A stretch of 64,000 nucleotides of DNA, taken from assembly GCF_025770765.1 (NCBI RefSeq), contig NZ_JANZKY010000012.1:124001-188000 (forward strand), in the 5' to 3' direction. A program made the translations under genes and the position numbers. The notes beneath the pieces were generated by a model. It was not told where the DNA came from. It did no database searches and was given only the letters and a program-made list of their open reading frames with translations. Of the stretch, positions 1 through 64,000 are shown in pieces. Source of the DNA: Propionivibrio soli. Its GTDB lineage: Bacteria; Pseudomonadota; Gammaproteobacteria; Burkholderiales; Rhodocyclaceae. Position 1 is the stretch's first letter. Each line of letters opens with the position of its first letter.

Positions 1-546
1 CCGCTCGTGTTTACCGGTGCCATGGATTACTGGCCGAACATTGATGGTGTCAGCTGGTTTGCACGCGAGGTGTTGCCCACGCTCCTCAAACGCAGTCCGC
101 AATTGCGGTTCTACATCGTCGGGCGCAGCCCGGCACCGGCGGTAACGGCGCTCGCCGACGAGCACGTCGTGGTTACCGGTACCGTACCCGACATTCGACC
201 GTACCTGCGTTACGCCCGGGTGGTTGTGGCGCCATTGCGCGTCGCACGGGGCATACAGAACAAAATTCTCGAAGCCATGGCGATGGCGGTACCGGTTGTT
301 GCGGCCGCAGAATGCGCCGGAGCTGTCGACGCGGTCCCGGGCAAAGACCTTCTGACGGCGGGCGCGCCCGAGGAATTCGTCTGTCATGTTGAAAGGCTGC
401 TGGACGATGCGGCGGAAGCCGAGGTGATGGGGCGAGCCGCACGGCGCCGGGTGCTCGAACGTTACAGTTGGGACGCGCATCTGGCGCGTATCGATGATCT
501 GCTGCTTCAGGAGGGATCTGCGAACCCAGCAGGAGCCGCGGCATGA
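1..546 (+). CDS. Glycosyltransferase (GT4), XrtA-associated stp1-like, C-terminal part
   Basis: The frame is open from the first base, so the 5' end lies outside the window; 181 codons remain. The visible part is the C-terminal Rossmann lobe of a GT-B glycosyltransferase. It opens with a nucleotide-binding segment (VFTGAMDYWPN) and contains the GT4 E-x7-E-type region (ILEAMAMAVPVVA), which normally binds the sugar-nucleotide donor. The GAMDYWPN segment resembles the sugar transferase 1 family of PEP-CTERM/exosortase A clusters (recognition from memory). The stop codon overlaps the next ATG by 4 bp (ATGA), implying translational coupling. It is a cytoplasmic enzyme of repeat-unit assembly; donor and linkage cannot be read from the sequence. 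Confidence 0.9.
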   Translation, partial: PLVFTGAMDYWPNIDGVSWFAREVLPTLLKRSPQLRFYIVGRSPAPAVTALADEHVVVTGTVPDIRPYLRYARVVVAPLRVARGIQNKILEAMAMAVPVVAAAECAGAVDAVPGKDLLTAGAPEEFVCHVERLLDDAAEAEVMGRAARRRVLERYSWDAHLARIDDLLLQEGSANPAGAAA

Positions 547-1766
547 ATGCCCGGGAAACATTGGGTGAAGAGCGGATCAGCGATAGCCGGCCGCTCGTGG
601 TGCATGTGATGTACCGGTTTGATGTCGGTGGGCTCGAAAACGGCATTGTGAACCTCATCAACCATATGCCGCGCGACGCGTATCGGCATGCCATCGTGTC
701 GTTGACCGACGTGACGGATTTCCGGCAGCGTATTCGTCGCGACGACGTCCAATTTGTAGCGCTCGAGAAGCCACCCGGTCATGCCTTATGGATCTATCCC
801 AAGATCTACCGCGTCTTCCGCCAATTGCGACCGGCCATCGTTCATACCCGCAATCTCGGGGCGCTCGAGGTCGTTGTCCCGGCCTGGGCCGCGGGAGCGG
901 CGATTCGTATTCATGGAGAACACGGACGGGATGTCTCCGATATGGACGGGACGAATCGGAAGTACCAGTGGATTCGCCGGCTTTACCGTCCGTTCGTGAC
1001 TTATTACATAGCGCTATCGCGCAACCTGGCCCACTATCTGACCCATACGATCGGAATACGGCAGGACTGCGTTGAGCATATCTACAACGGTGTGGATACG
1101 GTGCGTTTCCAACCGTCAGATACGAGACAGCCGATTGCTGGTTGCCCTTTCAATGATCAGAACCATTGGCTAGTCGGCACCGTCGGCAGGATGCAGCCGA
1201 TCAAGGATCAGCCGACGCTGGTGCGGGCGTTTATCCGGGCGTTGGAGATCGCGCCGGAATTGAAGGCTTCGCTGCGTCTCGTTTTGGTCGGGGACGGTCC
1301 GCTGAAAGCTCAGTGCGAGACTTTGCTGACGGAGGCGGGTTGTCGAGAGATAGCGTGGCTTCCGGGTGAGCGCGGCGATGTTCCCGATGTGCTGCGCGGA
1401 CTCGATTGCTTTGTACTGCCGTCGTTGTCGGAAGGCATCTCGAACGCGATTCTCGAAGCCATGGCCAGCGGTCTGCCGGTCATTGCGACCGATGTCGGCG
1501 GTAACGGAGAACTCGTCGTCGCAGGCGAAACCGGCGAGTTGGTTCCGGTGAGCGACGTAGATGCCATGGCCCAAACCATCGTCGCCTATGCGCGCGATCG
1601 CGGGCGAGCGAAGCGGGCCGGACGCGCAGGGCGCGAACTCGCAGAGCGTCGCTTCAGTCTGACGGCGATGGTGCAGAGCTACCAGTCGTTGTACGACCGT
1701 CTGCTGGGCTCGCACCGTACGGAGCCCGGCTTTGCCGGCGAAAGAGCGCCCACAGCGCGGAGTTGA
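543..1766 (+). CDS. Glycosyltransferase (GT4), XrtA-associated stp2-like
   Basis: 407-residue GT-B enzyme. The N-terminal lobe starts with VVHVMYRFDVGGLENG, the GG-(L/T)-E acceptor-side motif typical of GT4. The C-terminal lobe has a VGTVGRM strand, a GDGP turn and the donor-site region SEGISNAILEAMASGLPVIA with the E-x7-E pair. It matches the sugar transferase 2 family that accompanies exosortase A. The start is fixed by the 4-bp ATGA overlap with the preceding glycosyltransferase. The gene is followed 23 bp later by the amidotransferase gene, a pairing usual in XrtA loci. Acceptor and donor are unknown. Confidence 0.92.
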   Translation: MNARETLGEERISDSRPLVVHVMYRFDVGGLENGIVNLINHMPRDAYRHAIVSLTDVTDFRQRIRRDDVQFVALEKPPGHALWIYPKIYRVFRQLRPAIVHTRNLGALEVVVPAWAAGAAIRIHGEHGRDVSDMDGTNRKYQWIRRLYRPFVTYYIALSRNLAHYLTHTIGIRQDCVEHIYNGVDTVRFQPSDTRQPIAGCPFNDQNHWLVGTVGRMQPIKDQPTLVRAFIRALEIAPELKASLRLVLVGDGPLKAQCETLLTEAGCREIAWLPGERGDVPDVLRGLDCFVLPSLSEGISNAILEAMASGLPVIATDVGGNGELVVAGETGELVPVSDVDAMAQTIVAYARDRGRAKRAGRAGRELAERRFSLTAMVQSYQSLYDRLLGSHRTEPGFAGERAPTARS

Positions 1767-1789
1767 ATGAAGAAAAGTGAGTTACCGAT

Positions 1790-3733
1790 ATGTGCGGAAT
1801 AACGGGCATCTTCGATATCCGCGGTAGGCGTGACATCGAGCGCGCGGTGCTCACGCGCATGAATGAGTCGCAACACCATCGCGGTCCGGTAGAGGGCGGC
1901 CTGCATATCGAGCCTGGCGTGGGTCTTGGCCATCGCCGCTTGTCCATCATCGACCTGTCGACGGGGCAGCAGCCCTTGTACAACGAAGATGGGACCGTCT
2001 GTATCGTCTTTAATGGCGAAATCTACAACTACCAGGAACTAATTCCCGAACTGAAGGCGCTCGGGCACGTTTTTCATACGCGCAGCGACACCGAGGTGAT
2101 CGTGCACGCGTGGGAAAGCTGGGGCGAACAGTGCGTCCAGCGTTTCCGCGGTATGTTTGCGTTCGCGCTCTGGGATCGCTCCCGGCAAACGCTGTTTCTG
2201 GCCCGCGACCGGCTTGGCGTCAAGCCGCTCTATTATGCGCAGCTTCAGGACGGCACATTCCTTTTCGGATCCGAGCTCAAGTCGCTGCTCGCCCACGGCG
2301 GCCTCGACCGGACGATCGATCCTCTCGCGGTTGAAGAATACTTCGCGCTCGGCTACGTCGCGGAGCCGCGCACCATCTTCCGCCAGGCGAGGAAGCTTCC
2401 ACCGGCTTGCACTCTGCTGGTCAAGCGCGGGGAGCCGGTGCCCGAGCCAAGGGAATACTGGGATGTGCGGTTTACCTTAAACAACCCGGTGAGCGTTGAG
2501 GACGCCTGCGCCGAACTCAATCGACGACTTAACGAATCGATCCGGCTGCGCATGATTGCCGAGGTGCCGCTTGGGGCGTTCCTTTCGGGTGGCGTGGATT
2601 CCAGCGCCGTCGTCGCGTTAATGGCAGGGATGTCGGATGGTCCTGTTAATACCTGCTCCATCGCATTCGCCGAGAAGGCCTTCAATGAGTCTGAGTTCGC
2701 ACAGGCGGTCGCGGATCGCTACCGGACGAATCACCGGGTGGAGACGGTCGAGAGCGACGATTTCGATCTGATTGATCGCCTGGCCCGGCTCTATGACGAG
2801 CCGTATGCCGACAGCTCGGCGATTCCAACGTATCGGGTCTGCGAACTGGCACGCAAGCACGTGACCGTGGCGCTTTCGGGAGATGGCGGCGACGAGTCAT
2901 TCGGCGGTTATAGCCGTTATCGGCAACACCTCGCGGAGGAACTGCGGCGCAAAGCACTGCCTCGAGCCATTCGCGAACCGCTGTTCGGTTTCCTCGGCCG
3001 TGTTTATCCCAAGGCGGATTGGGCGCCGCGCGTTTTCCGGGCCAAAACGACATTCGAGAGTCTCGCGCGCGGGCCGGTGCAGGATTACTTCAACACAGTA
3101 TCCGTCTTGCGAGCGCCAATGCGGGAGCGCTTGTTCAGTACTCGTTTCAAGGCCGAGATCGCGGGCTACGACGCCTCGCAAGTCTTTGATCGCCACGCGG
3201 CCCGGGCCGACACCGACGATCCTCTTGCGCTCATCCAGTATCTCGACTTGAAGACCTATCTTGTCGGCGACATCAACACCAAGGTGGATCGTGCGAGCAT
3301 GGCACACGCGCTCGAGGTCCGTGAGCCGCTGATGGATCACGAACTCGTCGAATGGCTGGCGACCTTGCCGTCCTCTCTGAAAATCAGGGGCCAGGAGGGA
3401 AAGCATTTACTCAAGACGGCAATGAAACCGTACTTGCCACACGATGTCCTCTACCGCCCGAAAATGGGTTTTGCCGTTCCGTTGGCGCGTTGGTTTCGCG
3501 GTCCGCTACGCGAACGTGTTCGGGAGTCGCTTCTCGGCTCTCGACTTGCGGATACCGGTTGGTTCAACCGCCCGTATCTTGAACGACTCATCGACGTTCA
3601 TCAGTCGGGTGCCCAAGATTACAGCGCCTCCTTGTGGTCGCTGCTGATGTTCGAAGCCTTTTTACGCAACGTCCTGGACACGACGCAGCAGCCGACCGTG
3701 CGGGGCCTTGAAGAAGCGGAAGTCGTTTCATGA
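1790..3733 (+). CDS. asnB: Asparagine synthase-type amidotransferase, exosortase A-associated type 1
   Basis: 647 residues beginning MCGITGIFD, so the class II glutaminase nucleophile Cys2 is exposed after Met removal. The N-terminal Ntn glutaminase domain covers about residues 1-215. The C-terminal ATP-pyrophosphatase/synthetase domain carries the P-loop SGGVDSS at residues 266-272 and a later SGDGGDESFGGY segment. The family transfers ammonia from glutamine to an adenylated carboxylate. In EPS loci the acceptor is thought to be a sugar acid or amino-acid substituent, not free aspartate. The neighbourhood (stp2 before, stp3 after with 4-bp ATGA overlap) is the standard XrtA arrangement. Length and motifs are complete. 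The true acceptor is unknown; a uronic acid made by the TviB/TviC pair encoded at 59569-61901 is a plausible inference. Confidence 0.93.
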   Translation: MCGITGIFDIRGRRDIERAVLTRMNESQHHRGPVEGGLHIEPGVGLGHRRLSIIDLSTGQQPLYNEDGTVCIVFNGEIYNYQELIPELKALGHVFHTRSDTEVIVHAWESWGEQCVQRFRGMFAFALWDRSRQTLFLARDRLGVKPLYYAQLQDGTFLFGSELKSLLAHGGLDRTIDPLAVEEYFALGYVAEPRTIFRQARKLPPACTLLVKRGEPVPEPREYWDVRFTLNNPVSVEDACAELNRRLNESIRLRMIAEVPLGAFLSGGVDSSAVVALMAGMSDGPVNTCSIAFAEKAFNESEFAQAVADRYRTNHRVETVESDDFDLIDRLARLYDEPYADSSAIPTYRVCELARKHVTVALSGDGGDESFGGYSRYRQHLAEELRRKALPRAIREPLFGFLGRVYPKADWAPRVFRAKTTFESLARGPVQDYFNTVSVLRAPMRERLFSTRFKAEIAGYDASQVFDRHAARADTDDPLALIQYLDLKTYLVGDINTKVDRASMAHALEVREPLMDHELVEWLATLPSSLKIRGQEGKHLLKTAMKPYLPHDVLYRPKMGFAVPLARWFRGPLRERVRESLLGSRLADTGWFNRPYLERLIDVHQSGAQDYSASLWSLLMFEAFLRNVLDTTQQPTVRGLEEAEVVS

Positions 3734-4950
3734 GCTTGCGGATTCTGCACGTCCTCGATCATTCGATTCCGCTGCATAGCGGCTATACGTTCCGCACGCT
3801 TTCGATCCTGCGCGAGCAACGCAAGCGGGGTTGGGAAACGTTTCACCTGACGACACCGAAACACGTCGGGTGCTCGCTCATGGAAGAGGATGTCGAAGGG
3901 TGGCACTTCTTTCGGACGCCCGGTGTTGGTGGCGGCATTAACCGGTTGCCGGTCCTTGGCGAACTGGCACTGATCCGTCGAGTTGAAAAGCGCCTCCTCG
4001 AGGTGGTGCGCAAAGTCGGGCCGGATATCCTGCATGCGCATTCGCCCGTTCTGAATGCGATCCCTGCTTTGCGCGTCGGCCATCGGCTTGGGATTCCAGT
4101 TGTCTACGAAGTTCGCGCCTTCTGGGAGGATGCGGCCGTTGACCATGGGACGACGCACGAAGGCAGCGCGCGGTACCGAATGACGCGCAATCTCGAAACC
4201 TGGGCACTAAAGCGAGCCGATCACGTTACGACGATTTGCGAGGGGCTGCGTTCAGACATCTTGGCGCGTGGTGTTCCGCCCAACCGTGTGACGGTGATCC
4301 CGAATGCTGTCGACGTTGATGCCTTCGATACGACAGGTGTCCCCGATGAAGCCTTGAAGGCCGAACTGGGCCTGGCCGGTTGCACTGTCGTTGGTTTCAT
4401 TGGGTCTTTCTACGCGTACGAAGGACTCGACCTCTTGCTCGAAGCTTTTCCGCTGGTCTTGTTCCGGCTTCCCGACGTGCGGCTGCTGCTGGTCGGCGGT
4501 GGTCCTCAAGAAGCGGCGCTGAAGGAGCGCGTGAAGCGGCTGAAGATCGAAGACAAAGTTGTCTTCACGGGGCGCGTTCCTCATCAGGAGGTACAGCGCT
4601 ACTACGACCTCATCGACGTACTGGCTTATCCCCGTCACTCGATGCGCTTGACGGAACTCGTGACACCGCTCAAACCGCTGGAAGCGATGGCCCAAGGTAG
4701 GTTGTTCGTGGCCTCCGATGTGGGCGGGCATCGGGAACTGATCCGCGACGGTGAGACCGGTGTCCTTTTCCATGCAGGAAGCGCAAGCTCGTTGGCCGAG
4801 TCGATCACCAAACTGTTGGCCAAGCGCGAGTATTGGCCTGAACTACGTACGGCCGGCCGCCAATTCGTGGAGAAGGAGCGTAACTGGGAGAACTCGGTCG
4901 GCCGTTACCAGGCGGTGTATGAAAGTCTGTGTGGCGGAGGACTGGCGTAA
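3730..4950 (+). CDS. Glycosyltransferase (GT4), XrtA-associated stp3-like
   Basis: 406-residue GT-B glycosyltransferase. It starts MSLRILHVLDHSIPLHSGYTF, where the HS-G-Y-T-F segment is characteristic of the exosortase A-associated third sugar transferase (Daro_2409-type). The C-terminal lobe contains VGFIGSFYAYEGLDLLL, LLVGGGPQ and the donor region LTELVTPLKPLEAMAQGR with E-x7-E spacing. It overlaps the upstream amidotransferase by ATGA, and its TAA shares one base with the next ATG, so the genes are almost certainly cotranslated. Predicted cytoplasmic, using a nucleotide-sugar donor; linkage unknown. Confidence 0.93.
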   Translation: MSLRILHVLDHSIPLHSGYTFRTLSILREQRKRGWETFHLTTPKHVGCSLMEEDVEGWHFFRTPGVGGGINRLPVLGELALIRRVEKRLLEVVRKVGPDILHAHSPVLNAIPALRVGHRLGIPVVYEVRAFWEDAAVDHGTTHEGSARYRMTRNLETWALKRADHVTTICEGLRSDILARGVPPNRVTVIPNAVDVDAFDTTGVPDEALKAELGLAGCTVVGFIGSFYAYEGLDLLLEAFPLVLFRLPDVRLLLVGGGPQEAALKERVKRLKIEDKVVFTGRVPHQEVQRYYDLIDVLAYPRHSMRLTELVTPLKPLEAMAQGRLFVASDVGGHRELIRDGETGVLFHAGSASSLAESITKLLAKREYWPELRTAGRQFVEKERNWENSVGRYQAVYESLCGGGLA

Positions 4951-6053
4951 TGTCCCTCTTCGGGATGCGCCTGGCGCTTGTCGGGCCGTTGCCGCCGCCA
5001 TCAGGAGGCATGGCGACGCAGACGTTGCAATTGGCGGAACTGCTCAGGAACGAAGGGTTGCAGGTTGACCTCATCCAGACGAACCCGGCTTACCGTCCCG
5101 CCTGGATCGCGTATGTTCCTGTTCTGCGTGCCCTTTTTAGACTCATGCCCTATCTTCTCGCGTTGTGGCGACGTGCTGCGCAGTGCGACCTTTTCCACGT
5201 GATGGCAAATTCGGGCTGGTCTTGGCATCTGTTTGCCGCACCGGCGATCTGGATTGCACATCTGCGCGGGAAGCCGGTCGTTGTGCACTACCACGGCGGT
5301 GAAGCGGAGGCGTTTCTCGGGCAGTCGGCTCGCTGCGTATCGTTGAGCTTGCGGCAGGCGAGCGCGTTGATCGTGCCGTCGGGGTTTCTTAAATCCGTGT
5401 TCGGCCGCTTTGGTCTGGCGGCGATGATCGTTCCCAACGTCGTCGACCTTTCGTGCTTCAACCACGCGCGTCCTCCTCTTGGCGCACGTCGAAACTTCTT
5501 TGTGCCGCGCAATCTGGAGCCAGTCTACGACAACGAGACCGCGCTGCAGGCGTTTGCCGTGGTACATCGCATTTACCCGGATGCGCGCCTGACCATCGCC
5601 GGATCAGGGCCTTCCGAAGTATCTCTGCGGGCAATGGCACGAAGTCTCGGCGTCGACAGTGCTGTGGAGTTTGCCGGTCGCATGGACAGGCAAGCGATGG
5701 CTAGTGCTTATCAACGTGCGGCTGTCGTCGTCAACCCGAGCCTTGCGGACAACATGCCCGTATCGATACTGGAAGCCTTGGCAAGCGGGGTCCCTGTCGT
5801 CAGTACCGATGTCGGCGGAATCCGATACCTGGTGAAGCACGAGCATAGCGCTTTGCTCGTTCCGCCACGCTCGCCAAAAGCCATGGCCGAAGCGATGTTG
5901 CGCCTGATGGATGATGTCGCCCTGTCCGAGCGTCTTGTCGGCAATGGGCTCACCGAAGCACAAAAGTATACGTGGTCCCGGGTGTGGCCTGTTTTGTCCG
6001 ACGTGTATCGCACGGCCGCGCGACCGAGCCTGGAGCAGTGGGAGACACAATAA
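4950..6053 (+). CDS. Glycosyltransferase family 4 protein
   Basis: 367 residues from the ATG at 4950, which overlaps the upstream TAA by one base (TAATG). A GTG at 4929 would lengthen it by 7 residues but has no better signal. N-terminal MRLALVGPLPPPSGGMATQT is a textbook GT4 opening with the P-P-x-G-G loop. The C-terminal lobe has FVPRNLEPVYDNETAL, IAGSGP and NMPVSILEALASGVPVVSTDVGGI with the E-x7-E donor residues. The 3' end overlaps the next gene by one base. Its role is addition of one sugar to the growing lipid-linked repeat; specificity is unknown. Confidence 0.9.
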   Translation: MSLFGMRLALVGPLPPPSGGMATQTLQLAELLRNEGLQVDLIQTNPAYRPAWIAYVPVLRALFRLMPYLLALWRRAAQCDLFHVMANSGWSWHLFAAPAIWIAHLRGKPVVVHYHGGEAEAFLGQSARCVSLSLRQASALIVPSGFLKSVFGRFGLAAMIVPNVVDLSCFNHARPPLGARRNFFVPRNLEPVYDNETALQAFAVVHRIYPDARLTIAGSGPSEVSLRAMARSLGVDSAVEFAGRMDRQAMASAYQRAAVVVNPSLADNMPVSILEALASGVPVVSTDVGGIRYLVKHEHSALLVPPRSPKAMAEAMLRLMDDVALSERLVGNGLTEAQKYTWSRVWPVLSDVYRTAARPSLEQWETQ

Positions 6054-7408
6054 TGAGCCTTTACACCTCGTTGGTGGCCAACCTTTTGTTCCCCTTGCAG
6101 GAAAAGCTGAAAGGGCATGGTACGGTGGCGATCCGCCGGGCAATGGATGAATCGCAGTGGTGGCCGAAAGAGCGTCTCGATGCTCTCCGCCTGCAGCGGC
6201 TACGCGATTTGCTCACGAAGGCGACCGAACATGTGCCGCATTACAGGGATTGCTTCCGGCGCATCGAGTTCGATCCGAAGGCGATTACCTCACTCAAGGA
6301 TCTGGAGCACCTGCCTTTTCTCACCAAAGCCGTTATTCGCGCAGAGGGCGACCGCATGAAGTCTGCCGTCGCCCATGATCTTGCCCGATTCAATACCGGC
6401 GGGTCGTCTGGCGAGCCGTTGATCTTCTTCATCGGCAACGAACGGGTGAGCCACGATGTGGCGGCGAAGTGGCGTGCGACCCGTTGGTGGGACGTGGATA
6501 TCGGCGATCCCGAGATCGTTGTTTGGGGATCCCCGATCGAACTGGGTGCTCAGGATCGCGTGCGGGGCTTGCGCGATGCACTGATGCGGACCGAACTATT
6601 GCCTGCGTTCGAGATGTCGGATGCGAATGTCTCCCGCTTTGTCGAGCGTATCAGGGAGCGCCGCCCCAAGATGGTTTTTGGCTACCCGTCGGCGATTAGC
6701 CATATCGCCTCGCACGCCAAGAAACAGGGAGTTCGGCTCGACGATCTGGGAGTCAAGGTCGTCTTCTGTACGTCCGAGCGGTTGTACGACCATCAACGGG
6801 AGGTCATTTCTGCGGCCTTCAGTTGCCCGGTTGCCAACGGCTACGGCGGGCGCGACGCCGGATTCATTGCCCATGCGTGCCCTGCGGGGGGCATGCATAT
6901 TACGGCGGAAGACGTGATCGTCGAAATCATCGACGAGCAAGGAAACGTTCAGCCGACCGGCGTAGCTGGAGAAATTGTCGTGACGCACCTGGCTACGGCG
7001 GACTTCCCCTTCATTCGCTACCGGACAGGCGACATTGGGACGTTGTCTGATGAAGCGTGCCCGTGCGGTCGTGGGTTGCCGTTGCTGAAGGACATCCAGG
7101 GCCGGAGCACGGACTTCGTCGTGGCTTCGGATGGAACGGTCATGCACGGGCTGTCGCTCGTGTACATTCTGCGCGATATTCCGGGCATGAAGGCTTTCAA
7201 GGTCATTCAGGAAAGCCGGGAACTGACGCGTGTCCTCATGGTCACTGAACCGCCGTTCACTGAAAACCGGATTGCTGACGTGATCACAGGATTCAAACAA
7301 CGGCTTGGAAGCTCTGTCGAGGTACAGGTGGAGCTGGCCCAAAGCATACCCGCCGAAGCGTCGGGGAAATTCCGCTATATCGTAAGTCACGCCATCCAAA
7401 CAGCCTAG
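6053..7408 (+). CDS. PaaK/CapK-like adenylate-forming enzyme
   Basis: 451 residues from the ATG at 6053 (one-base overlap with the preceding TAA); the frame stays open upstream but only antedates the coupled start. The N-terminal helical region carries the R-LRDLL-A-HVPHYR pattern typical of the CapK branch. The AMP-binding P-loop is NTGGSSGEPL. A later ATP-binding segment reads NGYGGRDAGFIAHACP, followed by FPFIRYRTGDIGTLSDEACPCGRGLP with the conserved C-x-C-G-R and then GRSTDFV. Phenylacetate-CoA ligase homologues in capsule loci activate an unknown carboxylate as an adenylate. Here it could serve an acyl or amino-acid substituent (inference). A second, diverged copy lies at 23442-24797. 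Confidence 0.88.
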   Translation: MSLYTSLVANLLFPLQEKLKGHGTVAIRRAMDESQWWPKERLDALRLQRLRDLLTKATEHVPHYRDCFRRIEFDPKAITSLKDLEHLPFLTKAVIRAEGDRMKSAVAHDLARFNTGGSSGEPLIFFIGNERVSHDVAAKWRATRWWDVDIGDPEIVVWGSPIELGAQDRVRGLRDALMRTELLPAFEMSDANVSRFVERIRERRPKMVFGYPSAISHIASHAKKQGVRLDDLGVKVVFCTSERLYDHQREVISAAFSCPVANGYGGRDAGFIAHACPAGGMHITAEDVIVEIIDEQGNVQPTGVAGEIVVTHLATADFPFIRYRTGDIGTLSDEACPCGRGLPLLKDIQGRSTDFVVASDGTVMHGLSLVYILRDIPGMKAFKVIQESRELTRVLMVTEPPFTENRIADVITGFKQRLGSSVEVQVELAQSIPAEASGKFRYIVSHAIQTA

Positions 7409-7426
7409 AACGGAGCTGTTGCTTCT

Positions 7427-8788
7427 ATGCGCGATCTCTTCGTAACCATCGTCTTCTTCGGCTCGCTCGCCTTAGCGTTGCGGCGGCCATACGTGGCGGC
7501 ATTGCTGTGGGTCTGGATCGGGCTGATGAATCCGCACCGTCTAGGCTGGGGCTTCGCGTACAACTTCCCCTTCGCAATGATCGCCGCCTGTGTGTTGCTG
7601 GGTGCGATCCTGATCAACCCGGGAAAAACCCGTTGGCCGAAAGGGACCACGGTTTTCTTTCTCGTGGCACTGACGGCATGGATGGGAGTGACGACGCTCG
7701 GAGCCATTGTGTTCAGCACGAGCGTTACCCATTACATTGAAACGCTGAAAGTTCTGTTGATGACGCTCGTCGTCGCAGCGGTCGTACGGTCTCGAGAAGA
7801 AATCCTCGGCTTGGTTGCCGTTGTGACGGGTTCCATTGCCTTCTTTGGCATAAAAGGAGGAGTGTTCACGATCATGACCGGCGGCAACCATCTGGTCTGG
7901 GGACCGCCGATGAGTGTCATCGAAGGGAATAACGAGTTGGCGGTGGCGCTCATTATCACCGTGCCGTTTCTTTACTATCTGGCGACGCATGTGCCGTTGA
8001 TCAAGCAAATGCCGTTCTTCCGTTGGTTCTCAACGCGCTTGTTAACCACTGGGTTCTACGCGGCGATTCCGTTGTGCCTAATTTCAGCATTGGGAAGCCA
8101 TTCGCGCGGCGCCTTGTTGGCAATGGCGGCCATGGGGTCGGTGCTGTGGTGGCGAAGCAAATCCAAGATTTCACTGGGCATCGTTTTCGTGTTGATGTCT
8201 GCGGTGGCCCTGGTCTTCATGCCCGAGGGCTGGACGGAGCGCATGCACACCATCAGCACCTACGAGGAAGATGCCTCCGCGATGGGCCGCATCAACGCCT
8301 GGACGATGGCGATCAACATCGCGAATGATCGGCTACTAGGGGCTGGATTCGAGACCGCTTCTCCGCCTATCTACATGCAGTACGCCCCGAACCCGAACTT
8401 CGTCATTGTGGCGCACAGCATTTATTTTCAGGTGCTCGGAGAACACGGATACATCGGCCTTCTGCTCTATCTGACCTTCTGGTTCCTGACATATCGGTTG
8501 GCAGGGCGCGTCGTGCGCATTACGACGGGGAAACCGGAATTTGAATGGGCCAACATCCTCGGCTCGATGGCGAAGGTCAGCCTGGTCGGATTCGCCGTGG
8601 GCGGCGCTTTCCTCAGCCTGGCTTATTGGGATATGCCGTTCTACATCATGGTGATTTTGCTGTGTACCGAACGGCTCGTCGGCGATCAATTGGCCGAGGA
8701 TGCGCGCTGCACTGCGGCCGCTGGGGCCGTTGGATTCGCTGCCTCGGGACGACAGGAAGCGGCCATGGCTTACTCGGGCAGCCGGTAG
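7427..8788 (+). CDS. O-antigen ligase/polymerase-like membrane protein, exosortase A-associated
   Basis: 453 residues, strongly hydrophobic with about ten to twelve membrane segments. The N-terminus (LFVTIVFFGSLALALRRPYVAALLWVWIG, written here only in part as LRRPYVAALLWVW and WIGLMNPHRLGWG) matches the putative O-glycosylation ligase family of XrtA systems. A large periplasmic loop holds the EGNNELA segment. A further part, AHSIYFQVLGEHG, is the H-S-x-Y-F signature of the Wzy/WaaL superfamily. The family acts at the periplasmic face of the inner membrane. It could polymerise the repeat (Wzy) or ligate glycan to a PEP-CTERM protein; both have been proposed. It lies directly before xrtA. Confidence 0.9.
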   Translation: MRDLFVTIVFFGSLALALRRPYVAALLWVWIGLMNPHRLGWGFAYNFPFAMIAACVLLGAILINPGKTRWPKGTTVFFLVALTAWMGVTTLGAIVFSTSVTHYIETLKVLLMTLVVAAVVRSREEILGLVAVVTGSIAFFGIKGGVFTIMTGGNHLVWGPPMSVIEGNNELAVALIITVPFLYYLATHVPLIKQMPFFRWFSTRLLTTGFYAAIPLCLISALGSHSRGALLAMAAMGSVLWWRSKSKISLGIVFVLMSAVALVFMPEGWTERMHTISTYEEDASAMGRINAWTMAINIANDRLLGAGFETASPPIYMQYAPNPNFVIVAHSIYFQVLGEHGYIGLLLYLTFWFLTYRLAGRVVRITTGKPEFEWANILGSMAKVSLVGFAVGGAFLSLAYWDMPFYIMVILLCTERLVGDQLAEDARCTAAAGAVGFAASGRQEAAMAYSGSR

Positions 8789-8798
8789 CGCGGAGGGC

Positions 8799-10373
8799 AT
8801 GATCTTGAATAGCGATTCCAAAGTGCTGAACCTCACCGAGGACACAGTGACCTCCCGGCGCCTGGCATGGGCAGCTGTGGGTGCGGCCTGGGGCGCTATT
8901 CTTTTCGCCTACCGAGACCAGGTGGCGTTGATTGTCGAGGCTTGGGAGACGCTTCCTTCGCACGCACATGGTTATGTGGTGATGCTTGTCGTGGCCTACC
9001 TGGCATGGGGCAAACGAGAACTGTTGCGAGGTGCGCCGTTTGCTCCATCGAAAGCTGGTTTCGCCGCGGCGCTCGTAGCGGGCCTGGCCGGCTTTGCGGG
9101 AGAGTTGGTTTCTGCGGGAGTGGTGGTCCAGTTTGCGCTGGTGTTTATGCTCCAGGCGGCGGTGTGGGCGATTCTTGGCTGGCGTGCGTTCCGAATTCTC
9201 GCCGGGCCGTTGTGCTTTCTGCTTTTTGCCATTCCGTTCGGCCACGATATTTTGCCGACGCTGATGGACTGGACCGCCAACGCCACGGTCGTCGGGCTGC
9301 GCGCCAGTGGGGTGCCGGTACTACAACAGGACCGTTATTTCGTCATCCCGAGTGGTAGTTGGTCGGTCGTCGAAGCCTGCTCGGGGATTCGCTATCTGCT
9401 GACTTCCTTCTTTGTCGGGTCGATTTTTGCCTACATCACCTACTCGCGCTGGCAAAAGCGCGTGTTGTTCATCGTCTGGATGATCATCCTTCCGCTGCTC
9501 GCCAACTGGCTGCGTGCATACGTCATCGTCATGGCGGCGCACCTCTCGAACAATCAGTGGGGGTTGGGACTGTCGCACCTCGCTTTCGGCTGGGTAATCT
9601 TCGCTGTCAGCGTCATCGGTAGCTTTTATGTCGGCTCCACTTGGCGGGATGAAGAACCCTTACGGAAAGCTGGGCCACTCGCGCGTGCTTCTTCCGGAAA
9701 AGTGTCGTTGGGTGCCGCGATCGTAATGATTGCCATAGCGGCGGGGTGGACCCAGGCGGCACAAGGCGTCATGAATCCATCGCCGCGGCCCGCTCCCGTG
9801 CTCGATCTCACCAAAACGCTCGAGAGCCTGGAAGCGGTTAGGGCAACACTGCCTATGGTGGAGTCACAGTTTGTCGGCGCGAGTGCGGTGCACCGCGGAA
9901 CCTACCGCTTTGAAGAGGGCGAAATTGGCTTGACTGTCGCGTATTACCGCGATCAGCACCAAGGGGCGGAATTGATCAACGTGAATAACGTCATCGAGCC
10001 GAGCCACGTTTGGGGATGGCGGAGTAGTGGACGGATTCCTTCGCCTGCCGAAGGCATTCCCGATCTGCGGGCGGAGTATTACGCAAAGGCGGATGCCGTG
10101 GCAGCGGTCGGTACTCTGTACTGGGTGGGTGGGCTTACGACGACGAGCGATGTGATAAGCAAAGTATTCCAGGCCCTGAATCTTGTGACAGGACGCGGAG
10201 ACGACGGCGCCAGTATCGTGATTACGGCCTCTGGTGTGCCAGGAGATGAAACTTACAGACGAAGGATCGAAGACTTCATTCGTGAGCGATTGCCGACACT
10301 GCTCGCTGACCTTGATGCGGTTCATGCGGGGCGAGAGAACCCGCCGCCGCTTATGCAAGCAGGAAGGCCATAG
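8799..10373 (+). CDS. xrtA: Exosortase A fused to EpsI domain
   Basis: 524 residues from the ATG at 8799, which follows a GGAGGG ribosome-binding site; the frame is open further upstream inside the preceding gene but lacks such a signal. Residues about 1-300 are the eight-or-so-helix exosortase with the transpeptidase-like residues Cys194 (VEACSGIRY), Arg239 (NWLRAY) and His260 (LSHLAFGW). Residues about 310-524 form a periplasmic EpsI-type domain after a further membrane helix (AAIVMIAIAAGWTQAA). XrtA recognises the C-terminal PEP motif-TM-basic tail of secreted proteins, cleaves it and is linked to EPS attachment. Fusion with EpsI is common for XrtA. It overlaps the O-ligase gene region only by abutment, and the next ATG follows its TAG immediately. 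Confidence 0.95.
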   Translation: MILNSDSKVLNLTEDTVTSRRLAWAAVGAAWGAILFAYRDQVALIVEAWETLPSHAHGYVVMLVVAYLAWGKRELLRGAPFAPSKAGFAAALVAGLAGFAGELVSAGVVVQFALVFMLQAAVWAILGWRAFRILAGPLCFLLFAIPFGHDILPTLMDWTANATVVGLRASGVPVLQQDRYFVIPSGSWSVVEACSGIRYLLTSFFVGSIFAYITYSRWQKRVLFIVWMIILPLLANWLRAYVIVMAAHLSNNQWGLGLSHLAFGWVIFAVSVIGSFYVGSTWRDEEPLRKAGPLARASSGKVSLGAAIVMIAIAAGWTQAAQGVMNPSPRPAPVLDLTKTLESLEAVRATLPMVESQFVGASAVHRGTYRFEEGEIGLTVAYYRDQHQGAELINVNNVIEPSHVWGWRSSGRIPSPAEGIPDLRAEYYAKADAVAAVGTLYWVGGLTTTSDVISKVFQALNLVTGRGDDGASIVITASGVPGDETYRRRIEDFIRERLPTLLADLDAVHAGRENPPPLMQAGRP

Positions 10374-11624
10374 ATGGACTCCACATCATCCGCTTGTCTG
10401 CTTGTCGCCAGTATCTTCGCGCCAATCCACGGCGGGTCGGCGAACGTCTACGCGAGCCTTTGCCGTTTGTCCCCGCCAGGAACCATCGCCGTACTTGCGG
10501 CGGGCCGGTATTACGACCGTCACGAAGAAATCGCGGGATGGCAGGCACATGATCGGCAGTGCGGCTATCCGGTACACAGATTGGATCTGCTCAGGCCGCC
10601 AATGCTGCCTGCTCCGCGGAACAAACTGGTTTCCGCATGGCGCTTTCTGACCATCGACATTCCGCTACGCCTGCGCGTGCTGCGCACGGCACTGCAGCTG
10701 ATCCGTCAATACAATGTTCGCGTCATCTGCCTTGGGGAGCTTATTTCGTCTGCATGGCTCGGCGAGGCATGTCGGAAGCTTACCGGATGCCGCGTCGTTT
10801 ACTATATCCACGGCGAGGAAGTGACGACGCAATTTGACGCGGGCTCGTTCGGCAATCGCCGGTTGCAGAACCTCAGGCGGGCTGATGCCATCATTGCGGT
10901 GAGTCGATTCACACAACGCACGCTGATCGACGATCTCGGCCTGCCTGCCGAACGTGTACATTTGATTGAGAATGCGGTTGATACGAGCCGCTTTTCCCCA
11001 GGTTCGGATGACACGGAATTTCGGAAGCGCTGGGGATTACTTGGGAAGCGCCTCGTGGTCGGTGTGGGTCGTCTTGTTCCCCGAAAAGGATTCGACCGCA
11101 CGATCAGCGGATGGCGGGACGTGGTCGCTAAACACCCGGACGCCCACCTCGTCATCGTCGGCGACGGGCCTCAGCGTCAAGAGCTTGCTCAGGCGGTGGA
11201 AGCGGCTGGTCTGTCTGCAAACGTAACGCTTACCGGGCCGCTATCCGATGCCGATCTCGTAGCGGCTTACCGGAGCGCCGATCTCTTCACTATGCCGAAT
11301 AGAACAATGCCGGATGGCGACACGGAAGGCTTCGGCCTGGTTTTCCTGGAGGCGAACGCATGCGGCCGCGCGGTTGTTGGCGGTCGCGCCGGAGGCGCAG
11401 TCGAGGCGGTGCGCGACGGCGAAACCGGCCTGCTCGTCGACGGAGACGATGTCGAGGCGATATCCGCCGCGATCATTCGCCTGCTCTCCGATGACGATCT
11501 TCGCCGTCGTCTTGAACAGGGCGGGCTGGCGCATGCCCAGGCCAATAACTGGGTCAGTCGGGCCGCTGAGTTCCAATCGCTATGCCGCGGTTTGACGGCG
11601 AATCGAGAGAGTGTGCGGAGATGA
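10374..11624 (+). CDS. Glycosyltransferase family 4 protein
   Basis: 416 residues; the ATG abuts the xrtA stop codon. The N-terminal lobe opens with LLVASIFAPIHGGSANVYA. The C-terminal lobe contains VGVGRLVPRKGFD, IVGDGPQ and the donor-site stretch EGFGLVFLEANACGRAVVGG with E-x7-E. Between them SRFTQ-x-L-I-D and IENAVDTSRF are classical GT4 linker motifs. This most resembles WcaL/PimB-type mannosyl- or galactosyltransferases, but the sugar cannot be assigned. It is followed by an ATGA overlap. Confidence 0.92.
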   Translation: MDSTSSACLLVASIFAPIHGGSANVYASLCRLSPPGTIAVLAAGRYYDRHEEIAGWQAHDRQCGYPVHRLDLLRPPMLPAPRNKLVSAWRFLTIDIPLRLRVLRTALQLIRQYNVRVICLGELISSAWLGEACRKLTGCRVVYYIHGEEVTTQFDAGSFGNRRLQNLRRADAIIAVSRFTQRTLIDDLGLPAERVHLIENAVDTSRFSPGSDDTEFRKRWGLLGKRLVVGVGRLVPRKGFDRTISGWRDVVAKHPDAHLVIVGDGPQRQELAQAVEAAGLSANVTLTGPLSDADLVAAYRSADLFTMPNRTMPDGDTEGFGLVFLEANACGRAVVGGRAGGAVEAVRDGETGLLVDGDDVEAISAAIIRLLSDDDLRRRLEQGGLAHAQANNWVSRAAEFQSLCRGLTANRESVRR

Positions 11625-13045
11625 AGGCTGAACGTACCTTGCTCGTGGTTGCCGGCGAGTTCCCGCCGCTGAAGACAATTGGCCGGATTCGCACGGTGAA
11701 GTTCGTCGAGCATCTGCGGGCCCATGGCTGGAAAGCCATCGTGGTGACGCTGGAGCCATCGGGGCGCGAGCCGAACTACGACGCCAAGCTACTGAACGAA
11801 ATCGCCGAAGGGGTTGAAGTCATCCGTTTGCCCCTTGTGGACATCGAGGCTCGCATTGCCGAAACGGTAAAGCGCTTGCTGGGTCGTGGGGAAGGCGTAG
11901 CCACAGCGCGCGAGTCGGCGTTGGCGGCCACCGGCGGTTCCGGGAGCCCCGTGGCCGTAGCGCCGGCCTCAGCCGCAAAGTCCCCTTCGGTATTCGATCG
12001 GGCGCACGGTGCGGTCCGTTGGTTTGTGAAGAACTTCGTCCATATCCCCGACAGTTTTACCCCGTGGGCCAAGACGGCAACCACGGTTTGTCTACGCCTT
12101 TGCGCCGAGCGCAAGATCGACGCGATCTACACGACGTTGCCGCCGTTCTCCAGTGCCTTCGTCGGTTATGAAGTGCGGAAAAAAACTGGGCTTCCCTGGA
12201 TTGCCGATTACCGCGACCTTTGGTATGGCGATGTGCTACGCGAATGGCTACCCGGATGGCGCAAGCAACTTGAGCTTCTGATCGAGAAACGTCTGCTCAA
12301 GACGGCAGACATGGTGATCACCGTGTCGGAACCGAAAACCGCTTACATGCAGCGGCTCCATCCAGGCGTCAAAGGACGCTGGGAAACGCTGACCAACGGA
12401 TACGACGTCGAACTCTACGACGCGAGAACGCGGACCAGGACGTTTGGCGACGGCCAGATCCAGTTCGTCTACACGGGCCGGCTGTTCAAGAACCGTCGGG
12501 GTCATGCTTTCGCGGAAGCGCTTGGGCGGATTTATCGCAGTGATCCAGCACTTGTCGAGCAGGTGAGGGTACGTATCCTAGGCGGCGTGGAAAGCGGCAT
12601 ACGGGCGCGCTACGACGAAATCCTGAATCGTTACGGGATTGCTCACCTCTATGATTTCGCCGGAGATGTCGGGTATGCCGACGCCATGAATGCGCAGGTG
12701 AATTGCGATTACCTGTTGCTCATCGTCGACACCGGCGAGACGTCGGACGGCGTCATCCCGGGTAAGCTTTTCGAGTACGTTGCCGCGCGGCGCCCGATTT
12801 TCGCGCTCTGCGACCCTGGCGCGACACAACAGATCATCGAACGCGCCGGTCTTGGCCGCGCCGTGCCGGCCGAGTCAGTGGACGCCTGCGAATCGATGTT
12901 GCGCGAATGGTTAGCCAAGCCGGTACCGGAAGCCGTGGCGAGCGACGATGAGTACTTGGCCCAATTCGACCGGCGCGCGATTACACAACGCTTCGCCGGT
13001 CTGCTTGATGAGCTTGTCGCCGGACGGAGGCCGGAGACGGCCTGA
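11621..13045 (+). CDS. Glycosyltransferase family 4-like protein with interdomain insertion
   Basis: 474 residues from ATG 11621, chosen because it forms the ATGA overlap with the preceding gene and follows GCGGAG. The start LLVVAGEFPPLKTIGRIRT and the central WIADYRDLWYGD belong to a GT-B subgroup common in EPS loci. Residues about 88-120 form an alanine/serine-rich linker absent from shorter homologues. The C-terminal lobe has FVYTGRLFKNRRG, VRILGGVESG and PGKLFEYVAARRPIFAL. The donor-site Glu is in KLFEY, in place of the usual E-x7-E. Predicted cytosolic. Its TGA overlaps the next ATG by one base. Confidence 0.87.
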   Translation: MKAERTLLVVAGEFPPLKTIGRIRTVKFVEHLRAHGWKAIVVTLEPSGREPNYDAKLLNEIAEGVEVIRLPLVDIEARIAETVKRLLGRGEGVATARESALAATGGSGSPVAVAPASAAKSPSVFDRAHGAVRWFVKNFVHIPDSFTPWAKTATTVCLRLCAERKIDAIYTTLPPFSSAFVGYEVRKKTGLPWIADYRDLWYGDVLREWLPGWRKQLELLIEKRLLKTADMVITVSEPKTAYMQRLHPGVKGRWETLTNGYDVELYDARTRTRTFGDGQIQFVYTGRLFKNRRGHAFAEALGRIYRSDPALVEQVRVRILGGVESGIRARYDEILNRYGIAHLYDFAGDVGYADAMNAQVNCDYLLLIVDTGETSDGVIPGKLFEYVAARRPIFALCDPGATQQIIERAGLGRAVPAESVDACESMLREWLAKPVPEAVASDDEYLAQFDRRAITQRFAGLLDELVAGRRPETA

Positions 13046-13887
13046 TGCTGACTAGGTTGAAACCACGCATCAAGGCGCTGGCGGCGAGTACGGTGTTCGC
13101 TTACGGGCCGGAGGATTTCGTCGCCAGGCTGAGGAAGTGCGGCGTTCTTCCGGGGGCGACGCTCGTCGTGCATTCTTCGTGGCTCGCTCATAACGGCTTC
13201 CGTGGAAAGCCCTCCGACATGGTACGCGCGCTGAAGAGCGCGGTTGGTAACGACGGGCTTCTCGTCATGACATCCATGCCGTATCACAACATAAGTTCGG
13301 CGGAGTGGCTCGCCCGGAACAAGCTTCTCGATGTTCGACGTACGCCATCGATGATGGGCTTGTTGTCGGAGGCCTTTCGGCGTTCAGAAGGCGTCGTGCG
13401 CAGCCTTAGCGTCACCCACCCGCTGCTGGCTTGGGGAAGCGAGGCGGCTTCTTTCCTGGCCGGCCACGGCGATACGGACCGGCCGTTTGGCGCGACGTCG
13501 CCGTTTGCCCGGATGCTCGAACGCAACGCACTGATTCTCGGTATCGACGCGCCGTTCGCGACGTTCACTTTTACTCATTTCGTCGAGGACATGCTGGCCG
13601 AAACCTTGCCGGTTCCCTTGTATGAAGCCTCCATGATGTCCGGTCGAGTCGTCGACCAGGACGGCAATGAGCACGTGCAGACGGTCCGAGTACTCGCGAC
13701 CGCGGCGAACAAGGCCAGGCGCGAACACCGGCTGGTCGAACGCCTGCTTGCCGACGGCACGTTGCATACAGGCCGTATAGGACGCACGGCATTGACCTGG
13801 CTCAGAGCTGCTGACGTGGTGCAGGCCGCGCACACGCTCGTTGCCGAAGGCCGTCATTTTTTCGATCCACCTGCCCACCAAGAATAG
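13045..13887 (+). CDS. AAC(3)-fold N-acetyltransferase family protein
   Basis: 280 residues, start sharing one base with the upstream TGA. The sequence has the antibiotic N-acetyltransferase (Antibiotic_NAT) hallmarks: LVVHSSWLAH near residue 35, an L-L-x-E-x-F region, THPLLAWG and GATSPFARMLERNALILGID followed by TFTFTHFVED. The family uses acetyl-CoA. Many members are not resistance enzymes but acetylate amino sugars or small molecules in biosynthetic loci. Embedded in a coupled EPS operon, this one more likely acetylates an amino-sugar nucleotide or lipid-linked glycan. I cannot tell the substrate. Confidence 0.85.
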   Translation: MLTRLKPRIKALAASTVFAYGPEDFVARLRKCGVLPGATLVVHSSWLAHNGFRGKPSDMVRALKSAVGNDGLLVMTSMPYHNISSAEWLARNKLLDVRRTPSMMGLLSEAFRRSEGVVRSLSVTHPLLAWGSEAASFLAGHGDTDRPFGATSPFARMLERNALILGIDAPFATFTFTHFVEDMLAETLPVPLYEASMMSGRVVDQDGNEHVQTVRVLATAANKARREHRLVERLLADGTLHTGRIGRTALTWLRAADVVQAAHTLVAEGRHFFDPPAHQE

Positions 13888-13903
13888 AACGCTAAGGAAG
13901 ACC

Positions 13904-15091
13904 ATGGGAATCGTAGAAACCCTCAGGCTTAAGTCGATGGTGCTGAAGGACACCTTTGGCTTGGGAATGACCCACCCGAAGGACAATCGTACCCACCTCG
14001 ATGCGGCGATCGGCTGGCTCAAGCGCGCGCAGGACGTTACCGGGAACGGTGGCGTAGCGCAAACCTACTTGATTCGTTCACGTCGCTGGGCACCGGCGTA
14101 CCCTGAGACCACGGGTTACATTATTCCTACGTTCTATCGGTATGCGGCCATCGCCGGAGACGAAGACGCTCGGGTTCGCGCCAAGCGCATGGCGGATTGG
14201 GAAATTGAGATCCAGCATCCAACGGGCGGGGTTCTTGCCGGTGCGCTAGGAGATTCCGATCGGCCGACGATTTTCAACACCGGCCAGGTGATTTTCGGTT
14301 GGGCGCGCGCCTTCGAGGAAGAGGGCGATGAGCGCTATCGGGAGGCGGCCGTCAAAGCCGCAAATTGGCTCATCGAGGTGATGGACGCGGACGGCTGCTG
14401 GCGTAAGTTCGGCTCGCCGATGACCGGAAAACACGTCAATACGTACAACACCCGCACCGCCTGGAGCTTGGCGAGGGTTTACAACATCACCGGCGATCGC
14501 AGTTACCTCAACGCGGCAGTCAGGAATGCGGAATGGGCGTTGACGCAGCGCAACGCCGTCGGTTGGCTCGCCCAGAATTGTCTGCAGGACAGTTCGCAGC
14601 CGTTTACGCACACGATCGCCTACGCGATGCGCGGGTTGCTCGAAATTGGCGAGGCGAGCGGCCGGTCGAATCTGCTCGCGGCGGCGCAGACCATCGGGGA
14701 TGCGATGATTGCCGCTTTGCCCGCGAATGGAAAACTGCCGGGGCGTTTTGACGATGGCTGGCATCCGACGGTGGGCTGGTCGTGTCTCACGGGGGATTGC
14801 CAACTTGCAATCAACTGGGGCCGCCTCTATCAGATTACGGGAGACAAGAAATACCGCGATGCGACATCGAGAATTCTCGAGTTCGTGAAAATGACGCAAC
14901 ACCTCACCGACCATGGTGCAGACCCGGCGAGTGTGGGCGGTATCAAGGGATCCCACCCGGTCAATGGCGGCTACCACCCGTGGCAATACCCCAACTGGGC
15001 CACCAAGTTTTACGCTGACGCACTGATGATGGACGACGCTAACCGCATGGAAGGGCGCGAGTACGTCATCGTGGGGCGGCGGAATGCGTGA
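13904..15091 (+). CDS. Alpha/alpha-barrel (six-hairpin-like) protein of unknown function
   Basis: 395 residues from the ATG at 13904, preceded by AAGGAAG; the upstream in-frame ATG at 13841 lies inside the preceding gene. No signal peptide is visible. The sequence is a succession of helical hairpins with aromatic and acidic residues at their ends (YPETTGYIIPTF, NTGQVIFGWARAF, NTRTAWSLARVY, HTIAYAMRGLLE, TGDCQLAINWGRLY). This is the pattern of six-hairpin glycosidases, polysaccharide lyases and sugar epimerases. Such proteins occur in EPS loci and are often given unrelated names. A glycan-active enzyme working on a precursor or nascent chain is likely. No catalytic residue can be named with confidence. 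The 3' end overlaps the next gene by 8 bp. Confidence 0.8.
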   Translation: MGIVETLRLKSMVLKDTFGLGMTHPKDNRTHLDAAIGWLKRAQDVTGNGGVAQTYLIRSRRWAPAYPETTGYIIPTFYRYAAIAGDEDARVRAKRMADWEIEIQHPTGGVLAGALGDSDRPTIFNTGQVIFGWARAFEEEGDERYREAAVKAANWLIEVMDADGCWRKFGSPMTGKHVNTYNTRTAWSLARVYNITGDRSYLNAAVRNAEWALTQRNAVGWLAQNCLQDSSQPFTHTIAYAMRGLLEIGEASGRSNLLAAAQTIGDAMIAALPANGKLPGRFDDGWHPTVGWSCLTGDCQLAINWGRLYQITGDKKYRDATSRILEFVKMTQHLTDHGADPASVGGIKGSHPVNGGYHPWQYPNWATKFYADALMMDDANRMEGREYVIVGRRNA

Positions 15092-16259
15092 CGCAAAAGC
15101 CCACCGGCGCCCGATTATCGCTTTCGCGCACCATCCGTGGGTCGAGCCGGAATGGATGAACCGACAGCAGCTGCTATCGCGCCTCGGCAAGCGTGGCTGG
15201 CCCGTTGTGTATAGCTATGGTGCGCTGGACTGGTGGGAACGCGAATCGGCACGCTGGCGCGTCAGCCCCATGTTCAACCGCATCGAGTTACGCGATGGAA
15301 TCAGCGATGCGATCCCCGGGAAGATCGGTGCCCGGTGGCAGGGTTCTCTCTGGTTTGACCGGTCGGCCCTGCGTCGGCACGCACGGTTTATCCGGTCGGC
15401 GGTGGCGGAACCCGGAGAACGCGTGATCGCAATGCTTTTTGATCCGCGGTTTTTCTCTTATATAGAGCATCTCGAACCCTGTGACGTCGTTTTTCACGCC
15501 TATGACGTTTATGCCAGCCAGTCCGGCTGGACCGAGGACGGATCGGCATTGCAGGACGCATTGGTCAAGCGGGCGGCGCTGATCACGGCGTCGTCGGAGG
15601 GCATCGCTCGCAGCCTGGGCGCTGAGAACGTTACGGTTTTACCCAACGGGGCGGACATCGATGCCTTTTCGGCGGGATGCGCTTCACCGGAACCCGACGA
15701 TCTTCGTGGGATTCCCCACCCGCGGATTGGGTACGCGGGGGCTATCAACCGCAAGGTCGATTTCCGATTGATTACCGCCCTGGCGCGGAAAAGACCGGAC
15801 TGGCACTGGGTGTTGATCGGCCGCATCGAACGAAACGAGATTCTTGCCGACGATTACACGGCACAGCACTTCGCGGAAGCTGAAGGTATGGCGAACGTCC
15901 ATTTCGTCGGCCAGAAGGATCGTCGCGACGTCCCGGCTTATGTCGGACACATGGACGTGAACACCATGTGTTACCGCTCGGACGATAGTGGCTGGTGGAC
16001 GGCGTGCTCGCCGCTCAAGTTGCACGAGTATCTCGCTTGTGGTCTGCCGGTCGTCAGCACGCCTTTGGAAGCCGTGCTGCCGTTCTCGAATGTCGTCAAT
16101 CTGGCCAGCGATTCCGAGCAGTGGGAGCGAGCCGTTCAAACGGAACTCGATGCAGCCGGAGCCGGTTCCAGGGAAGGCCGCCAAGCCGTCGCTCAAGAGA
16201 ACTCGTGGGATGCCCGCGTGGACTTCCTGGAGAACCGCCTGTACGCGTTAGGAGCGTGA
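15084..16259 (+). CDS. Glycosyltransferase (GT-B, TuaH-like)
   Basis: 391 residues overlapping the previous gene by 8 bp. The N-terminal part includes IAFAHHPWVEPEWMNRQQL. The middle has VVFHAYDVYASQSGW and ITASSEGIARSL. The C-terminal lobe has PRIGYAGAINRKVDFRLI, VHFVGQKDRRDVPAYV and SPLKLHEYLACGLPVVSTPL, where the glutamate in LHEYLACG is the donor-site position. It resembles the TuaH-type family linked to teichuronic acid and EPS synthesis. It is the last gene of the first plus-strand run, and the following gene converges on it. Confidence 0.87.
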   Translation: MRDAKAHRRPIIAFAHHPWVEPEWMNRQQLLSRLGKRGWPVVYSYGALDWWERESARWRVSPMFNRIELRDGISDAIPGKIGARWQGSLWFDRSALRRHARFIRSAVAEPGERVIAMLFDPRFFSYIEHLEPCDVVFHAYDVYASQSGWTEDGSALQDALVKRAALITASSEGIARSLGAENVTVLPNGADIDAFSAGCASPEPDDLRGIPHPRIGYAGAINRKVDFRLITALARKRPDWHWVLIGRIERNEILADDYTAQHFAEAEGMANVHFVGQKDRRDVPAYVGHMDVNTMCYRSDDSGWWTACSPLKLHEYLACGLPVVSTPLEAVLPFSNVVNLASDSEQWERAVQTELDAAGAGSREGRQAVAQENSWDARVDFLENRLYALGA

Positions 16260-16283
16260 CTGCCGAGGCAGTTCAGGCTTTTT
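16259..16283. terminator. Possible weak bidirectional terminator
   Basis: Between the converging ends of two glycosyltransferase genes lies ACTGCC-GA-GGCAGT (16259-16272), a perfect 6-bp dyad (5-bp stem with a CGAG loop in practice). A run of five T follows at 16279-16283. The T run starts 6 nt after the stem, which is far for an intrinsic terminator, so the call is tentative. Confidence 0.3.
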
Positions 16284-17448
16284 CCGCTGGCCGCCGACTC
16301 GCTCTCCGTTTCTGCATCACGGCTGAAATGGCCGCCTGCATGGTCTTGGAGATTGCCTTATCCGTTAGTTTTTCGAGAGCTACGTTCCGGGCGGCGAGCC
16401 CGAACGACTTCGCTTCCTCCGGATGTTCGAACACCCATCGCAACCCTTGCGCAATCAAATCGGGGTCCGCCCGTTCGATAAGAATGCCGCATCCGGTGAG
16501 GTACTTCGGTATGTCGGAAATCGAGGTTGCGATGATCGGCAAACCGGCCAGCATCGCGTCGGTGAGTTTTGCCGGCATCTGGCCATGCGACTCAGGCGAG
16601 TCTTTCTGAGCGATGACAGTTACGTCGCCCAACGCCAAGTAGTATGGGATTCGCTCGGATGGTTGAGATGAGACGGGCACGAGAATGTCCGGGTACTCGG
16701 CGGCGAGGTTTTCGACGTAGGAGTCACCTTTGGCGGTGCCTACGACGACCACCCTTATTCCATCGATACCGCTGCGCCGGGCGGCCTCCAGCGTTTCGGC
16801 GATTCCCTTGTGCGGACGAGGCGTTCCGACAAACACGACGACGAACGCTTCGTGGATACCCAGTTCGGAACGCAAGGAGTCCACGCTTTCAGAGGCTACG
16901 TAGTATTCGTGCGGCTTCAAGCCATGGGGAACAATCGAGCCACCATAAAGGCTGCGGAAAAACTCGGAGACGCAGAATACGTGATCAGCGCTGCGCGCCA
17001 TGCGATGCATGGCAAGCGCCGAAAAATAGGCATCAGGGTTCCGCAGATTGTAGGCAAGGATGGTACGGGCCTTGACCGTCTCCGGAGGGCGCGTCATCGC
17101 ACGTTCGTCGTCGTCTACGTCGAGGATGACTGGCGTTCCTCTGAATAACCGATTGACGAGCGCCAGGCCGAAACTTGGTAGCCGGGCTTTGGATGCGATG
17201 ACGAGATCGGCTTCCAAGGGAGCAAGCAATCGGTAACTTGAACGTGCAAGGGATCCCCATCCGGATAGCGGTTCGCTGCGCAGCGACAAACGCTCAGATC
17301 GAACGGGTCCCCACAGTCCCCGCCCTTTATCAAATCCAACGATCTCGACGTCATAGCTTGGCTGGAGAGCGCGATATAACAGGAGCGTCCTGTACATGCT
17401 GTTCCCACCGATGTCATGCGAGAAAAGAGCGATTTTTGGTCGAGCCAT
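16273..17448 (-). CDS. Glycosyltransferase family 4 protein (minus strand)
   Basis: 391 residues from the ATG at 17448 (MARPKIALFSHDIGGNSMYR); an upstream in-frame ATG at 17508 would add 20 residues of non-conserved sequence. GT-B architecture is shown by VVFVGTPRPHKGIAETLEAA, VVVGTAKG and QMPAKLTDAMLAGLPIIATSISDI in the donor lobe, with Asp in place of the second usual Glu. The C-terminus ends in a basic segment. It is the only minus-strand gene in the first 28 kb and converges on its upstream neighbour. Its 5' side faces a 286-bp spacer shared with the plus-strand gene at 17735. Orientation and composition suggest it was inserted independently into the locus. Confidence 0.88.
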   Translation of the reverse strand: MARPKIALFSHDIGGNSMYRTLLLYRALQPSYDVEIVGFDKGRGLWGPVRSERLSLRSEPLSGWGSLARSSYRLLAPLEADLVIASKARLPSFGLALVNRLFRGTPVILDVDDDERAMTRPPETVKARTILAYNLRNPDAYFSALAMHRMARSADHVFCVSEFFRSLYGGSIVPHGLKPHEYYVASESVDSLRSELGIHEAFVVVFVGTPRPHKGIAETLEAARRSGIDGIRVVVVGTAKGDSYVENLAAEYPDILVPVSSQPSERIPYYLALGDVTVIAQKDSPESHGQMPAKLTDAMLAGLPIIATSISDIPKYLTGCGILIERADPDLIAQGLRWVFEHPEEAKSFGLAARNVALEKLTDKAISKTMQAAISAVMQKRRASRRPAEKA

Positions 17449-17734
17449 CGTTCTAAGGAAAGGGGCCGGCTGGTAGGTAATACAAAAAGAAAACGAAACA
17501 GAAGGCACGTGCCTCGTTCGGTTGTTCCTAGAACCATTCTACACAGTACATAAATTGCACGATCTGCGACTACATGCGAAATAATTGGTTCATTTCCGGG
17601 TGTTCCGCCTGATACGCTGGCAATCCTGAGTAGGGTTTTGGTAATGCTCGAGAGGAAGGTTTGGTAAAACCGGCAATACCGAGAAAAAGTGCGTAGTAAA
17701 AGTAGATATTCGCGGAATCTGGGGAGAAGTAAGA
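17449..17734. promoter_or_regulatory. AT-richer divergent spacer, probable promoter region
   Basis: 286 bp between two divergently transcribed glycosyltransferase genes, visibly richer in A/T than the rest of the locus. It contains the 10-bp palindrome GGCACGTGCC at 17504-17513. A loose -35/-10-like pair, TTGCAC then AATAAT about 19 nt later, lies near 17557-17590 and points to the plus strand. A GGGGAGAAG ribosome-binding site precedes the ATG at 17735. No open frame here looks like a gene. The promoter assignment is only by position and weak consensus. Confidence 0.35.
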
Positions 17735-18904
17735 ATGACCGATGTTGTCTTTGTACCGGATTGGAGCCGGAGTAATCCATATCAAAGGCTGTTGCGGGCA
17801 GGCATCGAAAAATCAGGTTTGTCAGTGTCATTTGCAGCTGTTCCGGCTGGACTTTTTCCGATCAATCGACTGCTGAAAAAATACGCTGAATGCCGCATTG
17901 TCCACATCCACTGGATAGACGACCTAATTGAGCACGTTTACTGGAACCGGACGCCGATCGTCGTGTCTGCGAAGCTGCTGCTCTTTTGGCTTGACATCGC
18001 AATTGCACGGATCCGAGGCAGAAGGATTGTGTGGACAGTGCATAACCTGATTTCCCATGAAAGCCCGGCCCCGGATATCGAGCTACGGGCGCGCCGCCTA
18101 CTTGCCAGCGTTGCTACCCGGTTATTTTTTCATGGAAAGTCGGCTCTCGATCGTGTCCAGGCTCTCTACCGGATGAACCTGGGTCCGAAAGCGTCGATCA
18201 TCGAACATGGGAATTACATCGGTCACTATCCAGCCCCCCGCCAGCCTACGGCAGAACTGAGACGCTCAAGAGGAATTGCTGACGATGATGTCGTAGTCCT
18301 TTTTTTCGGAGCGATACGCGGGTACAAAGGGCTGGAACGCCTGATCCCGGCGTTTGGCGGTGTGGCACGACCGAATATCCGGCTTCTTGTTGCGGGTAAG
18401 TGTTATTCGCCGGCGATTGCAGAGAAGCTTGCCATGGAGACCGGAAAGGATGACCGAGTTAGCCTGACGCTTGGTTTTGTGCCTGAGCCCGAAGTGTCTG
18501 AGTTGTTCGCGATCGCCGACGTCGTCGTCGCACCGTTCGAGCGAACGTTGACATCGGGTTCCGTGATTCTCGCAATGTCGATGGGTAAAGCACTTGTGCT
18601 ACCCAACGAAGCACGTCTGCTCGACGTTGTTAGTGATGAGGGAGCCGATTTTTTTGAAACGGATGCCGAGTTGAAGCAGTTTCTTGAGAATGCAGATCGG
18701 ACTGAGCTTAAGCGAAAGGGGGATTTCAATTTGTTGAGGATGCAGTCAGCGGATTGGATGACAATTGGTAAACGGGTCGTTGAAGCGTATACCAAACCCA
18801 TCGCCTCATTGTCGGCGCTCCCCCTACCTACCAAGTGCAATAGGACAGCAGAGGCGCGGAGCGCCTCGGAATCGAATATCCACGAAGAGGAGGGCGCGTT
18901 TTGA
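17735..18904 (+). CDS. Glycosyltransferase, lower-GC gene
   Basis: 389 residues with a good ribosome-binding site (GGGGAGAAG) before the ATG. The N-terminal lobe has VVFVPDWSRSNPYQRLL and a CRIVHIHWIDDLIEH segment, followed by WTVHNLISHES; these are typical of GumK/WcaL-like GT-B enzymes that act on lipid-linked acceptors. The C-terminal lobe includes VLFFGAIRGYKGLERLI, LLVAGKCYS and TSGSVILAMSMGKALVLPN at the donor site. The last 30 residues are poorly conserved-looking. Codon choice is noticeably more A/T-ending than in neighbouring genes, consistent with later acquisition. Confidence 0.87.
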   Translation: MTDVVFVPDWSRSNPYQRLLRAGIEKSGLSVSFAAVPAGLFPINRLLKKYAECRIVHIHWIDDLIEHVYWNRTPIVVSAKLLLFWLDIAIARIRGRRIVWTVHNLISHESPAPDIELRARRLLASVATRLFFHGKSALDRVQALYRMNLGPKASIIEHGNYIGHYPAPRQPTAELRRSRGIADDDVVVLFFGAIRGYKGLERLIPAFGGVARPNIRLLVAGKCYSPAIAEKLAMETGKDDRVSLTLGFVPEPEVSELFAIADVVVAPFERTLTSGSVILAMSMGKALVLPNEARLLDVVSDEGADFFETDAELKQFLENADRTELKRKGDFNLLRMQSADWMTIGKRVVEAYTKPIASLSALPLPTKCNRTAEARSASESNIHEEEGAF

Positions 18905-18932
18905 TCGTAGCGTGTCTTTTCGGTAAACCGTA

Positions 18933-20381
18933 ATGTCGATTCGACTGGCTTTGCTCTACACCTTTAGCACGCGTTACTTCGCGATGGGCTTGCAGCTTGT
19001 CGCAACGGTGATTCTCGCCCGTTTGCTGAGTCCGGAAGAGATCGGTGTCTATTCGGTCGGTGCGGCGGTGATCATGATTGCGCACACTCTGCGCGATTTT
19101 GGGACCTCCACGTACGTGATACAGGAACGCGAGCTTACGGAGAACAGGCTCGGCACGGCGTTCACGCTGACGGTCATCGTCGCGTGGGTATTGGCCTTAG
19201 CACTTTGGCTCGCTTCTACACCGATCGGCCGGTTTTATGGTGATGCACGGGTAGCGGAAGTACTGGCCGTCATGGCGCTCAATTTCGCGCTGATCCCCTT
19301 CGGCTCCATCAGCATGGCTTTGCTTCGCCGAGCCATGAACTTCCGCGCCATCATGTTCATCACGGTCGCGAGTACGGTTGCTCAATCCGGTGTCTCCGTC
19401 TTGCTGGCTGCCTTGAGCTACGGTTTCATCAGTCTTGCGTGGGGTGCCGTCTGCGGTACGTTGGCGACAGCCTTAGGATCGGTGCTCGCGAGTGCACGTA
19501 GCAACCGATACCGGCCGACGTTTTCCGAAATGCGGCACGTCCTTGCATTCAGCATGCGCAGCAGTGTGTCCTCTATTGCGTCCGAAGCGGGGCACTCGGC
19601 ACCGGACATCGTCCTTGGCCGCACCGTGGGCATGGAAGGGACGGGTCTTTTCTCACGTGCGATGGGGTACGTCCAACTCCTGGAACGCGTGCTTCAGGAT
19701 GTGCTGCGAAGCGTCATGTTGCCCTACATGGCGGAGGTCGAGCGCTCCGGCGAGAACGCTAAAGAGAAAGTAACCATGGTGCTGGACAACGTGGTCTCGG
19801 TTTCGTTGTTCTTCATCGGGCTTACGGCCATTCTGGCGAAACCGCTGGTCATCGTTCTGTACGGAAAACAATGGCTTGAAGCGGTTCCTCTGGCGTACGT
19901 GCTTTGCCCTGCGATCGCGCTGCGATGCGTGGCGCCGACACTGGCCGCATCACTCGTCGCAAGCGGGCGTATCACCACTGTAATGCGCACGTCACTGATT
20001 TCAGCCATCCTCAAGTTCGGTTGCCTTGCGGTTTTCTCGCTTCACGGGCTGCTCTGGGGAGCGGTAGGGTTTGTGGCGGCGGAAGTGGTCAACGTGGCCG
20101 TCTTGCTCTACTTCTGCAACCGCTCGGGCATGTTTCCCTGGGCGAGTTACGTGTCGATCATGACGAAGAATCTTCCCGTAGCTGCCGCGGGCATGGTTCC
20201 CGCCATAATGGCGATGATTTATGTTCCGATACCCATGCCACTCATTGAAGTGATGGTTTATCTCGGCATAGTGGGTTCTCTCTCGGCGATCGTTTGGCTG
20301 GCGACACTCGCGATCCTGGATCGTCCGCCGAAGAACGAGATTGTTCGGCTGCTAGTGTTGATCAAGGCGAAGATCAACTGA
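18933..20381 (+). CDS. wzx: Wzx-type oligosaccharide flippase (MOP superfamily)
   Basis: 482 residues with about 12 to 14 hydrophobic segments. The opening YTFSTRYFAMGLQLVATVILARLLSPEEIGVYSVG is the polysaccharide-biosynthesis/MATE-like signature (key part ILARLLSPEEIGVY). The cytoplasmic loop DFGTSTYVIQE follows, as in other Wzx proteins. It moves the undecaprenyl-diphosphate-linked repeat unit across the inner membrane, feeding the O-ligase/polymerase encoded at 7427-8788. It is the only flippase of this type in the window. It lies 28 bp downstream of a glycosyltransferase gene, so the two probably share a transcript. Confidence 0.92.
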   Translation: MSIRLALLYTFSTRYFAMGLQLVATVILARLLSPEEIGVYSVGAAVIMIAHTLRDFGTSTYVIQERELTENRLGTAFTLTVIVAWVLALALWLASTPIGRFYGDARVAEVLAVMALNFALIPFGSISMALLRRAMNFRAIMFITVASTVAQSGVSVLLAALSYGFISLAWGAVCGTLATALGSVLASARSNRYRPTFSEMRHVLAFSMRSSVSSIASEAGHSAPDIVLGRTVGMEGTGLFSRAMGYVQLLERVLQDVLRSVMLPYMAEVERSGENAKEKVTMVLDNVVSVSLFFIGLTAILAKPLVIVLYGKQWLEAVPLAYVLCPAIALRCVAPTLAASLVASGRITTVMRTSLISAILKFGCLAVFSLHGLLWGAVGFVAAEVVNVAVLLYFCNRSGMFPWASYVSIMTKNLPVAAAGMVPAIMAMIYVPIPMPLIEVMVYLGIVGSLSAIVWLATLAILDRPPKNEIVRLLVLIKAKIN

Positions 20382-20607
20382 GAGGCATTGATCACACATG
20401 CCTTTGGCAAACGAGAAAGTCGTTTGCTTGAACTATCCACACCTTCTCGCTGTCTAGTATCGATTCGCGTCCCTGATTGGGATGACCGACGATGCGCCCT
20501 GGCAGATCGAATTTGTCTTGGCGCCGACAACCCAAGCGAGGCGAGCCGGTGTCATAACGACAGCCTGTTCGTCGGTACTACGCAATCATAAGAACGGGTA
20601 GGAGTCT
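20382..20607 (+). other. 226-bp intergenic spacer
   Basis: No convincing gene is visible in this gap between the flippase and the ATP-grasp genes. It contains a strong hairpin (listed separately at 20407-20427) and several short direct or inverted repeats. TAGGAG just before position 20608 is the ribosome-binding site of the next gene. A promoter for the downstream gene cluster may lie here but no clear -35/-10 pair stands out. Confidence 0.5.
20407..20427 (+). terminator. Perfect 8-bp hairpin downstream of the flippase gene
   Basis: GCAAACGA (20407-20414) and TCGTTTGC (20420-20427) form a perfect 8-bp stem with a GAAAG loop. It lies 26 nt after the flippase stop codon. It lacks a proper U tract (CTTGAAC follows), so it may act as an RNA-stability or processing element and not as an intrinsic terminator. 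Confidence 0.4.
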
Positions 20608-21813
20608 ATGGCGGCGGTAGCGAACAAGCGGCTGATGATTCTCGGTGCCGGGCCGTTTCAATTGCCGGCCATCAAGAAGGCGGCTGAACTCGGTTGCCAT
20701 GTCGTAACGGTAGACAATGTTCCCGGTAACGTGGGTCATGCCTTCGCGCACCAGACGGTCAACGTGAGCACGGTCGACAAAGACGGTGTCCTTCGCGCCG
20801 CGCGTGACTTGCGGATCGATGGGATCTGCACGTTCAGCTCCGATGTCGCTATCCCGACCGTTGCCTATGTTTGCGAACACCTCGGGTTGCCAGGGGCGAG
20901 GCCTCAGGCAGCCGACACAATGGCAACAAAGAGTCTTTTTCGCCGATTCCTGAAAAAAAACGGGTTTCAGTGTCCGGATTTCGTGAGCGGTGATTCGCTG
21001 GACGATGTTGCCGATCGTCTTGGGAATCTCCGTCCTCCTGTGGTCGTAAAGCCGGTCGATGCTTCCGGCTCCCGCGGTGTTACGCGGTTGGATACTCTTG
21101 AATACGGTGAGTTTCAAACGGCATTCCACAAAGCGCAGGGGTTCTCCCGCTCGCACACGGTATGCATGGAGACGTTCGTAGAGGGTACGGAGGTCGGTGG
21201 CGACGCGATCCTGGTTGAAGGACGGGTCGGATTCATTGCGATCACGCACAAACATATGGCGGGGTTCGTTGTTACCGGGCATAGCTTGCCGACCAACATC
21301 CCCCCGGACGCCCAGGCGCGGCTCATCGCACACATCGAGGAACTGTGTTCGGCGCTCGATTACCGTAGTGGCCCGCTGAATTTTGACGCGATTGTTTCCA
21401 CCGACAAGGTGACTATGCTGGAGATGAGCGCTCGCAATGGCGGGAACGGTATCCCGGCCGTAATCGAGCGCTCTACCGGAGTAGACGTGGAAAAGGCGAC
21501 GATTTTTCTGGCGCTCGGCGGGACGCCGACGCTACCGCCGTCGACGACCAGAAGAGGGGCTGGGTCCTTCGTCTTTGGAAGCCCAACGGGGGGGCGCTTG
21601 GAATCGATTAGCTCTGTGGCTGAACTCAAGCAGTCGATTCCCGAAGTGTTTCTTGCTTACATAACAAAGAACATTGGCGATCGAGTCGACTCATTCGAGC
21701 ACAACGGGAACCTTGTAGGTTTCGCGTTGTTTGATTGCGTCGATGCCGACGATTATGAACGCCTCACGGAGCGAATCGGTCATGTCCTCCATCTCACAGT
21801 TGTCGCCGAATAA
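20608..21813 (+). CDS. ATP-grasp domain carboxylate-amine ligase-like protein
   Basis: 401 residues. The N-terminal pre-ATP-grasp Rossmann domain begins LMILGAGPFQLPAIKKAAELG, continues VVTVDNVPGN and has the CTFSSDVAIPTVAYV segment. The ATP-grasp part includes PVVVKPVDASGSRGV (the nucleotide-binding lysine loop), METFVEGTEVGGDAI and the metal-binding NFDAIVSTDKVTMLEMSARNGGNG. Family members ligate a carboxylate to an amine through an acyl phosphate. In an EPS locus the product could be an amide-linked amino-acid substituent on a sugar (inference). It overlaps the next gene by 32 bp. Confidence 0.88.
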   Translation: MAAVANKRLMILGAGPFQLPAIKKAAELGCHVVTVDNVPGNVGHAFAHQTVNVSTVDKDGVLRAARDLRIDGICTFSSDVAIPTVAYVCEHLGLPGARPQAADTMATKSLFRRFLKKNGFQCPDFVSGDSLDDVADRLGNLRPPVVVKPVDASGSRGVTRLDTLEYGEFQTAFHKAQGFSRSHTVCMETFVEGTEVGGDAILVEGRVGFIAITHKHMAGFVVTGHSLPTNIPPDAQARLIAHIEELCSALDYRSGPLNFDAIVSTDKVTMLEMSARNGGNGIPAVIERSTGVDVEKATIFLALGGTPTLPPSTTRRGAGSFVFGSPTGGRLESISSVAELKQSIPEVFLAYITKNIGDRVDSFEHNGNLVGFALFDCVDADDYERLTERIGHVLHLTVVAE

Positions 21814-22819
21814 CTGGGCGGGAAAAGCGGAAAGACGTCTTGCGCCGCGCGCCGAGCCTTCCCAAAGGATGCTCGACTACAGCGTTGTCATCCCCGTTTA
21901 CCGATCGGAAAAGATGCTCGAAGAGCTGCATCGGCGGCTATCGGCCGTAATGCAAGAAATGGGGCAGTCGTACGAAATCCTCTTCGTCGAAGATTGCGGC
22001 TACGACGGCTCGTGGAGAGTTCTGCAGGAACTGGCGACTGACGACGAGAACGTTACCGTAATACAGCTGATGCGAAATTCAGGGCAAAGCAACGCCACGC
22101 TCTGCGGGCTTGCTTATGCCCGAGGTAGGATCGTCATTACGATGGATGACGATCTGCAACATCCGCCGGAGGAAATTCCCGAGCTCATCCGGGCCCTGAA
22201 GCCGGACGTGGACGTTGTGATGGGAGCACCCAAGGAGAAAAAGCACCACTGGTTCAGGCGACTTGGGAGCGGAGTGATGCACAACGTCAACTGCTACCTG
22301 TTGGGTAAGGATCGGACGCTGCGATTTACCAGTTTTCGTTTGATGCGTCGGGCTGTCGTAGATGGCCTGCTCACGATGCGGACCTTGTCTCCAGCGCTTG
22401 GCCCGATGATCAATTCAGTCACTCGCCGTATCGTCAATACGACGGTTCGCCACGATGCGCGCAAGGAAGGTCGCAGCGGCTATACCTTCCGGCGGCTGTT
22501 GGCGCAAACGATGAGCAATCTCATTGGTTATTCAATGCTGCCCCTTCGCCTCCTGGCCATCGTCGGAGGGGTCGGTATCGTTGCGAGCATTGGCTTCGCG
22601 ATTGGCCTGGTGATTCATTACCTGGGCGGGGGAGTGATTCCAGGATGGACATCCACGACGCTGCTGCTCGTGATGCTCTCGGGGTTCAATTTCTTCGCCT
22701 TTGCGATACTCGGCGAGTATGTCCTACGCATTCTCCAGAGAGTCAATGCGACTCCTCAATACTTCGTTCGTGCGCGAGTGACTTCTGCAAAAAAGGAGGA
22801 GGGGCTGCATGCTGTCTGA
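21782..22819 (+). CDS. GT2 polyisoprenyl-phosphate glycosyltransferase (GtrB/ArnC-like)
   Basis: 345 residues from ATG 21782, chosen for GGAG 9 nt upstream; the catalytic domain proper begins at LDYSVVIPVYRSE, so a start at 21869 is an alternative. The GT2 fold shows VIPVYRSEKMLEEL, FVEDCGYDGSW, the metal/nucleotide motif TMDDDLQHPPEEI and GxxR-type segments. Two C-terminal transmembrane helices follow (LLAIVGGVGIVASIGFAIG and LLLVMLSGFNFFAFAILGEY). The family makes undecaprenyl-phosphate sugars at the inner membrane for transfer on the periplasmic side. The UPF0104-type protein and GT-C-like enzyme downstream would complete such a route. Confidence 0.9.
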   Translation: MSSISQLSPNNWAGKAERRLAPRAEPSQRMLDYSVVIPVYRSEKMLEELHRRLSAVMQEMGQSYEILFVEDCGYDGSWRVLQELATDDENVTVIQLMRNSGQSNATLCGLAYARGRIVITMDDDLQHPPEEIPELIRALKPDVDVVMGAPKEKKHHWFRRLGSGVMHNVNCYLLGKDRTLRFTSFRLMRRAVVDGLLTMRTLSPALGPMINSVTRRIVNTTVRHDARKEGRSGYTFRRLLAQTMSNLIGYSMLPLRLLAIVGGVGIVASIGFAIGLVIHYLGGGVIPGWTSTTLLLVMLSGFNFFAFAILGEYVLRILQRVNATPQYFVRARVTSAKKEEGLHAV

Positions 22820-23336
22820 TGAAGTGATTTACCTTAGGAAGCTCGAGGCTTCCGATCTTGATCGCACATGGACATGGATAAATGATCCTGATGTCTATTT
22901 AAAGATCGGATCGCAGGTGCCGGTCTCCAGGACAGCGCAACTCAAGTGGTTTGAGCGTACCGATCAGTCCTCCGAAAAGATCATCTTCGCCGTTTGCCTG
23001 AGAGAGGGAAACGTGCACGTGGGTAACGTTTCGCTCGACTGTATCGAGCCACGCCATAGAACGGCGCGGTTGTCAGTATTCATTGGCGACTCGGCACAGC
23101 GTGGCAGATCGCTCGGATCACGCGCGATCAGATTGCTTGCAGAGTATGCGTTCGGGTTTTTGAATTTGAACCGGATCTGGTGCAAGACAACGGCGGGTGA
23201 CGAACAGGTAGCACGGTTCTACCAAAAGCTCGGATTTACCCACGAAGGCATCATGCGCCAGCACGAGTATGTGGACGGCCGATACGTCGACAAGGTGATT
23301 TATGGCCTGTTGCGCGACGAGTTCGGTAAGCGCTAG
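22809..23336 (+). CDS. GNAT family N-acetyltransferase (RimJ/PseH-like)
   Basis: 175 residues with a very strong ribosome-binding site (AGGAGGGG) and an 11-bp overlap with the GT2 gene. The acetyl-CoA site is visible as FIGDSAQRGRSLGSRAIRLL (the R/Q-x-x-G-x-G/A type loop), with NLNRIWCKTTAGDEQVARFYQKLGF as the C-terminal half. The trailing EHEYVDGRYVDKVIYGLL-type ending (here RQHEYVDGRYVDKVIYGLL) is characteristic of sugar-nucleotide N-acetyltransferases such as PseH and of RimJ-like enzymes. It probably N-acetylates an amino sugar made by the WecE-like aminotransferase encoded at 25964. Confidence 0.88.
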   Translation: MLSDEVIYLRKLEASDLDRTWTWINDPDVYLKIGSQVPVSRTAQLKWFERTDQSSEKIIFAVCLREGNVHVGNVSLDCIEPRHRTARLSVFIGDSAQRGRSLGSRAIRLLAEYAFGFLNLNRIWCKTTAGDEQVARFYQKLGFTHEGIMRQHEYVDGRYVDKVIYGLLRDEFGKR

Positions 23337-23337
23337 A

Positions 23338-23424
23338 CCGCCAGCGCAGGAAACATCGCTGGCAACAGTTTGCTGATAACCGACTGGCGGGATGGCGAGC
23401 ATCTGTAAAGAAGCGGCTTCTTTA
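23338..23424 (+). promoter_or_regulatory. Structured intergenic region with competing hairpins
   Basis: CCGCCAG at 23338-23344 can pair with CTGGCGG at 23384-23390, or the overlapping GCCAGCG at 23340-23346 can pair with CGCTGGC at 23357-23363. The two pairings are mutually exclusive. A third perfect hairpin, TAAAGAAG-CGG-CTTCTTTA, follows at 23406-23424, 17 nt before the next ATG. The arrangement resembles an attenuator, but no leader peptide or ligand-binding class is recognised. Confidence 0.4.
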
Positions 23425-23441
23425 GTGAAAGAACTCTTACG

Positions 23442-24797
23442 ATGAGTACGTTAGGTGGCGCCGTAGCCATGGCACAACTCGTGCGCGACAGTCGGCTCGG
23501 AAGGCGCGAACTCGACACGTTGGCTGCTACGAGACTCAAGAGTGTGCTGATCAATGCCATGGCGGTGCCCCACTACGCGGAGCAGATGCGTAAAGCCGGC
23601 TTCGATCCTCGACGCGATTTCCGGAGCTTGAAGGATTTGTCGGTTCTGCCGATCACGAAGAAGGCGGACATCAAGGCATCTCCGAGTTCTTTCGTTCAAG
23701 CCGCCGAGGCTGGCCGACTGGACCGTTACTTCTCTGACCGTACGTCCGGATCAACCGGCATTCCGCTGACGGTTTATCGCTCGCCCAGAGAGCGTGCATT
23801 CCAGATGGCCAAGTGGTTGCGAGTTCTGTTCGCGAGCGGTTACCGCCCGACGCAGAAAGTTCTCTCGTACACGTCTCCCGGCAGACTCGCTGAGGGGCAC
23901 AGCTTCATACAGCGGTTGGGCTTGTTCAGGCGCCGCGCCGTCGACTACACCTTGCCTCCCGAAGTCCTTACCGACGCGTTGATCGAGTATCAGCCGAATG
24001 CGCTCTACGGCGTCCGCACGAGCCTGCTGAGTGTGGCCGAGGAACTCCAACGCCGCAACACAGTGTGCTCCTCCATCGATCTTGTCATTGCAGGCGGCGA
24101 GGTGATCGATCCCCAAACTCGTGAGATGTGCAAGGCCGTTTTTGGAACGGAGATAACCGAGACATATGGAACCGTCGAAATGGGCGTCATGGCTCATCAG
24201 GTGAAGGGACAGGCGGAGCTTCGACTCATAGAGGACTGCACGTTGTTCGAGTTTCTTGACGAGCAAGGTAACCCCGCCAAGCCGGGAGAGCCAGCGCGGA
24301 TCGTGGTCACAGACCTGCATGGCCGGCTTATGCCGTTTATTCGATACGATCAGGGCGATCTCGTAACGTTCAGCGTTCGGCAGTTGGAAAGCGGTGAAAC
24401 GGTCAGAGTGATAGATCGCATCATCGGACGGCAGGACGACGTTGTGTCGTTACCTAACGGACGATCGCTGACGTACCTCGATTTCTACGAAATCATGGAT
24501 GTCTATCCCGGCGTTGGGCATTTCAGGATCACGCAACATTCCGAGGATCGGTTTCTCCTAGAAGTTGTGGCCGACGAAAGCTACTTCCAAGCAATCACTC
24601 CGGAGCTGCTCTCGAAACTGAAAGCGCTTTCTACCGTGACGCTTTACTTCGACATGCGGCTTGTTGACCGCATCGCCCCCGATCCGAGTGGCAAACGTCG
24701 CATGCTCGTATCGAAGGTGCTGAGGTCGGCAGCGGGTGGGCATGCATATGTACCGCCGACGAGAAATCCACGTCTCGATTTCGCGAGCCAGAGTTGA
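23442..24797 (+). CDS. PaaK/CapK-like adenylate-forming enzyme, second copy
   Basis: 451 residues, same length as the copy at 6053. The helical N-terminus includes LKSVLINAMAVPHYAEQMRK. The P-loop is RTSGSTGIPLTVY, and the later ATP-binding part reads ETYGTVEMGVMAHQV. The adenylate-contact segment is PFIRYDQGDLVTF followed by RIIGRQDDVVSLPNG. In contrast to the first copy, the C-x-C-G-R motif between these segments is missing, so the two are not recent duplicates. Substrate unknown; activation of a carboxylate for glycan modification is inferred from the family. It overlaps the following gene by one base (TGATG). Confidence 0.87.
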   Translation: MSTLGGAVAMAQLVRDSRLGRRELDTLAATRLKSVLINAMAVPHYAEQMRKAGFDPRRDFRSLKDLSVLPITKKADIKASPSSFVQAAEAGRLDRYFSDRTSGSTGIPLTVYRSPRERAFQMAKWLRVLFASGYRPTQKVLSYTSPGRLAEGHSFIQRLGLFRRRAVDYTLPPEVLTDALIEYQPNALYGVRTSLLSVAEELQRRNTVCSSIDLVIAGGEVIDPQTREMCKAVFGTEITETYGTVEMGVMAHQVKGQAELRLIEDCTLFEFLDEQGNPAKPGEPARIVVTDLHGRLMPFIRYDQGDLVTFSVRQLESGETVRVIDRIIGRQDDVVSLPNGRSLTYLDFYEIMDVYPGVGHFRITQHSEDRFLLEVVADESYFQAITPELLSKLKALSTVTLYFDMRLVDRIAPDPSGKRRMLVSKVLRSAAGGHAYVPPTRNPRLDFASQS

Positions 24798-25834
24798 TGT
24801 CCGAAACCGTGGCCAACATGAGACGCGTGATGCCGTTCTTGCGGCGAACGGTCTACTGGGGGTTGCCTCCGCTGATTCTTTACCTGATCTTCAGGCGGAT
24901 CGATTTGGGCGAGTTACGCCAGTTGGCGTCATCGGCCAATATATTCTTCGTGTTCTTCGGCATTGTCATGGTCATTCCAACCGTGGTGATTGGGGCTTTT
25001 CGCTGGCATCTGCTGATGCAGCGTTGCGACACCGCATTTCTTACGCTGAAAGAGAGCACGGGGGAATACTGGAAGAGTTTGGCAATCGGATTTCTCGTTC
25101 CAGGATCGCTCGGCTCGGATACCTATCGGGTGATGATTGTTGGCAGGCAGAACGGCCGTTATCTGCGCAATGCGGTTGTTATTGTTCTTGAGAAACTCGC
25201 CGCTCTCGCTTCCTGTGCTCTATTGCTCGGGATTCTTTATCCGCTGCTAGCGCCAAATGCCTTACCGCCACTCGTCGCTGACATAGTGAATGGCCTGTAT
25301 GTCGTGTTGGTGGTCGGGTGCCTCGCGACGTTGACAGTCTTTGCTTTACGAAGGCAGGTGCTAGCGGCTCGGGTTGCGCGCGCACTATCGAGGCGCTTGC
25401 TCGCATTGGCTCGCAGGGCAGCGCGTTCAGGGGTGGCAGATTCTGGGCAGGACGAGGCAAACGGTACAGTGGGCGAGCTGTTACGCCGGGTCTTTTCGCC
25501 ACGTGTCATTCTTCCCGCACTTGGCTTGTCGTTAGCGGTGCACGTTGTTGCTTCGACGCAGTCGCAAATCCTGTTTCAAGCATTCACGTTCGAGATTCCC
25601 TTTTCAGTAAATCTTTTTGTTACACCATTGCTTGTTCTGCTGTACTCGCTTCCCATCTCATTCGGCGGAATCGGGGTGCGCGAAGGAGCCTCCATCCTGG
25701 CCTACGGAGCGTTCGGAGTGCCTGTGGAGATCGCGTTGGTTGTGAGCTTTTGTGCCTTGTTGGCGAATCTCCTCACGTACGGCATCGGTGCCGCGATCTT
25801 CTTTTTCACTCGGCCGGCCGAGGCCCCGGCTTGA
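24797..25834 (+). CDS. UPF0104 (lysylphosphatidylglycerol synthase TM-region-like) membrane protein
   Basis: 345 residues from the ATG at 24797, which shares a base with the upstream TGA; a TTG three bases earlier is less likely. About eight hydrophobic segments are present. The family signature is seen in GAFRWHLLMQR, the S-IGFLVPGSLGSDTYRV loop and LPISFGGIGVREGASILAYG near the C-terminus. Members include the membrane domain of MprF and AglD/YbhN-like proteins, several of which are proposed flippases for lipid-linked substrates. Between a GT2 polyprenyl-P-sugar synthase and a GT-C-like enzyme it is a good flippase candidate (inference). Confidence 0.85.
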   Translation: MSETVANMRRVMPFLRRTVYWGLPPLILYLIFRRIDLGELRQLASSANIFFVFFGIVMVIPTVVIGAFRWHLLMQRCDTAFLTLKESTGEYWKSLAIGFLVPGSLGSDTYRVMIVGRQNGRYLRNAVVIVLEKLAALASCALLLGILYPLLAPNALPPLVADIVNGLYVVLVVGCLATLTVFALRRQVLAARVARALSRRLLALARRAARSGVADSGQDEANGTVGELLRRVFSPRVILPALGLSLAVHVVASTQSQILFQAFTFEIPFSVNLFVTPLLVLLYSLPISFGGIGVREGASILAYGAFGVPVEIALVVSFCALLANLLTYGIGAAIFFFTRPAEAPA

Positions 25835-25963
25835 TGCTTGCAAGGTGAGTGGGATTCTCGAACCTCACCCATGCTGAATTGTCGGAAGCCCAAGAAAAAT
25901 TGCTATGGGCGCGGCATTGCCCGGTGCCTATTTGTCAGGAAGGCGAACCGTTGAGAGGGTCAC

Positions 25964-27091
25964 ATGCACATACCGTTCAACAAGCCCTATATGACGGGCA
26001 AGGAACTCTGGTATATCTCGCAGGCTCACGCCAGCGGGCACTTGGCGGGAGACGGGCAGTTCACTAAAAAATGCAGTGCCTGGCTTGAGCGGCGTATCGG
26101 TTGCCAAAGAGCGTTGCTGACGCATTCGTGCACGGCTGCCCTGGAAATGGCCGCCATTCTGGCGGACTTTCAGCCAGGCGACGAAGTCATCATGCCGTCT
26201 TATACCTTCGTATCCACCGCGAATGCGTTTGTACTGCGCGGTGCTGTCCCGGTGTTCGTCGATATCCGTGCCGATACGCTGAACATCGACGAGACGCGGA
26301 TTGAAGAGGCAATTACGCCGCGGACGCGTGCCATCGTGCCGGTCCATTACGCCGGCGTGAGCTGTGAGATGGACGCCATCATGGAGATCGCCCGGCGGCA
26401 CGATCTGCTCGTTATCGAGGATGCGGCGCAAGGCATCATGTCGAGCTACAAGGGCCGGCCATTGGGGAGTATCGGACACATGGCCGCGCTTTCTTTCCAC
26501 GAAACCAAGAACATCATTTCGGGCGAAGGCGGGGCGTTGCTGATCAACAGCCCGCGCTTCGCGGAGCGTGCGGAGATCATTCGCGAGAAGGGCACGAACC
26601 GGAGTCTCTTTTTCAGGGGACAGGTCGACAAGTACACTTGGGTGGATACCGGATCGTCATACCTTCCCGGTGAGATATTGGCGGCCTTTCTCTGGGCGCA
26701 GATGGAGGAGGCTGATGCGATCACCAAGCGCAGGCTCGACCTGTGGGGGAATTACCATCAATGGCTCGCTAACCTTGAGAAGGCGGAGATGGTGCGGCGG
26801 CCGATCATCCCCCGCGAGTGCGTACACAATGCCCATATGTACTACGTGTTGCTGCCGGGTCTCGCACAACGTACGGCGTTCATTGAGCAACTCAAGGCAA
26901 AGGAGATCAGCGCCGTTTTTCACTACATTCCGTTGCATTCTTCGCCTCGCGGGCAGGCTATTGGACGTTTTTCCGGTTCGATGCTGAACACCGACAAGGC
27001 TGGCGATTGCCTCGTGCGCTTGCCGATGTGGCTAGGCTTGGAGGAGTCGCAGAGCGACGTGATCCAGACCATTCTGAAACTGCTCGACTAA
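25964..27091 (+). CDS. wecE: DegT/DnrJ/EryC1 sugar aminotransferase, WecE-like
   Basis: 375 residues with AGAGGG before the ATG. The fold-type I PLP aminotransferase shows LTHSCTAALEMAAIL (cofactor phosphate site), VIMPSYTFVSTANAFV, VPVHYAGVSCEMD, VIEDAAQG (Asp/Glu contacting the pyridine N) and SFHETKNIISGEGGAL with the Schiff-base Lys182. The sequence closely follows WecE, which makes dTDP-4-amino-4,6-dideoxygalactose from the 4-keto sugar and glutamate. No RmlA/RmlB genes are in the window, so the keto-sugar precursor must come from elsewhere. The product could be acetylated by the GNAT or AAC(3)-like enzyme. Confidence 0.92.
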   Translation: MHIPFNKPYMTGKELWYISQAHASGHLAGDGQFTKKCSAWLERRIGCQRALLTHSCTAALEMAAILADFQPGDEVIMPSYTFVSTANAFVLRGAVPVFVDIRADTLNIDETRIEEAITPRTRAIVPVHYAGVSCEMDAIMEIARRHDLLVIEDAAQGIMSSYKGRPLGSIGHMAALSFHETKNIISGEGGALLINSPRFAERAEIIREKGTNRSLFFRGQVDKYTWVDTGSSYLPGEILAAFLWAQMEEADAITKRRLDLWGNYHQWLANLEKAEMVRRPIIPRECVHNAHMYYVLLPGLAQRTAFIEQLKAKEISAVFHYIPLHSSPRGQAIGRFSGSMLNTDKAGDCLVRLPMWLGLEESQSDVIQTILKLLD

Positions 27092-27155
27092 CAGCAAACG
27101 CGCCGTGGCCACTTCGCTGCTCGCCGTCACTTGGAAAACGAGCCGTCATCAACAC

Positions 27156-28733
27156 ATGGAACAATTATCGGAAGCCGACAGGCGGAATCCCAGCGCCGCA
27201 CTCGCCTTTGTTGTCGCCTTTGTCGGAACGGCGCTTTGGTTTGCAGCCACTTGGCGTTACGGGCTTGACCTTTCCGACGAAGGATTCTATTGGTACGGTG
27301 CGCAGCGAGTTCTGCGCGGAGAAGTCCCGCTGCGCGACTTCATGTCATATGACGTGGGGCGGTACTACTGGGCGGCCGCCTTCATGCGTTTAGCCGGCGA
27401 TGGCGTCCTCGGTGCCCGCTTGAGCGCGGCGGCCTACCAGTTTCTCGGTACCTTCGCAGGCCTATGGGTTTGTCTGTCGGCGTTCCGCGGGCGCGGTGTT
27501 TCTCGTCTCGTGTTTGCCTGCGTTGTTGCCGCGGTGTTTACCGTATGGTCAGTGCCGTACTACAAAGCCTATGACCATGCTACCAGCATGATCATCGTCG
27601 CCGTGCTATTGGCGATGCTGAAGGCATCGACATCGCGGGTCTGGTTCGGGGCCGGGGTTTGTCTTGGTTTGGCCGCAATCATGGGACGCAATCACGGCGT
27701 CTACGGCGCGTTCGCCGTGACTCTCTTTGTGATAGTGCTCTTGTTCCGCTCGACCGATCGCCGCGCCATTCTTTCCTTATGCGCGTTTTTCGCAACCGGC
27801 GTGGTCGTCGGATTTTCGCCCACGTTTGTCCTCATGACGACGGCTGACGGGTTTTACGCCGCCTTTGTGCACAGTCTCGCCAAGCTCCTCAAAAGGGGGG
27901 AAACGAATATTCCGCTGCCCGTGCCTTGGCCTTGGCGGAGCGGGTGGAAATGGGAAGGGCCGCTGTGGACGGCGCTGAGGATGTCGACCGGTTTCGGCTT
28001 CGTTTTCCTGGCGGCTATGCCGCTTGTAGGCCTGTTCGCGTTAGCTTATCGGCGCTTCGACCTGAACAATGAACGGAATAGGGTTCTGTTGGCCGCCACC
28101 GCTTGCGCGATCCCGTATGTTCATTACGCGTTCGCACGCGCCGATCTCACCCATCTGGCGCTGAGTATCTTTCCTTCGCTGATCGTCCTGTTTTCCCTGT
28201 TCGCCGATATTCGCCCCTGGAAAACGTTGACTCTTGGGCTCGGTACGTTGAGTGCCTCCATTCTCACGGTCGCCAGCTTGCAAGCGTTTTTTGCCCCGCT
28301 GACTCATGCGCGCCTGGAGCAGGCCGACGTTGACGGGGAGCGCCTGTGGGTCTACCCCGGCGTTGCACGGAAGCTGGAGCTGGCGTCGAAGGTGTTACTG
28401 GCGCCGTCCCCGGGGGCGACCACGGCGGGCTTCCTGGCTATCCCTAACCTGCAGAGCCTGCACGCCATTTACCGGACTCGGATGCCGGTATGGGAAATCT
28501 ACCCGCTGTCCGCCAAAAACGCGGAACTCGAAGTTCGCGAAATAGAGCGCTTGGAGAAATCGCCACCGGGTATTGTGCTTCTCTCCGACCATGGCCTTGA
28601 CGGTGATCCGCGGCGAACGTTGAAGCGAATGCGGCCTCGCATGGCCGCATGGTTCTCTTCCCATTACCGCCTCGCAGGCGATGGGGCGGAATACGGGTTC
28701 TCGGAGATCAAGGTGTTGGCACCGCAACGCTAG
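27156..28733 (+). CDS. GT-C-like integral membrane glycosyltransferase
   Basis: 525 residues from ATG 27156; a GTG at 27105 would add 17 residues. About ten to eleven membrane helices are predicted by eye. After the first helix the periplasmic loop reads LDLSDEGFYWYGAQRVLRGE, an acidic D-E motif in the position used as catalytic base in PMT/ArnT-type GT-C enzymes, followed by FMSYDVGRYYW. A soluble C-terminal domain of about 130 residues ends the protein. GT-C enzymes use polyprenyl-phosphate sugars on the outer face of the membrane, which fits the GT2 gene in the same run. The last 4 bases overlap the converging acyltransferase gene. Confidence 0.78.
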   Translation: MEQLSEADRRNPSAALAFVVAFVGTALWFAATWRYGLDLSDEGFYWYGAQRVLRGEVPLRDFMSYDVGRYYWAAAFMRLAGDGVLGARLSAAAYQFLGTFAGLWVCLSAFRGRGVSRLVFACVVAAVFTVWSVPYYKAYDHATSMIIVAVLLAMLKASTSRVWFGAGVCLGLAAIMGRNHGVYGAFAVTLFVIVLLFRSTDRRAILSLCAFFATGVVVGFSPTFVLMTTADGFYAAFVHSLAKLLKRGETNIPLPVPWPWRSGWKWEGPLWTALRMSTGFGFVFLAAMPLVGLFALAYRRFDLNNERNRVLLAATACAIPYVHYAFARADLTHLALSIFPSLIVLFSLFADIRPWKTLTLGLGTLSASILTVASLQAFFAPLTHARLEQADVDGERLWVYPGVARKLELASKVLLAPSPGATTAGFLAIPNLQSLHAIYRTRMPVWEIYPLSAKNAELEVREIERLEKSPPGIVLLSDHGLDGDPRRTLKRMRPRMAAWFSSHYRLAGDGAEYGFSEIKVLAPQR

Positions 28734-30718
28734 CGTGCCTCGCCGGCCGCTGGCGCGTTGGCGTATTTGTCGGGTTGCCGCGCCGCGTTTTCCAGAATTT
28801 CCCGCAGTTTGAGCTTTTGCACGAGGAGGCGAGAGGCATCATAGGTCAGGTGCCCGCCGTCAACGTAGAGCATCTTGCCATCGAGTTCAGTAACGCAGCG
28901 TGTGCTGTCGCACAGCAGCGGGTCGAACGAAACGATGTCCACGCCGGTTGTTTCGTGCACGCGCGTCAGGAATTCCCGAGTTGCCGAATAGAAGCGCCGA
29001 TATCCGTCCAGCGGCACCGAGCAGTCCTCGGTCGGTGCGCCGACGATGAGTTTTCCCGAAGCTTTCCGTTCCAGACAGGCCCCGATGTTGAAGCCGGCAG
29101 CCGGAGGCGGGCTGACGATCACGACCCGCTTGTTTTGTGCTCGCAACTGTTCGATGGTTTCGGCCATCGACGATACGGCGAGGTCAAGACCGACCGCCTG
29201 GTCTACCGCCTTTCCGTCCACGATTCTCAACGACCGCCAGTGGTGTTTACCCAGATTGGGTTCGAGGTACGGATGGAATGGGCTGGACAGCACGACGGTG
29301 GTAATCGACGAAGCGCGTTTGACGTAATCGAGGACCGACCGGTTGAAATCCAGGCAACTCTGGGCCCACGGGCGCAGATAAAAGGTATCGGAAAGCGGGG
29401 CGAGGTTGGCAAACGGTCCACAATTGCCGCGCGTGGCTTGAACGACGCCTGCATTCGTCGACGCCGCAACCCCTGACACCAGGTGCATCGCATACGAGTC
29501 TCCCCAAACGAGCACTCGCGGCTGGTCGGAGTTCCGGCAGTCCGCGATCGGGGAAAAGTCGGTTTCAAAAGCGCATGCCGCGGCGAAGCCATCGTTCGGT
29601 CGACGGATGTAAGCGTAATCCGGTCCGGCCTCGGGCGCCTGGGCCACGACGGTCGGAATGCCAAGGAGCGCAAATGAAGTGGCCACCGCACCGAAAACAT
29701 AGCGCCGGGAAGGACCCAAGGTCATGCGCCGCGTCGGTAATTCGACGAACCGATAGAGGGCAAGGGCGAGGACGATACCGATGGCCAGTGTCACGAGGTT
29801 TTCCTTGAGCGTGATCGGACCAACGGCGGCGTTTTTCAGGAAAGCAAACGGCGGCCAATGAGCGAGGTACAGGGAATAAGAAATATCGCCGACGCGAGCG
29901 AGAGATCGCGACATCAGCGGGGTATTGAGCAGCGGATGGCGGCGCAAGATGACGATGACGGTAGCCAGACAGACGATGATGGCGTCGAGCCCGGGATGCG
30001 GGAGGCCGGTCGGCATGACAGGGACGACCAACAGTGCAGTGAGTGCGGGCCAGAACAGCCAGCGGAACACCGGAGCCGCGCGTTGAATTTGCGGCGAGAG
30101 AATCGCCGCCAAAGACCCGATTCCCATTTCCCATCCGCGCATCGGCAGAAAATAAAACGTGGCGACAGGCTTTATCGTCAGGAATACCAGGCACAGCCCG
30201 AGACTCGCACCGAGCAGAATGACGGACCCAGAGGGCCAGTACTTTCTCGGCGTGAAAACGAGGAAAGCGGGGAGGATGAGGTAATACTGTTCCTCAAGCG
30301 AGAGTGACCATACGTGAAGAAGCGGCTTCAATTCCGCACCGCCCGAGAAATAGCCGGCCTGCGAAAACAGCACCAGATTGGCTGTGAACGTAAGTGCCCC
30401 GAAGACTTGCGCGGTCAGGTCACGCAGTTCCTGTGCGTTGAGGATAAAGGGGGCGGCGAGGGCCGAAACGAAAAAAGTGACATAAGCCGCAGGTAACAAT
30501 CGCTTGGCACGCCGGAAATAGAATTCGGAAAAGCGGAAGCTGTCGTCTTCGATTCCTTTCTTCACCAGCCCCGTAATCAGGTAACCGGAGATTACGAAGA
30601 AGATGTCGACGCCGAGAAAGCCACCCTTTATCGACCCGATGTCCGCGTGATAAAGGAGGACAAGGGAAACGGCGAGGCCGCGAAGCGCCTGAATATCGGT
30701 TCTGAATCCTGAAGACAC
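28730..30718 (-). CDS. Acyltransferase-3 with C-terminal SGNH domain (OafA-like)
   Basis: 662 residues from a GTG start at 30718 supported by GCGAGG just upstream. Residues about 1-345 are the ten-helix acyltransferase-3 domain (DIQALRGLAVSLVLLYHAD, GGFLGVDIFFVISGYLI, FRRAKRLLPAAY, HVWSLSLEEQYY). Residues about 385-662 are a periplasmic SGNH domain with VLVWGDSYAMHL (Ser408) and the D-x-x-H pair in YVDGGHLTYD. Such fusions O-acetylate cell-surface glycans, the SGNH part completing transfer to sugar. It is the last gene of the long minus-strand operon and converges with the GT-C-like gene, overlapping it by 4 bp. Confidence 0.93.
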   Translation of the reverse strand: MSSGFRTDIQALRGLAVSLVLLYHADIGSIKGGFLGVDIFFVISGYLITGLVKKGIEDDSFRFSEFYFRRAKRLLPAAYVTFFVSALAAPFILNAQELRDLTAQVFGALTFTANLVLFSQAGYFSGGAELKPLLHVWSLSLEEQYYLILPAFLVFTPRKYWPSGSVILLGASLGLCLVFLTIKPVATFYFLPMRGWEMGIGSLAAILSPQIQRAAPVFRWLFWPALTALLVVPVMPTGLPHPGLDAIIVCLATVIVILRRHPLLNTPLMSRSLARVGDISYSLYLAHWPPFAFLKNAAVGPITLKENLVTLAIGIVLALALYRFVELPTRRMTLGPSRRYVFGAVATSFALLGIPTVVAQAPEAGPDYAYIRRPNDGFAAACAFETDFSPIADCRNSDQPRVLVWGDSYAMHLVSGVAASTNAGVVQATRGNCGPFANLAPLSDTFYLRPWAQSCLDFNRSVLDYVKRASSITTVVLSSPFHPYLEPNLGKHHWRSLRIVDGKAVDQAVGLDLAVSSMAETIEQLRAQNKRVVIVSPPPAAGFNIGACLERKASGKLIVGAPTEDCSVPLDGYRRFYSATREFLTRVHETTGVDIVSFDPLLCDSTRCVTELDGKMLYVDGGHLTYDASRLLVQKLKLREILENAARQPDKYANAPAAGEAR

Positions 30719-30775
30719 GGAAACCTCGCTGGTTATCTTGCAACGCTTGGCTGGCTTGCTTCGGAAAAGATTTCT

Positions 30776-31987
30776 TCAACCCGCCGGCTGCGCTGGATCG
30801 GGGACGCTTTTCGAAGTGGCCGGCAGGATTGGGGCGACCGGAGACGAAGTCGCTTCGGCCGGGTAGCTGAGATGACGTTTCTGCTTGCTGCTCATGAACG
30901 GTTTCTCGACATAGATGTGGAAAACCGTGCACAACGCGAGCGTGCCGAGAATGACCAGGGCTATGTAGGCCGGCGTCGTCGGGCTGAAGACCTGCCGGGC
31001 GACCATGGCTGGCCCTTCCAGGACCTTGGCATGCAGGAGATACAGCGAGTACGAAATCATGCCCAGAAATGTGCTTCCCCGGATGACGCCGCGCGCCAAG
31101 GCGTGCCCGTGTTGCAGGTACCGGGCGAGCGGCGCTTCGAGCGGTTCAGCCAACCAGAGAATGAGTGCAGAGACAACGGCGAAGCCCAGCGTGGCAGACG
31201 AAAACATGGCCTGAAGGACATCACCGAGTTTCCCGGCATAGGCGAGGCAGGCGACGAGGAAGATCGACGCGACGGTCAGGGTGGCCGATAGACGTACTGC
31301 CGAATCCCCAAGCCTACCGAGCGTGAATCTGCGCTTCCGAAGGTAGAAAACGACGATCCCTGTCGCGAACATCGGCCAGAAATGGATGAACAGCCCTCCA
31401 TCCAGCGGAAGCGGATAGCGGAGCAGGACGAGGCTGGCGACCGTAATGCCGAGAATTATCAGGTGGAAAAAACGGCGGAAGATCAGGGCGACGTAGACGC
31501 AAAGGTAAAACTGAAATTCGATAGCAAGCGTCCAATAGACACTGTTGATCGGACTGAACTCCGCCTGCAGATCGCCGGTCGGGGTGCCGAAGACCTTCGT
31601 CAGCGTCATCAGTTGTACCCATTCGCCAGCTGACAAGACCCGAATGAGGTTGTTCGGCCAGACGTAGTGCCCCGTCTTTAAGAATGACAAGGCTTCGAGC
31701 AGGTACGGAACCGCCAACACCACGGCAACCGATGCCCAGAAAGGCGGAAAAATGCGCAGAAAGCGCCGCCGCAGGAATTCATTCGCGCTACCCGGCTTCT
31801 TCAGCGAACCTTCGGCGGCCGCCGTAATGACGTATCCCGATATGACGAAGAACAACGGCACCCCGAGGCTCCCGTACGCTGTGAGCTTCGCAAGCCAGGG
31901 GAGCGACTGGGCGAGGGCATCGTTCAGGTGAAACATGAACACCGCGAGGGCGGCCCAACCACGCGCTGTGTCCAAGATGATGTACAT
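30776..31987 (-). CDS. Acyltransferase-3 family membrane protein
   Basis: 403 residues; GAGGTGAA precedes the ATG. The acyltransferase-3 fold is shown by LDTARGWAALAVFMFHLND (R/H pair of the catalytic face), GSLGVPLFFVISGYVITAA, RRFLRIFPPFW and WTLAIEFQFYL. About ten membrane helices; the basic, proline-rich C-terminal tail of about 30 residues is likely cytoplasmic. It transfers acetyl or another acyl group onto glycan at the inner membrane. The second of three consecutive acyltransferase-3 genes, separated from its neighbours by 57 and 109 bp. Confidence 0.92.
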   Translation of the reverse strand: MYIILDTARGWAALAVFMFHLNDALAQSLPWLAKLTAYGSLGVPLFFVISGYVITAAAEGSLKKPGSANEFLRRRFLRIFPPFWASVAVVLAVPYLLEALSFLKTGHYVWPNNLIRVLSAGEWVQLMTLTKVFGTPTGDLQAEFSPINSVYWTLAIEFQFYLCVYVALIFRRFFHLIILGITVASLVLLRYPLPLDGGLFIHFWPMFATGIVVFYLRKRRFTLGRLGDSAVRLSATLTVASIFLVACLAYAGKLGDVLQAMFSSATLGFAVVSALILWLAEPLEAPLARYLQHGHALARGVIRGSTFLGMISYSLYLLHAKVLEGPAMVARQVFSPTTPAYIALVILGTLALCTVFHIYVEKPFMSSKQKRHLSYPAEATSSPVAPILPATSKSVPDPAQPAG

Positions 31988-32031
31988 ACTTCACCTCTTC
32001 AACGATTAGGGGGATAACGGGTGGTCGGGGA

Positions 32032-32051
32032 CGAGGAATCTCGCTTCCTCG
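32032..32051 (-). repeat. Intercistronic 7-bp hairpin
   Basis: CGAGGAA (32032-32038) pairs perfectly with TTCCTCG (32045-32051) across a 6-nt loop, in the 109-bp gap between two acyltransferase genes of the minus-strand operon. No T tract follows in the direction of transcription, so an RNA-processing or stability role is more likely than termination. Confidence 0.35.
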
Positions 32052-32096
32052 GAATAGCTGTTTGGTATTTGTACGCCGGCAGCGCCCTGCGCATCG

Positions 32097-33305
32097 TTAC
32101 GACGGAAGTATTGGCGCCAGCTGTCTGGCGTCGCCACGTGGACTTCGGAATACGCGACGGATGAGAGTTTTCCCCGCGTCAATAAAAGGTTGCTCGATGA
32201 AACGATATGTTGCCGCCGATACAAAGCGGGTGACCACGATAGCCAAGGCAAGCAGCGCAATCGCGTAGGGGATCGAAGCGGCACCGACCTTCGCGAAGGG
32301 CCAAAAGCGATCGAAGAACATGCCGACGAATTTCAGGACGGCGAAGTGCAGCACGTAGGCGCTGAAGCTTACCTTTCCCAGCCCGGCGACGGCAGAGTTG
32401 ACGGCGAAACCTCGAGGCTTGATCACGATGACGATGGCCCAGGCGAGGAACAGTATCGAGATCAGAAGATGCGTTGGAGGCAGGCCAAGGGGCCATTCGA
32501 AAAACTTGCGCGGCCCGTAATACGAAAGGGCAACGAGGAGGGCGCAAAGAACGAATGAGGCATTGTTGGCGGTAACCCGACTGGATACTAGCCACGCTTT
32601 GATCGACTCGTTGGTCACCGAGTGATAAAGGAGGAAGCCTAGGGAAAAAATAATCAGTTGATTAGGCGGCCAGAAATAGAGGAAGTTGGATCGCGCTTCC
32701 GCCGATATTTCGGGATACAGATGCGCGCCGGCGATAGAAGAAACAATCAGCAGGGCGAGTGCCGCCACGAAGAAAACGACGGCACGGCGCAGTGTGGTGA
32801 TGAGTACCGCGAGGAAGGGGAACGCGAAATAGAAGCAGAATTCGACGCTGATACTCCAGCCGCCGGGTACCGGCGTCCATCCTGGCACAGTCGGCGTCAG
32901 GTAAGGGCTCCAGGCGTTATAGAAAAGCAACGTGGAGATGAGCAGTTCGAAACTGAACTCTGCGGGCGTCCGCTGGTACGCAAACCAGTAAAACAATACC
33001 GCAAGGTAGTAGAGCGGAGCGATGCGGAAGAAACGCCGCAAAAGAAACTTGCCGCTCCGCCGTGCGAAGCCGTCGTCGCTGCGGTGCCATGACATGAGCA
33101 AAGTCAGCGCGGAGGCAAGGAAGAAAAGCTGAACCCCATAGAAGCCGAGAGAAAGAAGACGCTTCGCCGGCCATACAAGTTCTTTGACGACGTTGAGCGA
33201 GTGCACTGCAATGACGAGCAGGATGGCATAACCCCGCAACGCGTCAACGACCTGCAAGTGATCTTGCTGATCGAAAGCCCAGTTTTTTTCCGTCGGATCG
33301 GTCAT
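32097..33305 (-). CDS. Acyltransferase-3 family membrane protein
   Basis: 402 residues. Motifs: VVDALRGYAILLVIAVHSLN, LGFYGVQLFFLASALTL, RRFFRIAPLYYLAVL and GWSISVEFCFYFAFPFL. The SGY segment of typical members is replaced by ASALTL, a common variation in the family. About ten membrane helices are present; the C-terminus has a typical AATYRFIEQPF ending. Substrate unknown; O-acylation of the EPS is inferred from context. It lies 53 bp after the kelch gene in the same direction. Confidence 0.91.
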   Translation of the reverse strand: MTDPTEKNWAFDQQDHLQVVDALRGYAILLVIAVHSLNVVKELVWPAKRLLSLGFYGVQLFFLASALTLLMSWHRSDDGFARRSGKFLLRRFFRIAPLYYLAVLFYWFAYQRTPAEFSFELLISTLLFYNAWSPYLTPTVPGWTPVPGGWSISVEFCFYFAFPFLAVLITTLRRAVVFFVAALALLIVSSIAGAHLYPEISAEARSNFLYFWPPNQLIIFSLGFLLYHSVTNESIKAWLVSSRVTANNASFVLCALLVALSYYGPRKFFEWPLGLPPTHLLISILFLAWAIVIVIKPRGFAVNSAVAGLGKVSFSAYVLHFAVLKFVGMFFDRFWPFAKVGAASIPYAIALLALAIVVTRFVSAATYRFIEQPFIDAGKTLIRRVFRSPRGDARQLAPILPS

Positions 33306-33358
33306 GGCGTATATAGACGTGCGGCGATTCCCGGAAGTTCAGCCTGCCTGGAAGGCCA

Positions 33359-35977
33359 TTAAGGCTTTACCGGCAGCATGTGCACAGCCACCGGCCCCGT
33401 ACCGTACGTGCCGACCTCAAGGGCGATGAAAACGTCGTGCTTTTCACTATAGACGACGCCGCTCGTGCCGGGGTTTTTTGTTGCCGGGCCGGGCCCCAAG
33501 CGACGCAAGGTATTGGTGGCGCGCGTGAGCCACCAGGTACTCTGGTTGGCCGGGCCGGGAAGAATCAGCAGGGCATCGTGCTTCGGGCTGTACGCCACCC
33601 CCCACGCCATCGACGTTGGGGCTTGCTGGGAGGTGGGCTCCACCTCGACGGTTTCGCGCGTCCATTTGCCCGAGGCGATATCGAAACTATAGAAAGCGTT
33701 GGCAGGAGCGCCGGGTTTTTCGTCGGCCGCGCCGTAGAACAGGATGCGCTTGCGCTTTGAATCAAAAACCGCCTTCGAGCGGTCGTTGGCCGCGAACGGC
33801 GTGTCGCTGCCTGGAATGCGCACGAACTCGCCGGCCGCCTTATCCAGTCGCCATACCCCGAACGGCCCGCCATACCAATGCTTCGGGCTCACCGTATAGA
33901 AGCCGTCGGCTCCCGACATGTCTACGGCACCCCCGAGCGTGCCGGGACCGTTCTTGCGGACGCTGCCCTCACTCCAGCGCATGCGGTCCGCGTCGTAAGG
34001 CAGGCCGCTGAGCAGCGTGCGGTCGAGATCGGCGCTGTATGCGTAGGCGTGGTAGCCGTGGCCGGACCCCTTGCGGTGGTAGAACGGCGGATTCCATCCG
34101 TCACCATCCGGGCTGCCGAATGGCCATGGCGGCATATCGGGCGGCCAGGACTCCATCCACAGATTTCCCTTGATGTCGTACTGGCTGACCTCGTTGCCCA
34201 TGTATGCCGAGTGCCCGCCACCCCAGAGAATCAGTTGTCCCCGCACCGGGTCGAGCGAAAACGAGCCGTAACTTCTGTCCTGGGCGCTGTAACCGGTATT
34301 GATGCGAGTCCATGTGTTGGCAGGCAGGCGGGAGAGAACGCCGGCGTGAGCGGCTACCCGGGAACGGTATTCCGCCTGCGTCTTGGGTAGGGCCGCCCAC
34401 GCACGTTCGTACTTATCGTTCAGCCAGACCCAGCGTGGTCCGGAGTAGTCAGCCGGCTGAGCGCGCGCCACGTCGAGCCGCAGATGCGCAACGCGCAGCG
34501 GGTTGGCGTCGAAGAGATTGTCGCCCGTCTGCACGGCGACGTGCAGGTGCCTCCCAGCGTCGTAAGCAATCGCCGTCCACGGTTGGGAAAACTCCTTGGC
34601 CGCGCCGAGCTGCACGCGGCGCCATTCGTCTCGCGCGGCGTCGTAGATCCATCCGGACGAAAGCAGCGCTACGCCGTGTTCGGTGTCGAAGCTCATCGCC
34701 GGCATCTGCGTGGCCGGAGGGTGCCCTTTGGCCCGCGATTGTCGCCACTGATTCCGTCGCGAGTCGAATACCCACGTGTCGGCGAGCACGCGATCTCCGC
34801 CGTGGCCGCCGAACAAGACGAGTACTCCGTTCCGTGTATCGGTCACGAGATTGCCGTAATAGCGGGGCAGCGGACTCGGTGCGAGATCCTCCTCCGCGTC
34901 TGCCATTGCCAAGCGTGCCGCCTCGAACGCGTGCAAGGCCTTCCAGCCATCTTGATCGGATAGGGCGCGTCGAGCGGCCGCAAGGTGTCCGCGCACCTTC
35001 TCGATGCCCGCTGCGGCTGTCTGGCACTGTTGGCGTTCGTATTCGCCCTCGCAGTTTTCGGCACGGGAAAGGCGCTCGCGATAGCTGCCCAAGGTCGACG
35101 AAAAGGCGTCCGTGTCGCCAGCCAGATCGGCAGGCGATTTTCCGGAAATCCGATCGCCGTACTCGAGCGCAATGCCTCGCGTCGACCCAGCCAGTGTTTC
35201 AATCGAGCGGACGAATTCATCCGTCTTTTCGTGGTGCTCGCGGAATCCCGCCGACCCCGTCTCGATCCGGGACCATTTGTTTGTCTCTGGATCGAAAGCC
35301 CAGGTGCTGCGCTTGAGCGCCATGGTCCAATCGGCAGGCATCCAGGGCTTGCCTTTCAGCGGCCCGCTTTGCATATTCTGCGTATTCCCGATCGTCGCCT
35401 TGTAGGCGCTGATATAGCCGCCTCCAAACAAGATGACGCGCTTGCCGATCGGGTCCCAGGCCATTGAACCGAGCATCACGTCGGGCGGTGACTGATCGAG
35501 CGGGATCTCGAGGTTTTCCCAGCGCTTGGCCTCGGGGTCGTAGGTGAAAGTACTGCCGCCGGCAAAAAACAGAACCTTCTTTGTCGTCGGCACGTACGTC
35601 GCTTGATGGGCCAGCCAGTACGGCCGGTTAACGGTCGGCAGCCCAGGCCGCTGGTTGGCATCGAAGGCCGTTGTGAGGCTCGTGCGCGGGCGATGGGGGC
35701 CGCGTCCGGGGATCGGTTCTTCCCAATCCCGGGTCGCCGGCCGGTAAAGACGCAGGTCCGCCTGCGCCGACTTGGGCGGTGGATAGCCGAAGTACAGAAA
35801 CGCCTTCTGCTCGGGCAGGTAGGTAATGCCCGCGATGGTGCCGCCGCGGCTTTCGCTGGTCTGCGTCCAAGCATTCGCGGGCAGGTTCTCGGCGAGCGCC
35901 GGCGTGCCGATAGCGACCGATGCGGACCCTATCAGCCCGAAGATCAACCGCATGCCGCATAGACGGATGCTGCTCAT
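33359..35977 (-). CDS. Secreted double kelch beta-propeller protein
   Basis: 872 residues from the ATG at 35977, whose ATGA overlaps the stop of the upstream PL26-like gene; the longer open frame to 36388 lies within that gene. Residues 1-29 are a Sec signal peptide ending ALA-E. Kelch-like blades are recognisable (VLFFAGGSTFTYDP, RVILFGGGYISAY, LVLFGGHGGDRVLADTWVFD, LILWGGGHSAYMG). Two propellers are likely, because the same start motif LPAN-(A/T)-WT occurs at about residues 32 and 551. A charged helical insert at about 245-362 interrupts the first propeller. Galactose-oxidase-like folds bind or oxidise glycans, but no Cys-Tyr cofactor pair is evident. Function unknown; binding or processing of the EPS outside the cytoplasm is inferred from coupling to the upstream gene. 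Confidence 0.85.
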   Translation of the reverse strand: MSSIRLCGMRLIFGLIGSASVAIGTPALAENLPANAWTQTSESRGGTIAGITYLPEQKAFLYFGYPPPKSAQADLRLYRPATRDWEEPIPGRGPHRPRTSLTTAFDANQRPGLPTVNRPYWLAHQATYVPTTKKVLFFAGGSTFTYDPEAKRWENLEIPLDQSPPDVMLGSMAWDPIGKRVILFGGGYISAYKATIGNTQNMQSGPLKGKPWMPADWTMALKRSTWAFDPETNKWSRIETGSAGFREHHEKTDEFVRSIETLAGSTRGIALEYGDRISGKSPADLAGDTDAFSSTLGSYRERLSRAENCEGEYERQQCQTAAAGIEKVRGHLAAARRALSDQDGWKALHAFEAARLAMADAEEDLAPSPLPRYYGNLVTDTRNGVLVLFGGHGGDRVLADTWVFDSRRNQWRQSRAKGHPPATQMPAMSFDTEHGVALLSSGWIYDAARDEWRRVQLGAAKEFSQPWTAIAYDAGRHLHVAVQTGDNLFDANPLRVAHLRLDVARAQPADYSGPRWVWLNDKYERAWAALPKTQAEYRSRVAAHAGVLSRLPANTWTRINTGYSAQDRSYGSFSLDPVRGQLILWGGGHSAYMGNEVSQYDIKGNLWMESWPPDMPPWPFGSPDGDGWNPPFYHRKGSGHGYHAYAYSADLDRTLLSGLPYDADRMRWSEGSVRKNGPGTLGGAVDMSGADGFYTVSPKHWYGGPFGVWRLDKAAGEFVRIPGSDTPFAANDRSKAVFDSKRKRILFYGAADEKPGAPANAFYSFDIASGKWTRETVEVEPTSQQAPTSMAWGVAYSPKHDALLILPGPANQSTWWLTRATNTLRRLGPGPATKNPGTSGVVYSEKHDVFIALEVGTYGTGPVAVHMLPVKP

Positions 35978-38900
35978 TTCCGCTTCTCGCGCACGATGAC
36001 ATAGGCAAGGACGACCGGTTCGCCTTTGGCCCCAGGGACGAAGTCGATCGAAAGGACGCCGTCTGCTCCTACGGTGACTTCTCCCGTATAGGACCAGCTC
36101 AGCTTTTTCGACGCTTCCTTGACGATCGGCAACTGCAGCGCCTTGTCCTGCACGTTGACCGTTCCCATGGTTTCCGTCCAGAAATCGGTGCCGCCCATTT
36201 CGACCGTGAAACGACCCGGCCCGGTCTTCACGCGCACGCCGCCCTTGATGTGAACCTCGGGACAACCCTTGCCGCCGAAGCGTTGCGGTTCCGCTGTATC
36301 GACGACGCGCGTTCCCCGGGTATAGCCATAACCTTTGGCGTCGTTGTATTCGCCGCCGACAAAACCATCGACTCGGCCACGGAAGCAAAGCTGGGCCACG
36401 ACACCCGGTTCCCAGACGGTAATCGCCTGGCTGGCGCTCGCGCTGTGCGCTTCATTGTCTGTGGCTCGCAACGAGATCAGGTGTTTCCCGGGAGAGAGCT
36501 TCAGAGTGTCGTCCTTCTTCGACGAGACCGGCTTGCCGTCGACCTGCCATTCGTAGCTGTTGATCGTGCCGGCGCGGGCTCGTACCTGATTGCCGCTCAC
36601 CGGGACGTCGGCCTCGCGTTTGTCGGCGGGTACGGGCACCGTCCAAGGCAGATCGAAGGCGATTGCCGGGTCCTTGGCGCGTAGATCCATCGCCTGCATG
36701 ACGTAGGGAAGTCCTTGGGCGGTCCAAGCCAGCATGGACAGTTTGTTATCGAAACGCTCGAGTATGTTCGCTTGCGCCCATGTTTTTCGGTTCGGGATGG
36801 CGCCGAGTTTGACGGCGTGTTCGGTCGCGTAATTGAGAAACGCAGGGTCGCCGGTGTGCTTGTAGGCGAAAGCCATCAAGCGGTAGTGGCAGAACAGAGC
36901 TTCCCAACTGCTGCCGCGTTGCAGCATCGTCGTACGCGCAAACTGAACGACCGCGTCTACGAGATCCTGACGACCGGTGAGTTCTGCAAGCTCCATGAGC
37001 GAATAAGCCGCGCCGAAGTTCTGGAAGAAGAAGATCGTCGGCGGTCCGCCCAAGGGTTTTTCTGGCAATGGGCGATGGATATCCTTGCGGAAATTCCAGA
37101 CGTCGCCATGGATGTTGCCGAACTTCTTGAAGTGACCCACCTGAAAATCGAGGTAGCCCTTCAGCGCTTCCTCGTAGCGTTTGTCCCCGGTTGTTTCCCA
37201 AAAGAAGGTGAGGTAGCCGAGCCCCGCCGAGTGTTCCTTGTCGTAGGCGTTCATGCTTTCCCAATGCGCGTCCATCCCCATACGCATTTGATCGAGGATG
37301 CGAAGGTCACCCGTCAGAAAGTATCCCAGGCGGAAACCATGCGGGGCCGCCACGCGGATTCCTACGTAACCGTCGCCCCAATGGTCCACGTTGTGGCGGT
37401 GCCCGTGCATCTTGACCGCGTGATTCCCCTTGTAGTCGTGGCTGTTGATCAGATCGACTTCCTGTGTGTGGCCGGTCATGGCGAGTGCCGTGTCGAGGTA
37501 TTCACGTTTGCCCGTGCGCATGAACTGCTCATAGAAGAGCATGTCGATCAGGGCCTCGTTGTTGCCCCATCCCCAGCGGCCGGCGAGCCGTTCCCAGCCG
37601 CCGTTCCGGTTCGGTACTTGCTGGAAATCGCCGTAATCGTAAATGCCGAACCACGACCAGAGTTGTCGGTGATAGAAGAAGTAGTCGATGCCGTCGGCGA
37701 TCAAGCCTTCCCAGGCGGCATGCTGGCGCGAGCTGTCGCGCGCATGGAATGCGCCGGCCGCCTCGGTGTCCGCATACCAGGATGACGGCGCCTTGATGAA
37801 CGCCGGCTGCAAGAGGTTGCGGGCGACGTTCGCCCCCTGCGCCGATGCCGCGTCGCCCGTGTGGAAATAGAAGAACAAATCGTGCGTTCGTGAGACCCCC
37901 TGTGCCGCGCCCTGGCCGAACGATGTGGATTCGCCTTCGCCGTATTGTCGGGCGTAACGTCGCGTGTCGAGCAGGCGGGCGCGCTTTGGCCACAGGCCGA
38001 TGTTTAGCCGGCCATCGTCGAACGCCAGCTCTTTCGCATACATCTCGCGCATATGGCGCACGCCGAAGGTAACGCCGCGCTTGCCGTCGTTGACGTCCAT
38101 CCAGCCATCGGCCGCTTTGGCCATGTCCACGATACGTTCGTCACCGGCTCTATCGTTTCCTTCAACTCCGGTTCCCGACCAGATCTCGGCGGCGTGGGCG
38201 TTGTCCTGGAAAACCCCCGCCTTCCTTGTCGCAAACGTGGACAGGGATTGGCCGTCGGCGCCGACGGTGACCTGAGGCGTTCCGTCCATCCTGATCGGCA
38301 GGCTCAACGCCAATTCGCGGATCATTTCGATGTCCGGGTTTCCTTCGAAGACAAACGAATGCTTGACCTCGACATAGGACTGGCCGGCGTACGCGGTGTA
38401 GCGCAGCCAGAACTCACAGCCTTCGTTTTTGTAAGTGTCACCGCGACCCCGCCCGAGCTTGGCGTAGCGGTAACGGCCTTTGACGACGAGGTGCGCTGAT
38501 AGCGGGCCTTCGCGCTCGATGGCGATATCCTCGATGACCGCGCGCGACGGTTCGGTCTGCGCGCCTTCCGCGTGGTACGCGTAGGGTGCGTACCCACCTG
38601 GCGAGCCTAGGGCCAACAGGTCCATGCGGTTCGCGCGTTCACCCTCTGTGGATCTCTGTGATAGGGCCTCTTCGGAGGTATCCGGCGCCTTGAAGCGCAG
38701 ATCATCGAATAGACCCGTAGCTCCTTTGCTCAAACGGAATCTCAGCGGCCCGGTGTCCACGGCGAAACCGTCCGACGTGCGCGTGATCGAGAGTTTTTCC
38801 GTGGGGAGGGCTTTGCGCGTCACGCCATCTCCGTATTCGAGCCGATACGGAGCGCGTCCTTTGGCGTCCCCTAGGAACGTGATCAATGCCCACTTCACGC

Positions 38901-40305
38901 TGCCGTCGGGCCACATCGCGAGCTTGTCCACCTGAATCGGAATCTCGTTGCCGTCGGCATCGACGAGCCGCAGGTTGTCAGTCGATTTGAGGACGGCGCG
39001 CCCAAACGGAATGCCGCCACGCGCGGGCAAGGCAACCCCGTCGGTCGTCGGTGGGTTGTCGATATCGAGCGTTACCGAGTTTTTGCTCGACGCGACCTTC
39101 TCCGCTACGGGCGGCAGCGGCGCGGGAAGCGAAGGAGGAAGCGGCGTCTCCGCAACGTTGGCATCCCATCCGCGAGCCGACATCGAAGCAAGCTGGTTCT
39201 GGCGCTTGGCAACCGTTTCGGGAGCCAGACGTGGATCGCGGAAGGTGGACTGCACAGGCTTGAGTTCGCGAATCAGTTCCTGACGCGACGCCGCCAAGGC
39301 GGCATTCACCTTCTTGTTGTATTGATCGGCGGCAATTCCTTTGGCACCGACCGCGAAGAAATGGAGGCCGATGTCGCTGAGCTGCAACCGATCTGGAAGA
39401 TCCTTGCGCATGGGGAGGGGTGGAACACGCGGACTCCAGGCGTATAAGCCAAGGTTTGTCGGCAAGCCGACGCCAGCGAGTTCCATGGGGGCAGCGCCGG
39501 CTGGTTCGACCATCGCGGCCTGAATACCCTGACGGTCATCGTGCATGTAAAACGTGAGTTCTTTAGGAGGAACGGCGCCGTCGCGGACAGTCACCGGTCC
39601 CGTGCTTTCCGACCAGGACAGCCACGAGCGCCAATGCCAGGCGGATTCGACGAGATTGCCGCCGAATTGCCAGACGAGCGGCTGATAGGCGGAATCCGGT
39701 CGCGGTGTGTTTCTGAAGGCACCGGTGCTCATTCGCAACCGGACCTTGCCCGGCTCGCCCTGTTCGAACGCGCCATAGAGCCTCAACGACGCCTCCTTGA
39801 GCAGGAGGTTCGGTGCCGCTTTCAAAGGAGCGAAAGAGAATCCGACATTGAGTACGGCGCTGCCTTTCTTTCCCTGCAGATCGATTTCAAACGGCGTCGC
39901 TCCGTAGCCCTCAAACCGCAGGTTCCCTTTGATCACAGCCTGCAAGTCGGCGACGTCGATGGTGTCGACTTTCACGGTGCCACGGATCGCTTTCCCTGTT
40001 GTGACCCCGCGTCCGCCGGAGGTCGCATCGCCGACAATATAGGTGACTACAACGGCGGGTTCGTTGGCCGGCTGACGGACAATGGCTTCATCCGCGGAGT
40101 ACTTGCCGTCGCCATCGAGGTCGAGATCGACGGCGTCGATGAATCCTGATGTTTGCCCCAGCGTGACTCGGATGGCGCCTGTATCGAGAACGCGCTCGGC
40201 TGCCCCGATGGAAGCGGAATAAAGCGCGCCGACGAAGGCGAATACGGTGACAACTCCGGCCATACGCCGGAGTCCGTTATTCAGAGACAGCAGCGGCGTA
40301 GGCAA
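35974..40305 (-). CDS. Giant secreted protein with PL26/YetA-like (PcRGLX-type) core
   Basis: 1443 residues. The TTG start at 40305 has AGGA 7 nt upstream and gives a positively charged signal-peptide n-region (LRR) before the hydrophobic core; the internal ATG at residue 15 would lose it. Cleavage is likely near IGA-AE (residue 35). Residues about 60-73 form a canonical EF-hand loop (D62-x-D64-x-D66-G67-x-Y69-S70-x-x-E73). Residues about 40-400 are an unassigned beta-rich domain. From about 405 (SVTLDIDNPPTTDG) the protein resembles the RIFT-barrel N-terminus of PcRGLX/YetA-like exo-rhamnogalacturonan lyases (PL26), followed to about 1230 by beta-sandwich and alpha/alpha-barrel parts. An Ig/PKD-like module (about 1248-1300) and a C-terminal beta domain finish it. 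A lyase or hydrolase of the EPS is the best inference. Confidence 0.8.
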   Translation of the reverse strand: MPTPLLSLNNGLRRMAGVVTVFAFVGALYSASIGAAERVLDTGAIRVTLGQTSGFIDAVDLDLDGDGKYSADEAIVRQPANEPAVVVTYIVGDATSGGRGVTTGKAIRGTVKVDTIDVADLQAVIKGNLRFEGYGATPFEIDLQGKKGSAVLNVGFSFAPLKAAPNLLLKEASLRLYGAFEQGEPGKVRLRMSTGAFRNTPRPDSAYQPLVWQFGGNLVESAWHWRSWLSWSESTGPVTVRDGAVPPKELTFYMHDDRQGIQAAMVEPAGAAPMELAGVGLPTNLGLYAWSPRVPPLPMRKDLPDRLQLSDIGLHFFAVGAKGIAADQYNKKVNAALAASRQELIRELKPVQSTFRDPRLAPETVAKRQNQLASMSARGWDANVAETPLPPSLPAPLPPVAEKVASSKNSVTLDIDNPPTTDGVALPARGGIPFGRAVLKSTDNLRLVDADGNEIPIQVDKLAMWPDGSVKWALITFLGDAKGRAPYRLEYGDGVTRKALPTEKLSITRTSDGFAVDTGPLRFRLSKGATGLFDDLRFKAPDTSEEALSQRSTEGERANRMDLLALGSPGGYAPYAYHAEGAQTEPSRAVIEDIAIEREGPLSAHLVVKGRYRYAKLGRGRGDTYKNEGCEFWLRYTAYAGQSYVEVKHSFVFEGNPDIEMIRELALSLPIRMDGTPQVTVGADGQSLSTFATRKAGVFQDNAHAAEIWSGTGVEGNDRAGDERIVDMAKAADGWMDVNDGKRGVTFGVRHMREMYAKELAFDDGRLNIGLWPKRARLLDTRRYARQYGEGESTSFGQGAAQGVSRTHDLFFYFHTGDAASAQGANVARNLLQPAFIKAPSSWYADTEAAGAFHARDSSRQHAAWEGLIADGIDYFFYHRQLWSWFGIYDYGDFQQVPNRNGGWERLAGRWGWGNNEALIDMLFYEQFMRTGKREYLDTALAMTGHTQEVDLINSHDYKGNHAVKMHGHRHNVDHWGDGYVGIRVAAPHGFRLGYFLTGDLRILDQMRMGMDAHWESMNAYDKEHSAGLGYLTFFWETTGDKRYEEALKGYLDFQVGHFKKFGNIHGDVWNFRKDIHRPLPEKPLGGPPTIFFFQNFGAAYSLMELAELTGRQDLVDAVVQFARTTMLQRGSSWEALFCHYRLMAFAYKHTGDPAFLNYATEHAVKLGAIPNRKTWAQANILERFDNKLSMLAWTAQGLPYVMQAMDLRAKDPAIAFDLPWTVPVPADKREADVPVSGNQVRARAGTINSYEWQVDGKPVSSKKDDTLKLSPGKHLISLRATDNEAHSASASQAITVWEPGVVAQLCFRGRVDGFVGGEYNDAKGYGYTRGTRVVDTAEPQRFGGKGCPEVHIKGGVRVKTGPGRFTVEMGGTDFWTETMGTVNVQDKALQLPIVKEASKKLSWSYTGEVTVGADGVLSIDFVPGAKGEPVVLAYVIVREKRK

Positions 40306-40314
40306 GATGTTGTC

Positions 40315-41067
40315 CTAATTGTTGGTTGGCGGAGCGGCGGTCTGCGTGTCGGCCGAAGGTGTGGGTTGCGGAGCAGGCGGGAGCGGACGTCCCGCTTTTT
40401 CGAGCTTGCCGCGCAGTCCAGGCAGCATCAGGCCGGCACGTTGAGCCTTGTCGGCGTATTCGTAGGCTTTGTCCCAATTCCCGAGATCCGCATAGAGCAA
40501 GCCGACGTTGTAGTAGAAGTTGGCGCTTTCCTCACCCAGACGTTCGGCCAACTGGTATTCGGTGAGCGCTTCTTTGAGCTTCCCGCGTTGTTGCAGATGG
40601 ATTCCATACACAAATCGCACGGCTCTATCCTCTGGACGGAAACGGATGGCGCGGTCAAAGAAGCAATCAGCCGTTAATTTCGGAGTGAATGGCGTCGCCG
40701 AACGCTGCGGCAGCTTTCCTCCGGCCATTCGTTCAAGGCGGGACATGGCGATGAGGGCTCGCGGATGATTGGGGAGGATTCTCAGCGTGTAGTGGATTTC
40801 TGCGGTCAAGCGGTCGATCGTGTATCGCTTGGTATTCAGAGCCTGCATGTCGGGATTGAAGTGCACGTTCTCGACACGCTTGATCCGACCCATCGGATCC
40901 TCGCCGGTCGGAACAGAGCTCGATGGGTCCGCGTAGTCCCAAGGGCCGATGTTCTGAAAGTTCTTCAACTCCCCGCATTCGAGTTCGCTCCCCATGACCC
41001 GGCCCGACACGGCAAGCGTCGCGCCCATCACGAAGCAGGCTACCCAACGTATCGTTTTTTTATGCAT
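40315..41067 (-). CDS. Exported TPR-repeat protein
   Basis: 250 residues from ATG 41067, preceded by GGGGAAC; an upstream in-frame start at 41091 is less well placed. The N-terminus MHKKTIRWVACFVMGATLA is a signal peptide. Three or so TPR units follow (LTAEIHYTLRILPNHPRALIAM, FDRAIRFRPEDRAVRFVYGIHL, ALTEYQLAERLGEESANFYYNVGL, plus GNWDKAYEYADKAQRAG). The C-terminal 25 residues are proline-rich. TPR proteins with this export signal often scaffold EPS assembly or modification complexes, as AlgK does for alginate beside AlgI/AlgJ. The position next to an MBOAT/SGNH pair makes that comparison apt (inference). Confidence 0.85.
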   Translation of the reverse strand: MHKKTIRWVACFVMGATLAVSGRVMGSELECGELKNFQNIGPWDYADPSSSVPTGEDPMGRIKRVENVHFNPDMQALNTKRYTIDRLTAEIHYTLRILPNHPRALIAMSRLERMAGGKLPQRSATPFTPKLTADCFFDRAIRFRPEDRAVRFVYGIHLQQRGKLKEALTEYQLAERLGEESANFYYNVGLLYADLGNWDKAYEYADKAQRAGLMLPGLRGKLEKAGRPLPPAPQPTPSADTQTAAPPTNN

Positions 41068-41104
41068 TTCAGTTCCCCAAGCAAAATCCATTTGCGAAGC
41101 GTAG

Positions 41105-41127
41105 CACTTCCCGCCGGGCCGGAAGTG
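41105..41127 (-). repeat. Intercistronic 7-bp hairpin before the TPR gene
   Basis: CACTTCC (41105-41111) and GGAAGTG (41121-41127) flank a 9-nt G/C loop in the 78-bp gap between the SGNH and TPR genes. There is no U tract on the transcribed minus strand. It may define a processing point that separates the acylation genes from the downstream secreted-protein genes. Confidence 0.35.
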
Positions 41128-41145
41128 GAGTGTTGGTTACAGGCG

Positions 41146-42186
41146 TCATCGGCTGAGTTTTTCCGCGATGAGGTTGCTCGCTACTCGAACAGCATCTCGG
41201 TTCCAATGGTGATCGTAAGGACCGACTTCAAGGGAGCGACCTGAACCCGCCTCAAAAGCGCGGAACGCCTCCGTCGTATCCACCACGATCTCTTTTCTCG
41301 CCTCCGCTTCCGTCCGTAATAGCTGCAGATCTTCTGTTTCAGCGATCGGACCATCGAGCAGATGCGCCCGGTCGGCGTCGATTACAAACATGAATCGTCC
41401 TCCGTCGATCGTGGATAGCCGGGAGAAGAATTGGTTCAATACCGTTCTAGCGACCGACAGCGGAGCGCCGGAGTTCCCTTGCTTGCGCGGCGTCTGGCCT
41501 GGTGGGCTGGGCGCTGTCTGCCACTTGGTCAGCAGGTTCTTAACCGCCAACGCAGGATCGAACTTCAACTGCGAGAAAACGTATTGCGCCAAGGCCGATT
41601 CCCGCAGCAACCGTTTAGCGGCAGAAGGAGGAGGCTGGGTTTCGGTCTGCAGGTTCATCTTCGCGTCAAAGCAGGGACCGTGTACGTTGCCTGATCCGCA
41701 CATCGCCTGCTTTACGTCGCCGCGTTCAATGACGAAGACAAAGGTCTTGATGCCAAAATGCGTTGCGGCAAAGCGGGCCCGTTCGGCGTAATCGAGCAGA
41801 TTCGAGCCTGGGCCTCCAAACGCATAAACCTGCCGTCCGCGCAGTTGTTTCTCCAGTTGTGCCGCTGGCCGGTCCTGAGCCGGAAGCATGTTTGCCTCGA
41901 TGAAACTGTCGCCAATCAGTGCAACCGCGTTTGGGTCGCTCTCAAAATCGTGATCGGCAACGAAACCGTAGTTATTGGCGCAGATGCGCTGGTTATTCTT
42001 CAGATCCCAGCCAGTGGCCGCCACGAAGCAATGGTGGGCCGGGTAGGTGAGGATGACGGGGTCGGCGTAGTAACCACTGCGTGTAGCGGTCGACACCGGC
42101 AGTATCCGGAACAGCACTTCCAGAAGGATCAGGACGAGCGCAATGCCGGCAGCGAACCACGGGAATGTCGTAAGCAAGCGTCGCAT
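41146..42186 (-). CDS. Membrane-anchored SGNH hydrolase-like O-acetylation protein (AlgJ/AlgX-like role)
   Basis: 346 residues starting 2 bp after the MBOAT gene. One N-terminal membrane helix (FAAGIALVLILLEVLFRIL) anchors a periplasmic SGNH domain. The GDS block is VALIGDSFIEAN with Ser94, and the C-terminal D-x-x-H region is GPYDHHWNRDAVR. The Asp-His-Ser set for acetyl transfer is therefore present. MBOAT proteins of the AlgI/DltB type pass acyl groups across the membrane to such partners, which place them on the glycan. Two cysteines near CGSGNVHGPC may form a disulfide. Confidence 0.87.
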   Translation of the reverse strand: MRRLLTTFPWFAAGIALVLILLEVLFRILPVSTATRSGYYADPVILTYPAHHCFVAATGWDLKNNQRICANNYGFVADHDFESDPNAVALIGDSFIEANMLPAQDRPAAQLEKQLRGRQVYAFGGPGSNLLDYAERARFAATHFGIKTFVFVIERGDVKQAMCGSGNVHGPCFDAKMNLQTETQPPPSAAKRLLRESALAQYVFSQLKFDPALAVKNLLTKWQTAPSPPGQTPRKQGNSGAPLSVARTVLNQFFSRLSTIDGGRFMFVIDADRAHLLDGPIAETEDLQLLRTEAEARKEIVVDTTEAFRAFEAGSGRSLEVGPYDHHWNRDAVRVASNLIAEKLSR

Positions 42187-42188
42187 GG

Positions 42189-43685
42189 TCAGAAATTGAA
42201 ATAGATGAAGGCGCTGACGCTATCCCGCGCCGCGTTGACCAGAACCAGGAACGCCGAGGAAACGAGCGTCGCGCCAAGTGCGATCGCAACGAAGCGCCCG
42301 CCCTTGCGGCAATGCGCGAGCAAGGCTTCCCCGATCCGGTTGCTGTTAGGCATGAGAAAGGAAATGCCGGCCAAGGCAACCAGCCAGACGGCGCCGCGAC
42401 CGACGTCGAGCCCGCGATTTCCCAAGATGACCGGCGGGAACATTTCACCGGTAACAGTTGAAGGCGTCACCATGCCGTTGAGGACCCGGAGCGCTGTCGG
42501 AAAATCCGGTGCACGGAAGAACACCCATGCGACCACCGCGCTGAGAAAGGTCATAGCCCATGCGACGAGCTTGAATGCCGGACCGTTAAGGTCGTAGAAA
42601 TTGTTCACCAGTTTTTGAAACGCGTGATTGATGACCAGGTAGATTCCGTGCAGCGTTCCCCAGAACACGAAAGTCCAACTGGCGCCGTGCCAGAGTCCTC
42701 CGAGCACCATGGTGACCATCAGGTTGATGTAGCGGCGGCGCGGGCCTTTCTGGTTTCCGCCGAGCGGAATATAGAGGTAGTCGCGTAGAAAGGCCGAAAG
42801 CGTCATGTGCCAACGACGCCAGAAATCGGAGATGTTGAGTGCCTTGTACGGCGAATTGAAGTTGTACGGCAGCTTGACGTTGAACATCCACGAGAGCCCG
42901 ATCGCCATGTCGGAGTACCCGGAGAAGTCGAAATAGAGCTGAAAGGTGTAGGCGAGAGCACCCATCCACGCTTCGACGAGATGGGGATGTTGCCCGAGGG
43001 CGGCCGCGTTGAATACGGCGTCGGCGTATGGGCTGACGCCATCTGCGAAGACGACCTTCTTGCTCAGCCCGATAGCGAATATCGCCATGCCTGCGGCCAC
43101 ATTCGCCACGTTCAACCGGTAGGTCGCGACTTCCTTGAACTGCGGCATCATCTGCGCGTGATGCAGGACGGGGCCGGCGATCAGATGCGGGAAGTAGGTT
43201 ACGAAAAGACCGAAATGAACGAAACGGTACTCCCGGGTTCCTTTCAAGTAACTGTCCGCGAGGAAGGCGATTTGCGTGAAGGTAAAGAACGATATGCCGA
43301 TCGGAAGGACGATGTTCCCCAGACTCCATGTCTGGTCGAGCAAGGCGTTCAGGTTGGCAATGAAGAACCCGGCGTACTTGAAATAGGCGAGGACGACGAG
43401 ATCGCCCGTTACGCCGATGATGAGCCAGCGCTTGGCTCGCCGCCTTTTTCTTTCATCGCCACCGAGTGGGTCCAACGTTCCGATATGTTTTCCGACAACG
43501 AAATTCCAAACAATCGACCCTAAGAGAAGAAGCGTGAATTCCGGCATCCAGTAGCCGTAAAACGCGACCGAGGCGCCGAATAGCCACGCCGCGGCGGCTA
43601 GTGGCCAACGTCCGCCCAGGACGTAATATCCGGCGAATACGACGGGGAGATAGACGCAAAAAAAAGCCGCGCTGGTAAAGAGCAT
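42189..43685 (-). CDS. MBOAT family O-acyltransferase (AlgI/DltB-like)
   Basis: 498 residues with about eleven membrane helices. The family features are plain: an N-terminal FFCVYLPVVFAGYYVLG, the central FDFSGYSDMAIGLSWMFN with PYNFNSPYKALNISDFWRRWH-type segment (here seen as NFNSPYKALNISDFWRRWH), and the catalytic histidine His333 in GGLWHGASWTF. It takes acyl groups from a cytoplasmic donor and exports them for transfer by the adjacent SGNH protein. An ACP at the head of the same operon could be the donor carrier, instead of acetyl-CoA (inference). Confidence 0.93.
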   Translation of the reverse strand: MLFTSAAFFCVYLPVVFAGYYVLGGRWPLAAAAWLFGASVAFYGYWMPEFTLLLLGSIVWNFVVGKHIGTLDPLGGDERKRRRAKRWLIIGVTGDLVVLAYFKYAGFFIANLNALLDQTWSLGNIVLPIGISFFTFTQIAFLADSYLKGTREYRFVHFGLFVTYFPHLIAGPVLHHAQMMPQFKEVATYRLNVANVAAGMAIFAIGLSKKVVFADGVSPYADAVFNAAALGQHPHLVEAWMGALAYTFQLYFDFSGYSDMAIGLSWMFNVKLPYNFNSPYKALNISDFWRRWHMTLSAFLRDYLYIPLGGNQKGPRRRYINLMVTMVLGGLWHGASWTFVFWGTLHGIYLVINHAFQKLVNNFYDLNGPAFKLVAWAMTFLSAVVAWVFFRAPDFPTALRVLNGMVTPSTVTGEMFPPVILGNRGLDVGRGAVWLVALAGISFLMPNSNRIGEALLAHCRKGGRFVAIALGATLVSSAFLVLVNAARDSVSAFIYFNF

Positions 43686-43715
43686 GCTGTGGGACTGACT
43701 GCCGAAGCCGTCGTT

Positions 43716-45422
43716 CTAGCGAGAAGGCATGGCGAAGTTGGGCGCCCGCGCCCGTAGCCATTGCTCCAGCATCATCGAAATCCAGATCATTTCGCCGTAG
43801 TACCCGGGATGTTCGTACAGGCGATGCGTGACGAGCTCGTCGACGAACGCAGCGCGGAGGATGCCGCGATGGACCAGACCGTGGATCGATTCGAACGCAA
43901 GTTCTCGCAGCTTATCGTGCCGTGTTACCCAGACCCCGAACGGAAGGCCGAACCCCTGTTTCTTCTTGACCAGGATTTCGTCCGGCAGGAAGCCGCGCAA
44001 GGCTTCCTTGAAGAACCAGCGCAGCTTGAGCCCTTTCAGCTTATATTCAGCCGGCAGTCGCAGTGAAAATTCAAGCAAGTCCGCATCGAGCATCGGGAAA
44101 GTGACGTCAATTCCGGCCAGTGCCGCTGTTCCGCACACTTTTGGCAAATCGCTTTCGGCGAGCGTGAACCGCCAGTCGAAGGCCAGTTCCCGGTTGACGT
44201 CGTTCTGGGTATGAGCGCTTTTCCAGACTTCGCGTTGCAGACGCAGCGGTGCGTCGAGGTCGATCGCGGCCAGGAACCCCGGCGTCAGCGCATCGTCCGT
44301 TCCGAGACGAGTGATTAGGTTGTACATTTTCAGGCGGTCCGGCATCGGAACGCTTGCCTGTTCGACATAACTCGCCGCCTTGCGAACGAGCGGAACGCGC
44401 CCGGCGGCCGCCGTGCCGAGGACCGGTTCCAGTACGCCAGTGCGCAGCAGCCCAGGAAAATGCCGATACCAGTTGAAGATACGCTGCTTGGCGTAGCGCG
44501 AATTGCCGCCGAAAAGCTCGTCGCCACCATCGCCCGCCATGATTCGCGTCACCCCGTCTTCCTTCGCCATGCGGGCGCAATAATAGGCGGGCAGGGCAGA
44601 AGAGTTGCCGAATGGCTGGTCGTAGTGCGTTGCCACGTCCGGTACGCCACGAACGACGTCCTCCGGGGTGACGTAATACTCATGGTGTTCGGTTTTGAAA
44701 TGCCGGGCGGCGATTCGGGCGTACTCCATTTCGTCGTAACCTTCGGCCTTGAATCCGATGGAGTACGTCGCTGCCGTACGACCGGTCGCCAAGCCAAGCA
44801 TTCCCGCCACGGTCGAGCTATCCGTCCCGCCGCTCAGGAAACAGCCGGGCTTGCCGCCATCGAAGCGTCGTTCGACGGCTTGCTGAAGCAATTGCCGGAA
44901 CTCGTCGCGTAACCGTGGAAAGTCGGGGCGCCCATTGTCTTCGAACTCGGGCACCCAGTACGGCGCGACCGCTAGTTGGCCGTTGCGGAATACGACGTAA
45001 TGCGCGGGCGGGACGCGGAAGACTCCCTTGAAGATCGTCCGTGGTGAGGGAATGGCGTGAATGTAAAGGTAATCGAAGATCGCCTGCGGATCGATCGAGG
45101 AACCGCCGTCAGCCAGATCGTCGGCGCGTTCAGCGAATCGCAACTCGTTATTGACGACCCGATAGCAGAGCGTCCGGATGGCAAACCGGTCGACAGCCAG
45201 GAAGACGCTGCCGTCAGGCGCCGTCAAACCGACGGCGAAATCCCCGGTGACCATTCTCGCCACGTCGGTACCGCGGCGCGAGAATGCTTCTGCCCAGGCC
45301 GCTGCTTCACCTTCACTATGAGCTAGGCGCTGGATGTCAGCGTCCGCAAAGCGTGGATGGCCGATAGACAGCACTTTTGTTCCCTGCTGCTTGACGCGCG
45401 GCGCGTCAGTTGTCGCGTTCAT
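43716..45422 (-). CDS. Asparagine synthase-like protein lacking the glutaminase cysteine
   Basis: 568 residues, starting MNATTDAPRVKQQG with AGGAAAAC upstream. The N-terminal domain (about 190 residues) keeps the Ntn-fold outline, such as VTGDFAVGLTAPDGSVFLAVDRF, but has no Cys2. The synthetase domain is intact: SGGTDSS at residues 197-203, DQPFGNSSALPAYY and MAGDGGDELFGGNSRYAKQ. It therefore probably uses free ammonia or another amine, or makes an amide/lactam, as in beta-lactam synthetase-like relatives. It lies between the VanZ-type and MBOAT genes. It is not a duplicate of the complete enzyme at 1790: length and N-terminus differ. Confidence 0.88.
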   Translation of the reverse strand: MNATTDAPRVKQQGTKVLSIGHPRFADADIQRLAHSEGEAAAWAEAFSRRGTDVARMVTGDFAVGLTAPDGSVFLAVDRFAIRTLCYRVVNNELRFAERADDLADGGSSIDPQAIFDYLYIHAIPSPRTIFKGVFRVPPAHYVVFRNGQLAVAPYWVPEFEDNGRPDFPRLRDEFRQLLQQAVERRFDGGKPGCFLSGGTDSSTVAGMLGLATGRTAATYSIGFKAEGYDEMEYARIAARHFKTEHHEYYVTPEDVVRGVPDVATHYDQPFGNSSALPAYYCARMAKEDGVTRIMAGDGGDELFGGNSRYAKQRIFNWYRHFPGLLRTGVLEPVLGTAAAGRVPLVRKAASYVEQASVPMPDRLKMYNLITRLGTDDALTPGFLAAIDLDAPLRLQREVWKSAHTQNDVNRELAFDWRFTLAESDLPKVCGTAALAGIDVTFPMLDADLLEFSLRLPAEYKLKGLKLRWFFKEALRGFLPDEILVKKKQGFGLPFGVWVTRHDKLRELAFESIHGLVHRGILRAAFVDELVTHRLYEHPGYYGEMIWISMMLEQWLRARAPNFAMPSR

Positions 45423-45492
45423 GACGGTTTTCCTATTCTGGTTCTTGGTTCGTCTTCGTTTATGTGACTCAAGTTCTTCGTTGCCATACCTA

Positions 45493-47817
45493 TCACCAGC
45501 GCCCCCTCTGTTCCCCGGCGCGAAGATGCGAGAACTGAATTAGTCCCAGGGCAACGGCGAGTACCGCATAAGTGACGGCATGTCGCGCATATCGCGCGGG
45601 GGCCGCGAGCTTTTCCAAGTCGCTTGTGCTAGGCATGAACTGCAAGGCGGAGAGCATCTTTCCGTGCTCAAGTACCGTCGGCTCTAATCCATACCAGAAC
45701 GCAATTGTCGCTATCGTTGCCGCGGCTGCCGCTATTAGGGCAGCCCGGGGGCGCCTATCTGCAAATGCGATGAATGCTCCCACAGATGCTGCCGCCAGGA
45801 ACAAACCCAGAGCCCCAAGGCCGAGTACGGCGCTGGTGACGAAGCTGCCTCCTCCGCGCATTATTTGCGTCATGCCGCCCGACGCCGTCAGGTCGAAGAT
45901 GACAAAATGCAACGGCCAGGCGAGCATCGCCGTAAACATCGTCCAGGTAAGAAAGGCGGCTACGTTGCCGCGTTCGAATACAAGCAGGGCGAACAATAGA
46001 GCACCGAGGGCAGCAAGAGCGACGACGGCATGCAAGGCAAGAAATCGGCCGATTAGTTCCCAATTCCATGGCCAGCCGAGGACTGGCGCTCCAATAAAGC
46101 TGTAAAACCGATCAATAGACACCACGGGTTGCAGCAAGGTCCACACGACGAGTCCCTGTGCTACCAACCACAGGGGCAGGAGAAAGAGACGTCCGGCTGT
46201 CTTCGCCCAGTTCAGGAACATGACGTGACCCGTACCGACCAGATAGCTTGCCGCGGCAACGAGGGCGATCGCAACAATCCTTGCGATACTGGCGGAGGTA
46301 GGTCTTGTGTGATTGACGAAATGCGCCATGAGGGAAATGGCGACCATCAATGCCAAAAACGTAATGGCGTGGCTTGTCCAAACGGGCCAAGGCGTGGAAG
46401 GAGGTTTCTCGAGACGGAAGGGCCTCTGTGCGGCTCGCACCGGACTCTGTTCGGCGCTGCCGCTAGCAGAATCGTGTCCGGCGAGTATCCATCGCATCAA
46501 CACGAGCCCGGCAATTCCTCCAAGGGTGCCGAGCAGGACGTCCGTCAGGTCTGCATATCTCCCAGGAAGAAACAGCTGCCCAGCTTCGCTGACGAAGGGA
46601 ACGAACGCGAGCCCAGACACGTCGGCCAAGCGCGGTCGGAAGCGCTTGGGAATACCCCGTGCGCGAGCTGCCGAGAAAAGCGCCCAAAGTACTCCGACAG
46701 GCATGAAGAATCCTGTCTTGCGGAGCAATTCATTAATGGCGTGGTATTCACTACCTTGATACAGCATTAAGAACGGCACTCGGGCGATTGCCCGCCACGC
46801 ATCATCAAGAGGGGCGGGCGGCATCTGGAAACCGAACGGATACCAGAAAACCCCGAGGACGATGGAAGCGACGATTACCCAGCCGAAAAACCAGAATTCC
46901 GGTCCCGCTTCGGCAATCAAGGCCAGCCAGCGGCGACCATGGGCCGCTGCGAATCCGCCAGCCATTCCCCCGGCCGCCGCCAAGAGAATGTCTGCGGTAT
47001 CTGTTACACGGGAATAAACGAAGAGCTGAAAACCCTCGATTGCCGCCGCCGCGAGTGCTGTGGACAAGGTCGTCCACAGCAACGAAGACCTTCGTCTGAG
47101 CGCCCAGAAGACTCCGACAGGTAGCCAGATGAGGACGTCGGTCAGGTATCCGTACAGGCTTTGCGCAGTACTGCCTTTGATGCCGGTAAATGGAAGCAGG
47201 ACGACCCGTCCTTCGCGCCATTTGTGATAGAGCTCGACGACGCTCACGGTCAAATCGAGCGGCATCATGCTGAATGCAAAAATGATCAGCAGATAGATGT
47301 GCAGCAACCTGCCTAAGCGATCCTGCTTGGATTCCATCCGCCACACGGCATCGAGCCAATTGCCTACCGTGTGGCCCCAGGCGTACTGCGCCGCGACCCC
47401 CACCATTCCTCCGAGGCTGAGCGCGAAGACGTCGCGTTGCGAAACAGTACGCGGGGGGAAGTACAGCTGGCTGAATTCGAGGAACACGGCAAGCCCCACA
47501 CCGCACCCGGCGACACCCAAGCGGAGCAACATCCCGATCAGGCCGCGTCGGTCTCCGACAATACGTTGCGCAACAAGAAACGACAGCGGGATGAGGAGGA
47601 GAAAGTTGACGGTCCAATCGGTAACCGATTGGATCCGTTGATCATGGAACGGGAGCGCAAGGAATGCGTCTACGGCGACATTCAGCGGAATAGGTGTGAA
47701 CCGCAGAGGAACCCAGCTGCCATAGATAACCAGAAGGAGGTACAGAATCGAAACCGAACTCAGCAAGCGCCGCGATGAAGCACGCGCAGCCGCGACGCCC
47801 ACCGGTGTATCGCTCAT
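45493..47817 (-). CDS. Multi-VanZ-domain integral membrane protein
   Basis: 774 residues, mostly membrane helices (about eighteen). VanZ-like units recur: one near residues 25-155 (DWTVNFLLLIPLSFLVAQ, VFLEFSQLYFPPRTVSQRDVF), a second near 205-310 (YLTDVLIWLPVGVFWAL, EGFQLFVYSRVTDTADILLA) and a third near 350-450 (LLRKTGFFMPVGVLWALF, EAGQLFLPGRYADLTDVLLG). Each shows the E-x-x-Q-L/F...D-(V/I)-L pattern. A further hydrophobic region of about 300 residues has no recognisable domain. VanZ domains occur in teicoplanin resistance and in EPS loci, but the reaction is not known. The start codon sits directly after an RNA hairpin containing the ribosome-binding site. Confidence 0.85.
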   Translation of the reverse strand: MSDTPVGVAAARASSRRLLSSVSILYLLLVIYGSWVPLRFTPIPLNVAVDAFLALPFHDQRIQSVTDWTVNFLLLIPLSFLVAQRIVGDRRGLIGMLLRLGVAGCGVGLAVFLEFSQLYFPPRTVSQRDVFALSLGGMVGVAAQYAWGHTVGNWLDAVWRMESKQDRLGRLLHIYLLIIFAFSMMPLDLTVSVVELYHKWREGRVVLLPFTGIKGSTAQSLYGYLTDVLIWLPVGVFWALRRRSSLLWTTLSTALAAAAIEGFQLFVYSRVTDTADILLAAAGGMAGGFAAAHGRRWLALIAEAGPEFWFFGWVIVASIVLGVFWYPFGFQMPPAPLDDAWRAIARVPFLMLYQGSEYHAINELLRKTGFFMPVGVLWALFSAARARGIPKRFRPRLADVSGLAFVPFVSEAGQLFLPGRYADLTDVLLGTLGGIAGLVLMRWILAGHDSASGSAEQSPVRAAQRPFRLEKPPSTPWPVWTSHAITFLALMVAISLMAHFVNHTRPTSASIARIVAIALVAAASYLVGTGHVMFLNWAKTAGRLFLLPLWLVAQGLVVWTLLQPVVSIDRFYSFIGAPVLGWPWNWELIGRFLALHAVVALAALGALLFALLVFERGNVAAFLTWTMFTAMLAWPLHFVIFDLTASGGMTQIMRGGGSFVTSAVLGLGALGLFLAAASVGAFIAFADRRPRAALIAAAAATIATIAFWYGLEPTVLEHGKMLSALQFMPSTSDLEKLAAPARYARHAVTYAVLAVALGLIQFSHLRAGEQRGRW

Positions 47818-47820
47818 TGC

Positions 47821-47839
47821 CCCCTCGCAGCGCGAGGGG
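47821..47839 (-). promoter_or_regulatory. Hairpin that would sequester the ribosome-binding site of the VanZ-type gene
   Basis: CCCCTCGC and GCGAGGGG (8-bp perfect arms, 3-nt loop) end 3 nt before the start codon at 47817. On the transcribed minus strand the 3' arm contains GAGGGG, the only Shine-Dalgarno-like sequence available. Folding would hide it, suggesting translational control or dependence on upstream translation. Confidence 0.5.
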
Positions 47840-47992
47840 TGCCGGCTTGCCGAGCGTGAGTCCGATGCAATTGGGTTGGTACGCTTGCGCTCTCGTTCAT
47901 ATTTTTCGGCGAAAACAATGAAGCGGCCAACATTGAAACAGCGCCGCGCGGCTGATGTCGAAGACGCGGCAAGAAGACCGCCGCGCGCGGGA

Positions 47993-48244
47993 TCAGGCGC
48001 CCGTCTTTTCGTTCACGAATTTGAGCAACGAGCCCAGTGTCGCAAAGGTTGCACCGTCGATCTCGTCGTCATCGACCGAGAACCCGAAAGTCTCTTCAAG
48101 GCGAGCGATCAAGGCAACAACGGCCATCGAATCGAGTTCGGGGATGGCCCCGAGCAATGCGGTCCGTTCGGTGAAATCGGCCGATCGCCCATTGAGATTG
48201 AGCACATCATCGAGTATGGACAAGATCTTATTTTTCGTATCCAA
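47993..48244 (-). CDS. Acyl carrier protein, exosortase A-associated
   Basis: 83 residues from a TTG start at 48244, preceded by GGAG with a 6-nt spacer; the first codons read (M)DTKNKILSILDDVLNL, the usual beginning of these ACPs. The longer frame from ATG 48268 would leave almost no leader after the TATAAT at 48278. The phosphopantetheine-attachment serine is Ser39 in PELDSMAVVALI. The C-terminal part ATFATLGSLLKFVNEK is typical of helix IV. It probably works with the acyl-CoA ligase encoded divergently 95 bp away and with the PLP decarboxylase after it, a set that recurs in XrtA clusters. The acyl group carried is unknown. Confidence 0.9.
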   Translation of the reverse strand: MDTKNKILSILDDVLNLNGRSADFTERTALLGAIPELDSMAVVALIARLEETFGFSVDDDEIDGATFATLGSLLKFVNEKTGA

Positions 48245-48250
48245 GTTCAG

Positions 48251-48254
48251 CTCC
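48251..48254 (-). promoter_or_regulatory. Ribosome-binding site selecting the TTG start of the ACP gene
   Basis: GGAG on the minus strand, 6 nt before the TTG at 48244. No comparable signal precedes the ATG at 48268. It therefore decides the start in favour of the TTG. Confidence 0.6.
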
Positions 48255-48269
48255 AAAGCGAAAGTCAAA

Positions 48270-48290
48270 CTCCGCGCATTATAGGCGGAG
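48270..48290 (-). promoter_or_regulatory. -10 element inside a dyad, divergent ACP/ligase promoter region
   Basis: A perfect TATAAT lies on the minus strand at 48283-48278. It is flanked by CTCCGC (48270-48275) and GCGGAG (48285-48290), a 6-bp inverted repeat spaced by 9 nt, which could be an operator covering the -10. A -35 match is not evident, so an activator may be required. It would place the transcript start about 27 nt before the TTG of the ACP gene. Confidence 0.5.
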
Positions 48291-48338
48291 AAGGCCCAAT
48301 CGACTGTGAGATACTACGCGCCGTCCAATAACGTCCTC

Positions 48339-49955
48339 ATGAGATACTTCGATCCTATGCGAGACGCCACCCTTCTACCCGATCTGATCACGCTTTCCGC
48401 GGACCGGACCCCCCAAGCGCCAGCCTTGACCTACGACGGTCGCACCATGAGTTACGGCGAACTCTCTGACGCCGTAAGCCGTTTCCGCAACGGGCTCATG
48501 AGCCTTGGACTCCAGAGAGGAGAGCGCGTTGCAATCTACCTGGAAAAACGCTTCGAAACGGTTATCGCGAGTTTCGGCGCGCCTGCTGCCGGCGGCGTAT
48601 TCGTCCCGCTCAATCCGCTGCTGAAGGCGGAGCAGGTGGGATATATCCTTCGCGACTGCAATGTGCGCGTACTCGTGACGTCTGCCGAGAGGCTCGCGTT
48701 GCTTTCCGACACGTTGCCTGCTTGTCATGATCTTCGACATGTCATCGTGCTGGATTCGGAAGAGCCGTTGCCTTCGGGTGGCGCCATCGGCTACCAGCGG
48801 TGGAGCGACGTGTTGGCGCAAAGCGAGGCAGAGGGGCATCGGGTGATCGATACTGATGTTCTAGGCATCCTGTATACCTCGGGAAGTACGGGTAAGCCGA
48901 AAGGCGTCGTTCTCTCGCACCGGAACATGGTGGCTGGGGCAAAGAGCGTCGCGAGTTATCTGGAGAATACGGCGGAGGACACACTGCTCGCGGCTCTGCC
49001 GCTTTCCTTCGACGCTGGCTTTAGTCAGCTCACGACCGCATTCCATGTCGGAGCGCGGGTGGCGCTTCTCAACTATCTTCTACCCCGGGACGTCGTAAAG
49101 GCGCTGGAACGCGAGCAGGTCACCGGACTGACGGCCGTACCGCCGCTTTATATCCAATTGACCCAGCTGACATGGCCCGAGTCGATCGCTGATCGGCTGC
49201 GTTATTTTGCTACGACCGGTGGCCGTATGCCGCGCGAGACGCTCACCGCTCTTCGGCAGAAACTTCCCAAATCGAAACCCTTCCTGATGTACGGGTTAAC
49301 CGAAGCGTTCCGGTCCACATTTTTGCCGCCGAGCGAAGTCGATCGGCGCCCGGATTCGATCGGAAAGGCGATTCCGAACGCGGAGATCCTCGTTCTCCGT
49401 GAAGACGGAACCGAATGTGCCCCCAATGAGCCTGGCGAACTGGTGCATCGGGGAGCGCTTGTCGGTCTGGGATATTGGAACGATCCGGAAAAGACGGCAG
49501 AGCGCTACAAGCCGTTGCCGGTTGGCGTAGCCAGCCGCGAGGCCGGTCTCGTTCTGCCCGAATTTGCCGTTTTTTCAGGCGATAACGTGCGCAAGGACGA
49601 GGAAGGTTTCATCTATTTCATCGGCCGACGCGACGAGATGATGAAGACCTCTGGCTACCGGGTCAGTCCCACCGAGGTGGAAGAGATTCTGTACGCGACC
49701 AAGCTTGTCGGCGAATGCGTGGCGTTCGGCGTGGACGACGATCGGCTGGGACATGCGATCCAAGTCATCGTTACACCGCCTTCTGGCGAGACGGAGCTGG
49801 ACACGGTGGCTTTGCTGGCCGAGTGCCGCAATCGAATGCCGGCCTATATGGTCCCCTCCGGGATCGAAGTTCGAAACGGACCGCTTCCGCGCAATCCGAA
49901 TGGCAAGATCGATCGCAAGACGTTGGCGACCGAGTGGGTCGAGAAGCATTCCTGA
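48339..49955 (+). CDS. Acyl-CoA ligase (AMP-forming), exosortase A-associated
   Basis: 538 residues from ATG 48339; GTG 48306 and ATG 48357 are alternatives, and none has a strong ribosome-binding site. The ANL-superfamily motifs are complete: YTSGSTGKPKGVVLSHRNM (P-loop), the FLMYGLTEAFRSTF adenine-binding region, GDNVRKDEEGFIYFIGRRDEMMK and the C-terminal lysine in NPNGKIDRKTL. The XrtA-associated ligase family normally sits beside a PLP decarboxylase and an ACP, as here. It probably adenylates an amino or fatty acid and loads it on the ACP. The substrate is unknown. Confidence 0.93.
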   Translation: MRYFDPMRDATLLPDLITLSADRTPQAPALTYDGRTMSYGELSDAVSRFRNGLMSLGLQRGERVAIYLEKRFETVIASFGAPAAGGVFVPLNPLLKAEQVGYILRDCNVRVLVTSAERLALLSDTLPACHDLRHVIVLDSEEPLPSGGAIGYQRWSDVLAQSEAEGHRVIDTDVLGILYTSGSTGKPKGVVLSHRNMVAGAKSVASYLENTAEDTLLAALPLSFDAGFSQLTTAFHVGARVALLNYLLPRDVVKALEREQVTGLTAVPPLYIQLTQLTWPESIADRLRYFATTGGRMPRETLTALRQKLPKSKPFLMYGLTEAFRSTFLPPSEVDRRPDSIGKAIPNAEILVLREDGTECAPNEPGELVHRGALVGLGYWNDPEKTAERYKPLPVGVASREAGLVLPEFAVFSGDNVRKDEEGFIYFIGRRDEMMKTSGYRVSPTEVEEILYATKLVGECVAFGVDDDRLGHAIQVIVTPPSGETELDTVALLAECRNRMPAYMVPSGIEVRNGPLPRNPNGKIDRKTLATEWVEKHS

Positions 49956-49982
49956 CTACCGAAGGTACCTTGCGGAGCGGTG

Positions 49983-51227
49983 ATGTCCACTGAAAAATCC
50001 CTTCCCGTCCACGCGCCGATGGGCCAGTTCGCCACGGACGGCGACGAACTCATTGTAGGGGGCTTGCCCCTGACCCGGTTGGCGGAGCGCGTCGGCAAGA
50101 CGCCGTTCTATGCCTATGATCGGGGCGTGATTCGCAAACGGGTTTCGGCGCTACGTGCCGCCCTGCCCGAGCAAGTGAAGCTGCATTACGCGATGAAGGC
50201 CAACCCCATGCCGGCGGTCGTCGGCTTCATGGTCGGGCAGGTCGACGGCATCGATGTTGCATCGGGTGGTGAATTGAAAGTGGCGCTCGATGCCGGAGCA
50301 CCTATCGGCGAGGTGAGTTTCGCTGGCCCTGGAAAGCGGAGTGAGGAACTCCGTCAAGCGGTCGCCGCCGGTGTGCTGATAAACGTCGAATCGTTTCGCG
50401 AAGTCAGCGAGCTGGCCCGTTGTTCTGAAGAAGTCGGTGTTCCCGCCAGAGTTGCCGCCCGTGTGAACCCAGACTTTGAGTTGAAAGGCTCGGGTATGCG
50501 GATGGGGGGCGGACCGAAGCAATTTGGCGTGGACGCCGAGGAGGTGCCTGCTTTACTGCGCGAGATCGGGAAGCATGGACTCGCCTTCGAAGGTTTCCAT
50601 CTTTTTGCCGGCTCGCAGAATTTGAAGGCTGAAGCCATTTGTGAGGCGCAACAGAAATCCTTTGATCTCGCTGTCCGTCTTGCAGATGCAGCGCCGTGCT
50701 CTCCCCGCGTCATTAACCTCGGTGGCGGTTTCGGCATTCCTTATTTCCCTGGTGATCTGCCGCTCAATCTTGCGCCGATCGGCGACAATCTTGCCCATCT
50801 TGTGGAGCGAGCCCGGCACGCGTTCCCGAAGGCCGATCTCGTCATCGAGCTTGGGCGTTATCTGGTCGGCGAAGCCGGTGTCTATGTCGCGCGTGTTGTC
50901 GACCGCAAGGTGTCGCGCGGGCAGGTTTTCCTGGTTGTAGATGGCGGTTTGAATCACCACCTGTCCGCATCCGGAAACTTTGGCCAAGTGTTGCGCAAGA
51001 ACTATCCGGCCGCCATCGGCAACCGGATGGCAACTCTGGACACCGAGAGCGCGTCTGTCGTCGGGCCACTGTGCACCCCACTCGACTTGCTCGCTGATCG
51101 GATGGTCTTGCCCATGGCTGAAGTGGGCGATCTTTTCGTCCTCTTCCAATCCGGAGCTTACGGTGCGACCGCGAGTCCGCAACGTTTTCTTGGTCATCCG
51201 GAAGTCCTGGAAGTGCTCGTCGGCTGA
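49983..51227 (+). CDS. PLP-dependent decarboxylase, exosortase A-associated (Orn/Lys/Arg group IV)
   Basis: 414 residues from ATG 49983 (GGAG 5 nt upstream), 27 bp after the ligase gene. The alanine-racemase-like barrel has Lys72 in LHYAMKANPMPAVV as Schiff base, FAGPGKRSEELRQA, HLFAGSQNL, NLGGGFGIPYF and ELGRYLVGEAGVYV. The C-terminal domain includes VVDGGLNHHLSASG and VGPLCTPLDLLAD, where the Cys closes the neighbouring subunit's active site. It resembles diaminopimelate/ornithine decarboxylases, so the ligase-ACP system may carry an amino-acid-derived or diamine unit (inference). Confidence 0.93.
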   Translation: MSTEKSLPVHAPMGQFATDGDELIVGGLPLTRLAERVGKTPFYAYDRGVIRKRVSALRAALPEQVKLHYAMKANPMPAVVGFMVGQVDGIDVASGGELKVALDAGAPIGEVSFAGPGKRSEELRQAVAAGVLINVESFREVSELARCSEEVGVPARVAARVNPDFELKGSGMRMGGGPKQFGVDAEEVPALLREIGKHGLAFEGFHLFAGSQNLKAEAICEAQQKSFDLAVRLADAAPCSPRVINLGGGFGIPYFPGDLPLNLAPIGDNLAHLVERARHAFPKADLVIELGRYLVGEAGVYVARVVDRKVSRGQVFLVVDGGLNHHLSASGNFGQVLRKNYPAAIGNRMATLDTESASVVGPLCTPLDLLADRMVLPMAEVGDLFVLFQSGAYGATASPQRFLGHPEVLEVLVG

Positions 51228-51802
51228 AGTCGCTGCCCTTAGATCGGCTTTCCTGAGGTTCAAACTAAAGCCTGAAGGTATTGGACTGGCGCCACCGTCT
51301 TTGATCGGATGCCGAACACCTTCCGGGGCAGCAGGGGCAATGCGCCATGAATTGCTTCGACGCATCGGTCCGTGTCGCTTGATCGAGGTTTGTATCGGCG
51401 ACAGGGAACGGAGCGCGTTTGCGGCGGTCTTTTAGCGGCCAACCGCCGTGGTTTATGAAGAGTTCCCTTTTCCTTGCCGCTTGATGGTCGGCGTCAACAG
51501 ACCACATTCGAGGTGCGGTGCCTTAGCTTTGTAGTGAGTTTTGTGTGTTATTAAGCGAAAACAATAAATTGGATATGGATCTTAAAGCCTTTTATGCGTT
51601 TAAGGAGGGTGTTCTATACTGCGTGCGGCATAAAAACAGGGGCAAGGTGAGGATTTTGTCACGATCGAATCCGAACACCGGTGCTAATCTTCGGGCCGAG
51701 CAACCCTAATGGATGTCGCACAGTGAAGATCAATTACACGTCGCTTCGGGACTCGCGCGAGCCAGGCATCCGTCTGCGGGAGTCGGACACTAGGGGTAGA
51801 TC
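51228..51802 (+). other. 575-bp intergenic region before the initiating transferase gene
   Basis: No convincing gene; the short open frames here have no ribosome-binding site and no recognisable protein. Visible structures: GGCTTT/AAAGCC (51246-51251 with 51267-51272) and CGGCGGT/ACCGCCG (51422-51428 with 51442-51448), neither followed by a T tract. An AT-rich stretch lies near 51535-51600, followed by a -10-like TATACT. About 180 nt of G/C-rich leader separates that from the ATG at 51803. This is the likely regulatory region for the EpsB-type transferase. Confidence 0.6.
51615..51620 (+). promoter_or_regulatory. Candidate -10 element (TATACT) for the initiating transferase gene
   Basis: TATACT within CTATACTG follows an AT-rich upstream stretch. 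The same octamer CTATACTG appears upstream of prsK. No good -35 hexamer lies 16-18 nt upstream, so an activator or a different sigma factor would be needed. Confidence 0.3.
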
Positions 51803-53185
51803 ATGATCAGAGTCTTCAGCCACTGGATTCATTGGAAGACGATCGTCCGCATCGTCCTCGACTTCTTCTTCCCCGTCGCGTGCGTCGTTCTGGCCGTTTC
51901 ACTATCTGGCGTTGGTGGGCAGGGAAACCTCGAGGTTGTCGTCGGATATGCCGTGATCTTTGCACTCATCATGGTGATGCTCAACGCATGGCTCGGCCTG
52001 TATCACCGAGGGCATACCCGGACGCTTGAGCAGACGCGTGCTCGCGCCGTTCTGTCGCTCTATCTATCTGTCCCGATCGCGTACGGCGTTTTTTCGTTGT
52101 TATCGATCGCCGATGCCAATCAAAAGCTCCTTCTTCTTTCGGGGCTTGCTGCGCTATTCGGTACGTTGGCGCACCGCGTTTATACGATGCATAGTCGCGC
52201 TGGGTCGATGATGCTCCACCGGGTGTTGATTTTCGGCGCAGGCCCGGAGGCCAAGTCGGTCGGAAAGGTTCTCAAGCGATCGGATCCCGACATTCAGATC
52301 GTCGGGTTTTATCCTAGTCCCTCGGATGCCGAGATATCGATCCCTGATCATCAGATTCTTTCGCGGGAGACTCCGCTGTCGGATACGGCCTATTCCCTGA
52401 ATGTCGACGAGATCATCATCGCCGTTCACGAGCGTAGGGGTGGAATCCTGCCGCTGAGGGAGCTGCTCGATTGCAAACTTTCGGGGGTCAAAGTTCTTGA
52501 CCTTGCCAGCTATTTTGAACGTGCCCTCGGACAGATCCGTCTCGATTCGCTGCGCGCCGGCTGGCTCATCTTTGGCGAAGGTTTCCGCCAGGGATGGATG
52601 CGCACCCTGGTAAAGCGCGTCTTCGATATCGTCGCGGCGGTGATCCTGCTGATACTCGCCTCGCCGGTAATGCTCACCACGGCACTTCTGATCTGGCTGG
52701 AAGACGGATTTCCCATTTTCTACCGTCAGGAACGAGTCGGCCTGAATGGCCGTCTGTTCAATGTGGTGAAATTCCGGAGTATGCGGAAAGACGCCGAAAG
52801 TGACGGCAAGCCACGGTGGGCGACAGCCAACGACGATCGAACGACGCGCGTGGGCCGGATAATCCGCAAGGTTCGCATCGACGAACTGCCTCAGCTCTTC
52901 AGCGTTCTCTCGGGTGACATGAGCCTCGTCGGTCCTCGACCAGAACGCCCGTTCTTCGTGGATCAACTAACCCGTGATATTCCGTTTTATGCGGTGCGCC
53001 ATAGCGTGAAGCCGGGCGTAACCGGCTGGGCCCAGGTCAGCTACCATTACGGCGCCTCGGTGGACGATTCCATCCAGAAACTTCAGTACGACCTTTACTA
53101 TGTGAAGAACCACACGCTGTTCCTGGATATCGTCGTGTTGTTCGAGACGGTAGGGGTGGTGCTTACCGGCAAAGGCGCGCAGTAG
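51803..53185 (+). CDS. Initiating phosphoglycosyltransferase, EpsB-type, XrtA/PEP-CTERM system
   Basis: 460 residues. The N-terminal third has four to five membrane helices (IVLDFFFPVACVVLAVSL onward). A Rossmann-like CoA-binding domain follows (VLIFGAGPEAKSVGKVL). The C-terminal bacterial sugar transferase domain begins KRVFDIVAAVILLILASP and has FYRQERVGLNGR, VVKFRSMRKDAE, RIDELPQLFSVLSGDMSLVGPRPERP and PGVTGWAQV. These are the polyprenyl-phosphate hexose-1-phosphate transferase motifs (PHPT class, WbaP/WcaJ-like) and belong to the XrtA-associated family. It transfers a sugar phosphate from a UDP-sugar to undecaprenyl phosphate, starting repeat-unit synthesis. Confidence 0.95.
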   Translation: MIRVFSHWIHWKTIVRIVLDFFFPVACVVLAVSLSGVGGQGNLEVVVGYAVIFALIMVMLNAWLGLYHRGHTRTLEQTRARAVLSLYLSVPIAYGVFSLLSIADANQKLLLLSGLAALFGTLAHRVYTMHSRAGSMMLHRVLIFGAGPEAKSVGKVLKRSDPDIQIVGFYPSPSDAEISIPDHQILSRETPLSDTAYSLNVDEIIIAVHERRGGILPLRELLDCKLSGVKVLDLASYFERALGQIRLDSLRAGWLIFGEGFRQGWMRTLVKRVFDIVAAVILLILASPVMLTTALLIWLEDGFPIFYRQERVGLNGRLFNVVKFRSMRKDAESDGKPRWATANDDRTTRVGRIIRKVRIDELPQLFSVLSGDMSLVGPRPERPFFVDQLTRDIPFYAVRHSVKPGVTGWAQVSYHYGASVDDSIQKLQYDLYYVKNHTLFLDIVVLFETVGVVLTGKGAQ

Positions 53186-53190
53186 CCGCG

Positions 53191-53208
53191 GCCTTCTCTC
53201 TAGAGGGC
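53191..53208 (+). repeat. Hairpin in the spacer between the transferase gene and prsK
   Basis: GCCTTCT (53191-53197) pairs with AGAGGGC (53202-53208) with one G-U pair and a CTCT loop. It lies 6 nt past the transferase stop codon and directly before a TATACT. No T tract is present, so termination is doubtful. Confidence 0.3.
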
Positions 53209-53210
53209 CC

Positions 53211-53216
53211 TATACT
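53211..53216 (+). promoter_or_regulatory. Candidate -10 element (TATACT) upstream of prsK
   Basis: TATACT within CTATACTG, about 25 nt before the prsK start codon. No recognisable -35. The octamer is shared with the region at 51614-51621. Confidence 0.25.
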
Positions 53217-53227
53217 GAGCGCAATCC

Positions 53228-53234
53228 GAGGAGG
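53228..53234 (+). promoter_or_regulatory. Ribosome-binding site selecting the TTG start of prsK
   Basis: GAGGAGG, a near-perfect Shine-Dalgarno, stands 7 nt before the TTG at 53242. No in-frame ATG follows for the next 110 bp, so the rare start is well supported. Confidence 0.85.
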
Positions 53235-53241
53235 TTGCCGG

Positions 53242-55350
53242 TTGGAAGCGAGCAGAGAGACGATCACCGCCTGGAGCTATGGACTGGCGGGTTGCATCTA
53301 CGCCGGATTTGCCATTTATCTGGGGGCAGGTTGGCGTAACACATTGCGTAGCCGCGCCATGTTCCTGGCGGCCATTCTTTGTGCCGTTTGGGGTATGTCG
53401 GGTTTGGTATTCGCCATAACCGGGCTATCGCTCCTTCTGGGTGCCAGCTTACTGGCCGATGTTTTCCGGTTTGCTGGTTGGTATTTCTTCCTGCTCATCT
53501 TGCTGAAGCCGGAATCGGGTGACGACGACTGGCCCGCCCGGGTACGTTTGCTCGGAGGCGTGGCCTTCGCGCTTGTCTTCGTCGGAATCGTCGCTCACGT
53601 GATGGCCGTGCTCGGGATAGGAGCCTTGTTCCAACCCCAACGCATGGCGCTGTTCGATTCTTTGGCCATGACGGTTTTCCAACTGGTCTTGATCGAACAG
53701 TTGGTTCGCAATTTGTCGTTGGATGCCCGGTGGAGCCTCAAGCCACTTTGCATAGGTCTGGGCGGCGTGGCGTTGTTTGATCTCTACTTGTTTTCGGACG
53801 CTCTCTTGTTCAACAGGATCGATACGGATGCCTTCAGCATTCGCGGTTTCGTCCATGCCTTGGCGGTTCCGCTGATCGGCGTGTCGACCGTGCGTAGCCG
53901 GGATTGGAAGTCAAAGATCGTGCTGTCGCAGCGGGCGGCATTGCAGTCGATATCCCTTGTGGCCATTGGCATCTACCTCTTGTTTATGGCGGCCGCCGGA
54001 TACTACGTGCGGTATTTCGGAGGCGAATGGGGGCGTGCTTTCCAACTCGCTCTCTTGTTCGCGGCTTTGTTGCTGCTCGGCGTGCTCAGCGTTTCAGGTT
54101 CCATGCGCGCCAAGTTCAGGGTGCTCGTCGGGAAGCATTTCTTCAGCTATCGCTACGATTACCGTGAGGAGTGGCTGCGGTTCACCAATACCTTGTCGGC
54201 GCAGGACGGGTCTTCGCAACTCGGGCAGCATGTTGTCAAGGGGCTGGCCGATATGGTGGAGAGCCCGGCCGGAGCGCTATGGTTGAGAGATCCGACTAGC
54301 CGTTTTTTTGCTCAGGCGGCATGCTGGAATATGCCGATATCCTCAGCAACGGAGGATGCGGATTCAAAGCTCTGCAAGTTTCTGATTGAGAGCGGGTGGG
54401 TGATTAATCTCGAGGAATACCGCTCGTTGCCGCGACGTTATAGCGGGCTCGATCTACCGCGCTGGCTGGTGGAGGTGCCGAACGCCTGGCTGGTGGTGCC
54501 CTTGGCGACGGGCACGGAGATGATCGGTTTCGTCGTGCTGGCAACGGCGCGTACCAAGCTCGACGTGAACTGGGAAGTCAACGACTTGCTGAAAACCGCC
54601 GGACGTCAGGCCGGGGCCTTCCTGGGGCAGATGCAAGCGACCGAGACGCTGCTTGAAGTGCGCAAATTCGATGCCTTCAATCGCATGTCGGCCTTCGTAG
54701 TGCATGACCTTAAGAACATCGTGGCGCAATTGGCGCTCATGTTGAAGAATGCCGAACGCCACCGGGATAACGCTGAGTTTCAACAGGACATGCTGATGAC
54801 GGTGGAACATTCTGTCGATCGAATGCGGCAGTTGATGATGCAGCTGAGGCAAGGTACGACGCCTCTCGACGGCCCGAGAGGCGTGGAACTGAATGACGTC
54901 ATTCGGCGTATTCAGACTGCAAAAGAGAGCCAAGGGCGGCGGGTGAATATCGAGTTGGATGGCAAGATCGTAGCCAAAGGTCACGAAGAACGGATCGAGC
55001 GTGTAATCGGCCACATCGTGCAGAACGCCCTGGATGCCACTGAGCGGGGCGGGGACGTTTCGGTTCGTTTGGAACGTCGCGATAAGCAAGCGTTGGTGCA
55101 AGTCTCCGATACGGGTCATGGAATGACCCCGGAGTTCCTGCGCGAGCGGCTCTTCAAACCATTCCAGACGACCAAGCCCGCAGGAATGGGAATTGGCGCA
55201 TATGAGAGTTTCCAATACGTCCACGAGCTTGGCGGTAAGGTCTTGGTCGATAGCGAAGTTGACGTCGGAACGCAAGTCAGCCTGTTGTTACCTTTGTTCG
55301 AAGCAGGCCCCGGGTGGGGGGCCGAAGTATTACATAAGGAGCGTGAATGA
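53242..55350 (+). CDS. prsK: PEP-CTERM system sensor histidine kinase PrsK
   Basis: 702 residues from a TTG start. The N-terminal half is a membrane domain of about eight to nine helices. A GAF-type domain follows at about residues 315-455 (SSQLGQHVVKGLADMVESPAGALWLRD). The phospho-acceptor His488 is in VVHDLKNIVAQL. The kinase core has GHIVQNALDATERG (N box), VSDTGHGMTPEF (G1) and FKPFQTTKPAGMGIGAYES. It autophosphorylates and passes phosphate to PrsR, encoded with a 4-bp ATGA overlap. Both are characteristic of exosortase A loci; the signal is unknown. Confidence 0.95.
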   Translation: MEASRETITAWSYGLAGCIYAGFAIYLGAGWRNTLRSRAMFLAAILCAVWGMSGLVFAITGLSLLLGASLLADVFRFAGWYFFLLILLKPESGDDDWPARVRLLGGVAFALVFVGIVAHVMAVLGIGALFQPQRMALFDSLAMTVFQLVLIEQLVRNLSLDARWSLKPLCIGLGGVALFDLYLFSDALLFNRIDTDAFSIRGFVHALAVPLIGVSTVRSRDWKSKIVLSQRAALQSISLVAIGIYLLFMAAAGYYVRYFGGEWGRAFQLALLFAALLLLGVLSVSGSMRAKFRVLVGKHFFSYRYDYREEWLRFTNTLSAQDGSSQLGQHVVKGLADMVESPAGALWLRDPTSRFFAQAACWNMPISSATEDADSKLCKFLIESGWVINLEEYRSLPRRYSGLDLPRWLVEVPNAWLVVPLATGTEMIGFVVLATARTKLDVNWEVNDLLKTAGRQAGAFLGQMQATETLLEVRKFDAFNRMSAFVVHDLKNIVAQLALMLKNAERHRDNAEFQQDMLMTVEHSVDRMRQLMMQLRQGTTPLDGPRGVELNDVIRRIQTAKESQGRRVNIELDGKIVAKGHEERIERVIGHIVQNALDATERGGDVSVRLERRDKQALVQVSDTGHGMTPEFLRERLFKPFQTTKPAGMGIGAYESFQYVHELGGKVLVDSEVDVGTQVSLLLPLFEAGPGWGAEVLHKERE

Positions 55351-56705
55351 GTTCGGAGAAGCCCCGTCCCCTGTTGATCGTTGAAGATGATCCTGCGCTG
55401 CAAAAGCAGATTCGCTGGGCCTTCGATCAATATGAAACCCTGTTGGCTGACGACAGGGAGAGCGCGCTGGCCCAGGTGCGGCGCTATCAGCCTCCGGTGG
55501 TCACCATGGACCTTGGGCTCCCGCCAGACCCTGATTCCGTGTCGGAGGGTTTCAAGCTCATCGAGCAGATCCTGGCGATCGCGCCACAAACGAAGATCAT
55601 CGTTCTGACCGGGCAAAATGACCGTAGCAATGCGCTGCGAGCCGTTGGCCTTGGCGCATATGATTTTTTCGCCAAACCCTTCGAAGTCGAGATGCTCGGT
55701 TTGACGATTGAACGTGCCTACCGTCTGTACGACCTGCAGCAGGAGAACAGCCGTCTGCAGATGATGCACCAGCCCGACGTTCTCTCTGGACTGATCACGC
55801 GGGATCCCGAGGTTCTGAGAGTCTGCCGGACGGTCGAGAAAGTGGCGATGACGGATGCGACCGTCCTAATACTCGGTGAGAGCGGGACGGGCAAGGAGCT
55901 CATCGCGCGGGGAGTCCATGCCGCGTCTGGCCGGCGAAGTGAGCGATTCGTTGCGATCAACTGCGCGGCGATTCCCGACAACCTGCTGGAAAGCGAGTTG
56001 TTTGGATATGAGAAAGGCGCATTTACGGGAGCCGCAAAAACGACCCCGGGAAAGATCGAAACGGCGCACCGCGGCACGCTCATGCTTGACGAAATTGGCG
56101 ACCTTCCGCATGCGCTGCAGGCGAAGCTATTACGCTTCCTCCAGGAGCGAGTCATTGAGCGTATTGGCGGGCGTCAGGAGATTCCGATCGACGTCCGAAT
56201 TGTGTGCGCCACCCATCAGGACTTGAAAGCCCTGATCAAAGAAGGACGGTTCCGCGAGGACTTGTATTACCGCCTAGCAGAAATCGTCGTTAGCATACCG
56301 CCCCTGCGTGCTCGGCAGGGCGATGCGGCACTTCTCGCGCATGCGTTCGTTCGGCGTTTTGCCACGGAGCAAGGGCGAGGTTCCATGACGTTGCGTGAGG
56401 ATGCGATCCGGGCAATTGAAGCCCATGCATGGCCAGGTAATGTCCGGGAGTTGGAAAACTGTATCAAACGGGCTGTCATCATGGCCGACGGCAATCAGAT
56501 CACACTCGATGATATCGGTCTCAGTCCGGTGCAAAATGACGAAGAGGTTAATCTCGACCTGCGGCAGGTGCGTGAAGATGCAGAAAAACGAGTCATTATT
56601 TCCGCGCTTGCCCGGGCAGATGGCAGCATTGCCCGCGCTGCCGAATTGCTTGGCGTAAGCCGTCCAACGTTGTACGACCTGATGCACCGGTTTGGGTTGA
56701 AATAG
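55347..56705 (+). CDS. prsR: PEP-CTERM system sigma54-activating response regulator PrsR
   Basis: 452 residues in NtrC-type order. The receiver domain (1-125) has LLIVEDDPAL and the phospho-acceptor Asp55 in VTMDLGLPP. The AAA+ domain has Walker A GESGTGKE at 177-184, the sigma54-contact loop GAFTGA at 224-229 and HRGTLMLDEIGDLPHALQAKLLR-type Walker B region (key part LMLDEIGDL). The C-terminal Fis-type helix-turn-helix reads SIARAAELLGVSRPTLYDLM. It activates RNA polymerase-sigma54 promoters. In related bacteria PrsK/PrsR drive PEP-CTERM genes. I found no clear -24/-12 promoter in the spacers here. Confidence 0.95.
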   Translation: MSSEKPRPLLIVEDDPALQKQIRWAFDQYETLLADDRESALAQVRRYQPPVVTMDLGLPPDPDSVSEGFKLIEQILAIAPQTKIIVLTGQNDRSNALRAVGLGAYDFFAKPFEVEMLGLTIERAYRLYDLQQENSRLQMMHQPDVLSGLITRDPEVLRVCRTVEKVAMTDATVLILGESGTGKELIARGVHAASGRRSERFVAINCAAIPDNLLESELFGYEKGAFTGAAKTTPGKIETAHRGTLMLDEIGDLPHALQAKLLRFLQERVIERIGGRQEIPIDVRIVCATHQDLKALIKEGRFREDLYYRLAEIVVSIPPLRARQGDAALLAHAFVRRFATEQGRGSMTLREDAIRAIEAHAWPGNVRELENCIKRAVIMADGNQITLDDIGLSPVQNDEEVNLDLRQVREDAEKRVIISALARADGSIARAAELLGVSRPTLYDLMHRFGLK

Positions 56706-56750
56706 CGATATCACATCAAACCAACGAGCAATCCACCAAGGATCACGATT

Positions 56751-59519
56751 ATGCGCAAGTCCTTACTCGGAGCCACCGTATCGACCCTGTTCGCCACTGT
56801 TCTCCTGATGAGTTGTGGCGGCGAGAAACCCGAAGCCATGCTGGCCTCAGCCAAGGACTATATGGCGAAACGGGATAACAAGGCCGCGATCATCCAACTG
56901 AAGAATGCGCTGCAGGGCGACCCAAATATGGCCGAAGCCCGTTTCCTTCTCGGCAGGGCTTTGCTTGACAGCGGAAATCCTGCAGGCGCCGAGGTCGAAC
57001 TGCGCAAGGCGCGTGAACTGAATTACCCGGCTGACAAAGTGACCCCATTGTTGGCTAATGTGCTTCTGATGGTAGGGCAACCAAAGAAAATCATCGATGA
57101 CCTTGCGAAGGTCGAGATGTCATCTCCCGAAAGTAAGGCCGATTTGCAGACGACAGTCGGGTATGCCTACCTCGCCACGGGCAAGGCAGAGTCGGCGCAA
57201 TCGGCGTTTGGAGCCGCTCTGTCGGCCGTACCGGGGTATCCTCCGGCGATCGTTGCCCAGGCGCGAGTGAAGGCCGGCAACCGTGATTTTTCCGGCGCGT
57301 TGGCCTTGCTTGATTCTGCTCTTGAGAAAACTCCGGCGCTCCACGATGCGTGGCAGTTGAAGGGAGACATTCTCCAGACACAGGGCGATGCCAACGGAGC
57401 GTCGGCGGCCTACGCAAAAGCGTTGGAAGTCAAGCCGGACTATCTCCCGGCGCACATGTCTATCACAGCCCGCTTACTTGAGGAAGGAAAGCTGGACGAA
57501 GCCGGCAAGCAGCTTGAAGCGATGAGCAAAATTGCGCCTGGAAGCCCGCAGACGACCTACATGCAAGCGCAGCTCGCGTATCAGAAACGCGACTTCAAAG
57601 CCGCTCAAGAGGCGATCCAGCGGCATCTCAAAGTGGCCCCAGACAGTCCGCTCGGATTGCAACTTGCTGGTGCCATCGAGTATGAATTGAAGTCGTATTC
57701 GACGGCGGAAGCTCACTTGCTGAAGGCTTTGCCGAACACCCCCGAACTCGGTATGGCGCGTCGCGTTTTGATTGCGAGTTATCTCCGAAGCAACCAGCCG
57801 GATAAGGCTTTGCGCGCATTGCAGCCCATCCTCAGCAAGATCGACGACAATTCGAACATGCTCGCCTTAGCCGGCGAGGTTTACATGCAGAACGGTGATG
57901 CCGACAAGGCGGCGAGCTATTTCGCCAAGGCTGCTGCGCTTGACCCCAATAGTGCCGGCAAGCGCACCTCGGTCGCTTTGGCCCGTTTGGCGAAGGGGGA
58001 TTCTGATTCCGCGACCCGCGAACTTGAGCGGATCGCTTCAGCGGATAGCGGGACTCGTGCGGACTTGGGCCTCATTGCCTCTCAACTCAAGGACCGCAAG
58101 TTCGATGAGGCGCTGAAGGCGATCGATAGCTTGGAGAAGAAGCAGCCTGATAACCCCTTGACTTTCAACTTGCGTGGAATTGCTTTGTTGGGCAAACGTG
58201 ATGTTCCGGCCGCACGCAAGAATTTCGAAACAGCTCTGACCAAGAATCCGGCGTACTTTCCCGCGGCCGCTAGTCTTGCCAATTTGGACCTGACCGAGAA
58301 AAAACCGGACGATGCGAAGAAACGTTTTGAAAGCGTCATCGCTAGCGACCCCAAGAGTATTCCCGCTTTGCTTGCGTTGGCTGAACTGAAAGCCAAGACG
58401 GGTGGAAAGGCGGATGAGGTCGCGGCCCTGATCAACAAGGCGATTACGGCCAATCCAACCGAGCCGGCTCCGCACATCGCCTTGGTCGGGCTTTATCTGT
58501 CCACGAAGGAGTCTCGAAAGGCGTTGGCGGCGGCACAAGACGCACTGGGAGTGCTTCCCGATCGGCCAGAGATTCTCGATGCTGCGGGTAGAGCCCAGCA
58601 GGCCGCGGAAGAATACAATCAGGCGCTGACGACGTATAGCAAACTTGCGAGCCTTGTGCCGAATTCGCCGCAGCCGTATCTACGCATGGCAGAAATCAAT
58701 CTGGTGGCAAAGAACAAGGATGCCGCCATGCAGAACTTGAACAAGGCGCTGTCGGTTAAGCCCGACTCGCTGGAAGCGCAGCGCGCGATCATGATGCTTG
58801 ACCTCGAGGCCGGAAAAACGGATGCCGCACTGACGGTGGCCCGTAACGTTCAGAAGCAGCGGCCAAAGGAATCGGCAGGATACGTACTTGAGGGCGACGT
58901 CTATGCGTTGAAGAAGTCGTGGCCGGAGGCTATCTCCGCATATAAAAACGGAATAAAACAGAGCGGCGCAACCGAACTCGCCATCAAGACCCATGCGGCC
59001 TTGAACTCTTCGGGCAAGAGTTCCGAGGCTGACGGATTTGCCGACGGCTGGTTGAAGGAACATGCCAAAGACATGCAGTTCAGGCTGTATCTGGCAGAAT
59101 CGGCGACTGCGCGGAAGGATTTCGCGACGGCGAGCAAGCTCTACAAGATCTTGGTGGACGTGCAGCCCGACAACGCGCTGCTGCTGAACAACCTTGCCTG
59201 GTCGCTTGCGCAGAACAAGGATCCCAAGGCGGTGGATTATGCCGAGAAGGCTTACAAGCTGGCGCCCGAACAAGCAGCAATTGCGGATACGTTGGGCGGA
59301 CTCCTTGTTGACAAAGGCGACACGGCGAGAGGTATCGAATTGCTGCAAAAGGCCGTGAGCCTCGCACCGCAGAACCCGCCTATCCGTCTGAATTACGCAA
59401 AAGCGCTCGCGAAAGCAGGAAAGAAGGACGAAGCGAAGAAGGAGCTCGAAGAATTGAGCAAGCTGGGCGACAAGTTCGCGGACCAAAATGAGGTTTCCAA
59501 GCTCCTGCAAAGTCTGTGA
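56751..59519 (+). CDS. prsT: PEP-CTERM system TPR-repeat lipoprotein PrsT
   Basis: 922 residues. The lipoprotein signal ends in the lipobox L19-M-S-C22, so the protein is anchored in a membrane by Cys22. The rest is an almost continuous array of TPR units (for example AIIQLKNALQGDPNMAEARF, ALALLDSALEKTPALHDAW, ARKNFETALTKNPAYFPAA and LLLNNLAWSLAQNKDPKAVD). Long TPR lipoproteins of this family accompany XrtA and PrsK/PrsR. They are thought to support export or assembly of PEP-CTERM proteins or EPS, in the manner of BcsC or PelB TPR domains. The gene is 45 bp downstream of prsR and probably in its operon. Confidence 0.94.
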   Translation: MRKSLLGATVSTLFATVLLMSCGGEKPEAMLASAKDYMAKRDNKAAIIQLKNALQGDPNMAEARFLLGRALLDSGNPAGAEVELRKARELNYPADKVTPLLANVLLMVGQPKKIIDDLAKVEMSSPESKADLQTTVGYAYLATGKAESAQSAFGAALSAVPGYPPAIVAQARVKAGNRDFSGALALLDSALEKTPALHDAWQLKGDILQTQGDANGASAAYAKALEVKPDYLPAHMSITARLLEEGKLDEAGKQLEAMSKIAPGSPQTTYMQAQLAYQKRDFKAAQEAIQRHLKVAPDSPLGLQLAGAIEYELKSYSTAEAHLLKALPNTPELGMARRVLIASYLRSNQPDKALRALQPILSKIDDNSNMLALAGEVYMQNGDADKAASYFAKAAALDPNSAGKRTSVALARLAKGDSDSATRELERIASADSGTRADLGLIASQLKDRKFDEALKAIDSLEKKQPDNPLTFNLRGIALLGKRDVPAARKNFETALTKNPAYFPAAASLANLDLTEKKPDDAKKRFESVIASDPKSIPALLALAELKAKTGGKADEVAALINKAITANPTEPAPHIALVGLYLSTKESRKALAAAQDALGVLPDRPEILDAAGRAQQAAEEYNQALTTYSKLASLVPNSPQPYLRMAEINLVAKNKDAAMQNLNKALSVKPDSLEAQRAIMMLDLEAGKTDAALTVARNVQKQRPKESAGYVLEGDVYALKKSWPEAISAYKNGIKQSGATELAIKTHAALNSSGKSSEADGFADGWLKEHAKDMQFRLYLAESATARKDFATASKLYKILVDVQPDNALLLNNLAWSLAQNKDPKAVDYAEKAYKLAPEQAAIADTLGGLLVDKGDTARGIELLQKAVSLAPQNPPIRLNYAKALAKAGKKDEAKKELEELSKLGDKFADQNEVSKLLQSL

Positions 59520-59568
59520 TCGGCTTTGGTAGCCATCATTCATTCATCTACTCATAGTTGAGGAATTC

Positions 59569-60849
59569 ATGACAATCGTCGCTGTTGTTGGACTGGGATA
59601 TGTGGGACTGCCCTTGGCAGTTGAATTCGGCAAGAAGTATCGCACCATTGGCTTCGACCTTTCTGCGGCGAAGGTAGCGAGCTACAAGAACCACATAGAC
59701 ACCACCGGGGAAGTAAGCCAAGCTCAATTCGATGCGTCGGTTCACCTTGAGGTGGGGTCTGATCCCGACGCATTGGCTGAAGCGGACTTCATTGTGGTTG
59801 CCGTCCCGACGCCAGTCGATGAAGCGCACCAGCCCGATTTTCGGCCGTTGGTCGGTGCATCGGAGTCGGTAGGAAAGAATCTCAAACGGGGCGCGACAGT
59901 TGTCTTCGAATCCACCGTTTATCCTGGGGCGACGGAAGAGGTGTGCATTCCGATTATCGAAAAGCACTCGGGAATGAAATGGAAAGAAGACTTCTTTGTG
60001 GGCTATTCCCCCGAACGCATCAACCCGGGGGATAAGGAACGGACGCTAACCAAGATCGTGAAGGTCGTTTCCGGCGATACACCGGAAACCTTGGAGCGCG
60101 TTAAGGCAATGTACGGCAGCATCATCACCGCGGGAATCTATCCGGCATCAAGTATCAAGGTCGCCGAAGCGGCAAAAGTCATCGAGAATACGCAGCGCGA
60201 CCTGAACATCGCGCTTACGAACGAGCTAGCCATCATTTTCGAACGCATCGGCATCGATACGCTCGAGGTGCTTCAGGCCGCCGGGAGCAAGTGGAACTTC
60301 CTGCCGTTTCGTCCCGGGCTGGTTGGTGGTCACTGCATCGGGGTCGACCCATACTACCTCACGCACAAAGCCGAAATGCTTGGGTATCACCCGGAAGTCA
60401 TCTTGGCCGGTCGGCGCATTAATGACGGCATGGGGAAATATATCGCCGAACAGACGGTGAAAAAGCTCGTGGTCAATGGATGGCAGGTGAAAGGTGCTCC
60501 GATCATCGTTCTCGGCCTCACATTCAAGGAAGACTGCCCGGATCTGCGCAATTCGAAGGTCATCGACGTTATCCGCGAACTGCAATCGTATGGAGCGCGT
60601 GTGCTCGTTCACGAACCGGTGGCGGACGCTGGCGAAGCGTGGCACGAGTATGGCGTCGAACTGACTCAGTGGGACGATCTTCCTCAAGCGGCGGCGATCG
60701 TTGCCGCTGTCGGCCATCGGGAATTCAAGAACCGGCCGTTGTCGGATTACGTCGGCAAGTTGCAGGCGAATGGCGTTATGGCCGACGTGAAGTGCATCTT
60801 CAACGAAGCCGAACTCGCTGCTCAGGGAGTGACGGTGTGGCGATTGTAA
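59569..60849 (+). CDS. tviB: UDP-N-acetylglucosamine 6-dehydrogenase (TviB/WbpO-type)
   Basis: 426 residues, complete. The NAD-binding start is [20 protein letters not shown], then [30 protein letters not shown] and [11 protein letters not shown]. The catalytic Cys256 is in [16 protein letters not shown]-terminal NAD/UDP contacts follow in [17 protein letters not shown]. It oxidises UDP-GlcNAc (or UDP-GalNAc) to the uronic acid using two NAD+. The TviC-like epimerase gene overlaps its 3' end, so the pair should produce UDP-GalNAcA, a substrate for HexNAcA-containing EPS. Confidence 0.95.
60824..60829 (+). promoter_or_regulatory. Ribosome-binding site selecting the GTG start of tviC
   Basis: AGGGAG inside the 3' end of the dehydrogenase gene, 7 nt before the GTG at 60837. 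It fixes the start of the epimerase gene, whose frame otherwise stays open far upstream. Confidence 0.75.
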
Positions 60850-61901
60850 GCCATTCTCTCTCCGATATTGCCCTTGGCCAATTGAAGTCTCAGCACTCCA
60901 ACTGGCTGGTCACCGGTTGTGCCGGATTCATTGGCTCACATCTGGTCGAAAGCTTGCTTAAGTTGGGCCAGACGGTCGTTGGTATGGACAACTTATCGAC
61001 CGGGCATCGAGCGAATCTGGATGAAGTTCAGTCCGCCGTGTCGCCGCACGAGTGGAAGAATTTCAGTTTTATCGAGGCGGACATCCGTGACGCGACCGCT
61101 TGCCGGGAAGTGTGCCGAGGTGTTGACTATGTGCTGCACCAGGCGGCGCTCGGTTCCGTCCCGCGTTCGCTTGCGGATCCATTGACGACGAACGCCGCGA
61201 ACGTAGACGGTTTTCTGAATATGCTTGTCGCGGCTCGCGACGCAGGAGTCAAACGATTCGTTTATGCTGCTTCGAGCTCGACCTACGGCGATCATACCGA
61301 ACTGCCCAAAGTGGAGGAGCGAATTGGGCGGCCATTGTCTCCCTACGCTGTGACGAAGCTGGTCAATGAGTTGTACGCCGAGGTGTTCGGGCGGTGCTAC
61401 GGGTTTCCGTCGATCGGGCTGCGTTACTTCAATGTTTTCGGTACCCGACAGGATCCCGAAGGCGCTTACGCGGCCGTAATACCTCGTTGGACGCGGGCAA
61501 TGCTGCTTGGCGAAGATGTGGTGATCAATGGCGATGGCGAAACCACACGCGATTTCTGCTTCGTAGCCAATGTCGTGCAAGCCAACTTGTTGGCGGCGAC
61601 AGCAAACTCTACGGAAGCTATCAATCAGGTGTACAACGTCGCGGTAAACGATCGTACGTCACTGAATCGCCTATTCGAAATCCTGCGCGACGTCTTGGCC
61701 GAAACCAATCCGCATGTTGCTGGTCTGAAAGCGCGGTATGCCGCTTTTCGTCCCGCGGATGTTCGCGATTCCCAAGCAGATGTATCAAAAGCGCGACGAC
61801 TCCTCGGGTATATACCCACGCATCGGCTGGAAGAGGGAGTACGAGAGGCCATGCCGTGGTATGTCGCTCGTTTCACGAGTCTGGAGCCTTGTAGAGGTTG
61901 A
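60837..61901 (+). CDS. tviC: UDP-GlcNAcA/UDP-GalNAcA 4-epimerase (TviC/WbpP-type)
   Basis: 354 residues from GTG 60837, overlapping tviB by 13 bp. An SDR-family epimerase: the NAD loop is [14 protein letters not shown], then [13 protein letters not shown] and [13 protein letters not shown]. The catalytic triad is the serine of [10 protein letters not shown] with Tyr170 and Lys174 in [34 protein letters not shown] follows (active-site loop, key part FNVFG). The N-terminal extension before the NAD loop is about 24 residues, similar to TviC. It interconverts UDP-HexNAc or UDP-HexNAcA at C4. Sugar preference between GlcNAc and GlcNAcA is inferred from pairing with tviB. Confidence 0.93.
61893..61897 (+). 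promoter_or_regulatory. Ribosome-binding site for the lytic transglycosylase gene
   Basis: AGAGG, 6 nt before the GTG at 61904; an in-frame TTG at 61898 touches it and cannot use it. The GTG is therefore preferred. Confidence 0.6.
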
Positions 61902-61903
61902 TC

Positions 61904-62821
61904 GTGTCATTTTCCGCTCACGAGAGAATCGGTCAGCGTTTTTGCCTTCGTGCCGTCTTCGCATGGACGATGGTTGTCTACTTGGGCAGCCTTGCTTATG
62001 GCGCAGTCTCCGAAGTGGCGGGCAAGACCGTTGCCGAACTTGCGGCATTGAGGGACGAGGCGCGTTCCTATGAGCACGGGGAAGGAGTAGCACGGGATCC
62101 GCTCCGGGCTGCTGGGCTCTACTGTGAGGCGGCCAAGTACGGGGACGTGGAAGCGCAATTCAGCCTCGGCTGGATGTATGCCAACGCGCGTGGTGTTCCG
62201 CGCGACGACGAGATGGCCGCCTATTTTTTCCGTCTTGCGGCTGAACAAGGACACGAACAGGCGCGGCGAATGCTTCGCTTCGTCGGCGATACGCAGACGG
62301 CGGCGCCTGCATGCATGCGCATTGCATCGGTCGAGGAAGAAACCTTCTTTGCTGAGAACCCCGCGCAGGAAAAGGTCTATGGACTGGTACAGAAGCTTGC
62401 TCCCGAGTATGGCATCAGTCCGAGGCTGGTCATGGCGGTGATCAGGGCAGAATCGAACTTCGAGCCGACGGCGGTTTCGCCGAAAAACGCGCAAGGTCTG
62501 ATGCAGTTGATTCCCGAGACTTCAGTGCGTTTCAACGTCAAGAAGCCCTTCGACCCCGAGCAGAATATTCGGGGTGGTCTCTCCTATCTACGTTGGCTGC
62601 TGGCGTACTTCCAGGGCAACGTGGCGCTCGTAGCCGCCGCCTACAATGCAGGGGAGGGCGCGGTTAACCGCTATCGGGGCATTCCCCCGTTTGCCGAAAC
62701 ACGCGACTACGTTAAGCGGATCATGAATTTCTTCAAGAAAGACGAGCATCCGTATGACCCCGGTGCTACACCACCCTCCCCGGAACTACCCCGAATCCGG
62801 CTCGGGAAAAACAATATGTAG
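61904..62821 (+). CDS. Lytic transglycosylase with Sel1-like repeats
   Basis: 305 residues from GTG 61904, 2 bp after the tviC stop. A signal anchor (VFAWTMVVYLGSLAYG) is followed by two Sel1/TPR-like repeats (residues about 55-125: EHGEGVARDPLRAAGLYCEAA, QFSLGWMYANARGVPRD). A C-terminal SLT domain follows with catalytic Glu183 in VIRAESNFEPTAVSPKNAQG, then GLMQLIPET and AAYNAGEGAVNRYRG. It cleaves peptidoglycan glycan strands to 1,6-anhydro ends, probably opening the wall for the EPS or secretion machinery. Its 3' end overlaps the protease gene by 68 bp. Confidence 0.92.
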   Translation: MSFSAHERIGQRFCLRAVFAWTMVVYLGSLAYGAVSEVAGKTVAELAALRDEARSYEHGEGVARDPLRAAGLYCEAAKYGDVEAQFSLGWMYANARGVPRDDEMAAYFFRLAAEQGHEQARRMLRFVGDTQTAAPACMRIASVEEETFFAENPAQEKVYGLVQKLAPEYGISPRLVMAVIRAESNFEPTAVSPKNAQGLMQLIPETSVRFNVKKPFDPEQNIRGGLSYLRWLLAYFQGNVALVAAAYNAGEGAVNRYRGIPPFAETRDYVKRIMNFFKKDEHPYDPGATPPSPELPRIRLGKNNM

Positions 62822-63602
62822 GGGTCTCAAGACCGACGTCAGGCTTTTCAGGTCGCTAGCGCTTCTCTTTCTCACGGCTATTAATGTCGCAACAGCCCGG
62901 GCCGATTTGCCAGATCTGGTTGAGCGAACGAAGCCATCGGTCGTTGTCATCGGGACGTACAGCCGCACACGCAGCCCGGCGTTCGTCATGCGGGGTACGG
63001 GGTTCGTAGTGGCTAACGGCACTCTGGTCGCCACGAACGCCCATGTTCTTCCGGACCAGCTCGACTCTTCAAAAGGCGAAACACTGGTTATTCTGGTGAA
63101 TCCGGGTAAGCCAGGAACTCAGCAACGAGGGGCGAAGCCAGAAAAAGTAGACTCATCGCACGACTTGGCTGTCCTGCGAATCGACGGACCCCCCTTGCCG
63201 CCGTTAGTTTTGAAGGATGACGGCAAGGCCCGCGAAGGCCAAGCCGTTGCCTTCATGGGGTTTCCGATCGGCGGTGTGCTCGGTTTTTCGCCGGTCACGC
63301 ATCGCGCCATCGTATCGGCCGTAACCCCGATCGCGCTACCCGGACCTACAGCGCAGCAGTTGAACGAGAAAGTCGTCAAACGGCTACGCGAAGGCGCTTT
63401 TGAAGTTTATCAATTGGACGGCACCGCTTATCCTGGCAATAGCGGCGGCCCCCTTTTTGACACCGAACGCGGTGAAGTGCTCGGCATCATCAACATGGTT
63501 TTCGTTAAAGGCACGAAGGAGTCGGTGCTCTCCCAGCCGTCCGGAATCAGTTTCGCCGTTCCCGTGGATTATCTGAGGGATCTGCTTCACGATATTCCGT
63601 AG
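62754..63602 (+). CDS. Trypsin-like serine protease (S1C/DegP-like), secreted
   Basis: 282 residues from ATG 62754, the only in-frame usual start; it overlaps the transglycosylase gene by 68 bp. After about 27 residues a Sec signal core (SLALLFLTAINVATARA) appears, so the n-region is unusually long. The catalytic triad is complete: His97 (ATNAHVL), Asp137 (SHDLAVLRI) and Ser230 (PGNSGGPLF). No PDZ domain follows. It acts in the periplasm or outside. It may process EPS-machinery proteins or serve in envelope quality control; the target is unknown. Confidence 0.88.
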   Translation: MTPVLHHPPRNYPESGSGKTICRGLKTDVRLFRSLALLFLTAINVATARADLPDLVERTKPSVVVIGTYSRTRSPAFVMRGTGFVVANGTLVATNAHVLPDQLDSSKGETLVILVNPGKPGTQQRGAKPEKVDSSHDLAVLRIDGPPLPPLVLKDDGKAREGQAVAFMGFPIGGVLGFSPVTHRAIVSAVTPIALPGPTAQQLNEKVVKRLREGAFEVYQLDGTAYPGNSGGPLFDTERGEVLGIINMVFVKGTKESVLSQPSGISFAVPVDYLRDLLHDIP

Positions 63603-63620
63603 AGTTTGTAGGACAGCGAT

Positions 63621-63667
63621 GCTTAGGGGGTGTCGCGGGGACACAATGCTTGGCTAAGCCGCGGTTT
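63621..63667. terminator. Nested inverted repeat between converging genes
   Basis: GCTTAG (63621-63626) pairs with CTAAGC (63654-63659), enclosing GTGTC/GACAC (63630-63634 with 63640-63644). TTTT follows at 63664-63667 on the plus strand. It separates the protease gene from the converging partial ORF and may terminate one or both transcripts; the outer arms are far apart, so confidence is low. Confidence 0.3.
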
Positions 63668-64000
63668 TCGTTTCGACGGGCTCAGTAGGGGAGAAGAAGG
63701 TCGCCGCCTTGTGTGAAAGATGCACGAGCAATAACCGCCAGGGAAGGCGAAGGTACATCTCCCGTATTGCCAATAATGCGTCCGCGGTATTCTGCCCAGA
63801 AGGGCGAGTGTCTGGGTGGCGGGTCGAGATCGACCGGGCGAGTATGCGTAAAACAAGGTCGTTTGCCTTCGGCAGGATATCGTCCGGGACAGGCGTCCCG
63901 AAGACCTTCTTCGTAAGCACGAGGGTATGCTCAAGGATGCCTTGCAAACCTACCTGCTGAGCGCGGGAAAATAGGCGCGTGGCAAAACCGCTGGTGTTTG
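63654..64000 (-). CDS. C-terminal part of a possible nucleotidyltransferase-family protein
   Basis: Minus-strand frame open from the window edge to TAG at 63656-63654, about 115 codons; the 5' end is outside. The visible sequence includes QGILEHTLVLTKKVFGTPVPD, PDTRPSGQNTADALLAIREM and LPWRLLLVHLSHKAATFF. It reminds me of the C-terminus of the uncharacterised nucleotidyltransferase-like family found near EPS and PEP-CTERM loci, but the diagnostic N-terminal G-S-x(n)-D-x-D motif is not in view. It could equally be an unrelated conserved protein. Confidence 0.5.
   Translation of the reverse strand, partial: NTSGFATRLFSRAQQVGLQGILEHTLVLTKKVFGTPVPDDILPKANDLVLRILARSISTRHPDTRPSGQNTADALLAIREMYLRLPWRLLLVHLSHKAATFFSPTEPVETKTAA

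Follow-up and report, generated by a model that had tools for sequence, protein, structure and literature searches.

The eleven-gene, minus-strand directon described here is probably a composite lying beside an XrtA/EPS locus: as judged from sequence comparisons, its acyl carrier protein (ACP) would belong to a BtrK-like aminoacyl-ACP trio, and the remaining genes would mostly be inserted tailoring genes. In this mechanism, the ligase of the trio would adenylate an amino acid bearing a second carboxylate and load the ACP with it, the BtrK-like decarboxylase would strip the free α-carboxylate from the ACP-bound amino acid, and the product, a decarboxylated aminoacyl-S-ACP (e.g., a GABA- or β-alanyl-type thioester), would provide the aminoacyl group for decoration of the EPS or an EPS precursor. 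AsnB-like and TPR genes are recurrent companions of such XrtA loci, as VanZ genes are to a lesser extent, and an MBOAT–SGNH pair (seen as an ordinary EPS O-acylation pair), the PL26-like and kelch genes, and three acyltransferase-3 (AT3) genes would be lineage-specific insertions that tailor the polymer.

Gene content and setting of the directon

In the window (the whole 64,000-nucleotide stretch of Propionivibrio soli DNA that was analyzed), all 11 ORFs from the ACP gene to the AT3–SGNH gene were on the minus strand (28730–48268), with spacers of −4 to 175 bp by coordinate, as the preliminary description had proposed. Its gene labels also agreed with Pfam matches for PP-binding, VanZ, Asn_synthase, MBOAT, TPR (weak), PcRGLX, kelch, and Acyl_transf_3 (three genes). 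The ACP gene (47993–48268, minus strand; 83–91 aa; PF00550, 28.6 bits) had been started at 48244, which is indeed an in-frame TTG, but a later one; the first TTG is at 48268. A sigma-70 scan detected no promoter-like sites, against 6.2 expected in shuffles, and the number of terminator-like sites was at the chance level (24 versus 22.4 in shuffles). The genes may be co-transcribed.

The XrtA/EPS setting was confirmed by exosortase A (TIGR03109, 270.8 bits), PrsK (TIGR02916), PrsR (TIGR02915), PrsT (TIGR02917), an EpsB-type GT, TIGR03098, and TIGR03099, all of which scored over the cut-off in the window. A role of the directon in EPS tailoring is likely. The window shares these genes with known XrtA/PEP-CTERM EPS loci, but differs from them in that the MBOAT–SGNH, PL26-like/kelch, and three AT3 genes are combined in one directon, and its genome differs in that hydr1 (TIGR03100) was not found anywhere in it.

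Next to the ACP gene is a gene for a long VanZ-family membrane protein (45493–47817, minus strand; 774 aa; PF04892, 105 bits) with three VanZ stretches, followed by a gene for an AsnB-like amide synthetase (43716–45422, minus strand; PF00733, 259 bits). The AsnB-like label stood as far as the Asn_synthase domain is concerned, but the N-terminal glutaminase Cys of glutamine-dependent asparagine synthases was missing, and in a string test, MCG upstream of the PP-loop was also absent from all 24 stop-to-stop frames. The TIGR03108 model scored 228 bits against this protein, under its cut-off of 817, and a second AsnB in the window (1790–3733) does carry MCG. A small TPR protein (40315–41091, minus strand; PF13414, 29.7 bits) belongs to a type that recurs in XrtA loci.

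The carrier protein, ligase, and decarboxylase

We surveyed 60 XrtA-ligase loci from 59 relatives, with a reach of about 9 kb from the ligase gene. The decarboxylase was encoded nearby in 56 loci and the ACP in 49, followed by AsnB in 23, a TPR homologue in 11 (at up to 9.2 kb), and VanZ in 5, whereas MBOAT occurred near the ligase in only one locus and the PL26-like and kelch proteins in none. Among the 49 loci with a nearby ACP, the ACP gene was divergent from the ligase gene within 500 bp in 28, and in the window the divergent ligase gene starts 37 or 61 bp from the ACP start. The remaining 11 loci yielded no nearby ACP, although the upstream flank was shorter than 5 kb in four of these. 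Because of this co-occurrence, the ACP is assigned to the divergent ligase and decarboxylase genes (48306–51227), and the three genes appear to constitute a widespread XrtA unit separate from any MBOAT module. A self-contained module spanning the directon was not supported; in relatives, its genes were largely scattered, an outcome that the preliminary description had named as a refutation.

In a second sample of 249 genomes from the bacterial family of the window, the ligase scored over the cut-off in 132 and was negative in 117. The hydr1 gene, which adjoins the ACP gene in loci of the same genus as the window, was present in 81/132 ligase-positive genomes versus 4/117 ligase-negative genomes. 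An N-acyl amino acid synthase (TIGR03694), found in 101 of the 249 genomes, was also considered as an ACP partner, but was dropped here because it scored only 41.7 bits in the window genome (cut-off, 111.95).

The ligase (48306–49955, plus strand; TIGR03098, 787.7 bits; cut-off, 592) is an AMP-forming enzyme with features of amino-acid adenylation. Its Asp236, equivalent to D235 of GrsA and D230 of VinN and corresponding to the amino-group Asp known from amino-acid adenylation domains, was present in 60/60 XrtA ligase rows versus 0/9 other AMP-binding enzymes, as was Arg336 (60/60 versus 0/9). In the PDB search, the top total scores were those of two-domain NRPS proteins, and the best single-enzyme solved relative was VinN (199 bits). 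In vicenistatin-type systems, VinL and VinO are the ACP and the PLP decarboxylase, respectively, so that the XrtA trio resembles the VinN/VinL/VinO starter-unit system in combining a stand-alone adenylating enzyme with an ACP and a PLP decarboxylase, although it differs in its EPS setting. According to PMC11253843, the VinN structure is 3WVN and Phe231 of VinN is a residue specific for β-amino acids. The XrtA ligases have no correspondingly bulky residue in most cases, with Ala at this position in 57/60 (including the window) and Tyr in 3/60; a VinN-like substrate pose is therefore unsupported, and an ordinary α-carboxyl may be the group that the ligase activates. The phosphopantetheine Ser of the ACP was conserved in all 49 aligned rows, including that of the window.

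BtrK is the L-glutamyl-ACP decarboxylase of butirosin synthesis. The decarboxylase of the window (49980–51227, plus strand; TIGR03099, 614.7 bits) is an XrtA-associated PLP enzyme whose best solved relative was BtrK (254.7 bits), compared with 155.2 bits for the best DAP decarboxylase. BtrK scored 218–293 bits against 57 XrtA decarboxylases, including that of the window, and 117–164 bits against 13 LysA proteins. At 45 diagnostic columns, BtrK sided with the XrtA proteins at 24, with LysA at 2, and with neither at 19, and in the CT(P)xD stretch, Thr occurred in 57/57 XrtA decarboxylases and Glu in 13/13 LysA proteins. By sequence, the decarboxylase is thus more similar to BtrK than to LysA. 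The system shares with the butirosin side-chain pathway BtrI/BtrK, in which BtrI is the ACP, the BtrK-type residues and a dedicated small ACP gene adjoining, but its loading ligase belongs to the AMP-binding enzymes, whereas BtrJ, the butirosin ligase, is an ATP-grasp enzyme, and its setting is that of EPS. A non-acetyl cargo on the ACP, as the preliminary description had suggested, is probable.

TIGR03098 and TIGR03099 are hypothetical-equivalog families. Read literally, their database names would describe an acyl-CoA ligase and an amino-acid decarboxylase whose substrates are free metabolites; the ACP would then be unrelated to either. Apart from the names themselves, the observations point away from this reading, which we consider improbable: the ACP is conserved next door, the ligase has the amino-acid-type Asp, and the decarboxylase residues are of the BtrK type rather than the LysA type. 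Whereas the name of TIGR03098 suggests acyl-CoA chemistry, the present evidence favors the decarboxylation of an ACP-bound amino acid. A literature search, covering few subscription journals, returned no paper that connects XrtA loci with chemistry of the BtrK type. The available portions of PMC11253843, PMC7857480, PMC2907700, PMC9012009, and PMC1569441 contained no stated function for the trio, and a term search of PMC1569441 (Haft 2006) gave no match for decarboxylase, ligase, acyl, carrier, asparagine synth, or amidotransferase. The aminoacyl-ACP reading gives the trio a directly testable role in a system linked to the floc and biofilm matrix, and names a concrete chemical group to seek on the polymer.

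The MBOAT–SGNH pair and the acyltransferases

The MBOAT O-acyltransferase (42189–43685, minus strand; PF03062, 104 bits) is of the DltB/AlgI type. Its partner gene (41146–42186, minus strand) had no match in Pfam or NCBIfam and only a single meaningless match by sequence in the PDB, but AlphaFold2 (pLDDT 84) and Foldseek assigned the product an SGNH/GDSL fold; among the structural matches, PatB ranked 4th and 8th and DltD 47th. The GDS (G92-D93-S94) and DxH (D325/H327) motifs were invariant in 13 aligned sequences. The protein is classed as membrane-anchored and of the acylesterase type. The directon also encodes two stand-alone AT3 proteins (32097–33305 and 30776–31987, both minus strand; PF01757, 97 and 100 bits) and the AT3 protein fused to an SGNH domain (28730–30718, minus strand; PF01757, 76.8 bits; PF19040, 150.3 bits).

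Glycan acetylation is an established role of AT3 and MBOAT/SGNH proteins. The MBOAT–SGNH and AT3 genes might therefore serve plain EPS O-acetylation from acetyl-CoA, with the ACP trio acting in a separate step, and we judge the chances of this to be about even. Among 10 relatives with an MBOAT–SGNH pair of the window clade, the pair was distant from the ligase or on another contig in 7, five of which belong to one genus, so that such pairs commonly occur without a nearby ACP. O-acetylation alone leaves unexplained, however, the proximity of the pair to the ACP in four genomes, the window genome among them. In the other three (3/10 relatives), the pair was within 10 kb of the ligase, adjoining the ACP in G192 and lying about 1 kb from it in G140 and about 4 kb in G075.

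This proximity would suit a Dlt-like route, a more specific version of the model in the preliminary description: after loading of the ACP by the ligase and trimming of the attached group by the decarboxylase, the MBOAT and its SGNH partner would transfer the ACP-bound aminoacyl group onto the EPS. As in D-alanylation by DltA, B, C, and D, the ligase, carrier, MBOAT, and SGNH functions are encoded close by, and with the PLP decarboxylase, which the Dlt system does not have, five functions are clustered in one place. The best PDB match of the MBOAT was DltB, although any AlgI-type MBOAT is expected to resemble DltB, and the Dlt models scored far under their cut-offs (164.8 versus 375 bits for DltB, TIGR04091; 24.7 versus 68 bits for DltC). 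Each of the 10 genomes carrying a window-like MBOAT (at least 61% identity) also had the ligase, which lends some weight to the earlier proposal that the ACP supplies the MBOAT, but the support is weak because five of the 10 are from one genus. An MBOAT match was also more common with the ligase (51/132 genomes) than without it (21/117; p = 4e-4, relatedness not corrected), yet was absent from 81/132 ligase-positive genomes. Moreover, the MBOATs near an ACP formed no clade of their own. The absence of hydr1 from the window genome would suit an MBOAT that replaces it as the off-loader; this idea was rejected, since the association between hydr1 absence and a nearby MBOAT was not significant (7/13 versus 44/119, p = 0.25). 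On balance, we regard a Dlt-like route as unlikely.

A still more tentative proposal, and one that we also doubt, is that XrtA loci combine butirosin-type and Dlt-type chemistry, with an ACP-bound omega-aminoacyl group that in some lineages would be passed to the polymer by the MBOAT–SGNH pair. If true, this hybrid would put positively charged aminoacyl groups onto a biofilm polysaccharide. In the composite arrangement that we prefer, the pair would instead be one of the lineage-specific insertions.

The PL26-like and kelch pair

The PL26-like protein (35974–40305, minus strand; 1443 aa) and the kelch-repeat protein (33359–35977, minus strand; 872 aa; kelch families) both appear to be secreted, and the coupling of their genes by a stop–start overlap at 35974–35977 was confirmed. 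All three domains of PcRGLX, a polysaccharide lyase of family 26 (PF21346, PF21345, and PF19501), passed the gathering score in the PL26-like protein, the best stretch of the third covering profile positions 4–177 of 411. The window protein differs from PcRGLX in having extra N- and C-terminal regions. The AlphaFold2 model of the kelch protein, built from a two-sequence alignment, was uninformative (pLDDT 42.6).

A check for a conserved neighborhood of this pair, as the preliminary description had suggested, found none. The PL26-like protein was found in 3/121 genomes of the family and 5/300 of the order, and PF21346 in 3/249 family genomes, each count including the window genome and the other proteins being distant. 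When 84,980 species genomes were scanned with six short peptide patterns, an approach that reaches close relatives only, the coupled pair was found at 63% identity in another betaproteobacterium (L120), with a full-length match to the PL26-like protein. No EPS gene was recognized within 10 kb of that pair, which thus lies outside an EPS locus, and the PL26-like and kelch genes are regarded as a unit of their own. The two proteins are probably secreted polysaccharide-processing or polysaccharide-binding proteins.

The minus-strand run and its exosortase A setting

In terms of gene content, the preliminary description was borne out: the eleven minus-strand ORFs at 28730–48268 comprise three acyltransferase-3 (AT3) genes (one with an SGNH domain) and kelch, PL26-like, TPR, SGNH, MBOAT, AsnB-like, VanZ, and acyl carrier protein (ACP) genes. 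The spacers, by coordinate from the AT3-SGNH end to the ACP, are 57, 109, 53, −4, 9, 54, 2, 30, 70, and 175 bp. The operon reading was supported in part, though not in its claim of a self-contained module; we read the run as composite, built up around an exosortase A (XrtA) core. Promoter and terminator scans gave counts at or below chance level. The left side of the window carries exosortase A, a putative O-glycosylation ligase, XrtA glycosyltransferases, and an intact AsnB (TIGR03108, 1079 bits), and the right side carries the XrtA ligase (TIGR03098, 48306–49955, +), the PLP decarboxylase (TIGR03099, 49980–51227, +), EpsB, PrsK, PrsR, and PrsT. According to which of two TTG codons is taken to start the ACP gene (47993–48268, −), 37 or 61 bp separate it from the start of the divergent ligase gene.

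Several other plus-strand genes were observed. In the exopolysaccharide (EPS) locus, an aminoglycoside 3-N-acetyltransferase-like protein (13045–13887; PF02522, 144 bits), with a relative in one locus stretch (L045, 57%), is more likely an amino-sugar N-acyltransferase than a resistance enzyme. The same locus encodes a GH127/glucuronyl C5-epimerase-like protein (13841–15091) and an ATP-grasp enzyme (20608–21813) whose match to PF18603 (L-amino-acid-ligase C-terminal domain) was weak, just under the cut-off; the latter might attach amino acids either to a sugar or to the aminoacyl group. A PaaK-like AMP-binding enzyme (23442–24797), a weak AMP-binding match (5972–7408), and a 542-aa ORF convergent with the run (27105–28733), which matched nothing in Pfam or NCBIfam, were also found.

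Partners of the ACP across relatives

Among 249 genomes of the P. soli family, its own included, 132 encoded a ligase above the TIGR03098 cut-off. We collected 60 ligase loci from 59 genomes (for the most part a single locus for each genus, supplemented by same-genus and extra ones), which were picked ahead of the MBOAT survey and extended approximately 9.2 kb per side where the contig allowed; two (L050 and L078) were under the ligase cut-off, and several contigs were short. When neighbors were counted from matches covering at least half of the query, the decarboxylase occurred in 56 loci, the ACP in 49, AsnB in 23, TPR in 11, VanZ in five, AT3-SGNH in two, and MBOAT in one, and PL26 and kelch in none. 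The ACP was divergent and within 500 bp of the ligase, as in the window, in 28 of the 49 loci, close but co-directional in two, and farther away in 19. With kinship ignored, an MBOAT was present in 51 of the 132 ligase-positive and 21 of the 117 ligase-negative genomes, and the exosortase-A hydrolase family TIGR03100 exceeded its cut-off in 81 and four, respectively. The locus and genome counts therefore identify the ligase and decarboxylase as the standing partners of the ACP, contrary to its proposed place in a self-contained acylation module.

TIGR03100 had no match in the window genome. In two same-genus loci (L037 and L039), exosortase-A hydrolase families adjoin the ACP: TIGR03100 in both, and TIGR03101 in L039, where alone it was looked for. 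A 595-aa ORF adjoining the ACP in another locus (L117, 7300–9087) contains two alpha/beta-hydrolase stretches and is apparently a fusion of both hydrolases. In G199 (locus L086) and G145, two XrtA ligase genes lie approximately 6 kb apart in a single genome, each above the TIGR03098 cut-off.

Predicted chemistry of the ligase, decarboxylase, and ACP

The conserved trio, with its BtrK-type features, is the more interesting result and goes beyond the preliminary reading. In a PDB search, the best solved relative of the XrtA decarboxylase was BtrK, described in PMC7857480 as the L-glutamyl-ACP decarboxylase of butirosin synthesis. In the reciprocal comparison, BtrK reached 218–293 bits with the 57 XrtA decarboxylases, that of the window among them, versus 117–164 bits with 13 LysA proteins, 12 of them from genomes of the P. 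soli family. At 45 diagnostic columns (at least 90% conserved in each group, with differing residues), BtrK was XrtA-like at 24, LysA-like at two, and neither at 19. One of these columns, position 366 (window decarboxylase numbering), is Thr in all 57 XrtA enzymes and BtrK, but Glu in LysA.

Although the ligase family is named acyl-CoA ligase, its best PDB matches were amino-acid adenylating enzymes, with a two-domain gramicidin synthetase at the top and VinN as the best single enzyme (PDB codes and VinN residues follow PMC11253843). All 60 ligase rows (the window and 59 loci; L078 fell under the score filter) keep both the Asp that binds the amino group of the substrate and Arg336, each of which was found in none of nine other AMP-binding enzymes from two genomes. 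At the position of VinN Phe231, the ligase rows contain Ala (57) or Tyr (3), which counts against a VinN-like pose. The ACP serine was invariant in 49 of 49 rows (the window and 48 loci; score filter, 50 bits). Judged from these results, an amino acid would be loaded onto the ACP and decarboxylated in place. Searches of an open-licence library brought up no paper tying the trio to BtrK-type chemistry, which does not in itself prove novelty.

Genes joined to the core

The SGNH gene was recognized by no family model, but its GDS and DxH motifs were invariant in 13 sequences and its product is predicted to adopt a GDSL fold. Ten full-length relatives of the window MBOAT (61–66% identity) were found among the 249 genomes, and SGNH adjoins MBOAT in all ten; this recurrent order therefore indicates a conserved sub-block. 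All ten genomes carry the ligase member of the trio, but five represent one genus. In three, MBOAT-SGNH is no more than 10 kb from the ligase (G192, adjacent to the ACP; G140, approximately 1 kb from it; G075, approximately 4 kb, with two genes between); in the other seven it is not, and the stretches around those seven pairs (L151–L157) contained no ACP or ligase match. In G144, the AsnB-MBOAT-SGNH-AT3 order recurs, with a VanZ gene upstream, on a contig separate from the ACP and ligase. The ACP-proximal MBOATs were scattered within the MBOAT clade (a FastTree drawing without support values), and a tie between the sub-block and the ACP is no more than suggestive. The window system may work in a Dlt-like manner, but by sequence it is not a Dlt member, with the NCBIfam DltB and DltC models far under cut-off for its proteins.

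MCG upstream of the PP-loop was absent from all 24 frames of the AsnB-like gene and 23 relatives in a string test (two frames were short), whereas the second AsnB of the window has MCGITG. The AsnB-like protein probably couples ammonia or an amine to a carboxylate in a glutamine-independent reaction. According to PMC9012009, a cluster conserved in floc formers includes two asparagine synthetase genes.

PF21346 was above cut-off in three of the 249 family genomes, including that of P. soli. Single-sequence patterns run against 84,980 species genomes yielded one full-length PL26-like relative (63% identical), in the metagenome-assembled genome HGW-Betaproteobacteria-7 (L120), where the start of the kelch gene (63%) overlaps the PL26-like stop by one base. 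Of the ten flanking ORFs scanned, five were unnamed; the others include transporter parts, a carbon–nitrogen hydrolase, and a histidine kinase, and none was a recognized EPS gene. Within 24 kb, no further window gene matched, and the XrtA ligase sits on a different contig. The G+C content at 33–41 kb of the window is 0.60–0.64, slightly above that of the flanks (about 0.58–0.60). PL26-like and kelch thus form a separate unit, probably an acquired one. More complete PcRGLX-family proteins (about 550–561 bits for domain 3) occur in two locus stretches (L104 and L105, from G074 and G245), at only 23–24% identity to the window PL26-like protein.
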